This document shows positions 1 to 64,000 of a stretch of DNA of 64,000 bases, piece by piece. Made by a program: the position numbers and the translations under genes. The notes below the pieces were generated by a model, which was not told where the DNA came from, searched no databases, and saw nothing but the letters and a program-made list of their open reading frames with translations. The stretch comes from Owenia fusiformis (Eukaryota; Annelida; Polychaeta; Sabellida; Oweniidae): positions 43,743,366 to 43,807,365 of the forward strand of contig CAIIXF020000001.1 of the NCBI GenBank assembly GCA_903813345.2, given 5' to 3'. Position 1 is the first letter of the stretch. Each line of letters starts with the position of its first letter.

Positions 1-86
1 GATTATTTTAAAAGCATGAAATACAAATAGATCAGTAAATGCAACATTAAACGCTTTATTTATATGAGACTATGTAAGTTTTCTAC

Positions 87-1122
87 CAACCTTTTATCCC
101 TCAGATCTTGTGAATCTTGTTGTGTGCCAATTTTGTTGATCATCTGTTGTAATTGTGAAACTAAAAAATAAATCATAATGCATGAAATCTATATGACAAA
201 AAGTCAATGTTTAGGGTGGAACCAAAAAAGTAACCCTATTTTGGAATACTTTCATCAATTATGATAAAACCTTCTTAATTTTGTAAAATGTAGAAATAAT
301 GTTTTAATTTTTTAATGCATAAAACAAAGATGCACTAACATAGCATCAATGACATTAATGATTTAGAGAAATTATATTTGTTGTCTTGGCATACTGTCTT
401 TCCAAATCAATGCTAAATGCAGATTTAAAAGTACTTTGCATACCATTTGACGATATTTTCTGTATATTGTTGCCTATGGTCTGTGAAAGTCTAGTATAGT
501 CATTAGAAGATTCCCGGGCTGAAAAATAAAAGAACAAGAAACAATTAAAAACAATGTTGGTCAATTGATTAAGTAGAAGTCCTATCTCTATTCTCATATG
601 TCTCTAGCCAAAGCATTTGGGGGGGAGGTTCTCCCCCAAGAAAATTTGAAAATGAGATTGCATTTGTAGCTTTCTGGGGCATTTAAGAATAGGAAATTCT
701 GACTAATATAGACTAATTAAATGTGAATTATTGGCCATGTTTATCCAATATTTAATTACATGAACCCGTTTTTAAAAAAATAAATTTTTCTCTAAATTTT
801 GAGAGAATACGCCATGGTGTTTTATGCGTATATGACACTACACCAGTGCTTCTTAATGACTTACATTATTTAAAAAAAACTTGAAATGTGAACACCTGCT
901 AATCCAAACACCTTTGGTTGGTCAATGTCTATCATCTGCTGAAGGTTCCAATGACATTCAAAAAAGACGGGTTTTACTTATGTATGATGACATCATTTTT
1001 TCAACAAGGGAAGTGTGGCATTGCAAATGCTTGAGAAGTAGAGATTTATACTTACAAGGACCTGACTGATATGAAGAGTGTCCATCAGGTTCATATGAAC
1101 CAAAGCTTCCTCTTGTAGCCAT
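87..1122 (-). CDS. Syntaxin-7/12-like Qa-SNARE, N-terminal exons (partial)
   Basis: Three minus-strand exons join in frame: 1122-1056 (ATG at 1122), 518-444 and about 160-87, all meeting in phase 1, with GTAAGT and GTATGC donors and pyrimidine-rich acceptors. The product starts MATRGSFGSYEPDGHSSY. The second exon gives YTRLSQTIGNNIQKISSN and the third VSQLQQMINKIGTQQDSQDL. This matches the start of the N-terminal Habc region of endosomal syntaxins 7 and 12, which reads as an IGxNIQKI helix followed by an LGTxQDS motif. These proteins drive fusion of late endosomes and lysosomes. The end of the third exon is uncertain because two GT donors are possible (87 or 91). The SNARE motif and membrane anchor lie beyond the left edge. 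The gene is head-to-head with TMEM14. The family call rests on about 75 residues, and 7 cannot be told from 12. Confidence 0.72.
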
Positions 1123-2081
1123 TGTGTTCAATCTGATTCTTGCCTATGTGTTACGAAGTGAAATGACTTTTAATGACCAGTCTTCAGTTCAAGTGCTACA
1201 TGTACACTTCCACTTCCACTGAAAATAATAACAATGAGTCATATATCAGGTGACAATGTACTGTAAACTTACAATGATAAAGCAGAAAATATATTTAATA
1301 CAGACAAAGGGACGTCAAATATGCAGACTTTTTATATTGTTGTATTTTATGTCACAAGACCTACAGTCCCCTACAATCTATCCAAAAACGTCAGAGCATG
1401 AACATCTGCATCTTCATCTTCTAATTTCAGAAATAGACTAATTTAGGCAGATAAATACATTGGCTGAACTACATATATGTCCTGATCTCTCTTTTAAGGA
1501 AGATGTATACCCTTCATCCAGTACCAGTTAAATAATACATTTGCAATAGCTGATTTATACTTCATTAATTCTTTGAAAAGTGACAAATAATCTATTGAGT
1601 CAAAAAAATAAAAATAATTTCCTGATTTTCATGTTTTCTTTCGCGTTAACTTGAAAATCTAAGCCTACGTACCTATTTTAACGATGTATGTAACGCCCTG
1701 TAAAATAGCTTTATTATATGATATCAAAAACCCGAGATATTTTATTCCAATTCGATATTTACGCAGAAATAGGAAAAATATTTTTAGTTCCTCCTCTTTC
1801 AGGTGGCCATTTTAAGTTGGTGACGTCATTTTCCATTTTTTGCGCAAGTAATCTAAACAATAAAATAAACTTCTTCGTGTTGACTAAATATTTAATAGAT
1901 TCAAACGTAGTATAACATAAAAGTGCTTTATTAGCTATTCATAAATCTTAACATTAATTCCCATTTTGTGCATATTAATGTAGATAAATTCTACTGCGCC
2001 AAATATAAATGATTTATCAATGTTTTCTTATTTCGCTACGGCAAGAAATTCGACCTTGACATTTTACCATCCTAAACAGAA
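1123..2081. promoter_or_regulatory. Divergent promoter region, syntaxin-like / TMEM14
   Basis: About 960 bases separate the two divergent start codons, so the promoters of both genes are probably here. A perfect palindromic CRE, TGACGTCA, lies at 1821-1828, about 255 bases before the TMEM14 ATG. A YY1-like GCCATTTT lies 15 bases before it. Transcription starts cannot be read from the sequence. The remainder is AT-rich with no recognisable exon. Confidence 0.5.
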
Positions 2082-5000
2082 ATGGCTGATGTTTTGGGTT
2101 ACCTTTATGCTGCCACTGTGGCAGGTGGTGGTGTAGTTGGTTACGTGAAAGCAGGTAAATATACTCATGAATATCCATAGCAAATGATGTAATTGTGATC
2201 TAAACTATGTATGTCTGGTATTGAACATAATTCATTTACCAAAAGACAGACCAGACTTTGAACAAAAAATACAAGTGCTGAAATGAAAGTGCACTTGAGG
2301 AAGTTTCAAGTGCATGTTCTTCAAGTTTATTGATGTTTGATCTTAAAGTCTAAAGGGTCTCCCCTCAAAAAATACTGATGCTGATTTGTTGGATGTGAAA
2401 AAAACTGTGCAAAAACAGATACAGTCACGGGCTACTAGAGTTTCCACGTATATGGAGTATGACCGGTTCTTAGGCTACGAATATTACCTGTTTTGGAAAG
2501 TCATGAGAGGCACAGCTGCTTAAAAATGGAAAATAAAGGTTAACTTCTATATTATCCTTTTTGAAATTGTGTTTGTTGAATATAGTTTATGCTGTATTTA
2601 ATAGTCATGTAACAAAAAAATGTTAAACATGAGCTATTTTAGCAATGTAACTGTTCATAATGGAATAACAATCAGAAAGTACAGATTTCTCGCCTTAGAG
2701 CCAAATCATTAATATCACAGTAGAAAAAAACAAATCCCAAACCTTTTAATGGCTAACCTGAACAAGATCTCCAAATCTCAGTTTATATGATCCCCCGTAG
2801 AGTGAGCAAGAGAAGGATTTATCTTTTCCCAGAGGATACGCTTGTGTAATGTCATGGAAGACATTTCACAACCGTATCCTCCAATAATGGGGCACCAGTG
2901 ACATTCGTATTCTCAAAAATTCAAAGATGTATCATATTTGGACAGAGCAGGCTAAATTATTTAAAATATTCATGACTAATTCGTAGATCTAGCTATATAT
3001 TATACATAAGATGTGTCATCCTCTTCAGAGTTGAGTTGTGTAACACAAAAACTGATCAAAGATGCTGGAAACTAGGATTTTACGGCTTCAATCTAATATT
3101 AATACGTTTTCTCTTGATTAAGGCCCCTTGTGATATGCCTGGCATTATAAGTATACCAAGTATCATTCATTGACCAAGTAAGATAAAAAGAAAACGTTCG
3201 AAAGTGTTCATAAAAAGCAAGTACTCACCTCGTCTGTTTATAGGAACAGAAATACGGTCACACTCGTAAGCTTAGAACCGGTCATACTCAATATACGCGG
3301 ATATTCTAGTAACCCGTGTACAGTGCTCACCATAAATAAACGACACATGGATTTGCTGAAGTGAGGATTTCCCATTTTAAAAATATAAGAATTTTCAAGT
3401 GACCAATGATTGACCATACATTAGTAGTTGAGAGTATACAAAATGTAGAATATACAAAACTTATGGGATGTTATCTCGAGATTATTGGAAAGTATGAAGT
3501 CTCAAATCACCATGGTCTTGGCATGGGCTTTTAACTAGAATTGAAAGTCCATGGTCTGGGAATGGTGATAGAAAATCAAGATGCCATTTATTTATGGTGA
3601 GCACTGTAAAACTCTCTATAGTGATGAGGACACCAAACTAGGGCTCAACTCCGGATGACAGTGTACATGTACAGTACGACATTTAGTGTGATTATTTCCT
3701 CATTATTAAGAAATTCTAAGAGTTTCCAAATTCGATCATTAATTCTAGACATTTAGAAAGCACTTGCTCCAATTACAGAGCATGTCCATCAGTGTAACCA
3801 ACATTAATTACCCATATTATGTATCTGATAGTTATACAAATTAAAATATGTCCACTGTCCAGTAAAAGAAAATACATGTATTATCTGTCCAATCATGGGC
3901 TTTCAATTAGAAGTTGAAAGCCCATGGTCCAATATAAGAAAATATATTTCACTTTTTGTAATTTTATAATATGGGGAGTCTCCCTGAACTTGAAGTCATA
4001 TTTTCAAAGAGAATTAAATTTTCAAAGATGATAAACACTTTTTAAAACCACATTTCTAGATGTGGATCTCAAATATGATTTCACATTTGAATCTTTAATG
4101 ACGTAAATCAAGATTATTTCTACTCACATCTAGTCTATTAACATCCAAAAGGAACTGAGGTATTGCCAATCTGTATCTTCCAATCTTTGAGCACAAAAAA
4201 CAAGTTATTGAGAGTCTAATATTGGAATGCAAGCGAGACTTATGTTCATGATGTTTTGGAGGGGTTTTGATGAAGTGTTTCATATTTCAACTATCATCAA
4301 ACAAGAACAGCTTAGAGACAGGTTTCACAGAACCTTTTGATGAACATATTCCTTTCATAACATTTAGGCAATATAGCTGTAATAAAAATTGTTTAATTGA
4401 ATCATATCACATTTAAGATTCAATCAATTCTTTTTTATTTTGTAGGAAGCTCAATATCCCTTGGAATGGGCTTGTTATTTGGAAGTATCCTTGGATTTGG
4501 CGCCCACCTGACTTCACAGGATCCAAAGAACGTATGGGTTACACTAGGTATGTATGAAATTCTTTTTTTTGCTTTAGCGTAAGTCAATTACACTTTCAAT
4601 TTAGAATTGGAAGAATCGATGGACAAATTAATTGTAACAAACATGTGATTTAAAGACCAAAAGCAAGAACTCTGTAAATGGCACTTCGGAATAAAGAGGC
4701 CATTTGAAAGAGCTTTGAAAATGTTAAACATAAGATTGTGATTTAGATTTGATATCCCTTTATTGCATCTACATCAGTGCCCGGGCATCAGTGCTGTGTA
4801 GTTAGATTTTAAATCTTAGATTAGACTAATAAAAATGTTATCCAGAGAGTCAAATTATTTATAGACATGTCATTCAGACCTTTAACTATTATTAGAAAGT
4901 CATCTTCATGAAGTATGGTATGCTATCAAGTTTACACAAAGTTACAACAAAATTTCTTGAAATATTCAAAACTGCCACCACTTTTACTTTGACAAAACTA

Positions 5001-8000
5001 CAGGACTGATAAATGATCTAAATATAGCTTTAAATTTCACTGAACAGGCCCGTAGCCAGGGGGGGGGGGGGTTCGCAGGGTTCGGGCAACCCCCCCTGGC
5101 CAAAAACTCTTTCAAAATCATGCAGTTTTTCACCATTTTGTGCACTTCTCAAGTGATGTTTGAAAACTGGCAAATTTTTGAAAACTGGCAATTGGCAAAT
5201 CCTGGCTTCGGGCATGCTGAACCTTACACCAATCAGTACCCATGTAACCACTGTATAAATATGTATTATTCTATTCTAAACTTTTCACAAATTAAAGATG
5301 TCACTTCTTTACAATGAGCAATCACTTTCTTTGAACAACAGAACACTAATTAATGTACATTAACTTTGTAACTGATAATCAGTTCAGGAAGATCAAGTGT
5401 AAAAAGAGCTCTGTTATATTGATTAGTGAGTCATATACAACGCAATACCTCATTAATTTAACATCAAATTTTATCGTATCATCACAATCTATGAGGAAAT
5501 CTTTCACTCCCCGAGAGGTTAACTATATAAACCTTCATGGTGATCCTCAGGGCACATGGGGTAACTCTTTGACATTCGCCATGGCAGTGGACCTGGTATG
5601 AGATCTGTTATGAGAATGCCTCCCAAGTTATGACTTGAGGGATGGCAATGGTTGGATTTTTCCACTTTCTGATATGAGAATGGTCATTGAAAATATGTTA
5701 CCTCACACTTGTGGTATGGCATTGGTCTAGTAGTTATCCATATCCTTATTATCCTACCGAACGAAATTCGAGAGGGATATAGGAAAGCCGTCCGTCCATC
5801 CGTTCGTCTGTCCGTCTGTCTGTCAGACCGTCCGTCTGTTTGTCCGGGCGATAACTCAAATACCGTTTCATGGATTTGATTCAAATTTTATAGGCTTATG
5901 CCTTATGGGTGTAGGACCTCTGGTCGAGAAGGAATTTTCAATATGGCCACTGAATTCAAAATGGCCTTAAAAAATGTAATCTTTAATAACTCAAATACTA
6001 GTTTGCGGATTTGGTTCAAATTTTATATGCTGATGCCTAGGGACAAAGGAGTTTCGCACAAAAAGAGATTATCAAGATGGCCGCTTAATTTCAAAATGGC
6101 GGCCATTTTTCGTAAAAATATGTAATCTTTGATAACTCAAATACCAATGAGCGGATTTGGTTCAAATTTTATATGATGATGCTTAGGGACACAGTTGCTA
6201 TGTTCGACAAAACATTTTCAAGATGGCCGCTTAATTTCAAAATGGCAGCAATTTTTCGTAAAAAAAAACGTTATCTTTGATAACTCAAATACCAGTGAAC
6301 AGATTTGGTTGAAATTTTATATGATTATGCCTAGGGACACAGTAGCTCTGTTCAAGAAATAATTTTCAAGATGGAGGCTGAATTTCAAGATGGCGGCCCA
6401 TATTCTTAAAAAACATAATCTTTGATAACTCATATACCAGTGAACGGATTTGGTTCAAATTTTATATGATGATGCCTAGTTCACAATGGTATAAACTAAC
6501 TTTGTGCCAAATTTCATGCTTCTATCACAAAGTACACAAACATTTCAACATTTACACTAGCTATAATAAGCATAATATGTTTTGTTCGGTGGGATTTGCT
6601 ACTCCGTGGAGTTGCTGTTTTTCTAGTTTGAGATTCTGTTGGATCATTTGGCTCCTTCTTGTTCTCAGATCCTTCTTCTTTGATATGGCATTGGTCTTAT
6701 ATCTGGATATTTGGTATGGCATTGGTTTTATATTTGGACATTTGGTATGGCTTTTAGGCATTATTTTCGTTGGTATGGAAACATATTGAAATCTGATAGA
6801 TTGTTATAGGAAGTTAGGAACGTATTAAATTTTGTATACAGTGAACGCCCCGAGTTCAGTCCTATTGTGCTATCATGCTTAAGGATTTTGAGCTATTCAA
6901 AACATTATTTTATATTTCTTAGTTCACATACTTTCTTCAGTTCTGAAGTTATATACTTTGTACTTTCTTATTAATTTGACTTAGTTTTATGGCTTTACAG
7001 TCAGCGGTATATAGTAAAACTTGCTTGTGTAAACATCTCTCTTATAAGCGAATTTCACGAAAATGTGAACACTTTTTATAGTCACAGTTTGTAAGCGCCA
7101 TATTGTATGTATGTAAATGCAAGTAGAACCTTTAAATGCTAACAGCCTTCAAACATGATCAGTTCTAACTCGTACTATGTATATGCAGTGTTCACTTTAG
7201 ACAGGTTTTGCTTTTATTCAGTCGTTGCAATAAGAACAAGGCATTAACATGACAAAATGTCACCACCTAGTTGCTCACAATATTATGAGTTCAATCTTAA
7301 AATTTGTTTGATGCAAGTAGAAAAAATACCTTTTTGACCTTGAGAAAGTTGTTGAATGTGAAATCTCAAATCTAAATTCAGATTTAAACTTCTGATAACT
7401 TGTTGATGATTTTGAAAAAAATTGAAGTCATTGGAAGTTGTTAGAATTTGTAACAGACACCACCCGCTGATCGCCAACCACCGATCACCAACCTCCATCA
7501 GAAAAAATGGAGAGCATCACAAAATGACATCACCTTTTGGTGGTGACATAAGAAGGCTTTAACAATTTCTGGTCTGTTTAGCGGTGCTCTGCACTGGGCT
7601 TTCCAATAATCTCCCTTGTAAAATCCCCTTTGTTTCTTACTTAAGGGGTTCTTTACCTTTTGCAAAAGTAAAATAGAAATAAAAAATAGCCTAATCACTA
7701 GGTTCAAAAGATTTTATTCCTGCTAAACAGACAATCAACCTTTAGGGGCCTAATATCAAAAGGTATAAATACAATAGAATATTTCAGTGATACGTCTATA
7801 ATACTACACTGTGCTTTAATATAAGCCTAGAGATCTGAATGACATCAGAGATATAGGCTGCTGCAAAAGGAAATAAAAATTAGGATTCTTTCATAAGGAA
7901 ATAATGATGAATGTTTTAACAATTTTGATTTGGCTTGTGTGTTTTTACATTACATTGTTTTGTGACAAAGCAAATACAGATAAGAGAGGTTCATTTAACA

Positions 8001-11000
8001 ATAGTGGATATTCAACCAAATATTACCATGAGATCGGTTACATTTATACACAACCTCCCATGAAGACATCAGTTATGTCAATGGCTGCCTATGATATGGA
8101 AATAGCTGCCGTTCAATGTTTGTTCACTTGTCAGAAGGAGAATTCAGCGGAAAATTTAAACTGTGTTGCTGTTAATTTTAACAGTGAAAATGGAACATGT
8201 CAACTGCTTTCAAATCAGCCTGTTTATAAGTATGACGAGTGTGTTGTAAGTGATGACCACTGGACATTGTATATGGAGGAACCTATTAAATTTCCACGTG
8301 ATTGTGAAGATATAAGGAAAAGAACACTGGATCAATACTATGAGATTCAACCCGACTTGGACAAACCACCATTTTCTGTGTTATGCGGTATTGGTCCAAG
8401 CATGGCTACTTATATTCAAAGTCACAAATCATCAAGCCATTTTGATTTTCAGAATGCGACATGGGCTCAATATCGTGATGGCTTCAGAGTTTACCCTCCT
8501 GGCTTATCCTACTACTGGATTGGCAATGAAAATCTCCACACTCTTACAAGCAGTCGTGATTATACCATTGACTTCTTGTGTCGTGTAAATAGAACTTTTT
8601 CTCTATTCATACTCTACAGCAGTATTTTAGTTGGCAGTGAAGCAGATTTTTATAGACTGAATATTGGAACTTGTGCATATAGAACTAGGGATATTTTAAA
8701 TGATGCCATTTGGGTTACAGCCAATGATGAAGCAAAAATAAATGGGTCAGTATTTCTGACACATGAGAATGTTACAGAAAATGCATGTGCAAGGCAGGGT
8801 GGCTGGTGGTACAACAACTGTACAAATGCTAACTTTAACACAGCCAATGGTAATATGTTTTGGGGAAGTTATGACTGTTCGTACGGAAAAATAAGGGTAT
8901 TACGAAAAAAGCCATGATGTTGTAGGTAGTGTGTGAAAAGAAACTTTTCCAATGTTGTTCCAAAAACATTTAAATAGAAAATGAATTCCTTGAATTTAAC
9001 AAATGTTCATCATCTTAATTAATTTGTATTACTGTCCTCAAATCAAGTAAGTTATTTTGGTTAGTGATTTGAGGAAAGTTATACAAATTAATCATCTTTA
9101 CCTAACCGATGAATACATTTGGACATATTCATCATCTTAGATTTTAGATTATATTTAGATTATAATTTCAGTGAGCTCTGCTATATTGTATATTATCACA
9201 TAATTTATTTGCAATGCAGAATTTACCTAGTACCCCAGTCCGAATGTCCAAATATAGGACCAATGCTATACTAAATGTCCAGATATAAGACCAATGCCAT
9301 ACCAAATGTCTAAATATAGAACCAATGCCATACCAAATGTCCAAAGTAGAAAAAGCTAATATTCAAACTGATGAAGGCCCTGAGAAGAAGGCAGATCTAT
9401 GTGGAAAACAATCCAAAATAACCTCAAATTAAGGATATGTGTAATTACTAGACCAATACCATACCGCAATTGTGAGGTAGCATATTTCCCACAACCATTC
9501 TTATTCCAGAAAGCGGAAAAATCTGACAATTCCCATATCTCAAAAGTTTGGGGGCATTCTCATACCATATCCTAAAATTTGGGTCCATTGCCATTCCTAA
9601 TGCCAAAAAAGGTACCCCATATGCGCCTAGGATCCCCGTCAAGGTTTATACAAGTATACAGTGAACCTCCCAGGGTTCTTATATGAATGGTTATTAAAGG
9701 TTAAAGAATTAATCTAGTGGTATCTGATTTCTTCATACTTTTCCTAATTTTCTTATTCATGTTATTTGTTTAAATAAACTCATACAAATACTGATTATTA
9801 ATACATAATTTGTAAGAACTGTACATATAGATAAAAAATATATAAATAGAAATAGGTTTCTCCATAAGTTCAGAGTTGTATTTAGCTTTTTTGAGTTTAA
9901 GGAAGTTGTGCACTGGCAAAAGGTGGCTCATTCAAAATGGCCGCTCATTTCAAAATGGCGGCCATTTTAGTGCCGATTTTACAGTAATTTAGGTGCAATA
10001 TGTAAAACTGTTATATCAATATGTTTTAAATGTAAAAAAATTATAAAGGACATTAATAATGCTACAAATGTAGATATTAAAGAAGCACATGGCAGCCATC
10101 TTGAAAAATGGCGGCCTTTACTCGTCATTTTACGATTTTTGCTATAACTCAAAAAATAGTGGAGCGATTTTGTTCATATTTGGTATGTGAATACTATAAG
10201 CATTGTACACTGTCTAAAGACACTTTTGGTAGAAGGTGGCCATTTTGAAAAATTTTTGAAAAATGGCCGCCATTTTAACGTATTTTACTATAACTCGAAA
10301 AGTAGTGGAGCGATTTTGTTCATATTTGGTATGTGAATACTATAAGCATGGCACACTGTCCTATGACACTTTTGGTAGAAGGCGGCCATTTTGAAAATTT
10401 TTTGAAAAATGTATTTTACTATAACTCGAAAAGTAGTGGAGCAATTTTGTTCATATTTGATATGTGAATACTTTAAGCATGGCACATTGTCTAATAAAAC
10501 TTTGCGGAGTAGTCGGCCATTTTGAAAAATGGCCACCATTTTTATGTGTGTTATTTTACAAATACGTGTGCGATTTTTCAAAAATTTTAGAGGTGGCTAC
10601 TGAAAAGCATATTATTTCTTCTGATGACAACTTGGCTAGTGAGCAACTATTTTGAAAATGGTGGCCTTTCTGGTGTGTTGTTTTATGATATTTGCTATTC
10701 GTTTGTAAAAATGCCAGCCATTTCTGTTCGATGGGATTCGCTACGCTTTGGCGTTTCCGTTGTTCTGGTTTGATGAGTGTTTAGAATTGAGTGATATCAC
10801 ACATTTGAAAATGTCAATGAAAAGTAATGGTTTTTTTGGAGTATTTTTTTGCACTTAGCAACAAAGATTTCAAAAATTACACTATTCAGTATGCAAAAAA
10901 TCTGTTATTCAGTTATAAAGATACATCCTCTTTGTGTCTTATATAGGGGAGCACAATATTTTTGGGCTTCAAGTAGAATTGAAACAGGGTAACTCAGATG

Positions 11001-14000
11001 CGAGTAGGTAGTTGCCAGTTTCACCACCAGGTGGCTCATTCGGGTCAGATAGCATGGCGGATATAGAAGAAAGTTCATATCACCCTTATGTATCTAATAG
11101 TTATGTAAATTAAAATATGTCCAATAAAAGAAAATATCTGTCAAATACAAGAATAGATATTTCACTTTTTGTGATAAATAACTTGGGGTTTATCTCCCCA
11201 AACTAGAAGTCACATTTTCAAAATATTTAAATGTAAATTTCAAATATGACATCACTTTGACTGAATATTAAATGACGTAAATCAAGATTATTTCTCCGCG
11301 CATCTAGTCTATTAGGCCTACATTTTGATGAAAAATTACATTCACTTTAATTAATTTTTAGACCCCAGTGTGTATAACTACCTTAATTAAAGACTAATGA
11401 ATGTGATTCAACAGTAAATGATACTAAATTCTTCATTCATTCAGCTTAAATGCTTCATCGAATATATACTTACAATTATAAATTTGTAACCAACATTAAA
11501 ACCTAACAACGCATCAATAACTCAATGTTTTTCATATCTTAGGGATTTTGTAAGTTTTGTAGATTTGCATTAAGACTCTCTTCCCATCTCTCCTCTCACT
11601 GGGAGAATAGGAGCAGAATATTAATGCAAGACAAAAGAGCATTCATTTTGTGAAATTTAAACCCTGGGTGCAGAGTCTAGCTCAAAACTATGCTTATTTT
11701 TGCCTGTCGGCTACTGGATTTACCTGCTATTTTATGGGCAACTCATTTAAATATGAATAGTACCTGCCACTATTCCATTCATATTTAAATGAGTTAGTCG
11801 TGAAATATTAGGTTAATCTGGTAGCCGATAGGCGTTAGTTGCACTCGCGAATACAAGCCAAATGAATGCAAAAGGAATGATACGTATTTGAGGAATAAAT
11901 AATGATAGGCCATTCAATATGTATAAAATTCAGCATGAGTTGGACAGAATGACATAAAAAGCACAAACTGAATGGCCTGTCTTTATTTATTACGATTCAA
12001 ACATTCAAAATGAAAACGTTCAGAGAATTGGAATTGAGGTCCATAAAATAACCAAACTTGCTGTTATTTTCGCCATTCCTAGGTGTGACATCACAATGCA
12101 ACACAATAAATAGATTCCTAGATACAGATTGAATAGATGCACCGTATGCACAGTCATTCATGAGTGGAGGATTAGAGAATCTAGGCTATGTTGATTCTGA
12201 TTGGTTGACATTCGTATGATGTGAGACTTGACATTCACCAGGAAAGTAGAAACATTTTGTCACCTATGATGCAGATAATTTTTTTACTGCTTAATAAATG
12301 ATAAATGTCAGTCATATTAGGTTCTATAAGTATGAGGATAGCATGCCGTCTGCTATTTCAAGGTAACTCGTTCGAAAAATTATGGCGGTGATTGAAAAGG
12401 TGATGTAAAGATAAAACCGCAAGGAAATATTTGTAAACTATGAAATATACATCACATGTTGAATTTTTCAAAACAGAAAAAAACATGTATAAATAGTAAA
12501 TCCTTTACATCCAATTCCCCTGGTAGCATTAACATTGGTCTCATATAAGTTATACAATTAATATTTGAAACCCAGCTATCATTTGAACTTATGAACGAAG
12601 TTATGATGTGATGTATATTTCTTAGTTTTTCAAAGAAATCTACAAATATATCATTACGGTTTTATCTTTACATCGTAATATCAATCACCGGCATCACTTT
12701 TCGAACGAGTTACATGTACCTTGCAGGGGCGGATCTGGGAACCAACAAGGGGGGGCCCAAATCTCAGGTCAGAGAAAAAAAGTTATGCGCTTGCGCGTAA
12801 AAAAATTTTGGGCCCCTAAAACCTAAAAGTTGGCCCAAATTTTGAGGCCCATTTTCTTCAAAATTTGGCCTGAAATTAAAAAATAAGGCCTTAAAAGGCC
12901 CAGTTATGACCAAAAAGGCCCACTTTTTGGGGCTTTAAGGCCTTTTTTGGCCCATAATATTTTTGGGCCCAATTTTTTTTTTCTGGGCCCACCCAAGGGG
13001 GGGGGGCCCGGGCCCCCAGGCCCCCCCCCCCCCTAATCCGCCAGTGCCTTGAAATATCAAGGGAAGACGTCATGCTATTCTCATACTTATAGTACTCAAT
13101 GTGACAGTCATTGACCATTTATTAAGCAGTAAAAAATTAATTTGCCTCATGGGTTACAAAATGTTTCTACTTTCCTGGTGAATGTCATCATACGAATGTA
13201 ATTCAAGGTGATCTGTCTGGATGGGATGTTAAAGAACTGTCATATCAGTGTTAGACAATGTGTTATGTGTTTCAGTGGCAGGGGGTATGCTGGCAGGAGT
13301 CATGGGTTCTAGGTTCTACAACTCGGGAAAGTTTATGCCAGCTGGAATGGTCATGACAATCAGGTACATCAAATATATATTCTAGATAAGCACATTTTTG
13401 CTTTAATACTGTTTGATGGATTGATGCATATTCAATAATACTTTACTATACAGTTTTAATAATAATTATATTCAATCAAAAAAACTACAATATCTCCATT
13501 TAAATGTAACATTTTCAGTTTGAATATTTCCCCACCCATTTTGAATTTTTCATGCATGTTACTGATGTGGTCTTTGCCAATGGGAAACTACTCCTGCCTT
13601 GTAATTTTTATTGTGAAATATGTAAATGAGGAGTAATTTGATGAGACATTTTGTTCAGTAGGATTTGTTACTTAAGGCCCTAACACTGCAAGGATTTGCT
13701 CTTTTTCTAGTTTTGCAAAGTGAGGTCTTATATCAGGGTCCAGGGTATTCGTCCTTACAAAAACATTCAAACGTGAAAATCATTTGACTCATTTGGTGAT
13801 GATATTTTTAGCTCACTTTGGAATCACCCATTTGTCTTATAACAATATCAGACAAAAGAAAACTTTTATTTTATGGGGGCCCATACTGGTAATTTACGAT
13901 TGGTCCTTGCTCCCATTTTTGCCTTGTTTTAGAGATTTTTGTTGACAAAATAGCAGAACTGAGGAATCAGCACACGAGTCACCCAAATGGTGGCATTTTT

Positions 14001-14082
14001 TATGTGGTTTGACAATTGGTTTCTTTTTATTTTCAGTTTGTTGATGGTCGGAAGAAACATATACAGGCTGACTCAGCCATAA
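2082..14082 (+). CDS. TMEM14C: TMEM14 family mitochondrial inner-membrane protein (TMEM14C-like)
   Basis: Four exons join in frame: 2082-2154, 4446-4547, 13276-13363 and 14037-14082 (stop TAA). Phases are 1, 1 and 2, and together they encode 102 residues. The protein begins [20 protein letters not shown] and contains [45 protein letters not shown] and a [10 protein letters not shown] tail. These are the hallmark blocks of TMEM14/UPF0136, a four-helix small membrane protein. Vertebrate TMEM14C sits in the mitochondrial inner membrane and supports protoporphyrinogen import for haem synthesis. The 14B/14C distinction may not apply to this lineage. The length is close to the vertebrate protein (about 112), with a shorter N terminus. 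Intron 2 (4548-13275) holds a separate gene at 7904. The gene is head-to-head with a syntaxin-like gene and tail-to-tail with PAK1IP1. Confidence 0.93.
2427..3317. mobile_element. DNA element with about 60-bp terminal inverted repeats
   Basis: The left end starts CGGGCTACTAGAG and runs through GAGTATGACCGGTTCT. The right end is its imperfect reverse complement and finishes CTAGTAACCCG. The arms are about 60 bp and enclose about 0.77 kb without a coding frame. It lies in TMEM14 intron 1 and directly abuts the next element. The superfamily is not assigned. Confidence 0.6.
3321..3606. mobile_element. Tc1/mariner-type MITE with TA duplication
   Basis: A 286-bp unit begins CAGTGCTCACCATAAATAAA and ends with its reverse complement. 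It is flanked by TA on both sides (3319-3320 and 3607-3608). The short TIR starting CAGTG and the TA duplication fit non-autonomous Tc1/mariner elements. There is no coding capacity. Confidence 0.7.
3800..4143. repeat. Partial copy of the ATGCGAGTAG dispersed MITE family
   Basis: This stretch matches the units at 10983-11315 and 21060-21490. Shared blocks include AAATTAAAATATGTCC, AATGACGTAAATCAAGATTA and the terminal CACATCTAGTCTATT. The 5' terminus is missing, so the copy is truncated. Confidence 0.6.
5046..5240. repeat. Fragment of a G-rich interspersed repeat
   Basis: It starts GGCCCGTAGCCAGG and runs into a poly-G tract and a GTTCG-rich stretch. A related CGTAGGGACCGGGGGTTCG block occurs near 53808. 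It is probably one end of a short DNA element. The boundaries are unclear. Confidence 0.4.
5749..6640. repeat. CCGT-headed dispersed repeat with an internal tandem array
   Basis: The head reads ACCGAACGAAATTCGAGAGG, followed by a run of CCGT/CTGT tetramers (5785-5860). Then come about five diverged units of about 130 bp carrying GATAACTCAAATACC, GGATTTGGTTCAAATTTTAT and CAAAATGGCGGCC blocks. A tail near 6580 reads GTTCGGTGGGATTTGCTAC, roughly an inverted version of the head. Related heads occur at 27845 (minus) and 42285 (plus). Reading frames here are chance products of the repeat. Confidence 0.65.
7904..8917 (+). CDS. Secreted PAN/apple plus fibrinogen-related domain protein
   Basis: An intronless 337-residue frame lies in TMEM14 intron 2 on the same strand. 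Residues 1-22 are a hydrophobic signal peptide. Residues about 65-125 carry four cysteines ([28 protein letters not shown]) in a PAN/apple pattern. Residues about 133-337 form a fibrinogen-related domain: [34 protein letters not shown], then [19 protein letters not shown]. Such proteins are usually secreted lectins that bind acetylated sugars or microbes. The DxDND calcium loop before the GGWWY block is replaced by a THENVTEN-type stretch, so calcium binding may be lost. The domain is slightly short (about 205 residues). Lack of introns could mean retroposition or simply a large intronless family. ATG 7904 is chosen because the signal peptide follows directly; ATG 7907 is equally possible. Confidence 0.85.
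   Translation: MMNVLTILIWLVCFYITLFCDKANTDKRGSFNNSGYSTKYYHEIGYIYTQPPMKTSVMSMAAYDMEIAAVQCLFTCQKENSAENLNCVAVNFNSENGTCQLLSNQPVYKYDECVVSDDHWTLYMEEPIKFPRDCEDIRKRTLDQYYEIQPDLDKPPFSVLCGIGPSMATYIQSHKSSSHFDFQNATWAQYRDGFRVYPPGLSYYWIGNENLHTLTSSRDYTIDFLCRVNRTFSLFILYSSILVGSEADFYRLNIGTCAYRTRDILNDAIWVTANDEAKINGSVFLTHENVTENACARQGGWWYNNCTNANFNTANGNMFWGSYDCSYGKIRVLRKKP
9225..9700. repeat. Short tandem repeat of GACCAATGCCATACCAAATGT type
   Basis: Between about 9240 and 9350 a unit of about 30 bp, with ATGTCCAAATATAGGACC and CAATGCCATACCAAATG, repeats at least three times. Inverted cousins occur near 6690-6760 (GGTATGGCATTGG). The rest of the stretch shares TTGCCATTCC and ACCATACC blocks with 5640-5720. It looks like degraded non-coding repeat. 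Confidence 0.45.
9935..10770. repeat. Tandem array containing AAAATGGCGGCCATTTT blocks
   Basis: About four or five units of about 140 bp repeat ACTATAACTCGAAAAGTAGT, GTTCATATTTGGTATGTGAA and TTTTGGTAGAAGG blocks. They end at GTTCGATGGGATTCGCTACG near 10727, which resembles the tail of the 5749-6640 repeat. The two arrays are therefore probably members of one superfamily that differ in their internal unit. Confidence 0.6.
10983..11315 (+). mobile_element. ATGCGAGTAG MITE family, copy in forward orientation
   Basis: The copy begins CAGATGCGAGTAGGTAG and ends CGCATCTAGTCTATT, so the termini are imperfect inverted repeats around AGATGCGAGTAG. Internal blocks are shared with copies at 3800-4143 and 21060-21490. 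Only the 5' end is repeated near 33590-33655. It is non-coding. Confidence 0.6.
11700..11836. repeat. Long hairpin (palindrome)
   Basis: TCGGCTACTGGATTTACCT near 11706 pairs with AGGTTAATCTGGTAGCCGAT near 11810. CTCATTTAAATATGAAT pairs with ATTCATATTTAAATGAG. It is a foldback of about 135 bp, probably the remnant of a MITE. Confidence 0.55.
12200..13205. mobile_element. Foldback element of about 1 kb with nested hairpins
   Basis: The outer arms (about 12205-12365 and 13050-13203) are reverse complements: CATTCACCAGGAAAGTAGAA on the left pairs with TTCTACTTTCCTGGTGAATG on the right. An inner pair brings GTAACTCGTTCGAAAA (12363) opposite TTTTCGAACGAGTTAC (12699). A C-rich element is inserted at 12724-13046. 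The whole lies in TMEM14 intron 2 just before exon 3. No coding frame is seen. Confidence 0.65.
12724..13046. mobile_element. hAT-like C/G-rich MITE inserted in the foldback element
   Basis: The left end reads CAGGGGCGGATCTGG and the right end is the reverse complement of CACTGGCGGATTAGG. CCTTG is repeated on both sides (12719-12723 and 13047-13051). The interior is made of GGCCC, poly-C and poly-T tracts. The TIR type resembles hAT MITEs. Only 5 bp of duplication match, where hAT usually gives 8. Confidence 0.55.
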
Positions 14083-16829
14083 ATGATCCTTTAGTTAGAT
14101 GACATTCCACTTACTTCATCAAAAGCTAGTGATTGGATAGCTCTAATAATATAGCTATTTTATGCAATAAACACTATTATCATGTGGTCTGTAAAATGAA
14201 GCCCTCTGATTGGTCAGTTCTTGTGCTGTACCAATCTGTATTGCTACTGAGGTTGTCCCCGTCAGTAATGTCCCTGAGAAGCTGTGTCTTCTGACATTTA
14301 TATAATTTTAGATTTTAACTCTAATCCCCACCTTCATTTCCATTTATATGTGAAAACCTAATAAATAGTAGTACCAATTTCTAAAACCAACTGTATTTAA
14401 TTCTAAAATGTGTCATACATGTTAAACATGCACTACCATTTGGAATATATTTATTATTTGGCAATGTAAATAAATGAAGTATATGACAAATAAACATGCT
14501 TTTTATACTTAAAATGCTACATGTTACGTTATCATGATGCTTTTGTTACGTAGAAGTAAAACAATTTTGACCAATCGACTTAAATCTTTTAACAAACCTT
14601 TCTAATATTATATTTTATCAATCTTCAATATGAATAAAACCCCAGTCACACCATTTGTGGTTGACAAATATATCAAATTAATGATCTAAAGAATTTACCA
14701 AACCTCCATAGATATACATGTATCATGATCTTAATGTTACAGAGTAGTATGTCTGTGTTACATGAAACGCCAGTGTTAAGCTATTGATTAACATATACTG
14801 AATTATTGATGATATGTAAATAATAATAATGTGTTCTCTATTGAATTGCATAATATTTACATAGTGGTGTACAATAGAAGCAATAGATCTTTATGATAAA
14901 TCCTATGCCACCTTTTCATATAGATGTACTTGTATTACAACCAGCTATGAGTATAACATCATCTAGCTGGCCAATATACAGTTTCTCTGATACTGTAGAT
15001 ACACTTATTTTGACACTGCTTCATTTGACTGATTTGCTCAATATTAGTTGCTATTTAATTTGGCAGATTCAGGACTGAAGTTTAATTTTTGTAGATGTTT
15101 ATGTCTTTAGGACAGGTGTTTACTAAGATATTTTCTGTATTTCCTTTAGAATAATGTAGAATTGATGACATGTTGACAGGAAAAGGGGCCACTGGATTTT
15201 AATTTCTGAAGTGCATTGGACAAAAATTTCAAACTGAAATTTGATGGATTTTTAATTTGGCGGATTTTCTCAATCCGCCAATTCGTCAAATTAAAACGGG
15301 AGGCAAATTTAGTGTATCTACAGTATATTAAAAGGGGCAGAATTTATGGGAAAGACCTATTATGTTCAGATGTTAGAAAACTGGCATTTGTACATTATGC
15401 TTGTTGGTCTTCATTAATTCCAAGAACCTTTGTTACTGATCCATAGCCAGATGAAGCAAACTGATGTTATTCTCATCAAAAATGGTGGACAAATATTATT
15501 CTGGTACCAATAAGCCTTTGAAATATGCCCACATTGCCATATCGCTTGCTCGCTGAAGGTCACCAGCTGCCATTTGTTCCAGACTCCGAATGCCAACTGC
15601 CAAATGCTAAACACTGACTGCAGAATACTAACTGCAGAACACCAACTGCCAACAGCTGCCTTAAAAAAGACCATAACAATATGTCACCACTTAGTGGTCT
15701 GCTTACGAAATATTTCTTAATATAAAAAAATGACAAGGCATTAACACTGTAAAATATCACGCCGACCGCCAAACACTGTCCACAAAAAAAGTCGAAGACT
15801 TAAAACTATAGTCACCACTTTTGGTAGTGACGTAAACCAAGAATATGTGTAATATGAACACTATTGATTAGATTATCCTTTCATCATTTTGTTCAGCCTT
15901 TTTATTAATTATGAATGCCATATTGAGTTACAAATAGAGTGCCATTTACATTACTATTAGTAAAATTGATCATTTTTTCAGAAATGTGAAAAGCTAAATA
16001 ATGATCATGTGACACCATGCATTTGCTTATACTAGCCTAAACACCTGATCTTGCATTTACATCTTGTGATGCTCTTACTCATTATTATGGGTTGACATGC
16101 TTATATTCTTTATTCAAAAGTGTATGGAATTTTTCCACTTGAAACAACATGCAGTTTGTTTTCCAGATAGGCCTAAACATCCATCTTGCTGCACCAAGAT
16201 ATAGCCCTACACTGGTCAACATGGGTACTGACACTGTAAATCCTCAATATCAATAATAATCCACGTTAGGGTATGGACATGAAGAAATGGGTAGGAAATG
16301 TAGGGATCGTAAGAAACTGGTCTCACCTTTTGTTTTAATCCAGTTGACAAAGGACACACAAATTCTTCATTCAGATTTCTCAGTCAACTCAGTCAATTTC
16401 TTGAACAATAGTCTTATATATTAGAAATAGAACCATATGAAAGGTTTATTAATTCTTAAAGTTCTCTTAATCTACTACACACATTTATTGTAAAATGGTA
16501 CAAGTCAATATGGCCACAAAAAATGACATTAAAATGTGAGTTTTTACCATTAAATGGTAATCATACTCACATTGTGGAATGGGCACCATATACAAGCCAC
16601 CTATAACATTCTCAGCTTTTAAATGACATTACATGTATGTGAATTGAACAAACAATCACTGAGGTTTCACTGGAGGATTTACATCTGTTACATCTGTATC
16701 CGATGGATAATTAAGGACGAGATCATTGAGTCAATGGGTAATTCCAATCCATTTCTTCAATTCTATGGTAAGGGATCGCAATACTCATGGTAACATAAGA
16801 AAATGTTATAGGACAAAGAGTTTAGTTTG
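14083..16829. other. Intergenic space between TMEM14 and PAK1IP1, with repeats
   Basis: It starts with the probable TMEM14 3' UTR. Possible polyadenylation signals AATAAA lie at 14469 and 14489. Short frames near 14893 and 15216 show no family features. From 15414 to 15850 there is a repeat with a small tandem array of CCAACTGCCAA type (15580-15660). Its TCACCACTTTTGGT blocks recur at 7250-7560. I see no gene here. Confidence 0.5.
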
Positions 16830-16835
16830 TTTATT
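16830..16835 (-). terminator. Possible PAK1IP1 polyadenylation signal
   Basis: AATAAA on the minus strand lies about 77 bases beyond the PAK1IP1 stop codon. Position and motif fit, but cleavage is not demonstrated. Confidence 0.4.
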
Positions 16836-16911
16836 TTCAACAGATTTTTTAATGAGAATGGTTCAGTTATGTTAAGTTCATGTACTGATATTATTTCTTG
16901 AGAATAAAAGT

Positions 16912-19900
16912 TTATCTGGTTTTAGTCTTTTTAGTTTTATTTTCTGGCATAGTCTCTGCACTTTTCTGAATTTTCTTTCTTTTCTTCTTATTTTTCTTTT
17001 TTGTGGTTCTTTCACCTGGAAGTAGATTAATTTCAATTTCAAGGTTTATTTAATTGTATGTTCTTAACATTTTATTTATATAAAATTAAAATTCATTCAA
17101 TATTCCTATGATTTCACTGAGTTCAGAACAAAAGTTAGAGAATAGTCAGGCTTGTGCCCAGGATTTGAAAATACACATAGGCTATTGAAAAGAATTGGCA
17201 TTAATTTCAACTATTGATAGTCACAAGGTAAGTAATTTTTTATGTATCCTTTGTTATGCCATGTATGTTCCAACATAATGTATCACTTGAATCAATACAG
17301 CTACATTTGTATGTTGCTAAATTGCAGATTTAAAAGCACAAAAGTTATCCCTACCATTGCTATCATCATTTGTTTCTTGCACAGCTTCAGTTTCCTCTTC
17401 TGATTGTTCCTCCTTCACTTTAGATGTACCTATAGATGTCTCTATATCAATGGCTGTAAGGCAGGTCAGTCTGAACTTTGTATCATGTTCCACTATCAGC
17501 TCACAATCTGATTGGTCAACCTAAGATAACAAGATTTTTTAAGACTTATTACGCCTAACCATCGATCTATTAACGTAATAAGGAAGTTGAAAGTTAAATC
17601 TTTTAAAACCTACATCACAATTTTTGCTTCAAACATGACAACATACAGCTAAAGTGTACAACCATATATTTTGTCACTGTACATTGTTGATGGTTAGCCG
17701 TGTGCAACTGATATATACGAGTAAATAAGCATGCTTGAAGTAAGGTTTCATCTGGAAGGGGGAAATAATTTCCCAGGCACATCAAATGTTCAAAGTAATG
17801 AGATACATTAAATGTCCCTTTAAGTCACCAAGTACAATTTAGTCATGTCTATTCAACCTATCACTTTCAAAGTTGAACGAAATTGTTTTTCCTCAGATTT
17901 TGTCATTTCTGACCCAAAAATAAAATAAAATGATTTTGAACTGAAACGTCCAGTATTTTTTTACCTAATTGTGCTCCCTCAAAGCCAGTAATATTGCCAG
18001 TTGAATACATACTAAATTCAGTATACTTAATTACCTTATCTGTATCTAGATTATAAACTTTAATATAGCCATCACTGGATGCAGTGACCAAGTGTGATCT
18101 TTCCGAATGGCCTGGTTTTTTCCTAACACAACATAAACCACGAACTCTACAAAAAAATGTAAAAAACAAAATGGCTAACATTTATTAAATGTAATGCTTA
18201 ACTGAGAAATTAACATCTCAGAGGTAAATATGTAACATAGACATATTGTACATCTACATATACATATAATGAAATTAATAATATTTGAATTTACCAAATT
18301 TCCATTCTGGATTTACACACATTCTAATGTTTCTATCTTTTGATTTCAGTGATCAGGGCTGTATTATATCAAATAGAATGAACATGGTACCTTGCATATG
18401 CTAGTATTGTAGGTAGTGTACCAAAATTATACTTACCTATTAGTCTTTGTATCAATTTGTTTGATCTCTCTGTTCTCAGATATGTTGTGTATATAGACAA
18501 TACCACCCTCTCCAGTGTATACAATCTCCTGACTCTAATAAGAGAATAATCAGATGTAATACAGTGAAATAGTTGTCTAGGGGATGGGTTGTCCAGGGGA
18601 TGAGTTGTCCAGGGGATGAGTTGTCCAGGGATGAGTTGTTCAGGGGATGAGTTTCAAGGGGATGAGTTGTCCATAAGCCAAGAGAAATATACAGCATAAA
18701 ATATAGTATAGGGATATTGTTTATTGTATCTTTATTTCCCACATCGGAGATACGAAGCAAAAATGGTTTTTACATAAACAATATCAGATTATAAGTAAGC
18801 TTACATAGAAAATACATAGAATAGAAAAAAAGTATTTACATATCAGAATTTTTTTAATAGACATTGAACATATGCAAGTTTTGCATTACTATTATGATAT
18901 TCCTAATGCCCAGGCAGGATCTGGATCAACCTACATAGTAACATATTATACATATTCTATCAAAAAAAATTAAGGAAATTGTACCAAGTTGTAATAAGTT
19001 ATCTACATACAGTCCTGGGTGCCCCAAAATAAATATTGTATCCAAAAAATGAAACAGGAATAAAAAAGAGAAACAGAAGCATGAACTTTACACATGATAT
19101 AAAGAGAATTAATTTTCAAACTAAATAGAGTTACCTTTTTGTGAAACTTTCAGATATTATACGATAAATAAAATAAGTTGTCTGCCAGATTTCAAGAATA
19201 TTCCTTCATCACTAACATACAAATTCCATGTATTGTCTCCGGTAGAATTCATTTCGAGACACCCTGTATATAATATGGTACCATAATGACTTACTGTCAG
19301 AAACAATGCAGCATAAATCCTTCCTGGAGCCTGCATGGAGCAGCAAACTTTGGCAGTCTGTAACAAAAATGAAAAACATGTGTAGGGTGTTTCAAAATGA
19401 TCATGTCCCATCAATAACCAATCTTAGATGAAAACCTTTATACTGATGTATTTATATAGGGGCGGATGGTTTAGGATTTGCTGTGGATGGGTGATAGTCA
19501 TTATGAAACAAACTGTATATGTGGGTCTGCTTTTTGCACATTGTGATGACTATATTTGGGCCTTACCATTAATAACATTGTGTCCATTGAGGTAAATGGC
19601 AAAACACTAATTGAAAATCTTCAGAATTTATTCTGAACGATCTAAGTTTAAGGTCATGAATGCAGTCATTTTTGTTTAAAGATATGTTATTTAATCCTTA
19701 CCTCAGTATTGTAAACATCTAACTTTTTATCACATATCACTGCATATCTATCACCATCTTGAGACCATACAACCCCATCACCAACTGAAACAAGAAAACA
19801 CTTTGGAATTCCTATTATAGAGTTGGAAACCTCCTATTACAGAGTTGGAATCCTTTTGTTGGGTCTAATATGCTTATGATTTCAGATGAAATATATTTGT

Positions 19901-22900
19901 TTTAGCATCTCAAATATATACAGGGTGGGCCAAAAAATGCCACTTTTTTTCAAGACACTATAACTTTTTCATTTTCAAACCTACATACACCAAATTTCGC
20001 AGTGCCAGGGGCCCTAAGTAATAATAATAATGTAATAACAAGTTCAACTTGGATTGTATTTGATCTAAAAGAGGAGTACAATTGGTCAGCCACCCTCTTT
20101 AATGATAGCCCTAAGTCTTAGTCGCCATGTTGATATAGCAGTATCAATGAAATGTTGACTACATTTGTTTTAACCTCTCTTAATTGCCAGCTTTAGTTGA
20201 GCAATTTTTGGGTACCTTTACACCATCTCCTGAAGACCTTCCCATACCTTATACTCACTGGGACTTACATCAGGACTTTTTGCTTTGTGATCATCAGGCC
20301 CTATCAGTTTAGATACATTATGAAAATTCTGTTCATTTCTCATGGCACACCACATGTTTAGGTGAAATGCTGGTGACATATTTCTTTCAAGTGAAAGTGA
20401 ACAATTCACAAAGAATGAATAGATTGCATCTTCAAGTTTGATTTGGTATAGCAAATTATGATTTTGGATCAAAAATTAAAAAGTTTTAGCATTTTGAAAA
20501 AAAAAGTGGCGTTTTTTGGGCTCACTCTGTATATTTATATTGTTCTTCTGGCTTTTTATATTTTACATGTGATATTAATGACAGTCACCCATAATTCTAA
20601 TATTATAATTTTCTGAATCCACATACTGTTTATAAATATGATCTGTTTGCTAATTCAACTAAGTGGCTTTATTATTTATAATCTATCGTTACAGTGGCAT
20701 AAAAAGGTCATATGATCACTGATCACTGTTAGACTGAATGAATGTTAGTTAACAAACAGGTTGTTTTTTATTTCAACTTCAAAATGTCAGGTTTAACTAT
20801 GTTAATCCAGTTCAACTAGCAGTTGCATTTAATATTGTAGTACAGAACACCTTCTCTAAAATGAGACATTTGGCAAGATTGGGGACAAATGGTGTAAATT
20901 ACAAGTATGGGCCCCAATAGATATGAGCATTAAGCTAGTTCAGTCAATTGCCAGTTCCATTTGACCAAAGTTGTTTAATAGATATATGAACAGATGGAAG
21001 GATAGACAGATGAATGAACACTGTGCAATTCTATAAGCTCACCATGTGAGCTCAAACAATAGACTAGATGCGAATAGAAATAATCTTGATTAACGTCATT
21101 AAATATTCAAAATTCAGTCAAAGTGATGTCATATTTGAAATCTACATGTAAAAGTACATCTAGATAAATGGTTTCGAAAATTGTTTATCAACTTTGAAAA
21201 TTTATTTTTTTTGAAAATGTGACTTCTAGCTCGGGTTGATTCCTCATAGACCCCATGTTACAAAATCACAAAAAGTGAAATATCTTTTCTTGTATTGGAC
21301 AGATAACATTTTATTTTACTGGACATATTTTAATTTGCATAACTATTAGATACATAAGGGTTATATAAAAATTGAGCCACTAAAACAGATGTAATTTAAG
21401 TTAAAGGTAACTTTCTACTATACCCGCCATGTTATCTGACCCGAACGAGCCACCTGGTGGCGAAACTGGTAACTACCTACTCGCATCTGCGTTATTGAAA
21501 GGTTTTAATAGTAAGGCAATTTGGATTCAATGGTAATTTTTGACTTGTGTTTTTTTTGTAACTAAGATGTGTTCAATTATATCCATATACATTTACTTGA
21601 CACCAAATACAGTGTTTTTTGCAATGGTCAGTCTACATAGTGTCCTGAGGACCTTAATCAGTACTTGACCTGTTCACTGCTAAAACTGACATTTTATCTT
21701 TTTTTGGTCATCATTCTATACATACTTAAATGTTATTCAAACAACCCTGAATAATAAAATGTATGAAGAATACATTACATTTAACTTTTTTTATGAAATG
21801 GTTCCTGATTTTCGACTTTTTTTTATATATTTTTAACACTAGTCACTGTTAAACTAAAATCAAAACCAATTAAAATTTGTCAAATAGTGAATATGACTAT
21901 GCATCTCCTTCTGAAGGCTTAATGGAAGCTGTAAAGTCCAACAGAAGTGCTTTTATTACTATTTTATTGAATGGTCTACGCTGATAGTTGGGCTTGGACC
22001 ATTCATGATAATTCAATGTTAGAATACAACAGAGAAAAATGATGAGAGGAATCCCATTTACAATTCTAATCTGTCTGGTTCTTGAGGAAGTCAATGGTGG
22101 AAAGGTAACTGCACACTGTAGGCTACATATTTTGCTTTTAATTGAACTCAACTTTGTGAGCTAGTATATTTTTATATATCTTAATTCACCATTTTATTAT
22201 CTAAGGTAAGTGTGCATGCTTGGATTTTTTTGCAATTTTGAAAAGTAGACCACTGAATATTCAAGTAATCCATACATTCTTAAGAATAATCAACCCTAAA
22301 TTAATAATCTAGGTATACTAATGCACCTTTTGAGCAAAAATTAAATATGTTATGGATGAACGGCCAAGGGACGATAGCCCCGAGGCTATTATTAGTGAAC
22401 AAAGAACCATTCTATACTCATTTCAAAACATAAATTAAATAAACATTAACAAGGTTACAGCAATTTGAGTGAAAAATAGTTATTCAGGTGGTTAATCCTC
22501 TAAGCACCCTGATCACAGTACTGTTTAGTAGCCATGTCCCAAGACAAGTGTTGATGGCCATCATACTGAGGGTATATAAATCAATTCAAACTCATCACAC
22601 TGATATTTTTCCAACGGATCATAAAGCAGAAAGAAACATTTTACAATGATATTGATAAAGACTGGGTGAACAATATTGTCAGAGTAAATTACCTTATATA
22701 GAAAATCATACATGTATTTTTGAGGAAAACAAGCACTGGTTCTTTCAGCGAGTTCAGAGGCTAATTCTCTTAACCTTAAAGAATATAGACAATGTTGAAC
22801 AATGTGACGTTTATCCTCTATTCAAAGCTTGTATGTTCGATCTTTCATTTTAGGTGCTGATCCAACCTTTTCCACTGTTTAAAACATCAAGAATTTCAGC

Positions 22901-25900
22901 CATAGAGCAGATAGCATTGATCCTCTCCAAAGCTGGCCACAGTGTTACATACTTCGTCCACACAGAGTATACTTCCTCTGAAATACTCCAGGCAGCAGCA
23001 AATGTTACCATAATTAAGTACGACTACCCAGTAAAGGATCTAACATACGATCTTGGAGAGAGTTCAATCCAGGGCCTAATGTCAATGACGATACTTGATG
23101 AAATGGAAATTATATTCAAACGAGGACAGCTGTATGACACATACATTAACTATTCAATACCTGCATATTTCTCAGAAATGAGTCAATGGAGAGGACTCAA
23201 AGCTCAAAACTTTGACTTAATAATATTTGACAGCCTGGATTTTGCATTGGGAAGGCTCATGAAAGAATATCTCGACAGGCCTGCTATACTTTGGTCAAAT
23301 GCTGGATATGAAGTCCATTATGACAATTGGTTGATGCCATTCCCTGTATCATACATACCAAATTTATTCATGCCATACAGTGACCAGATGAATTTCGAAG
23401 AACGAGTGATTAACACATTTTATTATGTTTTATTACAGTATCATTACATTCCATACTGGCGAGATATGGTAGATGAAAGTCTGGCAAAAGTGGCTGATAA
23501 GCTTGGACTTTCACGTGATATCAATCCTGTTCTCAATGATGCAGACTTGATTTTTATCCAATCCAACTCAGCATACTTCTACCCTCGCCCTATTATGCCT
23601 AATGTTATTCCTGTTCTTGGACTGAAAGACCGAGATCATAACCCAATTGATCAAACATATGTAAATTTTATAGATGGTGCTGATGATGCTGGTTTTATTC
23701 TTTTCACATTTGGTTCAATGCCAAAGGGAATGGATGAGAAACGCAGAGAAATATTTGCTACTGTGTTTGCCAGACGAAAACAACGGGTTTTATGGAGATA
23801 TGGTGGCCATCGTCCAAAATCACTTGGCAATAATACAATGTTATCACCATGGTTACCACAAAACGATCTTCTGGGGCATCCAAAATTGAAATTATTCATC
23901 ACTCACTGTGGAGCATCTGGTTCAGCTGAGGCTGTTTTTAATGGAGCATCTGTTATTGTATTTCCATTATTTTATGATCAGAGACATCACTGTGCAATTC
24001 TGACACAACGTCATAAAATGGGTTTAACTTTATCATATGCTGATGTGACAGAGGAGACATTATCAGCAGCATTAGATGAGGTCCTAGGCAACCCACAATA
24101 CAAGAAGAATGCTGCAAAGGCAAAGAAACTAGCCCGAGACCAACCCATCAATGCTACCTATACCATACAGTATTGGTGTGAATACATTATGAAGCACAAA
24201 GGCGCACATCACTTGAAATCAACTGCCACGTTTGAACTGAACTTCTTCCAGTACTTCTTGCTAGATATACTACTTCTAACTTTCATAATTGTAGTGATCT
24301 TCTTGGCTATCCTATATTGCACCATTAAACATGTGGTAATGTACTTATGCAAGTCAAAGAAACTGAAGACTGCATAAGTTCACGAAAACCCATCTAATCA
24401 AAATTTCAACATATGGCAGTCAATGAGGGAATACAAAATATGGTTAGCGAAAAAATGTTCACATTAGGGGTGTTCAGATTAGAGAGGTGTTTGGGCTAAA
24501 CAAGTTTTACTGTAATTCTTTATTTTTTGGATCAGATGATTAAAAACAGTTTAACAACCCGTAATAGGATTCTACCTCACATATTCTAAGTACCTCAGTA
24601 CAAAAATGAATGTACACACTCCTGATTTATGTCAGAAGCCTATTATCAGTTATGATCCCAATATGAAGCTCCTGAAAAGGTGTAAATGCCCTACACTCGT
24701 AAAAATCATTTTTCATATAATTTTTATTATAATTCTATTAACATATTTTAATGAAGGGTTCTAATAATTATCTAAAATAGTCTAAATACTGACTCAAATG
24801 CCTGTTACTACAACATATGGCTTCTTTTATTCAAATTTTCTAAAAAAAATATTTAAAAAAACAACTCTGATCGACGGGTTGGAGCAATTGATGGGGTGGA
24901 GCAAAATGATTTCATTAAATATTAAAAATAGTACCTTTAACAGTAGGACTAAGAATAAGTTTTTTGCATATGAAAGAAATAGTCTGAAGTATGTATTTTG
25001 AATTTTCCATGTGTTAATTACAGAGAATACAGTAAAGTCAATCATTTTCAAAAATACCTTGTTTGATGTTGGTAGTAAAGGCTGCCCTTCCAGTGACAAG
25101 ATTCCAAGTTTTCAATGTTTTGTCTTGACCTACGGAGAGTGCAAGCTTTCCACTTGGATGGAAAGAAACAGCATTAACAAAACCCCTGAAAATAGAGAAA
25201 TCATATCTTGTAATTTTACTGGAATTATGAAAACCATATACTTTCCTAACATAAATTACTGCTGAATAAAAAAAAATCCTTTGAGTAGGTGTGATACTAT
25301 TATTTTGCCCTCCAAATTTTTATTGCTACATGCTTTATTTCACATTAAAATGAAAAAGGAAAATATCATGGCAATAAACAAACCACAACTACATAGAGCA
25401 AACCATATAGATCCAAGTTAATTGAGGTTATGTTTGTTTATTCATTGCGACCATGCTTCATTGAATGTCAACAAAATGTTAATTACTTACATCTGGTCAT
25501 AAAATAATAATAAAATAATTCAGTTAATGTGAAGTTAATTTATTTAGTATCAGCGGATCTTAAATTCGCAAGTCGTGCAGTTTTTGGAGACTCATGCTTA
25601 GCTAGGATGAGAATGACCAATAAGAGACATATGTTTGTTTTAGCAGCGACTGTACACCTCATCATCATTACAAACTTAACTTGTGAAGTCCAAGGCTTAA
25701 GTAAGTACATTTTAATAATGATTTAGGGTGAAATAATCCAAATCAATTTTGTTTAAAGGTAGTATCAGATCTAGCAAACTTGCGAGAATGTATCACTAGA
25801 CTTGTCAATTCTATTTTCCTAAAATCACCAAAGTGTTTATTTGATTTGAGGAAAACTTAAGATTTTTAAAATTATGTATTAATTTTTCTATAAGTATGGT

Positions 25901-28900
25901 TACCATATTTATTATTTAAGAGAATTTAAACATTTTCCCCCATTTCTACAATTTGAACATAAACAACTTCACTTCTAATAAATAGATTGTTAGTCTCAAT
26001 CAAAAAGCAATCAAATGGATTGGTACCACAGACAAATCTTACTCAAGATGTTCCCTGCACTTCTCAACAAAAAGTTATAACAAAATGTTGATGTTACAGA
26101 TGGATGTGAAATATCTCCCAATAAAACCATAATCTTTGGGAGAAAATGGTGGTCACGACCAGATTTTTGTATCATGTGTAAATGTACAAGAAAAGAAGGC
26201 TTGAGTTGCAGATACTATAAAGGAGGTAGAAAAAAATGCAGATATGGGTGTCTCCATGGCCCCGTAATATATAATGTAGGATCTGAAATAAGTAGAAATG
26301 AAAAGCGTGTGTGTGAGTGCACAACAGGCAGAGTCATAAAATGCTATGGTAAGCAAAGTACTTGAGGATATTTAAAAACAGTATGTTCTTCATCAGAAAA
26401 TTGAATTGCACAAGGAATTAGATCTAGCAAATAATGATCATATGTGATTTTATTACCATGATAGTATTTAGGACATTTCATGATATCAATGTATATAACA
26501 TGACAGGATTGATTTACATAATTTCATAAAGACAGATCTATGTGTTTTCATTTTAGAAAGAGGCCAATTTGATTGGATCAAATGGGCACCTTGGAGTGAA
26601 TGTGCTAATTGTAAAACACATCCCTCTAACCGCAAGGTGCGTCATCGCATATGTGTTGATACACTTGGAAAGGAGGTAGATGCTGCTCTGTGTGAAGGAG
26701 ATGCAAGAGATATAGAGCAATGTTGTAATAGAGGTAACCTCTAATCTGTAAATGATTGCTCCATTATTGCTCCTATCAATTAGCTGGATATATCTACATT
26801 TTAACTCATGGCAAAAGATTGGTTCAATACATTTATAATCTTTGAAAATCCTGAGATTTAAGATCCCATTCTTTTTTGTCTTTTAGGAGAATTCCCTTGG
26901 GTGATTTCATTAACTGATGAAAAAATAAAACACTTCTGTGGAGGAATTATTCTTTCAAATCTATGGATCCTCACAACTGCACAATGCATATGTGCATGGA
27001 GTCAAAGCAGCTGTTGTTCAGAGCAATATCAATTGAAGTAAGAACCTTTCCATTTTATCCATTTCTATTGAATTTGAAACGAATGAACACTATATAAATC
27101 ATAAATCTGTACAGTCACAATCTAATATTTATCATCTACTCTTCCTATCCCTTCAATAAATATTTGAAATCATTGTAGTATCATGTAACCATACTTTCAA
27201 GATAACTCTAAATAATGGCGAATTCCTGCTCTAGACAGCCATTTTGAATTTTCACGAATCAGAAAATCAAAACCATAATAATACCATGTGATCTACTCTG
27301 AAATTCCTTCAATTTGAGTATAATATAGCCTTACTTTTAAGAGATCAGAAAATAATTATGAAATCCCATATAAGGGGGCCATTTTGAATCTTACTAGGCC
27401 CGAATCAGAAAAACAATACAATATTTGCAATCTACTCTAAATTGCCTTTCATTTGAGTATAATGAAGCTATACTTAAAAAACATCTAAAAATTAACGCAA
27501 ATTACTGTTTTCTCAACCCCCCCCCATTCACTGTCCCTGGGGGTCAGGGTGAAAAACATGGGATATATGTTAAATAGATAGATGTTTTGAATATACTTCC
27601 AAAATTTGCTAAAACTCTCCCCATTTTTAAAGCAGCAGCCATCTTGAACAATTTTTTTTGCATAAAACTATTCACCAATATACATCTTTCCGCTAAATAT
27701 GAAGAAAATCAGTCAACTAGTATTCGAGACAGACGGACGGACAGTTGGACTTCTTATAATACTGACTGTCGGACTGACTTACTAACTGACTGACGGATGG
27801 ATAGACGGACGGATGGAGGGCTTCACTATATCCCTACTGAACTTCGTTCGTTGGGATAATGAGATATACCCTCACCAATTACAAGCCTCCATGATGTTAT
27901 AGTTAGTTTTAGTTAGTTACATACTTTATTGTCAAACTATGATACATAAATTATACATCAACTGACACTTTAAGAAGTGTATGAAGTTGTTTTAGTGACA
28001 AAAAAGAGAATTCAATAATAACTATACATATTGATAGCTTATGTATGCATCTTACTTTATGGCTAGTGGTGGTGGGTTGTGGCTGCCAATGTGTGTTAAC
28101 TCTATTTTGGTTTAGGAAAATGTATGGATGAAAAGGTAGATGAGGTGGACAGTATAGAATTATGTTTCAGCAATTAAGTTTTTCTTTCTAATTATTTTAA
28201 ATTGAAGTAAAGAAGGCAAAAATCTGACGACATGATCAGATATAGAATTCCAGATTCTTGGACCCTGTACTTTGATTAAATATAACCCAATTTTTGTTTT
28301 GTAAGCCCTGTCATGTAAATCATGACTTCTTTTGGTAGGATAATTGTGAAAATATTTATTTTGATAAAAATAATCATTATATAGTTTTGAATAAACAGGT
28401 TCCTGGTAAATACAGCAATAGACAGAATTTGAAACTTTAAATTCATACACCTGGTTTTCAGGTAAAATGTTGTATTGCTTAAAGAAGGTGCTGAATGTGC
28501 CATTCTTGGCTGGTTGTCTAATATTCCAATTAATCTCTTTTGAAATAGAAGTAGGGAATGCAGCTCATTTGTATGAGCATTGCTATTATTAGGAGGCCCC
28601 ATCGGGGGGCCTCCTATTAATTTTGTAGATATTATTCTTTATTATTATTATTCTTTATTATTATTATTTATTCTTCCCCCCTCTTTTTCTCCTACTTCCA
28701 ACTACCTTTCAACCATCTTTTACATGCACCTTCCAGGGACATTGGCTGAACTTAGCGGGAAAGAATTTTTTATCTAGGTCAAGGTCACAGGTCAAAATCT
28801 AGGTCAAATCAAAGCTTTTTTCCAGTTTCTCAAATCCTGACACTACATTTCAATATTTTTGCCTGAATTTTTGCATACAGATAGATATTAGTATTCTATT

Positions 28901-31900
28901 AGTGTTAGCCTTTTGCCGTCTAAACAAATATTTAAAACTCATCTACAAGTTCTCAGGATTCCAAATCTGACCTTACTTTTGACCTTTGACCTTTGGTTGA
29001 CCTTCAGTGACCTCCGAAAGGTCAAAAAAGTTGATTTTTCAAATCGATTTTCTGGATTCAAATTTAGGTATATTTATTCACAAAAGACCTTCTGAGGTCT
29101 AAAAAAGTAAAATTTGCGAGGTCAAAGGTCAAGGTCATCAAACGAAATCACAAACTGTGTTTTCTAAGTTTCTCAAAATTGGAGACTACAAATCAATTTT
29201 TTTTACTGAAAGTCAGAATATATATTCCTTTAAAGGTTCTACACATATTAGCAATTGACAATTTATTAAAATTTTGCTCCAGTTATGAGATATTAGAACT
29301 CAAAAACTGAAAAAAGTCAAATTTCGAAATTTTTCAAGGTCAAATTTCAACTTGCTCTAAATTGACCAAACTTTTTTTTAAAATGCATCTACAAGATCTC
29401 AGGAACTCAAATCTGACCTTCGTTTTGACCTATGACCTTTACTTGACCTTCAGTGACCTTCGAAAGGTCAAAAAGTTGATTTTTCAAATTGATTTTCTGG
29501 ATTCAAATTAAAGTTTTTTTAATCAGAAAAGATATATTGAGGTCTAAAACAGTAAAATTTTCAAGGTCAAAGGTCAAGGTCATCAAACGAAATCACAAAC
29601 TGTGTTTTCTTAGTTTCTCAAAGTTGGAGACTACAAATCAATATTTTTAAATGAAAGTCATAATATATATTCCTCTACTAAAGGTTCTACACATATTAGC
29701 AATTGATTATCTATTAAAATTTGGCTCCAGTTTTGAGATATTATAGCTCAAAAACTGAAAAAAGGTCAAATTTCGGAATTTTTCAAGGTCAAATTTCAAC
29801 TTCCATTAATTCGACCAAACCTTTTTTAGAAATCATCTACAAGTTGTCTGGAGTTCATATATGACCTTGTATTAGAGATTTGACCTTTGGCTGGCCTTTG
29901 AATGTTCAGAAACGAATATAGGGCCTCCGTAAGATTGCTTGCAATCTTAGATCGTTAGATCTCTAGTTATTAATTATATGGCCACCCCAGATTGAATTAC
30001 AGTAATTTATATGTGAGTATATCAGGGAATTATAGATTGCCAAAAGACTTGTTTTATTCAATAGGTGGCGAATCTTATATAAGAGACCAATTGTTCTAGA
30101 TATTTTGCTTCTATATGTTCTTTCCAGGTAATATGTTCATCAACAATCACACCTAAAAAGTTGATAGATCTTACTCCTTCAATTTGTTTCCCGAACATAT
30201 CAATTTCAACATCTCTAAAGATTTGTTGTTTCTGTTTATTGAACAAGATAAATTTTGTTTTAGAATAGTTTATTGACAATTTATTTGCTTTGAACCAATC
30301 ATCCATAAGATCAAGTTCATCATTAACCTTTTCTATTAGAGATTTCAAATCTTTATCTGAGGCCAACAAATTAGTGTGGTCCACAAATATTATGCTTTTA
30401 AGAACATTTGAGACTTTAAACATGTCGTTTACATGTAATATGAATAATATCCGCCCAAGGACTGAGCCCTGGGGCACACCGCGTGATATACTTTGTAAAT
30501 CAGAGTCAATATTGTTATATGATACAATTTACTTTCGATCTTTTAGATATGATTTAAAAAGAGATAGCTCAGATCCTTGAATTCCATAAAAATTTAATTT
30601 ATCTAGAAGGATTTTATGATTAATGGTGTCACAGGCTTTAGACAAGTCTAAATAAAAAGTATAAAAAGTACCAAGCAAATATTCATTGTTCTCCAGCACA
30701 TGTCGTATGTTTTCAACAAACGTTAAGATTGCCATAAAGGTAGAGACATTTTTCTGAAAGCCACACTGTTGTATTATAATATTTCATTTTCTGTGATAAA
30801 ATTACAAAGCCGAAAGTTAATAAGATTTTCTAGAAGTTTAGAAAAAACTGGCAAGACTGAAATTGGTCTATAGTTTGAGAAATTGTCTTTATGAGCTTTT
30901 TTGAAAATTGGTGTTATTTGAGCTTTTTTGAGTTTATCTGGGAAAACTCCCCATTGAACGGATTTACAGTATTAAATATCAAAAGTAAAGGATGTAGTTC
31001 ATTTTTTGCATGTTTTACAATAATTGGTTTAACATTATCAAGAAATGCTGCCTTATCATTCAAAGTTTGTATCAATAATGACAATTCTGTTTCATCAACT
31101 GGTGTTAAGTGAAATCTATTTTCAAAATTTCTAATATTACAAATATATACATTTGGTGTTCTGTTTGACTCTTAAATTCAAGAGCTTAATTTCAATCCAA
31201 TTGAAGAATGAGTTGAATTTATTTATCAACTTTTTATCATTTACTGCATACCATCAACCAGAAATTCGTTTTGAACCACTGTATGAAGTTTTTTTCTACT
31301 TAATATGTCAGAGATAATATTCCAGGTTTGTTTAATATTTCCAGACGCAGTTTCAAATTCATTCCGATGGTAGTTTTTCTACAGCTCTCAAAATAGCTCT
31401 GAACCTTGCTTTATATATTTTATAGCTTCTTTCATTTTTTTCACTAGGAGTCTTCATAAATTTACGATATTGATTATTTTTTTGCTTGGCTGTGATAATT
31501 CCATTTGTAATCTATGGCTTAGAAGTATCAACAAAAAGTTTCACTTTTTTTAATGTTGGGAAGTTTAAAATGGTTTAAAATCATTAATTTACTGAAAATA
31601 TACTTTTAACGTTTTCAGCCCAGAAAATTGTCCCCCAATGAAAAACTGGCGAGTGGCTGCTGGTCAACTGAAGTTAAATTCAAGGAAGAGCCAAATCAGG
31701 AATATAATTGAAGTTTTTATCCATGAAGATAATAAAGAAGCTACCAAGATACAATGGAATGAATCTCAACCTGATATTGCATTGGTAAAACTAGACCGTC
31801 CCCTCCAACTTAATCCTGATATACAGCCAGTTACGGGTATTTTACCAACCAGTCTATGCACAGGAAAAAGTAATGCAGAGTGTCAAACATATATCAAAAA

Positions 31901-34900
31901 TTACACCCTACCTAAGTTCTGTGAGTTGGCAGGATGGGGTGCTTTCAGAAAAGATGGTACAAGGCATATTTATTTATTATTCATTTGAATACATTTCACA
32001 ATCTAAACCAATGTACAGGGTGGTAAAAAAATGGCAACCCTACATTTTCCTCGATATTTTTCATATATGTAAATCATTCAATATCAGCCTACAAAATTTC
32101 AGGACCATCAGGCTGATAGTCACAGTGTTACAGTTACAGCACTTTAAACAACATGCTCCAAGTATGGCCATCATTGCGCTGTAGACAAACCTGCGAAAAT
32201 TCTCAAAACCCTGACTGCATTCCTCAGCAGGTATGGCCTAAATAACACGGATGATCTCCCTTTTGAGGTCTGCTATCAGAGGTTTACTCGACCTGGTCGC
32301 ATTTGCGACCAGATTTCAGTACTTGCAACCAACTTGTAAAATCTAGTGGTCCTCAATGCGAGTACACTATATTAGGAAGCATTATTCACAAGATTTGATA
32401 AACATTTTTACCTTATCTGATGGTGACTAAGTCCAAAGTTGTCAGCATTTTCTGACTGAAATTTTATTTTTCATTCTTTTAATTATCGCCCAACAAGAAT
32501 TGTAAGGTCCAATTTGATTAGCTGACTATATTGCATCATCTGCTGTGAACCAATCAAATCCGAGTTTACAATTTCCAGAAACCGGAAGTAGCTTACCGAA
32601 AGTGATATTTTCAAAATTTATTTCAAAATCCATTGACATCCACCTAATTCTTCTTGATATCTCATTTTTTACTTCCCCATATTTGAAGGAAAATTAAGCT
32701 CTTGATCCCACTGGATTTTTACGCAAATATGTCCACAGGAATTCCAAGTGATGAGTCTTAGTCGCGTCAGCATTAGTTTGAAAAAGAAGAAAGAAACCAG
32801 TCTTGTCAGATTATTGGAAGCGAGGTACATGTAATCCCTAGTTTATTCACTCAAGAAGGAAATTCAATGAAATGTACATCATGCAAACCGGCATGTATAA
32901 AGAGGCTGCTTCAATTTGTGGCACTAATAATTTCTTGATTTTTTATTTTTTTCGTGGGACCAGTAACAAATTGAAATGAAGTGGTCCTACTTGGCGACTA
33001 ACATTTCTCCAGGACCACTTCACATGAATTTTTACTTTTACTGGTCCTAAGGACCACTACTCAATTTTAAGGACCAAAACCTCTGTCTGCTATAGTCCTG
33101 AGGTCATTTTTGTACACCTTATCTTTGGAATATATCCCCAGAGGTAGAAGGTCATTTTAGACGACACATGCAGATTTGCTTACAGTGCAATAGTGGCCGG
33201 TGGAGCATGTTGTTTAAGATGCTGTAACATTGTAACTGTCAGTCTGCTGGTTATGAAATGTAGTAGGATGGTAGAAAATTGAATGCTGTACAAAAGTGAC
33301 AAATATCAGGGAGTAATATCTCACAATAACAAAGATATGAGGAAAACAGGGGCAGGGTTGCCACTTTTTTGACCACCCTGTACAAAAGAAAAATGTTATA
33401 CACATATTCAATATCAATCTGCATTCTGAGAAGAAATCTGTTCATTTTGAACTTTTCAGGAATTTTGAAAGGGAAGTTAAAATGGTCAAAGGTCCTTGTA
33501 ACTGCAAGTGATGAAAACTCCATAACAACCAATATGCCATCATCTAGAATATGGAACCCATGTGAGGTAAAAACAATGTTGGAATAATAACCCAGATGGG
33601 AGTAGGTAGTTGCCAGTTTCACCACAAGGTGGCTAATATGAGGCAGATATAGTAGAAATTTTCTTAAACTTGAATATTCATCAGTCTAGTCTAGTTCGAA
33701 TATCTCAATCAATTTATCTGTTTTCAAAATCAAATGCAACATTTGAGACAAAAACATCTGACTTGAATGACTTGAAGACTTCTACAAATGCCAGTTTGAA
33801 ATACATGTATATTGTAACATTATCAATTTACAGGGGGATCAAGGGGCACCACTGATGTGCAAGCCTGAGGGCAGCAATTCTTCTGCTGTTGTTGTGGGAA
33901 TTCTGAGCTTTGTCGAATATGATTGTAGCAAATTTACAAATAGAGACACTTTCCACACACCTGTATATAAACATCTGAATTGGATCTTTAAACACATTAA
34001 TAGTAAGAGATATGTCCAATTAACAACAGCTGTGGAATAACAAAGTTAGTTTCATTAAGGGGTAAATGATGCTTTCATTAGCGCATAGTGTTGATTTTTT
34101 TACTATTCAAGTGAAACACAAATATAAGCAACTTTCGTTAGATGAGGGGATGGGTCAAATCATTAACTTTATTTTTCCATGACTGTTGATAATTGGATCC
34201 CATCCCAAACAGGATTAATTGTTTATTTTGTTTATAAATACAGCTCAATATCTGTTAGTTTTTCAATATTTCTCCAAGTTATCAGGGCTTCAAAAATGAC
34301 TGTATATCCAAGAGCAATTACATATCCATTTATTCATCCAATTTTCTGAAAATGTTTAAAAATAAATACATGAAAATCAATTTATAAAGATGAGTAACAA
34401 TGCTTTTCAATTCCAACAAATATTTTATGTACATGTACATACAGTACCTACCTTTTTACTCAATCGGGGTGAACGAATCCAAAGAGAACAATACTTCTAC
34501 TTGTGCGCTGTGCAAGATTTCCAATAGCTTTTCGTGTTTACCGAGAACGAAAGATGTTTGTCCACCATTTTGAATGATACTAACTGGTATCAGGGTCATC
34601 AAGCTATGGAACAGGGGTTTATGATGATAGATTGGGTTACTATAGCTTGCAATGTTAAAGGCGATTGAACTATGTTATAAAACAACTTCCAGTACATTAT
34701 GATATTTAAAAGTATAAATTTTTGAAAATACATATAAAGAATCTTCGCCCGCAGGACGTGTAATTTGAATGCTTGAGAAGAACGCAAATGGGTACTGGCC
34801 CGGTGTTGCAATAGTAGCATTTAAAAATCTGTTCCTCTCGAGATTTATGGTCTTCTGAAATTATACTATTAATTGGTGTTGTTGCATCATTGCTCAAATC

Positions 34901-37900
34901 TAGAGGAGTGTTGTTGCATCTTCGGTTTGGTGTTGTTGCATCAATAGTGAGGAACTAAAACCGTGATCTTCTTGCTTCTTGATGATGCTACATGTATACT
35001 AATGACAGTTTCTTTAAATATAGATCGTGCGCTAACTTCACGTGTATGGTTATTGAGAAACTCGTCCTAGAAATGGGTTTAAATTGGGGAAACAACATAT
35101 CGTACGAAAATCTATCACCGGAAGTCTGGCCATCTTGATGCAACAACACGGTGTTGTTGCATCACGATACTCCCCAGTGTATATCCCTAGTCCCTATTTT
35201 ATCCCTACTTTATTCTCCCTTTACTTGAAAGAAGATGAAGAGACAAAAGACTTCTCCTCTGTGATATCCATATCAAAGAACAACAGACATATCTGTGGAG
35301 GAGTTATCATCTCAGATGTTTGGATCCTCACAGCTGCAATCTGTATATGTGATGGAAATGACAACTGCTGTACAAAGCAAAAACAATTTACGTTAGTCTC
35401 CAGTTTGTGTATTTTCATTAATGTTTGTTCAATAGGATAAAAAGGAAAAGGCATTTTCTCTATATCTCTACTCAAACTTTGTTTTGTTGGATGATAAAAG
35501 TTAGATTTCAAAACTAATGAAAATGTAAAGTCATGTTGAACAATTTTAGGATATCAAACTGTCCTCTTCTGGATGAATGGAGTGTTACTACTGGCCAAAT
35601 CAAATTTTCTGCTACAAAGAGACAGGTCAGAAAAATTAGAGAAGTCACTGTCCATGAAGATTATAATGCTTCTGCATTTAATGAGAATCATTTTGAAACA
35701 TCTGGTCCAAACATTGCACTACTGAGACTAGATAGTCCCCTTCAACTGAACCGACATACAAAGCCAGCTTCTTTACCAACTGGACTCTGTAAAGGAAAGA
35801 CTGATGCTGGATGTCAAGCTGTTATTAAACATATAATACCCGAGTGGTCTTGTAAGACTGCAGGATGGGGCCTTGAAGATGGTATGTATTGTAAATGTTA
35901 TTATTTTATAATCTAAGTGTGACTTATTTTGGTATGTCATTAAATAAAAGATAAACGAATCTTCAACCTCTTGATTGACCATTTTCACTGCCCCCTTCCA
36001 AGTTTATGAACATGTTTTTTGATGTCTTATATACAGAGGAAGCCTAGAGTGAGCAGTCTTTTATACACAGACAAAGCTGTCTAATATATAGAGGCTTACA
36101 TATACAGGGATCTGTCTTATTTATACAGGGAACTGAACTTATATGTATGAGAAGCTATATATACAAGAGCTGTCTTATATATACAAGAAGCTATATATAC
36201 AAGAGCTGTCTTATATATACAAGAAGCTGTCTTATATATATATAAGAAGCTGTCTTATATAAACAAGAGCTGTCTTATATATACAAGAAGAAGCTGTCTT
36301 ATATATACAGGAATCTGTCTCAAATATACAGGGACATGTCTACAGAGAGTGTATCAGCTTAGTATAATTATTTTTAGGAATGCCAATAACGTCAGGGAAA
36401 TTAAAATGGACAAATGTCTACGCAAAGGAAAGTGATGACAAAACTATTACATCTGAATCATTTGGGAAAAGCACTACATGTAGAGTAAGGACTTTAAACT
36501 TAGGAAAGTAAAATGTAACTAACAATTTAACTTCATGTCTCAGAAGATCCTCTTTTGGAGCATATTGCTGGGTATAGGATTTCTCAAATTTATAACGTCA
36601 ATTTATGGTAAAAAGTCACAGTCGCGATTTAGGGAGTTGTTCTGTTCAATCCTTAACTTTTTTTTTTAAACTTTTTACCATTTTACCATATTTACGAAAT
36701 TCTTTGAAATTTTCTCTATTTGGCCAAGGTATACATACCTCCGAATGTTTGGTCTGATAATAACAAAAAATAAAAAAGATATAATGGGTAAAAGACATTG
36801 CACCAATTTTTTTACAGAGGGTACTGTAAAAGATAAGCTTATAATAATATAACATGGGAACATAACTTGGTCAACAACCTGGGGGGGGGGGGGGCGGTGA
36901 AACCTGGTAAAAAGCTTTTCTTAAGGAACTGATTCATTCCAGGGTGATGCTGGCGCACCATTGATGTGCCAACCTATCAAAAATGAGCCCTATGTTGTTC
37001 TCGGCATTTCAAGTTATGTTTTCCCAAATGATGCTTGTGGTAAAACTCCGGCGAAGACTACTCATACATCTTTACCAAGACATCTGAATTGGATTCTTAA
37101 GCATGTAACTGGTACAGTACATAAAATGATTGCAGTATCAATACAGTGATATTTTATGAAAAACATTTTTTCTGTCGATTTAAGAGCTCATAATGAAATA
37201 TATCCTGAAATGATGTTTAGTTTAGTTAAGTTCAAGCCTTCGATTTGAAAGTAAGAACAATCATTTGTGTCTGACAAAGCTCAATCACACAAAGGTTTTT
37301 AAGTCATGATTTTGCAATATGAAAAACAAGAATCTATTGTATATGTATAGATCCAATCTTTCAAAATCACACCATCTATCTATCCACATTAATGCAAATA
37401 CATGTGTTCCTATTATTCAGCATATGTTTGTATATAACATAGTCAAATCTATGTTCCAGAATTGAATACCTGGGGTAAATGGAGTAAAAGTGTTGACTGT
37501 GATTGTGATAGAAAGGAGAGACGGAGGAGTGCTTTCCTAAGATCCAGATCTTGTGTTTTCCCAGAGAATGGAATTACTACAAGGGCTGCAGATGAACTCT
37601 ATCAACGATTTCAACATGACTGCTATGATGTTCAAAAAGAATCATGCGTCTGCTGGGGTATGATTTATAGTTCATCGATAGTTCTTATATATATACAAGT
37701 ATCTACAACTGTTTTCAATATCAAGAGTGCATATATTGAAATATCTTTTTGAACTAAATGTATTATATAATGTAGTTAATGATATTTCAATACATATGAA
37801 GTTTCCCATGGACTTTGAATGGGGTACTGATTTCTAAATGGTATGTGGGTGATGTTAGTACATTTTTAGTTAGGGATATTGTGGTTTGATTTTCTTTATG

Positions 37901-40900
37901 ATATGACTAGTTGTAGGAGTTGAGCTCTTAAGAATGTTTTTTCTTGTATTTCATATTTGCTCTTTGGTCTTTCCCCTTTGGCTTGTATACTTCTATATTA
38001 ATAACCTGACAAATCAGAATCACTTATTTTCTAGATTTAGTTCAGAAATTTGAGATAATAAAACAAGTAAAACAGTGGTATATTCTTCAAATTCATGAAT
38101 ATAGGAAGTACATGTAATTTAACCATTTTATACAAGCTTGCGGTGTATTTGTTTTTTTGTGTTATGGAAAATAGCCAATAATTATACAACCAACCAATAC
38201 AACATTCCCTTGTATATTATCCAGATAACATGCCATCTAAATCATGTATGGACAACATTGGGATATGTGGTGAACATGGACAATGTAAGAATGGTGTCTG
38301 GTTCTTCCAATGTGTCTGTGATCCATATTATTCAGGAGAACTTTGTGATGTGAAAAATGGTATATATAGCTAATAAGTATAAAAAACAACAACAAATAAA
38401 GTGGAATACTTCTGTAAGTGGAACACTTCCATGAGTAGAATACATTTCCTAGTCCCCATTACCAATTTATTTACATTTTTACTTAACTTCTGTTAGTAGA
38501 ACAACTCCAAATTGGACCACTTCTTTTAGACACCAGAGGTGTTTCACTTGTACATATTTTACTATAGTGAGTGTAAGATTGTATTTATTGAACAATATAA
38601 TTATTTGAGAACATATACGTATATCTGGGTCCTGATTGTAATCTATACATGAGGTGGAAGAAGGTCATGAAAAAGACAAAATCTTTGAATCATTGGTTTT
38701 TGCTGAATGGTAAATCTGACATATCTATTAATTTAGTCAATGCATGTAACTCAAGTTAATTTCCACACTAATGAGGGGAGTGTATGCAATGATAGTTTCC
38801 GGGATAGTTTCCAACAGAAGCGATATGTATTCTTATATTTACAGACCAAATCTGCCCAATGGATTGTGGTGGGTATTTGCTGGGTAATAGAACAACAGCA
38901 TGCCTGATACATGAAGGGCATCAAGCATGTGAGTGTCCCAGTCAAGAAGTGGCAGATATAGGATGCATCCCAGTTGAAGGATCACATCCTGTGTATTCTG
39001 GTGCATCTAAAAAGTAAACTTCCTGGGAAATGGTTCAACAAGATAGAACAGAGACATTCAACTTAAATATTTACACAGAGCCTAAAACTTTTCATTTCTT
39101 GCTATTGTAATTGTTTTTTATCTCTGTGTTAATTATAAGTTACTTTAATACAGACACGGGAACAAGAGTTCATCCCCTTCCCACTCACTATGTATAACTT
39201 AGAAAAAAGACAGGCTCCTATCTCGGGAAATCTAAGCCTCTACTTTAATTGCTCATATCTCTGTCACTGAGTTGTGTAATGCATTATGTTTTGTCCCAAT
39301 GCAAGGTTAAGACATTAATCCTATTTATGGTAACTCACCAATTCTTAAATCAGCATAATTGTGCAAATAACATTGGAAATGTGACGAAAAAACAATCAAT
39401 TTTGCAATCACGACGTCCTTTTACAGTGACCTCTATAATATCCACGACGAGTGTCTCATTATTTTAAGAATTGTATTTGGGTTGCTCGGTAAAAGCCAGC
39501 TGGACACACACCCTAGAGATTGACAGCTATTTCGTAGATAAGATATTTATATACATAATCTGAGAATTTTAGAGTAGATCATTGGACATATGGTGAGATT
39601 GAGCTGTTAGAGAAGAGATTTGGATGTTTACGAGGTCAGCCTGTATTTTTTTACATTAGCGATACAGTGACTGGGGGGGGGGGATTTAAATCTTCCTGGG
39701 CCTGTGTACTTTAATTTACTCAATTATTTAATTGTATGTGCTGTGTAGATGACTGTCTAATATTCAATATGAATATTCTGTATGGCTATAAACAAAAACT
39801 TAACACCATCTATTTTTATGTTCTAGAAACATTATGCAATTTTGTCAATTAAAAATGACTACAAATATCTAAATAAAATAAAACTTTGAAAACAATTTTG
39901 TCTGATTTCATTTCAATGTTAATTTATGTGTATACCTTTTTTCAGTAACCAAAAGAAAAGTCAGACATGATACAGGGTGGTTAAAAAATGGCAACCCCGT
40001 CGCTATGTATCTTTGTCATTACACAAAATAACTCCCTGATATTTGGGACATTTGTACATCATTTAATTCCCTACCAGCCTCCCAAATTTTATGACCATCA
40101 GACTGATAGTCTCAATGTTACAGCACTTAAAACAGCAAGCACCGGTGGCTAATATTGGACTGTAGGCAAACCTGCACACGTTGTCCAAAATGTCTGTACC
40201 TGTCTTGATCTGTTGGGATATAGGTAGAGTGTACAAGAATGACATCAGGACAATGTAGACCTCTAAAGGGAGATCATTGGTGTCATTCAGGGTCATTGAC
40301 AACTTAAGTAGGTTTGTCAGCAATGTGATGGCCACACCAAGAGCATGTTGTTCAAAGTGCTGTAACAATGTGACTATCAGTCTGACGAAATATGGTAGGC
40401 TGACAGGACTATTGAATGTGTAAAACATAAGGGAGTAATTCCCTAAAATAACAATGAAGGAATGAAGTATGCTAATTAAGGTGAAAAATGAGCTTAGATG
40501 TAAAAATTCATTTTCCTAGGTTAAAGGCTCTGCCAAATTACTAAATCAAACAAAGAAGATCATGGCATCTCAAAACTGATAAGACATGAAAAGATATACA
40601 GTATATGTAATTATTCAATACCTAAAGAGTAGAAAATTCAAAATATAGCTCCACCAGCACAATGGTTAATTAAATGCAATCTACCCTCAAATAAGATAAA
40701 AAATATTCATGAAAACATTAACTAACCAAAAAATGCAATTAGAATTAATGACATCCTTATTCTATGAAACGAAGTATTGTATTTTTTTCATTCATAGTTA
40801 GCATATTAACTTATTTTGAGAAACCATGAATAAATCAACCACAAATTCAAATAACAATGAGTTCCATCTGGGCATAAAACAATCATGATACATTACATTA

Positions 40901-43900
40901 ATATTCATCCATTGTGAATCAAATTATAAAAAAGTATCAGTTGATGTTTTTCACAAGTCGAGCAGTTCCAAAATACCACCCTTAAGATGATCATGTATTA
41001 CTGGAGTTGCCTGTTTGTTATAGCAGCTACTGCACTGATAAGCTTGGGTAAGTAAATGAAGTTGCATTTGGGAACATTCATGAACATTCTTGTGAATCAA
41101 GACCATTATGAATATGCATCAATAATATTAATATTCAACCCTTATTAACTCCTAAAAATTCAGCTCTAAGCTAATATAAATCAACTTAGAAAAATCGAGT
41201 CGGGGCAATCTGCGCGAGATTCGGTTTTTACTTGGTTCGGTTTTTCATTAAAGGAAGTACTTCATTCCCATGATTCAAAGTGCTTTTCTGCCATCGGTTC
41301 GGTTTAAGTTTGTACAACACACGTCTACAAATCCGGGGCAGGTTGATATTGTGTCATTTCATTTGTTTTGGGTGTATACTTTTTGTTTTGACACGAAACA
41401 AAAATATTTCCGCACTATATGGTGCATCATGGGTAGGGACTGCTGTGAAATAATGAACGTAAGTGACATCTATCTCAAATTAAATGTTCTTATAAGTTAT
41501 TAATTGCGCATGCGTTACAATAATTTGAACCAATTAAAGTGCTGAATTTAATGCGCATGCGCTAAAAACCGAACCAAAAAATGGAATCTCGCGCAGATTG
41601 CCTCTAGTGGAAAAATCTTAATATTCTAATAAATTTATATTTCTTTGTTGTCACAATTTTATTCAAAGTGTTGTCTCATTCCATGTCTATTTTGATTCAG
41701 ATCAAGCATGACTCATGTAAATCTTTACTCTAAACCCAAGTATTTCCTTTAAAGGGAATGCGAAGTTTCATGTTCTAATTTACACGCTGACTACTTATAA
41801 CCATCATCTATCACTTCAGCTCACTCATGGGACACGTCGTGTTTGAACTAACATATAATTCAAGTTCAAAGTACCCATATCTGGATCGCTGCGGATGCCG
41901 CCATTGTTGTGTATCAATGACGTCATTGATGCCATAAAATTGATGCCTGGGAAGTGTCGCTATATAATCACGTCATACTCAGATCGCAGAAATAAAACAT
42001 ATTTCACTGATATTTTATAACTGTTTCTGTCCACTTAACATTGTTGCCGCATGTTCATGTCCATATCATATTATATTATATTATATATATTTGGAAAGGT
42101 TGTTGCAATGTCTTTTTTCAAATGTTTGTATTTATTTTCTCCAATGTGATATAGCAAGTTTATAGGCTAGGTAGAAAAATCATTAAACTTATGAGATATC
42201 GGCTGCCCGATTCGCAATTTAACTGGTTTTGACTGAAAAGTCATCGCATTATATTCCACTTGAAAAATATCCACTAGAATTATTATCCCATCGAACGAAG
42301 TTCGGAGGGATTTGGGAACGCCTCCGTCCGTCCGTACGTACGAAAATAAGTGGAACTTTAAAAGCTTCAGTCACATTTGCTCAATGCGACCACACGTCGA
42401 TCGTATTTCCCTGAAATCAGTAAATTTCTGCAGCAAACATATGAAAACTACAGTCGACTTAAAGCCACCTTGCGGTCTACGTACACAGCATATCCAGTTT
42501 TTACAGGGCGTAGAGTCGGGGTTAAAACTTTTTCTTTCCTGTGGTCACCGTAGATATCAACAAGCAGCAGCCAAACCGTAGGTCCCACGACGACCGTACG
42601 TCGGGTTCACGGTCGACTTGCGGCTGCCTTTGGATTTCATAGGTTACAATTGACCTTTCCGAACCATAGAACCCCTTGTGGATGCCTTCAAGAAAAACTA
42701 CGCACGTCAGGGCCGCCCTACGCTGATCGTGCGTCATCATTTATCAGCCGTACGGAATCGTAGTTTTTCCTCATAATCAAGATACGCCGTACAGCTATCT
42801 TAGCAAATGTGACTGCTAAATTATCTGACTGCAGAAATACTTAGGCAACCGTAGAAATTCTACTTCCCACAGAAATGAAAGACCGTACGGTCCCCGTAAA
42901 AATGTGACATGAGGCTAAGAAGGATAGTAATTGAATATGGTTTTAAAATTTAATTAAAAAATTTTCTTCGAATACTTGTTTTAAAGATAAACATAAACGC
43001 AATGAATATTAAAGTACGAACACGTATTTTTTGTAATGAGACTAGCAAATTAAATCATCACCGAGATTGCATTCTTGGAAATTCAAGATGGGTTGGTTGA
43101 ATTAATTTTATTACGTTTTATTCAAATAGTTTGCATTCGCCTGATAGAACTAGCATTCTCTGTTCGCATTTAGGGCTAGACCTAATAAAAGTTAAAAAGT
43201 CACGAATCCCAGATTGTTTCAAGTGTAAATAAAGAATAAATGTAACCTGCATTCCATGTCTAGATAGGTAAAAAGCAATTCTGAAAATGCCGGCGTTAAT
43301 ATTCTATTGAAATCGTTCTTTATTATGGGTGGTATATACGTATTCTTTTATTTGGTTTTGGAACGACAACAACTCGGCATTCATTTTTTGATTCAAAAAT
43401 GGCGCCACAAAACTTTTGGAATGCCAAGGCATCAATCTGGCATCAATGATGTCATAACAATGTCGTAAAGAACCACTTTACGGTTGAAATGGCAGCTCCG
43501 TGGTCCAGTTCATATGCAAAACCCGGGGCTCAATAACAATTACAAGGATAATGATAGGACAAAACTTTGCATTCCCTTTAAGTGTTTGCTCTTGATGAGT
43601 CCATTCAAAAAGGGGTGCAAGTCTATTTGAAAAGGGGTGCAAGTTTTTAAAACAAACTTACAGTTTTATATATGAACAAGGTGAACACTATCATGCCAAA
43701 AATCCAAAACAGCTGTCTCAGAATTTACAAAGCATGCCCAAACTATTCACTTCTAGATTATCATAATATCATTTGCATATCATGAAATAATTTCAAATCA
43801 ATCTGTCAACCTGGGAACTGGTTTACCTGCAAACAAGCTGACAAGAAGAAGTGAGATGCACCAACTGCAAATTGTTTCATTCTATTAATTTTTTCCTCTG

Positions 43901-46900
43901 TAATATGTCAAGTTAATTTTTTTCATCTGATGTAAAAAATTATAAAATCTAAATTCCAACACATTACTGTATAAGTGGTAATTTTGCCTAATCATTTAAT
44001 TTGCCTATTGCCTAAGTTTTGCCAGGCTGGGAAAATTAAATGTCGGAAATATTGTCTTCATAATGTTATCCAATGGGAAGTTTCTTGTCATTGTAATTTT
44101 AAAAATGTTAGCAATTTGCAACACTAATTATTTACTATGAATGTATTAAGTTAAAACATGGATTAACATGAAAATCTTTCAAAGATTTTTGCAGGGTTAA
44201 TTGCCCACAGGTTGTAGGGGCAATAGGACTTTAACGATCCGAGTATTTAAACATGGGAACATGCTATAGTACTGTATTTTGATCACATCATACTACACTG
44301 ACCATTCACACTATACCAATTCTATCAACTATGATATAAAAATAAGGGACATCTGCCTTGTATAACATTTTGTATTATTGTTCATAATTTTTTTATACAT
44401 GTAGTAACATGATTAAATACAAAAATTGAATGCAGATCTTGAGGTAGATATCATATCTTAATACGAATGACAATTTAATTCAATCAACCCCAAAAGAATG
44501 AAATTTAATTTTCCTGTTATTTTCCCTTTCCCTTATATATCTAGACATGCACCAATCATTGTAGAAGCCTGTGAAGTACCTCAGGGTAAAAGCATTGGAG
44601 TAGGACGTAAATGGGTATCGAAAAACAAATGTGTAAGCTGTAAATGTACAACTAAAGGCTTGAGTTGCAAACGTGGCAAAAAGACCAATTGCCGATCAGG
44701 TTGTCTCGAGGGCCCAATAATCCATGATGTTGGATCCATAATTCAACAAAATGAAACACATAGCTGCGAATGTATGGCAGGAGTTTACATAGATCATATT
44801 GTATGCAATGGTAAGCAGAGAACATGCAAACTATTTGAATATATGGTTCAATATCTTGTAGAACATGTTCTGGCAGTTGGGATAGTGGTACCCCTCATAA
44901 TTTCATCTTTACAATTGCAATTTACAATATAAAAACCAATGTCAGACATGTAATTCAATGATTTAGTTCAATATGTTCATTTATACATTGTATATTTAGA
45001 AAAAAGCTCACATGGTTGGATCAAATGGGGACCTTGGAGTGAATGTGCTAATTGTGAAACACATCCTTCTAACCGCAAGGTGCGTCATCGCATATGTGTT
45101 GATACACTTGGAAAGGAGGTAGATGCTGCTCTGTGTGAAGGAGATGCAAGAGAAATAGAGCAATGTTGTGGTGATAAAGGTTTGTTTTTGTATTTCTGTC
45201 ATAAAGTGGAACAATTCAGGACTATGTACTTCATGCTAATGCTAGCTTTCCCATTTTTCTCCTTTATTTGTTTATTAGAAGAAGAATTCCCTTGGGTGGT
45301 TTCCATATCTAACAACAACAGACATTTTTGTGGAGGAGTTATCATCTCAGATGTTTGGATCCTCACAACAGCTCACTGTTTGTGTGAATGGAAGTACAAC
45401 TGCTGTACAAAGCAAAAACAATTTAAGTGAGGGATCTTTCACAATTTTTGGCAAAATACATAAAACTCTATGGAGCGAGTATTTAGATAGACAAGTTTTC
45501 TAAATGATAAACAAATCACTGTTATTCAACTGTTTCAGCATATCGAACTGCCCCCTTATGACAGACTGGCGTGTAACTGCTGGTGTGCTCAAACTGTCTT
45601 CCAACAAAGGTCAAATCAAGCAAATAAGTGAAGTCATTATACATGAAGACAATGCTCCATTTGATTCTGCCAACCCGAAACAATCTGGTCCTGATATTGC
45701 ATTGCTAAAACTAGACAGTCCCCTACAACTGAACACGCCTGATGTGCAACCAGTTCAGTTACCAACCAGTCTATGTAAAGGAAAAACTGATGCTGAATGT
45801 CAAGCCCACATTGGAAAAGAAATGAATTTCTGGTCCTGTCAGACGGCAGGGTGGGGCATCAAAGATGGTACAGTGTATATGCTTAACTAATCTATAACCT
45901 TAAATTTAATTGCATATATATACATTAAAGTACCAGAAGTATCTTGGTTTGAACTAAAAACTTTAGTAAACAACAATTAAAATGGTCATGATAGCTATCC
46001 GGCTCCATTCCCAAGAATAGCGCTGATTTCGCTGTCACCTGATGTGTACTTTCACCTATTTAGTCAAAAAACTATCATCAGGGAAGTTGAAATGGTCAGA
46101 GGTAATTGCAGAAGAAAGTGATGAAACCTTTATAACAACACTACCCTCTGGAGGATTTAGCACCACATGTCAAGTAAGAGCCTAATACTAATTAGAAGTA
46201 GTGTGCCTTAAACCTTTTTAAACCTTTTTAGGCCATATGTTCTACACTTATATTATCTTGGCATTGGTTAGCGCAACATTTTAGAGACTCTTCACTATAT
46301 ATATTCAGATACATGTTAAACTTTATCATATGTTGGCGTAGTATACCTTTTCTTGAAATACAAACTCTCCATTTACATTCCTGTAGTCTTGAATAAATGT
46401 GAGTGAAACACACGAGTATAGAAACTAATTCTAAACACTACTCAATAATGTTAATTTCCAATAATTTTATTAAGTGTTAGCATATGACTTAATGGGGTAG
46501 AATACTGACATACTAAAAAGAACTGATACCTTGAATTTTATACATTTACAGGGTGATGGTGGGGCACCATTAATGTGTCAACCTGACAATGGGCCACCTG
46601 TTACTGTAGGTATTTTAAGTCACATTTTCCCAGACAATCCTTGTGGCGTATCTCGTGATACTAGGACATATCATACATCCATACCAAGTCAACTGAATTG
46701 GATTCTCAAACACATAACTGGTACAGCATTTAAACATACTTTTACACCTAGAAGTTTATGATACCAAAGTAAGCCGCTACTTTAATCAAGAATGGGTCTC
46801 ACTTAAAGTTCTTATATCTAAAAGTATCATATACAGTACTAGAATTGATCTCAAATTCTTGGGAAATCATATCCACAAATGGTCAGGGATTTCATATTCC

Positions 46901-49900
46901 AGAATGGAGGTATGGTAGTTCCAGTGATTGTGATTGTGACAGAAATGAGCAACAGAGGAGTGTTTTCCTGCAATCCAAGTCCTGTGTTTTCCCAGAGAAT
47001 GGAATAACCGCAAAGGCTGTAGAGGAAATGTATCAGCGATTTAAGGATGATTGTTACATTCTCCAGAAGAAATCATGTATCTGCTATGGTATGATTTAAA
47101 GTTTTATGAATTACATGTATTTTTGGTTTTCCCTAATGTTGCTCTAATGCTATGTCATCAAAATAAATTTGGAAAAGTATAGAATACAAAATGAATGAAT
47201 GTGAACAATAAGGGTATATAACATTTCTAGAACTACATTGAATTTTTTTTAGAAAACCTAAATTCTAAACAGTGCGAGGATAACCAAGGCATCTGTGGTG
47301 AACATGGACGATGTATTGACTATGTCTTTTTCCTCATCTGTCAGTGTGATCCATATTACTCGGGAGAACTTTGTGATATGAAAAATGGTATGTAAATGAA
47401 GCTCTCTAAGATTGTAGTTTATTTGGAGCTGAACTGCTTTTCTTAGAAATGTAACAGATACAGGGCGACACAAAAATGACACTCACTAATTTTCTCAATA
47501 ATTAAGGGAGCTTAGTGATTTTTTGTGTAGATAGAGTGTTCAATAGATAAATGTTTATTGAACTTGGATAGCATTAATGACTTTGAGCTTTAGAGAAATC
47601 CTGTTTTCTGTCTAGGCATACTCTCAGTGAAATTGTCAAAAAATTTATTATTTACAGAAGTAAGCTGCCCGATGTATTGTGGTGAATATTTGCTGGGTAA
47701 TAGAACAGTAGAATGCCTGATACATGAAGGACATCAAACATGTGAGTGTCCCAGTGAAAGAGTGTATGATCTACTATGTATACCAGTAGAGGGATCGCAT
47801 TCTATGTATACTGGTGGTTCTAAAAAGTAAACGACTTCAACAAGAGAAATAGTCATGAAGAAAGAACAGAGATGCTTAACTGACATGTCATGCTCTACAT
47901 AGAGTCTAAAACTCTTGAAAATGGTAGTCTGATATGAATAAAATAAAGAAATCTCTGTATTAGAAAAGGATGTTGGTTAATTTGATTGTGAACATATTGC
48001 TTTAAAGTGTCCTTATAAGGACAGAGGGCCTCCTATATTCTTCTTGTCATTATAATTCAACAGAACCCAAAATAACAAAATATTTTTCTTACTTGTGACC
48101 TCTTAATGTTTTAAGGCACTCCCAGTTTTTCAATGACCATATACATATGCTTCCATCTTCACTGCAGGAGAACATATGACTGTTCTTGTAAAACTGAAGG
48201 CTGCTAATTGTCCCTGAAATAAATACATGAATGATCAAACAGACATATAATCTACTAAGATCTAGATATATTAGACATATTGGACAAGCAAACAGGCTGA
48301 CAAGTTTGCAAACAAACCAATGAGACAGACAAGAATGACACAGACCAATGATATATGCAAAGACAAAAAACAAACAAACTAATGAGCTCTAATGTGACAT
48401 ACAAGCAAGTGAAAAAACAGACAAATGGGACATACAAACAAACAAATCACTGGAGAAAAATAAAGGAAATAAACAAACAAAGAAAGAGGGCTCCAAGTGA
48501 GATAAATGAAAAATAAATCAATGAGATTTACAAGAAAGTAAAAACATAGATCAATGGGAAAGAAACATAACAAAACTGGTAGGCCATACAAGCAAGCGGA
48601 GACATTGGCAAATGAGACATAAAAACGAATAGACCATACACATAAACAACCAACAAAATTAAAACCTATTTAATATGAGTACAGAGTATAATACATCTAA
48701 TTTAGGACAGGAACAATTGGTCAAATTAAAATAATGAGGTAATATTTAAACAGGAATTGTCACATAGGTCAAATATAAAACAGTCATTCTTGAAAGATGT
48801 CACCGTATGACTGTATACCGTCATAATGTCTATTGCTGTGAATATTTATTCATCTATTCACCAATATGCATCTCCAGAATGTATAGTTTGGGTTTTAAAG
48901 ATATATATTAGGTTCCAAAGCAATATGGATGAAGGTGTTTCCATTAAAGTCTCAGCTCATGTTCAATATATAAACTTGCACTGACCTTCATGGTGTAGTA
49001 ATGAACCAAGTTCTACATTGGACTTGAGATTGAAGATTCTTATAGTCTCGTCTGTACTTCCAGAGGCCAGCGTACCATTACTGGCTGCAGCCACACATTT
49101 GATACAGCCACTGTGTGACTTATCAGTGAATGTCTGCTGTAGCTCATATACCTGGAGAACATAGAACTTATTATTTTTGCATAAATATTACTGTGTTTCA
49201 AATAGGTCTTTCACTTACACATATTTATGGTATAGTAGTTTAAATACAGGGTAATCAAAAACCACAACCCTGTATTTTCCTCATATCTTTGTCATTTTAG
49301 GAAATTACACCCTGTTATTTGGCACATTTGTATTTCATTCAATTTCGTACCATCCTACCATATTTCATGACCATCAGATTGATAGTAATAGCAATGTTAC
49401 AGCACTTTGAACATTATGCCCCAGTTGTGGCCATCATTGCGCTGTAAGTAAACCTGGACAAGTTGTCAATGACCCGACTGCATTCATAAGGTACAGTCTG
49501 AAAGACACGTATGATCTCCCTTTGAAATACCCCCACAGGTAGAAGTCAGATACGGTCATTTTGGACAATGTGTGCAGGTTTGCCTACAGCGCAATAGCCG
49601 CCACTGGAGCATGTTGATCAAAGTGCTGTATTATTGTGACTATTCCATTCAGAGCATAAACCTAATGAGAGGATAACTGTCACTAAAGGAGAAGTTGTTT
49701 TGAAGGGATAGCCAGCCTCCAATTCATCAACTTCGATTTTGGACTACTTAATATATACATGTATAGGTAAATATTATTCATTCTTTTATATTAACATTAA
49801 TGAAACGAACCGTTTCGGTAACCAGCATAATTGAGGCTGTACCTTAAGGTTCAGCTGGAAAGTAACATTTTGGTAAAAAATTGCTATACCTGCACATGTT

Positions 49901-52900
49901 ATTTTCTGGTACAAAATTAAGTATGAAGGCATGTGTATATTTCCTTGCTTTTTTCAGGAAAGTATCATTACATTGTCTTCTTTTAGTAAACCTGGAAACA
50001 GGTCAATGGTAGATCCTGTGTTGTCTGAAAATTTTGAAAGAAAATTTTGAAAAATAGAAAGTGTGAAATATCAGAATTTCCCGGAGTCCCCATTAACCTC
50101 TTACCAGATATACTAAAAGAAGATAATTTAATGATTCTTTCCTGAAAAAAGCAAGGAAATTAACACATGCCTTCATACTTTATAGTGTACCAGAAAATAA
50201 CATGTGCAGGTACAGTGGGGGACATAAAGAATTACAAAAGCTATGGAAATTACATGCTGTCGCACATATAATAAATTCTTACCTCAGTGTATTCAGTGCT
50301 CTATAAGTCCAAATATAGTGGAATTTGCGTCCATAATGACAAATAAGAACTTAAAAATTTGAAGTGGAATTCACATATTAATGCCGACTCTTCAAATGTT
50401 GAGGTGATTTTGGAGCCTGATTGCGCCGCAATGTGGATTGGCTCCCAGAATGCAACATGACACGTGTCAGCTTTTAAAATGCCGTTCCGCCATTTTGAAA
50501 TCTGTCATGAGTAAATCATGGCGTAGAATAATGGAAATAACGTCACAACGCATGCGCGTAAATCGACATTTCATGGTCCAAAGATATATAAAACATCAAA
50601 ATCCACCCACAGATCTTTCGGCCTTTTAATGATTTAATTTTCGGGATATTTTGCTAAAATCCCCCATTGGCCGCCATTATAAACTTTGAAAAAACCCAAA
50701 TCCTCATCATTTCATATCATTCGTTAAGTGATCTAAACAACTCCAATCGCTTAGGATTCAACGGATTCTAAGAGATCAAAGCTAATACAATATGTTGACA
50801 ACCCCCGTTTCAATATTTGCCGCATAATCTTTCGGCCTTTTAGGTTATAAATTTGTCAATATTTTGATTTTCGACCATTAATGACGTACTTGGATCCGAG
50901 ATTCATTGTCCCGGGATTCATGACGCTATTTCCATTATTCTATTCGTTCGATTTAGTAGAGATTTATCCATCATTTGCAGGTATCAAGCTTTGGATTCAT
51001 TTATTGTGCTACTTAAGTGAATGGGAATTATTTTTCTACCGCTTGGGAGAGTTTGAGACACGAAACTTAGATTTTAGCTCATTGTGACAACTTTTGAGGG
51101 TTGAGATTTATTTTTGTCCCCCACTTTAGCAATTTTTTACCAAAATGTTATTTTCCAGCTGTACCTAAAACTTTGTCAGAAGTTGATAGAAATTTGAATT
51201 TTATCTCAATAACCACTAATCCAGCTTATTTTCAACCCCCAGTTTTCAACACAAAAGTATACGCTGGGGGTTGATTAGTTCAACAAGTTAAACCCAATAC
51301 CACGGCTTTCATTTATTAATCTGAATGTTATTGTTGATTGGGTTTAACTTCCGTGCCATAGTTTTATTTGTTGCAAATTCTCACTTTCAGTTATAAATTA
51401 AGGTCAGGGTGCATGATGGGAAATTTTCTGCATTCCTCAATTGAGTCCAATGTTATTTTTCAAACAAGAATCACTCCTTCCCTTCATTGTCTATATCTTC
51501 CAGTTTTGCACAAAGGGTGCACTTATGTGCCTAGAAAAGACTTGTGAGAAGAATGTTTTGATAAAGTGTATAAAAAACAAGAAATTTCAGTGAAAAAATA
51601 AGAAAATTTTCAGAAATTTTTTTCACTGAATTTTCTCATTTTTTATACATTTTACAAAACAAACCTTCTCACAAGGCTTTTCTAGGCACAGAAGTGCACT
51701 CTTTGTGCAAACTTGGAAGATGTAGAATGTGGGGAAGGAGTTATTCATGTTTGAAAAATAACATGTGACTCAATTGAGGAATGCAGAAAATTTCCCAACA
51801 TGCACCCAGTCCTTAAGGTGCAAGAAAGTTAACAGGAAATGACAAAACAGGAAGTGACAATTTTTTTGCATTTTTAGACATTTTTTGAACAAAGATAACA
51901 GAGTTCTGTTTTGACCTCCGGTCAATTCAACTAGTTTCAAATACCATTTACAGGTCCAGGATCACAATGTTCATGGTCAGAATGACCCTAAACATGATGA
52001 AATAACCTTTTCAGCCCTCTGAAAATGTGACTGAAAAATAGCTAAAAGTAGGAGGTAGGAAAGGTCACTGAACAGAATCTTTTGAATTTTTCAGAAAATG
52101 TGCCCAATATATTGCTCTAAATGATACAATCTTTGAAGATTTGATATAATTCATAGAAAAAGAAGAAAAAAATGAAAAAACTGATTTGAAAAGCGATCTA
52201 TTTTCCTTTTTATGACCGCCATTTTTGTTTAAGGTTCAGCTGGAAAGTAACATTTTGGTAAAAAATTGCTATACCTGCACATGTTATTTTCTGGTACAAA
52301 ATTAAGTATGAAGGCATGCGTGTATTTCCTTGCTTTTTTCAGGAAAGTCTCATTATACTGTCTACTTTTAGTAAACCTGGAAACAGGTCAATGGTAGCTC
52401 CTGTGTTGTCTGGAAACTTTGAAAGAAAATTTGGAAAAATAGAAATTGTGAAATATTCGAATTTCCTGGAGTTACCATTGAACCCCTACTAGATATTCTT
52501 AAAGAAGGCAATGTAATGATACATTCCTGAAAAAAAGCAAGGCAATTGACACATGTCTTCATACTTTATTTTGTACCAGAAAATAACATGTGCTGGTATA
52601 GCAATTTTTTACCAAAATGTTACTTTCCAGCTGTACCTTAAGACAATTTTCTAAAATTTCAAAGATTGTATCAGTTAGAGCATCATATTGGGCACATTTT
52701 CTGAAAAATTCAAAAGATTCTGTTCAGTGACCTTCCCTAGCTCCTACTTTTAGCTTTTTTTTCAGTCACACTTTCAAAGGGCTAAAAAGGTTATTTCATT
52801 ATGTTTAGGGTCATTCTGACCATGCACATTGTGATCCTGGTCATGTAAATGATATGTGGAAATAGTTGAATTGACTGGAGGTCAAACCAGAACTCTGTTA

Positions 52901-53341
52901 TCTTTGTTCAAAAAATGTCTAAAAATGCAAAAAAAATTTTCACTTCCTGTTTTGTCATTTCCTGTTAACTTCCATAGCACCTTAAACGCGCATGAAATTC
53001 TATGCGCTGCCATAGGCCAATATTAAATATTTTGCATCAAGGACCGAATAGGCACGGACGTTAAACCTAGGGCGGGCCACAAGATATGTCAGATAAGAAA
53101 TAAGGCCCAGACTAGGTTTAACTTGTTGAACTAGGTGTTGATTTGAATGGTGTCCATAAATTCGTGGGTGATAATCGATGTAAGAATATGATGTAAATAT
53201 CAAATGACATGATAATTAGTGAATATTCTCATGCAAATTCAGTGCTGAATAGTTGATAATATATTTACTTACGTCTTCATCACTTTTAATCAGTTTATAG
53301 CCCAATAAAACCTCGTCATACGTCCCTACAACTATTTCCAT
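16912..53341 (-). CDS. PAK1IP1: PAK1IP1, WD40 ribosome-biogenesis factor
   Basis: Ten minus-strand exons join in frame into 369 codons: 53341-53273, 49151-48986, 48213-48093, 25185-25058, 19784-19702, 19357-19295, 18534-18437, 18146-18035, 17520-17355 and 17015-16912 (stop). Every junction is GT..AG and the phases agree. The protein starts [19 protein letters not shown]40 blades contain [52 protein letters not shown] and [14 protein letters not shown]. It ends in an acidic stretch and then a Lys-rich tail ([10 protein letters not shown]). This order and the tail match PAK1IP1 (yeast Mak11), which inhibits PAK1 and acts in 60S ribosome assembly in the nucleolus; the human protein is 392 residues. 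Introns 3 (22.9 kb) and 4 (5.3 kb) hold three genes on the opposite strand. Intron 1 is full of MITEs. Confidence 0.95.
18577..18673. repeat. Minisatellite, unit of about 18 bp
   Basis: About six copies of GGGGATGAGTTGTCCA with single-base changes and one shortened unit lie in a PAK1IP1 intron. It has no coding role. Confidence 0.75.
19921..20529 (-). mobile_element. Degenerate Tc1/mariner element with transposase remnant
   Basis: A 609-bp unit runs from CAGGGTGGGCCAAAAAATGC to its inexact reverse complement (GGCGTTTTTTGGGCTCACTCTG), flanked by TA. On the minus strand the frame around 20472-20218 includes [20 protein letters not shown]. This resembles the C-terminal SPDLNPxEyxVW block of Tc1/mariner transposases, which carries the third catalytic acidic residue in intact enzymes. 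The rest of the transposase is deleted or out of frame, so the element cannot move on its own. It lies in PAK1IP1 intron 4. Confidence 0.7.
21060..21490 (-). mobile_element. ATGCGAGTAG MITE family, reverse-orientation copy
   Basis: This is the reverse complement of the 10983-11315 copy. It starts ATAGACTAGATGCGAATAG and ends CTACCTACTCGCATCTG. It is longer (about 430 bp) because an internal CCGAACGAGCCACCTGGTGG region and a stretch after TTATCTGACC are kept. It lies in PAK1IP1 intron 4, upstream of the UGT gene. Confidence 0.6.
22039..24377 (+). CDS. UDP-glycosyltransferase (UGT), membrane-anchored, ER lumen
   Basis: Two exons (22039-22104 and 22854-24377) join in phase 0 to give 529 residues. 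Exon 1 encodes only a signal peptide ([20 protein letters not shown]) and GK; exon 2 continues VLIQPFPLF, the usual start of mature UGTs. The signature [19 protein letters not shown] at about residues 370-388 binds UDP-sugar, preceded by [13 protein letters not shown] transmembrane helix at about 490-512 is followed by a Lys-containing tail (KSKKLKTA), as expected for a type I ER protein. UGTs conjugate sugars to small lipophilic compounds. The catalytic Asp (LIIFDSL, residue 148) is kept. The position of the catalytic His (H35 in UGT2B7) is Arg35 here (TSRISA). It is nested in PAK1IP1 intron 4 on the opposite strand. The substrate cannot be predicted. Confidence 0.93.
25607..39017 (+). CDS. 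Multidomain serine-protease homologue A with two tandem pseudoprotease domains
   Basis: Fourteen exons join in frame to 852 residues: 25607-25700, 26100-26348, 26557-26733, 26887-27037, 31619-31956, 33460-33566, 33834-34002, 35232-35391, 35550-35881, 36378-36484, 36943-37111, 37460-37657, 38225-38359 and 38845-39017. Order: signal peptide (1-31), VWC-like Cys domain (to 114), TSP1 (to 173), trypsin-like domain 1 (to 428), trypsin-like domain 2 (to 684), TSP1-like (to 750), EGF (to 795), Cys-rich tail ending SKK. Neither protease domain can be active. Domain 1 has TTAQC for TAAHC and GDQGAP for GDSGGP. Domain 2 has TAAIC, NIALL for DIALL, and GDAGAP. Domain 1 starts GEFPW with no RIVGG cleavage site, as in insect clip-domain homologues that act as cofactors in prophenoloxidase cascades. 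Joining the halves at 34002 is inferred; without that splice the first half stops at 34040. It is nested in PAK1IP1 intron 3. Confidence 0.8.
27160..27850 (-). repeat. CCGT-headed dispersed repeat, reverse copy
   Basis: Read on the minus strand, it starts near 27845 with AACGAACGAAGTTCAG, followed by a tetramer run (27720-27815) and then about 150-bp units with a CCATTTTGAAT block. It is the same family as 5749-6640, lying in the intron between exons 4 and 5 of homologue A. The short frame at 27587-27793 is a by-product. Confidence 0.6.
28160..31560 (-). mobile_element. Dead non-LTR retrotransposon (LINE), 3' half of the reverse transcriptase ORF
   Basis: Minus-strand fragments in sequence order give a NYRPIS-like block (about 30850), [20 protein letters not shown] (30735-30530), [19 protein letters not shown] then a VDHTNLL box (30477-30058), and a C-terminal part with [14 protein letters not shown] (28602-28160). 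Jockey/CR1-type reverse transcriptases have FADDTNLL here, so one catalytic Asp has become His. Frameshifts and stops separate the pieces. An insertion of about 1.37 kb (28591-29966) splits the ORF. It sits in an intron of homologue A, in opposite orientation. Confidence 0.85.
28591..29966. mobile_element. Tandem-repeat insertion element with possible Helitron-like end
   Basis: It begins with a hairpin (GGAGGCCCC / GGGGCCTCC) and interrupts the LINE reading frame. Inside are tandem units with a period of 447 bp: ATCTACAAG recurs at 28941, 29388 and 29835. The units carry many TGACCTT and AAGGTCA blocks. The right end has a perfect 7-bp stem hairpin (AAGATTG-CTTG-CAATCTT, 29931-29948) 14 bases before CTAG, resembling a Helitron 3' end. 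The short A/T repeats at the insertion site do not settle whether a duplication was made. Confidence 0.6.
32016..33380. mobile_element. Tc1/mariner-type MITE with long TIRs, split by a hAT-like insertion
   Basis: It begins CAGGGTGGTAAAAAAATGGC and ends GCCACTTTTTTGACCACCCTG, flanked by TA (32014-32015 and 33381-33382). The arms pair over about 250 bp, for example GACCATCAGGCTGATAGTCA with ACTGTCAGTCTGCTGGTTAT. Excluding the insertion at 32277-33085 it is about 550 bp. Related truncated copies are at 39973 and 49247. It lies in an intron of homologue A. Confidence 0.75.
32277..33085. mobile_element. hAT-like non-autonomous element with 8-bp duplication
   Basis: An 809-bp unit with termini CAGAGGTTT and AAACCTCTG is flanked by a perfect direct repeat TCTGCTAT (32269-32276 and 33086-33093). 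The 8-bp duplication and CAG start are the hAT pattern. The ends carry repeated GGTCGC and GGACCACT subterminal motifs, possible transposase binding sites. No transposase frame is seen. Confidence 0.8.
34440..35180. repeat. Unassigned intron stretch with GTTGTTGCATC repeats
   Basis: GTTGTTGCATC occurs at about 34879, 34911, 34932 and 35152. The last is part of a small palindrome with GATGCAACAACAC. The adjoining GCATCACGATACTCCCCAG recurs at about 62130-62150. It lies between the two pseudoprotease halves of homologue A. I find no second signal-peptide, VWC or TSP1 exon here. Confidence 0.45.
36030..36350. repeat. Minisatellite of AGCTGTCTTATATATACAAG type
   Basis: About ten diverged units of 20 to 33 bp with GCTGTCTTATATATACA and GAAGCTATATATAC variants lie in an intron of homologue A. 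Confidence 0.75.
39018..40986. other. Spacer between homologues A and B
   Basis: It holds the probable 3' UTR of homologue A (its first 90 bases resemble the B 3' UTR), AATAAA-type signals near 39873, a poly-G tract at 39674, and a truncated Tc1/mariner-type MITE (39973 to about 40440). I see nothing else coding. Confidence 0.5.
39973..40440. mobile_element. Truncated copy of the 32016 MITE family
   Basis: It starts CAGGGTGGTTAAAAAATGGC after TA and keeps the GACCATCAGACTGATAGTC arm and its inverted partner near 40374. It loses the right terminus after TAAGGGAGTAATTCCCT. Confidence 0.65.
40987..47830 (+). CDS. Multidomain serine-protease homologue B (single pseudoprotease domain)
   Basis: Ten exons join in frame to 572 residues: 40987-41047 (signal peptide [20 protein letters not shown]), 44565-44810 (VWC-like: [17 protein letters not shown]), 45000-45179 (TSP1: [11 protein letters not shown]), 45279-45426, 45539-45867, 46082-46173 and 46552-46720 (trypsin-like), 46903-47088 (TSP1-like), 47253-47387 ([12 protein letters not shown]) and 47658-47830 (Cys tail). 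All junctions between modules are phase 1. His (TTAHC) and Asp (PDIALL) of the triad are kept, but the serine box is GDGGAPLMC, Ser to Gly, as in many insect serine-protease homologues. There is no RIVGG activation site; the domain opens EEFPW. It should be a secreted cofactor or scaffold, perhaps in a defence cascade. An alternative acceptor at 46837 would add 22 residues before the second TSP1-like exon. It is a paralogue of A. Confidence 0.85.
41204..41602. mobile_element. MITE with GGCAATCTGCGCGAGATTC termini
   Basis: The left terminus reads GGCAATCTGCGCGAGATTC and the right is its reverse complement; GGTTCGG/CCGAACC follow inside. It is about 400 bp, in intron 1 of homologue B, and non-coding. 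Confidence 0.7.
41752..43582. mobile_element. DNA element of about 1.8 kb with AAAGGGAATGCRAAGTTT termini
   Basis: AAAGGGAATGCGAAGTTT on the left pairs with AAACTTTGCATTCCCTTT on the right. Subterminal GCATCAATGATGTCAT-like blocks also occur inverted (about 41917 and 43440). A second element lies inside at about 42285-42915. No transposase frame is seen, and the superfamily is uncertain. Confidence 0.6.
42285..42915. repeat. Nested CCGT-headed repeat and CGTACG-rich element
   Basis: CATCGAACGAAGTTCGGAGG and CCGTCCGTCCGTACG give the head seen at 5749. Then a unit from about 42369 (TCAGTCACATTT) to 42915 (AATGTGACATGAGGCT, the inverted terminus) is densely filled with ACCGTACG and GTCGAC-like words, with an internal style like the 808-bp elements at 54701 and 58692. 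Confidence 0.5.
47937..47947 (+). terminator. Probable polyadenylation signals of homologue B
   Basis: Two overlapping AATAAA hexamers lie about 107 bases after the stop codon, in a 3' UTR that resembles the one after homologue A. Confidence 0.55.
48225..48660. repeat. Degenerate ACAAACAAAC/GACAGACAA low-complexity array
   Basis: Loose repeats of ACAAACAAA, AATGAGACA and GACATACAAGCAAG lie in PAK1IP1 intron 2. Minus-strand frames rich in Cys and Leu across it are translations of this simple sequence. Confidence 0.65.
49247..49640. mobile_element. Third, truncated copy of the 32016 MITE family
   Basis: It starts CAGGGTAATCAAAAACC after TA and keeps CATGACCATCAGATTGATAG and the inverted GGAGCATGTTGATCAAAGTG arm. 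The right end is lost near 49640. It lies in PAK1IP1 intron 1. Confidence 0.6.
49848..51165. mobile_element. Palindromic TTAA-type MITE split by a TA-type insertion
   Basis: It begins GGTTCAGCTGGAAAGTAAC after TTAA (49844-49847) and ends GTTATTTTCCAGCTGTACC before TAAA. Its halves are near-complete inverted repeats. A second, uninterrupted copy is at 52233-52637. The insertion at 50213-51126 divides it close to the right end. Confidence 0.75.
50213..51126. mobile_element. Tc1/mariner-type insertion starting CAGTGGGGGACATAAAG
   Basis: A 914-bp unit is flanked by TA. The left end is CAGTGGGGGACATAAAG and the right end is TTTGTCCCCCACTT. Comparison with the intact MITE at 52233 shows the exact insertion point. 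Related sequence occurs at 56450-56752, ending TTTTGTCCCCCACTG, and a related left end at 53774. No intact transposase frame is seen. Confidence 0.75.
51402..51812. mobile_element. Palindromic TTAA-flanked MITE (411 bp)
   Basis: It is a near-perfect foldback. GGTCAGGGTGCATGATGGG on the left matches the reverse complement of CCCAACATGCACCCAGTCC on the right, and the centre is AGAAAATTTTCAGAAATTTT. TTAA lies on both sides (51398-51401 and 51813-51816). This resembles piggyBac-type insertion specificity. Confidence 0.75.
51817..52981. mobile_element. TTAA-flanked foldback element containing another MITE
   Basis: It begins GGTGCAAGAAAGTTAACAGG and ends CCTGTTAACTTCCATAGCACC, with TTAA on both sides (51813-51816 and 52982-52985). 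The arms pair over about 340 bp, for example GGTCAGAATGACCCTAAACA with TGTTTAGGGTCATTCTGACC. The element at 52233-52637 is inserted within it. The left TTAA is shared with the preceding MITE. Confidence 0.75.
52233..52637. mobile_element. Intact palindromic TTAA MITE (405 bp), nested
   Basis: GGTTCAGCTGGAAAGTAAC at the left and GTTACTTTCCAGCTGTACC at the right are flanked by TTAA (52229-52232 and 52638-52641). The two arms of about 190 bp are inverted repeats along nearly their whole length. It is the same family as 49848-51165. Confidence 0.8.
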
Positions 53342-53646
53342 GTTTATTTCGAAATTTTTAAACATGTGAATGTGAAATACGTCATAACTTCTTGTGTTCA
53401 GGTTAAGACTGTATTTGTGGCCAAAATACCACTTTTGTTAATGTAATATAGGAATATTCATTATCTTACCGTTTGGGATTAAAATAAAATTACAGCTTTT
53501 TCTCATCTTAGCGCAAAATATTCGAGATTAAGACATCCCAAAAATAAGTGACGTCACTACACTAGCTACACACTTCCGGAATTTTCCGAGTACAAAAAAA
53601 TTGAGCGCGAGGCAATATTTTAAGATTATATCGTGTATTGTGGACC
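53342..53646. promoter_or_regulatory. Bidirectional promoter, PAK1IP1 / TRNAU1AP-like
   Basis: Only 305 bases separate the divergent start codons. They contain a perfect palindromic CRE, TGACGTCA, at 53549-53556 and an ETS/GABP-type CTTCCGGA at 53573-53580, both common in housekeeping divergent promoters. The same CRE palindrome occurs in the syntaxin/TMEM14 divergent promoter at 1821. Confidence 0.65.
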
Positions 53647-53673
53647 ATGTCACATACGTTATGGATGGGAGAT
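53647..53673 (+). CDS. Candidate first coding exon of TRNAU1AP (SECp43)-like gene
   Basis: ATG at 53647 opens MSHTLWMGD and is followed directly by a strong donor, GTAAGT, in phase 0. Animal TRNAU1AP proteins begin with a few residues and then LWMGDLEPYM, the start of the first RRM, so this exon would end just before LEPYM. TRNAU1AP binds tRNA-Sec and helps selenoprotein synthesis. I found no matching second exon between 53.7 and 64 kb, so the first intron would have to exceed 10 kb. The call rests on nine residues, the donor and the divergent promoter position, and could be chance. Confidence 0.5.
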
Positions 53674-53773
53674 GTAAGTTGTTTATTTTGTTACACTTCT
53701 ACAACATAACCACAGGGAAAGGGATCTACCTTCTTCCATAGATCCCGGCCAGATTCTTTTGTAGATAATCAGT

Positions 53774-53880
53774 ACAGTGGGGATCATAAAGAATTGCAAA
53801 AGCATAGCCGTAGGGACCGGGGGTTCGATGGGTTCGGACGAACCCCCGGTCGGGATTCCCCCCAAAAAATATTTGTGGAG
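53774..53880. repeat. Remnant of CAGTGGGGGACA-type element and a GTTCG repeat
   Basis: CAGTGGGGATCATAAAGAATTG matches the left end of the 50213 element but stops after 30 bases, where a GCCGTAGGGACCGGGGG block like that at 5049 begins. This looks like insertion into, or truncation of, the first repeat. Confidence 0.5.
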
Positions 53881-53949
53881 AATTCATTGCAATAACCAAT
53901 AACATATATTCAATTTATATGACTAGTAGTAGATAAAAATAGTAAATTT

Positions 53950-55652
53950 ACACTTCTCTCCAAAAGATTGGCAACCTCAGGCACGGGGTGGAATTGTTTT
54001 ATTTTGGGAAGACCCCGGAGCATCATGATATTATGCAAAGAAAAAATATCAATAAAAAGCTGCTCCATCTACAGTGAAATAAACCAACTGTCTTAATACT
54101 GATGAAAACATATTTTCTTTCAAATCTGTGCCCCTCCGTTTTTTTTTATTTCAAACAAAAAAATTCTTGCTAAGTCCCCGGGTCTGACAAGTCCTCAAAA
54201 GCAATTATTAAATAATAGAAACATTTTGAAATGAGTTATTATTAAAAGCATATGTATCATTTATAAACACAAGTATTTGATCGAATGGGTATTTATCCAT
54301 CACTTTTTAAGGAAAAATAAATCGATTGCGAAAAAATCAGTTTGGGTTTTTCAGATGCACGTTCATTTCAGAGATCATTTTAAGATTAAAATGTTGCTGT
54401 TTCAGTGTATTAAGTATTTACTCTATTTTCACGAATATCAAACTTTAGTGGATCGCGTTTATGACATTAATTATAATATGTTTAGCAAATAAATGGATTA
54501 AGGGAGGCAATTAGGTGATTATGTCTGTGGTACTAAATACAAGTGTAAAAGGTACACACATTACGTGCAGTGGAAAGTTCTGTCCAATAAAAAGGCCAGG
54601 TGCAGTCATCTTTTGCTGAGGAAAGCAAAGGTGTAAGGAGGATTATATCAAATAAGTCTAGATTTATTATTTCAAATGAGTATTACATTCTCACAGTTAA
54701 CCCCCCTATCACACCAAACTCGTTCTTACCCGTTCTTGCCAGTCCTACGAAAACGTCGTAAAACGGGCTCGATCTGGCTGTGGTCGGGAAATATGTCTGA
54801 AATAATTAGCTTCTTCGTTCTTAAACAGTCTTCAATACGTCCATCTCGTTCGCAGTTCGTTCAGGTCGCACCACGTCGGTGTGCAACGCCGTAGAACGCG
54901 TCCCTTAGTCTAGAAGGTCATCATGACCTGATAACAGAACGGTATGGTCGCAATCGAATTTTGAATCGATTCAAAATTCTAAAATCACATTCCCGTCTGA
55001 GAACGTTCATAAAGTTCGTAAATAGACCTTAGAAAGTTGCAGCTATGTTCATTCCGTTCGCACATAGTTTAGAACCAGTTTTGAAGAACGCAGTGGCAAC
55101 TTGTTTGGTGTGATAGCTATATTTTTGCTAACTCGTTCATAAGCAGTGTTAAATACGTTCTTAATCAGTTTAAACCCGTTTGCAATGAGTTCTACCTCGT
55201 TCTCAACACGTCTTCAGACAGTTCAACTCGTTGTTAAAACGTCCCTAGTAGGATTGAAGTACGACGGTTCCGTTCGTAGTACGTCCAGCTCGTCGTTAGC
55301 ACGTTGTCACTCGTTCTAATTGTAGAACGTGACGACCACGAGAACATTTTGAGCATTGTCTAAGTTCAAGAGGACCTACCCGTTTGAGTACGTTCGATGA
55401 AGTTTGTAAATAGATCCCAAACGGTTCTTAGTACGTCCAGTCCGTTCGTACACAGTTGAAGCCCGTTTTCGAGAACGTAGTGAGAACTAGTTTGGTGTGA
55501 TAGTAGGGTAAGGAAAAAAAGTTCATAATAAAAACTATTTAAAAATCACGTGGTGTACCAATATGCATTGCTTCATGATAATCACTTTTTATTCAAATAT
55601 AAAGAGGAGGCAGGGAGCTTAGGTTGCCAAACTTTTGGAGGGTAGTGTACTT
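53950..55652. mobile_element. TIR element (CTCCAAAAGWTTGGCAACC) split by an 808-bp insertion
   Basis: TACACTTCTCTCCAAAAG near 53950 pairs with CTTTTGGAGGGTAGTGTAC near 55635, with GGCAACC inside each. A third such terminus is near 56405. Without the inserted 54701-55508 unit it would be about 0.9 kb. No transposase frame is recognisable. Confidence 0.55.
54701..55508 (+). mobile_element. Harbinger-like non-autonomous element, copy 1 (808 bp)
   Basis: It starts CCCCCCTATCACACCAAACT and ends AGTTTGGTGTGATAGTAGGG. TAA lies directly on each side (54698-54700 and 55509-55511), the 3-bp duplication typical of PIF/Harbinger. A third CAAGTTG/TTTGGTGTGATAG-type terminus lies inside near 55110. The interior is dense in variants of CGTTCG, ACGTCC and GTTCTTA. 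It is non-coding. Confidence 0.8.
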
Positions 55653-56449
55653 GCCAGAAAGACAGAGGATTGGCCTACCACAAGTTTCAAATCGTGTGTC
55701 TAAAAAGATTTGGCAGCATTCTTGAATAAAATAATAAAACGTTAATTTCTCAAAAACAAATCAAAGTCTATAATGATTCACAAGTTCATCTAAAATGTTT
55801 TCATTTCTCAAAACATTCATGATTCTCGTCATTCATGATAAAACAGCGGAACGGTGATAGAATGTTTCATTTCATATGTAATACAATAATATTTGTCATC
55901 TGTCACTTTTATCGTCAGTACCAATTGAGAGTATTCGTGCAGCCATTACGACTTTTATTGTGCGCCATGATTAAATAGGTATTACATTCTTCAAAAATAT
56001 TTGCTATAAATATACTAGTTTTCAGTACATAACTGTAAGTTCATGAGGTATTACAAAATGAAATATCAAATAAAATTCTTTTGATTTGGATTCTTTTCAA
56101 AAATCATCTAAAAGTGTTGGAAAATAGCATGTGTCTGAATATCTTTGAATGAACTCTAAAGCATGAATTGGGAATGACGATTTATCAATGGTAGCTCGTC
56201 AAAAACATGTTCCTTAGAGATATGTTATAATTTTCCCTTAACAAAAGTTGGCTCAATGTATGCTAACCCTTGATTTGGATTCCATTGAACAATTCAACAA
56301 GTGCAGTAAAATTTAAATGTATGATTTTGCTACCAGATTTCAATATCTTTTCAGTAAAAGATTCACCAAAAACTATTTCAACATAGAAAATCAAATTTAT
56401 GCCAAACTTTTGGAGGGGTGTACATTGTATGTATGACAAATACAAAAAA

Positions 56450-56752
56450 TGCCTTTCAAAATGCTGTTCCGCCATTTCGAAACCTGTTATGAGTAAATAC
56501 GGTAACTGATGTTGCATTCTGGGAGTCAACCGTCCTTGGATACAAACATGGCGATTCATGAAAACATTCATTCGATTTGGTAGGGATTTATCCATTATTT
56601 GCAGGTATGAAGCTTTGGATTCATTTATTGTGCTACTTTAGTGAACGGGAATTATTTTTCTACAGCTTGGGAGAGTTTGAGACACGAAACTTGGAAATAA
56701 GCTCATTGTGACAACTTGTGAACGTTGAGTTTTATTTTTGTCCCCCACTGTA
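56450..56752. repeat. Truncated right half of the CAGTGGGGGACA element
   Basis: It shares TTCCGCCATTTCGAAACCTG, AGCTTTGGATTCATTTATTG and TTTTGTCCCCCACTG with 50470-51126. The left half is absent or displaced. Confidence 0.6.
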
Positions 56753-56755
56753 GAT

Positions 56756-57590
56756 CTACTATTTTTTTCATGGCCTGAGTTCGTCGCTAACATGCTAAAT
56801 ATAAGAGTTAGCTGACGTTTGAGAGTCTGACTTACCTTCTAAAGGTTAGAACCCGAATCTTAATGAAAGCTTATCACCTTTGTTGCGTCGATGATGATGC
56901 ATAAACACAGCATTTGATACAAATTAGTGTAAATGCTTTTCCGACTTTTCATTTTTCATCAATGTTGACTTCCGGGAAGGCGTTGTAGTTATCACGAAAT
57001 AAAGCATTGACCCTTGAACTTTACTTTGTTGATGTGTCAACCAAGCATGTCTGGTGTGAAAATTAAAAGAATATTAAGCAATGTTCTACATCCGCCAAGC
57101 TAAGTGAAGTGTCTAGCCAATATTTGAAATTACCAATTTCAAGTGAAGTACGCAACGAACGAAACTGCGTGATCTACACTCCCACTATTGGTCTGAACAA
57201 AATGCTACGTAGAAATATGAGCCGTCTGCTGTATTAGTCGATTAATGGAGTAAGACCTGTTGGTGATGCTTTATAATTTAGACCAAAACATTGGAGAACA
57301 AACGAACCTGTAAATCGTGAAAACAACGAACAAATATTCGGTTTTCACATATGTTCGGTAATTTTTCGTATTGAAACTTCCGGAACTTACAAGGAAATCA
57401 TTCATTTTCACTGTCCATGATTTACCTCTTGGATGTTGTGGCAAATGCTCCATGGTTGACTGAACAAAGGTGATATGGTTTCATTAAGATTCGGGTTCTA
57501 ACCTTTAGAAGGTAAGTCAGACTCCCAAACGTCAGCTAACTCTTATATTTAGCATGTTAGCGACGAACTCAGGCCATGAAAAAAATAGTA
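56756..57590. mobile_element. Foldback element with about 115-bp TIRs
   Basis: CTACTATTTTTTTCATGGCC at the left pairs with GGCCATGAAAAAAATAGTAG at the right. Pairing continues through GACGAACTCAGG and AGGTTAGAACCCGAATCTTA to about 115 bp per arm. The core of about 600 bp has no convincing gene. Confidence 0.75.
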
Positions 57591-58691
57591 GCTCAATAAA
57601 TATTCCTCAAGATGAGACACCTCAGAAAATTTCAAATTTTAAAATGACGATTATGGAGCCATTTCTGAAAAATATGAGACAAATCATACCTCATTCGAAG
57701 CATCTCGTTATTCTTTAACTTTTTATCACCAATGTTCGTTATTCAAGCAATGCTGCGTTGATAAGAGGCCAAAACAGTGATATTTTATCGTCGGACTCTT
57801 GTCTGTCCAAATCTGAATGGTGCTCCCGTGGTTCCAGAAATGTGACGTCATCAGTACAATGATATTTGGACACACAAGAGTCCGGATCTCGTGAAAAATA
57901 ACTGCATCCATATAGGTTATTTACTCAAACCAAACAAGTAGAAATAGAAAGATGAAGATCTCAGCTATAAAATAAGTGCAAAATCTGTCATGGGGAACCA
58001 GGTACCATTTTGTATAAGGAACATTTTAAAAAGTTTGTCATAATTTTTTGAAATTTTTCAATTTAGTGTCGTATCTTGTGAATTATTCTTTGAGCCTATG
58101 AGATCCTACTACAAAACGATCTGGCCAATATCTGTGCCTTCTTCTATAATATTTTTCAGTTGCTGTCCGACGGTCGAAAAATCCATTTATTTTCTCATTT
58201 GGCCATATTCTTAAGTTTTATCCCCATATATAATAAATTTGGCCCATGACTTATCTACACGTCCTACCTTTCGCCAGAGAGCTGAGAAGAATTATGTCCA
58301 ATCACATTTTCTTCTTCCTAAACCTCTAAATTTCAATATGGTTCAAAATTTTTAAACTATAAATTTGCAATAGAGGCATGGCTGTACTTATTGAATGCTA
58401 TGAGATTGTGGCAAGGCATGGCTGTGTCTCGGGTTAGACACTGCTGGGGGCAGATGTAGAAATAATCAAAAATTGTTGAAAGTAGTTCCTTTTTCAACAT
58501 AGAATAATTTAATTTTCTTTTTCAAATATCATTATAAAATATTTATTCTTTCATGTTTCCTTATAACTATTCCAAAATTCATAAAATATTAGAAGAGATC
58601 TCCAGGGAAGCAATTTTGAGTTAAAGTTTTGTTAAAATTAGTTGTCTATGTCTATGTCAATAATCTGCAAAAGGCTAATAAGCCCATATAA

Positions 58692-59499
58692 CCCTACTAT
58701 CACACCAAACTAGTTCTCACTACGTTCTCGAAAACGGGCTTCAACTGTGTACGAACGGGCTGGACGTACTAAGAACCGTTTGGGATCTATTTACAAACTT
58801 CATCGAACGTACTCGAACGGGTAGGTCCTCTAGAACTTAGACAATGCTCAAAATGTTCTCGTGGTCGTCACGTTCTACAATTAGAACGAGTGACAACGTA
58901 CTAACGACGAGCTGGACGTACTACGAATGGAACTGTCGTACTTCAATCCTACTAGGGACGTTTTAACAACGAGTTCAACTGTCTGAGGACGTGTTGAGAA
59001 CGAGGTAGAACTCATTGCAAACGGGTTTTAACTGATTAAGAACGTATTTAACACTGCTTATGAACGAGTTAGCAAAAATATAGCTATCACACCAAACAAG
59101 TTGCCACTGCGTTCTTCAAAACTGGTTCTAAACTATGTGCGAACGGAATGAACGTAGCTGCAACTTTCTAAGGTCTATTTACGAACTTTATGAACGTTCT
59201 CAGACGGGAATGTGATTTTAGAATTTTGAATCGATTCAAAATTCGATTGCGACCATACCGTTCTGTTATCAGGTCATGATGACCTTCTAGACTAAGGGAC
59301 GCGTTCTACGGCGTTGCACACCGACGTGGTGCGACCTGAACGAACTGCGAATGAGATGGACGTATTGAAGACTGTTTATGAACGAAGTAGCTAATTATTT
59401 TAGACATATTTCCCGACCACAGCCAGATTGAGCCCGTTTTACGACGTTTTCGTAGGACTGGCAAGAACGGGTAAGAACGAGTTTGGTGTGATAGGGGGG
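58692..59499 (-). mobile_element. Harbinger-like non-autonomous element, copy 2 (808 bp, inverted)
   Basis: This is the reverse complement of 54701-55508 with the same length and only scattered differences. It is again flanked by TAA (58689-58691 and 59500-59502). It is inserted in a repeat whose related, uninterrupted form occurs at about 62780-62850. Confidence 0.85.
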
Positions 59500-59948
59500 T
59501 AAAGCAGATATATAATTTAACATTGATAGAATTTGAATAGAATATAATTTAAAACCTGAACATTTAAAAATAGATCTATGGTTTACAACTCATTTTAAAA
59601 TTGAAAGGAACCTTCCTGGTTGCCCCCTGTACCCCCCTAGGAAGTCCCTTTATGTTGAAATACCCTGGGGCGACTGTCAGGCTACCGCGTTGACATCATC
59701 CCTTTTTACCAGTAGTGCAGGCTTGTTGCTGTGCACTGCAACTTACCTCTGGTAAAGATGGGTGATGTCAACACGGTATCCTGATTCCCTTTTCAACATA
59801 TTTCTCTAGTTCACAGCACTAGGGTTTATCGATTAATATGTGCAGAGCAACCAATCAATTTCTCTTGATTTGCTAATCATGTGCCACGAGCATGACTTTT
59901 AAGTTGTCTGAGCACAATTTTCTTCATCTTATTGTATTTCTCTACTTA

Positions 59949-60998
59949 CTTGGGTGCATCAAAAAGTTTTGCAATTTTGACTCTATCGCAATAACTATAA
60001 TGAGCTATGTCATTATATTTGGCACATACAGATATCATACATTTTTGGACATACCTGTAAAATTTGGAGACTGGATCTTAATTTTTAAAGAAAATATGGA
60101 TGTCATAGCAACATAAGATGCGACCTCATGGTTCCATGCAAATTTATTATTACGCAATAAACAGAATAAATGATATCAATTTGCCAACACCCTGTTAAGT
60201 CTCATATTAACAATTTTCTGCATATTAAAACATTGTTCTCAAATTCCTGTTATCAATTTTCTGCAAATATTGTTCTCAAATTATTCAAAATAATTGCCCC
60301 CAGCTGCCAAACATTGTTGACGTCTGTGGACCCAGTCTCTGAAGACAGCCTGAAATTCCCCTGCTGATAAAACAGCCAATCGCTTCCTCACGGCTGCGGC
60401 AAGTTCCTTATGGGTTTCAAAGCGCATGCCCCTCAATCCCGTCTTAATATGGCTGAACAAGAAGTCACATGATGATGTTTCTGGGGAGTAAGCTGCCTGC
60501 GGTACACGCTCTCAATCCAGGTCCTCTAGAGCATCCATTCCCACCCTACTTGTATGGGGCCTTGCGTTTTCCATATGGAAGTGGGGTTTGTAGCCAAAAA
60601 TTTACTTGAAACAAAATGGCTGCCAGAATTCACAAGTTCTCCCCACAATCTATATCATCATGTAAATCCATATGTCAAAAGTCTTTTGTAATGCCATCAG
60701 AACAATAAGAAATAGAAAAAGGGAATGAAAAGACACACAAACCTGTAATTTTAGTGACTGAATCATAATAAAACAGAATATAATAGAATTTAAAATTAAC
60801 ATATTCTAGGTGGAACCGAGTACCCTCGGGTCCCGTTACCATAGCAACCATATCTTTTTAACCAATCACAGATGAGCAGTTAAATCATGACACATTATGT
60901 AGAGATATATGATCTATGATTGTACCAAATTTCAAAGCAAAGCTAAATGTAGAACTTGAGATAGTGTCAAAATTGCAAAACTTTTTGATGCACCCAAG
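59949..60998 (-). mobile_element. Deleted mariner element with transposase C-terminal remnant
   Basis: A 1050-bp unit has 32-bp perfect TIRs (CTTGGGTGCATCAAAAAG...) and TA on both sides. On the minus strand from about 60600 to 60280 the frame reads KPHFHMENARPHTSR, then a single in-frame TGA, then YSPETSSCDFLFSHIK and FRDWVHRRQQCL. These match the HDNARPH and YSPDLAPSDYHLF blocks of mariner transposases. The second catalytic Asp is Glu here (MENARPH), while the last Asp (CDF) is kept. The N-terminal half is deleted, so it cannot act autonomously. Confidence 0.85.
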
Positions 60999-61370
60999 TA
61001 CAACCTATCTAATGAGGTGCTACATTATGAGATCATTGAAATATTCACACACAGACGTCACAGAACACATTTCCGGTTTTATAATCAATGATTTTATCAA
61101 TCAAAAAATATTTTTATGAATTTATCTGATATCTGCTGAAATATGGTATGTATACTTGTGTTGATTGTTAAAATACAAAAAAAGGTAGGGTAAAGAATAT
61201 GAAAAAGTCATTTTATCTTGTCCCAGAACCAGTGCTACTGTTAATAGACTATATCCTCTACTCTCTGTTGATGTTTGTTTGTATCCTATATTTAGCATTA
61301 TAATGCTGTGCTGATGTAATGGTCACATGTTGCTAGTAATTCACTTGTGCATGCATGTCGCTTATTCTAT

Positions 61371-62572
61371 ACCTGTCAACCTAAGACCAAAAATTTGCAG
61401 CATATTTTTTTTGAATTGCGGTATTTTTGCGGTAGATCTTTTCAAAATACGGTCGTTTTTGCGGTACTTTTCGACAAAAATACAGTAGTTTCACTGTAGT
61501 TATTGAAAAAATTCTGTCGTTTTTGCGGTAGATTTTTAAAAACGGTACTTTTTCGGAAGTTTTTGAAAAATGTGGTAGGTTTACTGTTGATTTTTTTAAA
61601 AATGCTGTAGTTTTACTGTGATTTTTTAAAAAATGCTGTAGTTTTGCGGTAGATTTTGAAAAATGTGGTAGTTTTGCGGAAGATTTTGTAAAATGCGGTA
61701 ATTTTCCAGTAGATTTTAACAAAATATGGTCGTTTTTACGGTCAATTTTTGAAAAAAAACTGTAGTTTTGCGGAAGGTTTTGAAAAATGCGGTAGTTTAA
61801 CGGTAGATTTTGAAAAAATGCAGAATTTTTTGCAGTAGATTTTGGAAAAAACTGTAGTTTTACGGAAGATTTTGAAAAATGCGGAAGTTTTACGGTAGAT
61901 AAAAAAATAAGGTAGTTTTTGCGGAGCATTTTGAAAAAATGTAGTTTTTGCGGTAGATTAAAAAACGGATTTTGCATAGATTTTGACACCCTTCAATGAA
62001 GAAATAATAAAGTATGTTTTTCTAATACAGCATCCATGGAACTCTTTCATGAACAGACTAACAATTTGAACACTTAAGTGTTTTTATAAATACAGTAGAA
62101 CATGTGGTAGTTGAACACTGTGTTTTCGCATCACGATACTCCCCAGAGTGTTGACTGATTACACGCCAGCTTACTTAGTTACTTACTAAGTACGCAATAA
62201 CCACTGACACAGACCTGCCGACACATATTTATTTTTGGGTTGGTAATTGAATATCATTACAAGGGCAATGCAGGAAGACTTCAATTTTTCAGAATTTCCA
62301 AATAATAACAGTAGATTTTACGGTAGTTTGAACAAGAATACTGTTAATTTCAGCAGAAATACGGTAGATTTTCAAATACTTACAGTATATTTTACGGCCA
62401 TTCTTATTGAAAAAATTGAATTATAATAAAATATTTTATGGTGGAATTTTGGTAAAATTACAGTCGTTTTTATGGGAAAAAATGGTAAATTTTTTACGGT
62501 AGTTTGTCATTTTTTATGGAATAACGAAAATTTTAAGGTAGATTCCCGTAAAAATATGGTAGGTTGGCAGGT
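61371..62572. mobile_element. TIR element filled with a CGGTAGATTTTGAAAAAT minisatellite
   Basis: The termini are ACCTGTCAACCT and AGGTTGGCAGGT. From 61395 to 61975 about 20 diverged units of about 30 bp (GCGGTAGATTTTGAAAAAT) run in tandem, and looser ones reappear at 62300-62570. The 202-codon minus-strand frame across it is a translation of the repeat. Confidence 0.7.
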
Positions 62573-62774
62573 ATGTTATTCACTTGTTCTGCAAGCAAAA
62601 GTTTAAAATTCTTTTTACTATTATACAGTTTTTTACATGTGCTCATTTTTTTAGTTTGTCTTATATAATCACAAAAGGCATCAGATACCTTTAATATTAT
62701 ATTAGTTGATTGTGACATGTTTACTTGTCTACTTAGAGTCTGTAGATCTAGGGGTGGATTTGTGTTTTCTTTTA

Positions 62775-62860
62775 GGAGTATACATCTACATCAATAATCC
62801 GCAAAAGGCTAACAAGCCCATTTAAAGCAGATATACAGTTTAACAGTGTAGTGCAGTATA
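62775..62860. repeat. Uninterrupted relative of the 58692 insertion site
   Basis: AATCCGCAAAAGGCTAACAA followed by GCCCATTTAAAGCAGATATA matches the left and right flanks of copy 2 (58660-58691 and 59500-59530) with a single TAA at the junction. It serves as an empty site for that insertion. Confidence 0.75.
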
Positions 62861-63317
62861 CAATCTACTGTTGAGTTAATATTGTGACTGTTGCTATGAT
62901 ATAGTTTCCTGTTTGTTGAGACTTGGCTACAGGAAGTTACAAAAAGTGTTTTTTAATATTTAGATGTAAGATAACAGAGTTCTGTTTGTTGAGATTTGTC
63001 TACAGGTTTCCAGCCAAACTGTTTGAGGAATTCATCTGAACTTTCTTCCTAGGAAACGTTATAGAGTTGAATAGTTTTTGCTCATTCTTGTGAAATGTTA
63101 AGGCAGCTTTATTAAGATCAAATGTATTGTCACTTGTCATATTATTTATGTGATTATTGAATGGTTGTTAGTACCAAAGAAGACATGAGTCAATATGTAA
63201 GTTTAATGTGTATTTATTACTGAATCAGTTTCCAAGATGGCGGGAACACATGCCATATAGAGCGACATCTATATAACAACCCCAACTAAAACACAGTCAC
63301 AATCAAGTATGATGTAC

Positions 63318-63545
63318 CTTACATTTTGATTTACCAAGTCTTTCATAAAGATGGCACTCATTGTCCCATGCTGGCCCTTGGGCATACCGCGGATCATTAA
63401 GGAGCGATTGAAAATTTATGAGTTCTGTCAGGACATCAGCTACAACCAATTTTGTTTTTGGCAAGACAACAGTTGAATCATCTATATCGTCACATTGATT
63501 CTTTTCTAAACTAGCAACCTTCTCTTTGGTAGGAATACAGCCCAT
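63318..63545 (-). CDS. First coding exon, protein with N-terminal MGC acylation motif
   Basis: ATG at 63545 opens MGCIPTKEKVASLEKN, with 76 codons to a phase-0 donor (GTACAT) at 63317. Without splicing, a stop follows four codons later at 63303. Met-Gly-Cys at the start is the classic signal for N-myristoylation of Gly2 and palmitoylation of Cys3, so the protein probably sits on the inner face of a membrane. Two conserved-looking stretches follow: ADVLTELINFQSLLNDPRY and PAWDNECHLYERLGK. I do not recognise the family. The next exons should lie on the minus strand at lower coordinates, but no further exon was found there, so either they were missed or the gene is short. Confidence 0.5.
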
Positions 63546-64000
63546 GTCTCTGGTATGTTTTGAATTATGTCAATGTCTTATGTATGTCGAAAATCCCTGT
63601 AATCAGTTCACATTTGCTGAATACATGTACAGTAGTTCTGGAAAAAAGATACAGAATACCATTATAGAAACAGTAAAACCTGTCTTAGTGAACACCTGAT
63701 TCTAGCGAACAGTCTCTAGTAGACACCCTTCTTATATACTCTTTATAAATTTATAAATTATCCTCTCAGGGTTCTAGCAGGGTTCTCACTAGGCTTTTAG
63801 ACTCCAGAGATTCTCCGGAGTCTAATGTATTTAGATCCTCTTGCTCCAGTTTTGTCACGTTATTTGTGGTAAAGCTCTTGAGAAAATACATAAAACTGGA
63901 TAAAAAGAAGGAATAGGAAGTCAGAAACCTTTTGGAAATGTATATTTTTATTAAAATAGTACTATTTTGAAAGTATTTTGAAAAGTATACTTAGTCTAAT

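What the first reader, a model, noticed from the sequence alone, without database searches (positions are those of the whole stretch)
25607..47830. Three secreted pseudoproteases, each with a different replacement of the catalytic serine
The serine boxes read [18 protein letters not shown] and GDGGAPLMC, with Gln, Ala and Gly where active trypsins have Ser. The His box varies from intact (TTAHC, gene B) to TTAQC and TAAIC, and one domain also has Asn for Asp. Seen in sequence: the motifs. Known: insect clip-type homologues with GDGGxP and no cleavage site act as cofactors of prophenoloxidase activation. Inference: these genes form a small non-enzymatic family with a VWC-TSP1-pseudoprotease-TSP1-EGF layout that I do not recognise, possibly a defence or coagulation scaffold.
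Basis: partly seen in the sequence, partly recalled or inferred. Interest (0 to 1): 0.78.

Follow-up and report, generated by a model that had tools for sequence, protein, structure and literature searches.

The report
Worm protease family's dead-enzyme branch
Two neighbouring genes of a marine worm encode secreted proteins built like trypsin-type proteases but with the cutting site destroyed; they are the inactive branch of a larger, mostly intact protease family, so they probably work by binding rather than cutting.

Summary
The motifs are real: [33 protein letters not shown], with His boxes TTAQC, TAAIC, TTAHC and one Asp-to-Asn. They are three domains in two + strand genes, not three proteins: gene A (852 aa, 14 exons) holds two pseudoprotease domains in tandem, gene B one. 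Every modelled exon border is GT/AG and gene A against gene B gives dN/dS about 0.35, so they do not look like decaying pseudogenes. Two exact, unique primer matches plus assembly size point to the annelid Owenia fusiformis. A separate tandem, with intact first and degenerate second domain, occurs in two other genes. Most likely role: non-catalytic partner or decoy for active relatives; this mechanism is inference. VWC and TSP1 labels stay under Pfam cut-offs; no expression data were available. New variant of a known kind (S1A serine protease homologues).

The parts
25607..25700 (+). gene A exon 1: start codon and signal-type hydrophobic stretch
   Evidence: model; GT donor; no signal-peptide program was run
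26100..26348 (+). gene A exon 2: VWC-like Cys-rich module
   Evidence: VWC 17.5 bits, under cut-off 27.6
26557..26733 (+). gene A exon 3: TSP1-like module; core 138 of 142 bases identical to gene B
   Evidence: (TSP_1 16.2, under cut-off 21.6)
26887..27037 (+). gene A pseudoprotease 1, exon with His box TTAQC
31619..31956 (+). gene A pseudoprotease 1, exon with Asp box DIAL
33460..33566 (+). gene A pseudoprotease 1, short exon ending in CE
33834..34002 (+). gene A pseudoprotease 1, exon with GDQGAPLMC
35232..35391 (+). gene A pseudoprotease 2, exon with TAAIC
35550..35881 (+). gene A pseudoprotease 2, exon with NIAL (Asn for Asp)
36378..36484 (+). gene A pseudoprotease 2, short exon ending in CR
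36943..37111 (+). gene A pseudoprotease 2, exon with GDAGAPLMC
37460..37657 (+). gene A second TSP1-like module (no Pfam hit)
38225..38359 (+). gene A EGF-like module
   Evidence: EGF_2 30.7 bits alone, cut-off 22.1
38845..39017 (+). gene A last exon, Cys-rich, with stop codon (no Pfam hit)
40987..41047 (+). candidate signal exon of gene B ([20 protein letters not shown]), strong GT donor, phase fits
   Evidence: ranked first among the candidates listed; unproved
44565..44810 (+). gene B VWC-like module
45000..45179 (+). gene B TSP1-like module
   Evidence: TSP_1 19.9, cut-off 21.6
45279..45426 (+). gene B pseudoprotease, exon with intact His box TTAHC
45539..45867 (+). gene B pseudoprotease, exon with DIAL
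46064..46173 (+). gene B pseudoprotease, short exon ending in CQ
46552..46720 (+). gene B pseudoprotease, exon with GDGGAPLMC
46903..47088 (+). gene B second TSP1-like module (no Pfam hit)
47253..47387 (+). gene B EGF-like module
   Evidence: EGF_2 21.1 full length, under cut-off 22.1
47658..47830 (+). gene B last exon, Cys-rich, with stop codon

Best explanation
Shown: two secreted-type mosaic genes whose trypsin-like domains have lost the catalytic Ser (Gln, Ala, Gly), in two of three domains also His, and in one also Asp; they are one clade of a family that is mostly intact elsewhere in the genome. Inferred: the common ancestor of the three domains lost Ser first (the state still seen in gene B, which keeps His and Asp and has the shortest branch), and gene A, after an internal duplication of the protease domain, lost more. 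Inferred mechanism: the proteins keep the binding surfaces and the flanking modules of their active relatives and act without cutting, as partner, scaffold or decoy for the active family members or for the substrates, activators and inhibitors of these; gene A, with two dead domains in a chain, would be a two-site version.
For: Motif losses and clade (100/99). Constraint after loss: dN/dS 0.35-0.37 for each gene A domain against gene B and 0.35 for the other modules without the first TSP1-like exon, at dS 0.77-1.07. Same modules in relatives with intact boxes: L014 has VWC-like, TSP1-like, intact protease exons, second TSP1-like and EGF exons in this order. Outside the window 21 of 22 readable serine boxes keep Ser. 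A second tandem, intact first domain plus degenerate second domain, in L013 (TSSSC, DAGSP) and L007 (TSAYC; serine box not found) shows that dead domains are kept beside live ones in this family.
Against: No expression, binding or activity data. The dN/dS is averaged over long branches of paralogues and includes time before the loss, so it does not by itself prove constraint since the loss; gene A's domains do have longer branches than gene B (0.78 and 0.54 against 0.15). Partners are unknown. The order of losses rests on parsimony; the pairing of gene B with A1 is not firmly supported (82/79, 93/83). Intactness of the relatives is read from motifs only.
Confidence: 0.45

Rival explanations
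1. Immune cofactor or opsonin: the proteins assemble on microbes or clots and help to activate a proenzyme, as insect clip-domain serine protease homologues do.
For: Gene B has Gly for Ser with His and Asp kept, the state the abstract of PMC10540698 gives for the prophenoloxidase cofactor homologues. Secreted mosaic build.
Against: No clip domain found by Pfam; no activation-type cleavage motif before the domain, while cleavage is needed in the insect cases; Gln and Ala, not Gly, in gene A; nothing ties the genes to immunity.
Confidence: 0.2
2. Ligand or structural glycoprotein: the dead protease fold is a receptor ligand (as in hepatocyte growth factor, recalled) or a component of matrix, mucus or the worm's tube, independent of any protease network.
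For: VWC-like, TSP1-like and EGF-like modules are common in matrix and signalling proteins (general knowledge); duplicated domain suits multivalent binding.
Against: Close relationship to family members with intact protease boxes in the same genome makes a link with proteolysis the simpler guess.
Confidence: 0.22
3. Genes on the way to being lost, with little or no function.
For: Loss of two or three triad residues in gene A; long branches of A1 and A2.
Against: Open frames over 23 modelled coding exons, intact splice borders, Cys pattern kept, dN/dS about 0.35.
Confidence: 0.08
4. Residual or unorthodox catalysis, for example in gene B where His and Asp remain.
For: TTAHC and DIAL intact in gene B.
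Against: Ser is Gly; no activation motif seen; residue two before the GD-box Cys is Thr, not Asp.
Confidence: 0.03

Closest known systems
Insect clip-domain serine protease homologues (prophenoloxidase cofactors; abstracts of PMC10540698 and PMC6901238)
   Same: Secreted S1A-fold proteins without catalytic Ser; gene B shares Gly for Ser with His and Asp kept.
   Different: No clip domain by Pfam, other modules on both sides of the domain, no activation-type cleavage motif recognised, tandem domains in gene A, Gln and Ala replacements.
Tenebrio SerP11 'TSP' (passages of PMC11172050)
   Same: Trypsin domain with thrombospondin type 1 repeats.
   Different: Listed there with H, D, S intact, K|IIGG activation site, two TSP and no VWC- or EGF-like part; a normal trypsin.
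Other members of the same family in this genome (L001-L014, L016-L020, L026-L031)
   Same: Same exon division of the protease domain, same short segment before the serine box, TSP1-like exon upstream; L014 with the same module order as far as read.
   Different: Ser kept in 21 of 22 readable boxes; seven of the 22 instead lack Asp194 (GFSG or GYSG).
Hepsin, plasma kallikrein, factor XI (best PDB matches)
   Same: Chymotrypsin fold, sequence similarity across most of the domain.
   Different: Active enzymes; the window domains lack the triad and the Cys pair at 168-182 (numbering recalled).
Vertebrate pseudoproteases such as haptoglobin and hepatocyte growth factor (recalled)
   Same: Non-catalytic S1A domain in a secreted mosaic protein.
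   Different: Kringle or CCP modules instead of VWC-, TSP1- and EGF-like ones.

Membership tests
S1A trypsin-like domain (Pfam PF00089) | Profile match over curated cut-off | tested here: met
   150.6 and 86.3 bits against 20.6
Active S1A serine protease | His57, Asp102, Ser195 | tested here: not met
   Ser replaced in 3 of 3 domains, His in 2 of 3, Asp in 1 of 3
Active S1A serine protease | R/K-[IV]xGG activation site at the start of the domain | tested here: not met
   Modelled His-box exons of PP1 and gene B start at (E)EFPW, of PP2 at [10 protein letters not shown]; no such motif
Active S1A serine protease | Cys pair 168-182 and Asp189 for trypsin specificity | tested here: not met
   The short exon has one Cys in each of the three domains; residue two before that Cys is Asn, Thr, Thr. 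Numbering is recalled.
Insect clip-domain serine protease homologue | N-terminal clip domain | tested here: not met
   No clip family among Pfam hits at E up to 1 (full length) or 10 (non-protease exons alone)
Insect clip-domain serine protease homologue | Gly in place of catalytic Ser | tested here: met
   Only gene B; gene A has Gln and Ala
Insect clip-domain serine protease homologue | Cofactor for prophenoloxidase after cleavage | not testable with these tools
   Needs protein
VWC domain (PF00093) | Curated score cut-off | tested here: not met
   17.5 and 14.8 against 27.6; gene B exon scores slightly higher for TILa (17.5 against 27.0)
TSP1 domain (PF00090) | Curated score cut-off | tested here: inconclusive
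   First module 16.2 and 19.9 against 21.6; the L014 relative reaches 22.2. Second module: no hit in A or B; 18.4 in L014
EGF-like domain | Curated score cut-off | tested here: met
   Gene A 23.2 full length and 30.7 alone against 22.1; gene B 21.1 full length, just under

The most novel reading that the evidence does not exclude
Owenia runs an extracellular protease network of its own in which catalytic and dead paralogues with the same docking modules work together, dead domains having been made at least twice (the window clade and the second domains of L007 and L013); gene A is a double-headed pseudoprotease that bridges two partners. Such a network would be an annelid counterpart, made independently, of the insect protease and homologue cascades.
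Probability: 0.2. Interest if true: 0.7.

Novelty: new variant of a known kind. Interest (0 to 1): 0.42.

Why it matters
Pseudoproteases of this fold are known best from insects and vertebrates. Here one genome holds a family with the same modules in which some members look intact, one clade has lost Ser, another set of second domains has lost His (and Ser where read), and a further clade lacks Asp194. That gives active and inactive paralogues side by side for testing how a protease turns into a binding protein. If the dead copies regulate the live ones, this would be a regulatory layer not described, to my knowledge and in my ten searches of open-access papers, for annelids.

Tried and rejected
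Three separate proteins: rejected; the exon phases join PP1 to PP2 in one frame, with no module exon recognised between them. A single-gene alternative in which PP1 ends at the stop at 34038-34040 cannot be excluded without RNA.

Clip-type membership: rejected. 'No cleavage site' as a shared trait with insect cofactor homologues: rejected on two abstracts.

A2 as a member of the other dead clade (second domains of L007 and L013): rejected by AU test, p 0.00018, on the 24-row tree.

Pseudogene decay: not favoured.

Structure: AlphaFold2 on the VWC-like and second TSP1-like exons with two-row alignments failed (mean pLDDT 35.9 and 41.5); no fold search was run.

Species: no COX1 match in the assembly, so no mitochondrial identification; the elav1 forward primer gave no match with up to two mismatches, perhaps because it spans an intron. 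A close relative of Owenia fusiformis is not excluded.

Rows dropped before counts: L035 (D exon only) left out of the tree; a short D fragment of L005; the His-box exon of L032 (TTVVC, no D exon found); the L022 serine box (Ser kept, owner unclear, perhaps L003); the serine box at L008 1356 (another trypsin gene); partial serine-exon repeats in L011 and L013 and the second half of the L014 one. His was not parsed by script in L018, L028, L031 but reads TAAHC. Boxes of L001, L005, L016 and L008 were assigned by position from separate stretches L021, L023, L024, L025. Boxes were not found for L003, L007 second domain, L012, L030, L031.

The module scan used some of the relatives as seeds, so its counts are partly circular; one search found the first ones from window exons alone.

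Papers: ten searches. None listed a description of this architecture by title or abstract start; most listed papers were not opened.
Full report
WHAT IS THERE. The window is part of a 498 Mb assembly of 525 contigs. On its + strand lie two neighbouring multi-exon genes. Gene A runs from 25607 to 39017 with 14 coding exons and gives 852 aa; gene B runs from 44565 to 47830 with nine coding exons (558 aa), plus a candidate signal exon at 40987-41047. Every internal border of the models is GT/AG. Outside the protease domains the joins are in phase 1; inside them the order 1-2-1-0-1 is the same in all three domains. That two diverged genes share borders and phases is the best evidence, short of RNA, that the exons are joined.

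THE LOST RESIDUES. Ser is Gln in PP1, Ala in PP2 and Gly in gene B; His is Gln, Ile and His; Asp is Asp, Asn and Asp. The domains begin directly at EFPW or, in PP2, after KDEETK, without an R/K-[IV]xGG motif. The segment between GWG and the serine box is short, with one Cys; the usual 168-182 Cys pair is missing (numbering recalled).

DOMAIN NAMES. In full-length scans Pfam gives Trypsin in both genes and EGF_2 over cut-off in gene A only. VWC and the first TSP1-like module are under cut-off; the second TSP1-like module and the last exon match nothing. One relative, L014, passes for TSP_1 in its first module (22.2 against 21.6). I therefore write 'VWC-like' and 'TSP1-like'.

WHICH ANIMAL. Two primers published for Owenia fusiformis genes (syt1 forward; gene part of elav1 reverse; passage of PMC8111721) match exactly and once in this genome; a third, elav1 forward, does not match within two mismatches. 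A passage of PMC9977687 gives 505.8 Mb in 12 chromosome-scale scaffolds for that species. The window is very probably from Owenia fusiformis; a close relative is not excluded.

THE FAMILY. A search of the genome with the gene B protein gave 78 matches, the strongest outside the window on other chromosomes. I fetched 20 stretches, then 15 more. Searching them with the window exons and profiles made from the finds showed protease domains divided into exons in the same way, with a TSP1-like exon upstream in many: TSP1-like first module in 19 of 35 stretches, second in 7, VWC-like in 3, EGF-like in 2, last module in 1 (stretches are short and some relatives were seeds, so these are neither full nor independent counts). 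L014 has the order VWC-like, TSP1-like, protease, TSP1-like, EGF-like with TAAHC, DVAL and GDSGGP. So the layout is not special to the dead proteins.

LIVE AND DEAD. Of 27 domains outside the window placed on the tree, 22 have a readable serine box: 21 keep Ser. Thirteen of the 22 have His, Asp, Asp194 and Ser; seven have GFSG or GYSG in place of GDSG; L010 has Asn for His; the second domain of L013 has TSSSC and DAGSP. The second domain of L007 has TSAYC, its serine box was not found. Parsimony on the tree needs at least two changes for Ser, one for Asp194 and four for His. Intact here means motifs, not activity: a K-I[NA]GG activation motif was recognised in only 2 of 21 family contexts outside the window (L008, L009, read by eye, exon starts not fixed), and in the 17 candidate short exons that look convincing (of 18 domains with a candidate among 21 examined, whose script asked for a Cys next to the end) no Cys appears in the 30 residues before the last one and no Asp at the place of residue 189. 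So the family as a whole is an unusual branch of S1A.

TREE. The three window domains form one clade, 100/99, in both trees. The second domains of L007 and L013 form another, 100/100 and 100/99; joining PP2 to them is rejected (AU p 0.00018, 24-row tree). Hence tandem domains arose separately in the two lineages. Within the window clade the order is not firm.

SELECTION. Gene A against gene B: dN/dS 0.37 (PP2) and 0.35 (PP1), PP1 against PP2 0.45, other modules without the first TSP1-like exon 0.35, with dS 0.77 to 1.07 (Nei-Gojobori). The first TSP1-like exon is different: 138 of 142 core bases identical, one synonymous and 12 other changes over the exon, no similarity in the introns, which suggests recent gene conversion confined to that exon. 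Its ratio above 1 rests on 13 changes and I draw nothing from it.

MECHANISM. Shown: loss of catalysis-critical residues, in frame, in two genes that share modules with intact relatives. Inferred: a binding role. I favour partner or decoy within the family's own protease network (0.45), before a matrix or ligand role (0.22) and an immune cofactor role of the insect kind (0.2). In insects the Gly-for-Ser homologues act as high-mass cofactor for prophenoloxidase activation and need cleavage (abstracts of PMC10540698 and PMC6901238); gene B resembles them in Gly for Ser but lacks clip domain and a recognisable cleavage motif.

NOVELTY. S1A homologues without activity are a known kind, common in insects: 125 of 269 S1A-related proteins in Tenebrio are annotated as putative non-active (passage of PMC11172050). 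New here, as far as ten open-access searches show, are the module order, the double-headed form and the annelid family with separate losses. No eukaryote sequence collection other than this genome and the PDB could be searched, so homologues elsewhere may well exist.

Noticed in passing
25186-48092 (- strand intron): Both genes lie inside one 22,907-base intron of a WD40 gene on the opposite strand (exons 49151-about 48991, 48213-48093, 25185-25058). By memory the protein resembles PAK1IP1.
   Followed up: partly
26581-26722 and 45024-45165: Core of the first TSP1-like exon is 138 of 142 bases identical between genes A and B while introns are not alike: probable gene conversion limited to the exon.
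   Followed up: partly
22854-24377 (+): Long single open frame matching UDP-glucuronosyltransferase (Pfam UDPGT E 5e-87).
   Followed up: no
30058-31171 (-): Broken reverse-transcriptase frames inside the intron between the His and Asp exons of PP1 (one frame matches RVT_1).
   Followed up: no
36048-36359 (+): Tandem repeat in an intron of PP2 that reads as repeated [12 protein letters not shown] in several frames.
   Followed up: no
28931-29888: Two adjacent direct copies of about 515 bases, 87% identical, in the long intron of PP1.
   Followed up: no
L013 5808-6300 (+): The 3' part of the intact serine-box exon is followed by three further copies about 127 bases apart.
   Followed up: no
L006, L017, L018, L019, L020, L028, L029: Members with Ser kept but Asp194 replaced by Phe or Tyr (GFSG, GYSG); one change on the tree. 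Asp194 is needed for the usual activation of the fold (recalled), so these may be inactive or activated differently.
   Followed up: partly
L015 (-): Two copies of an EGF-like plus last-module pair without a protease exon recognised in the 9 kb fetched.
   Followed up: no
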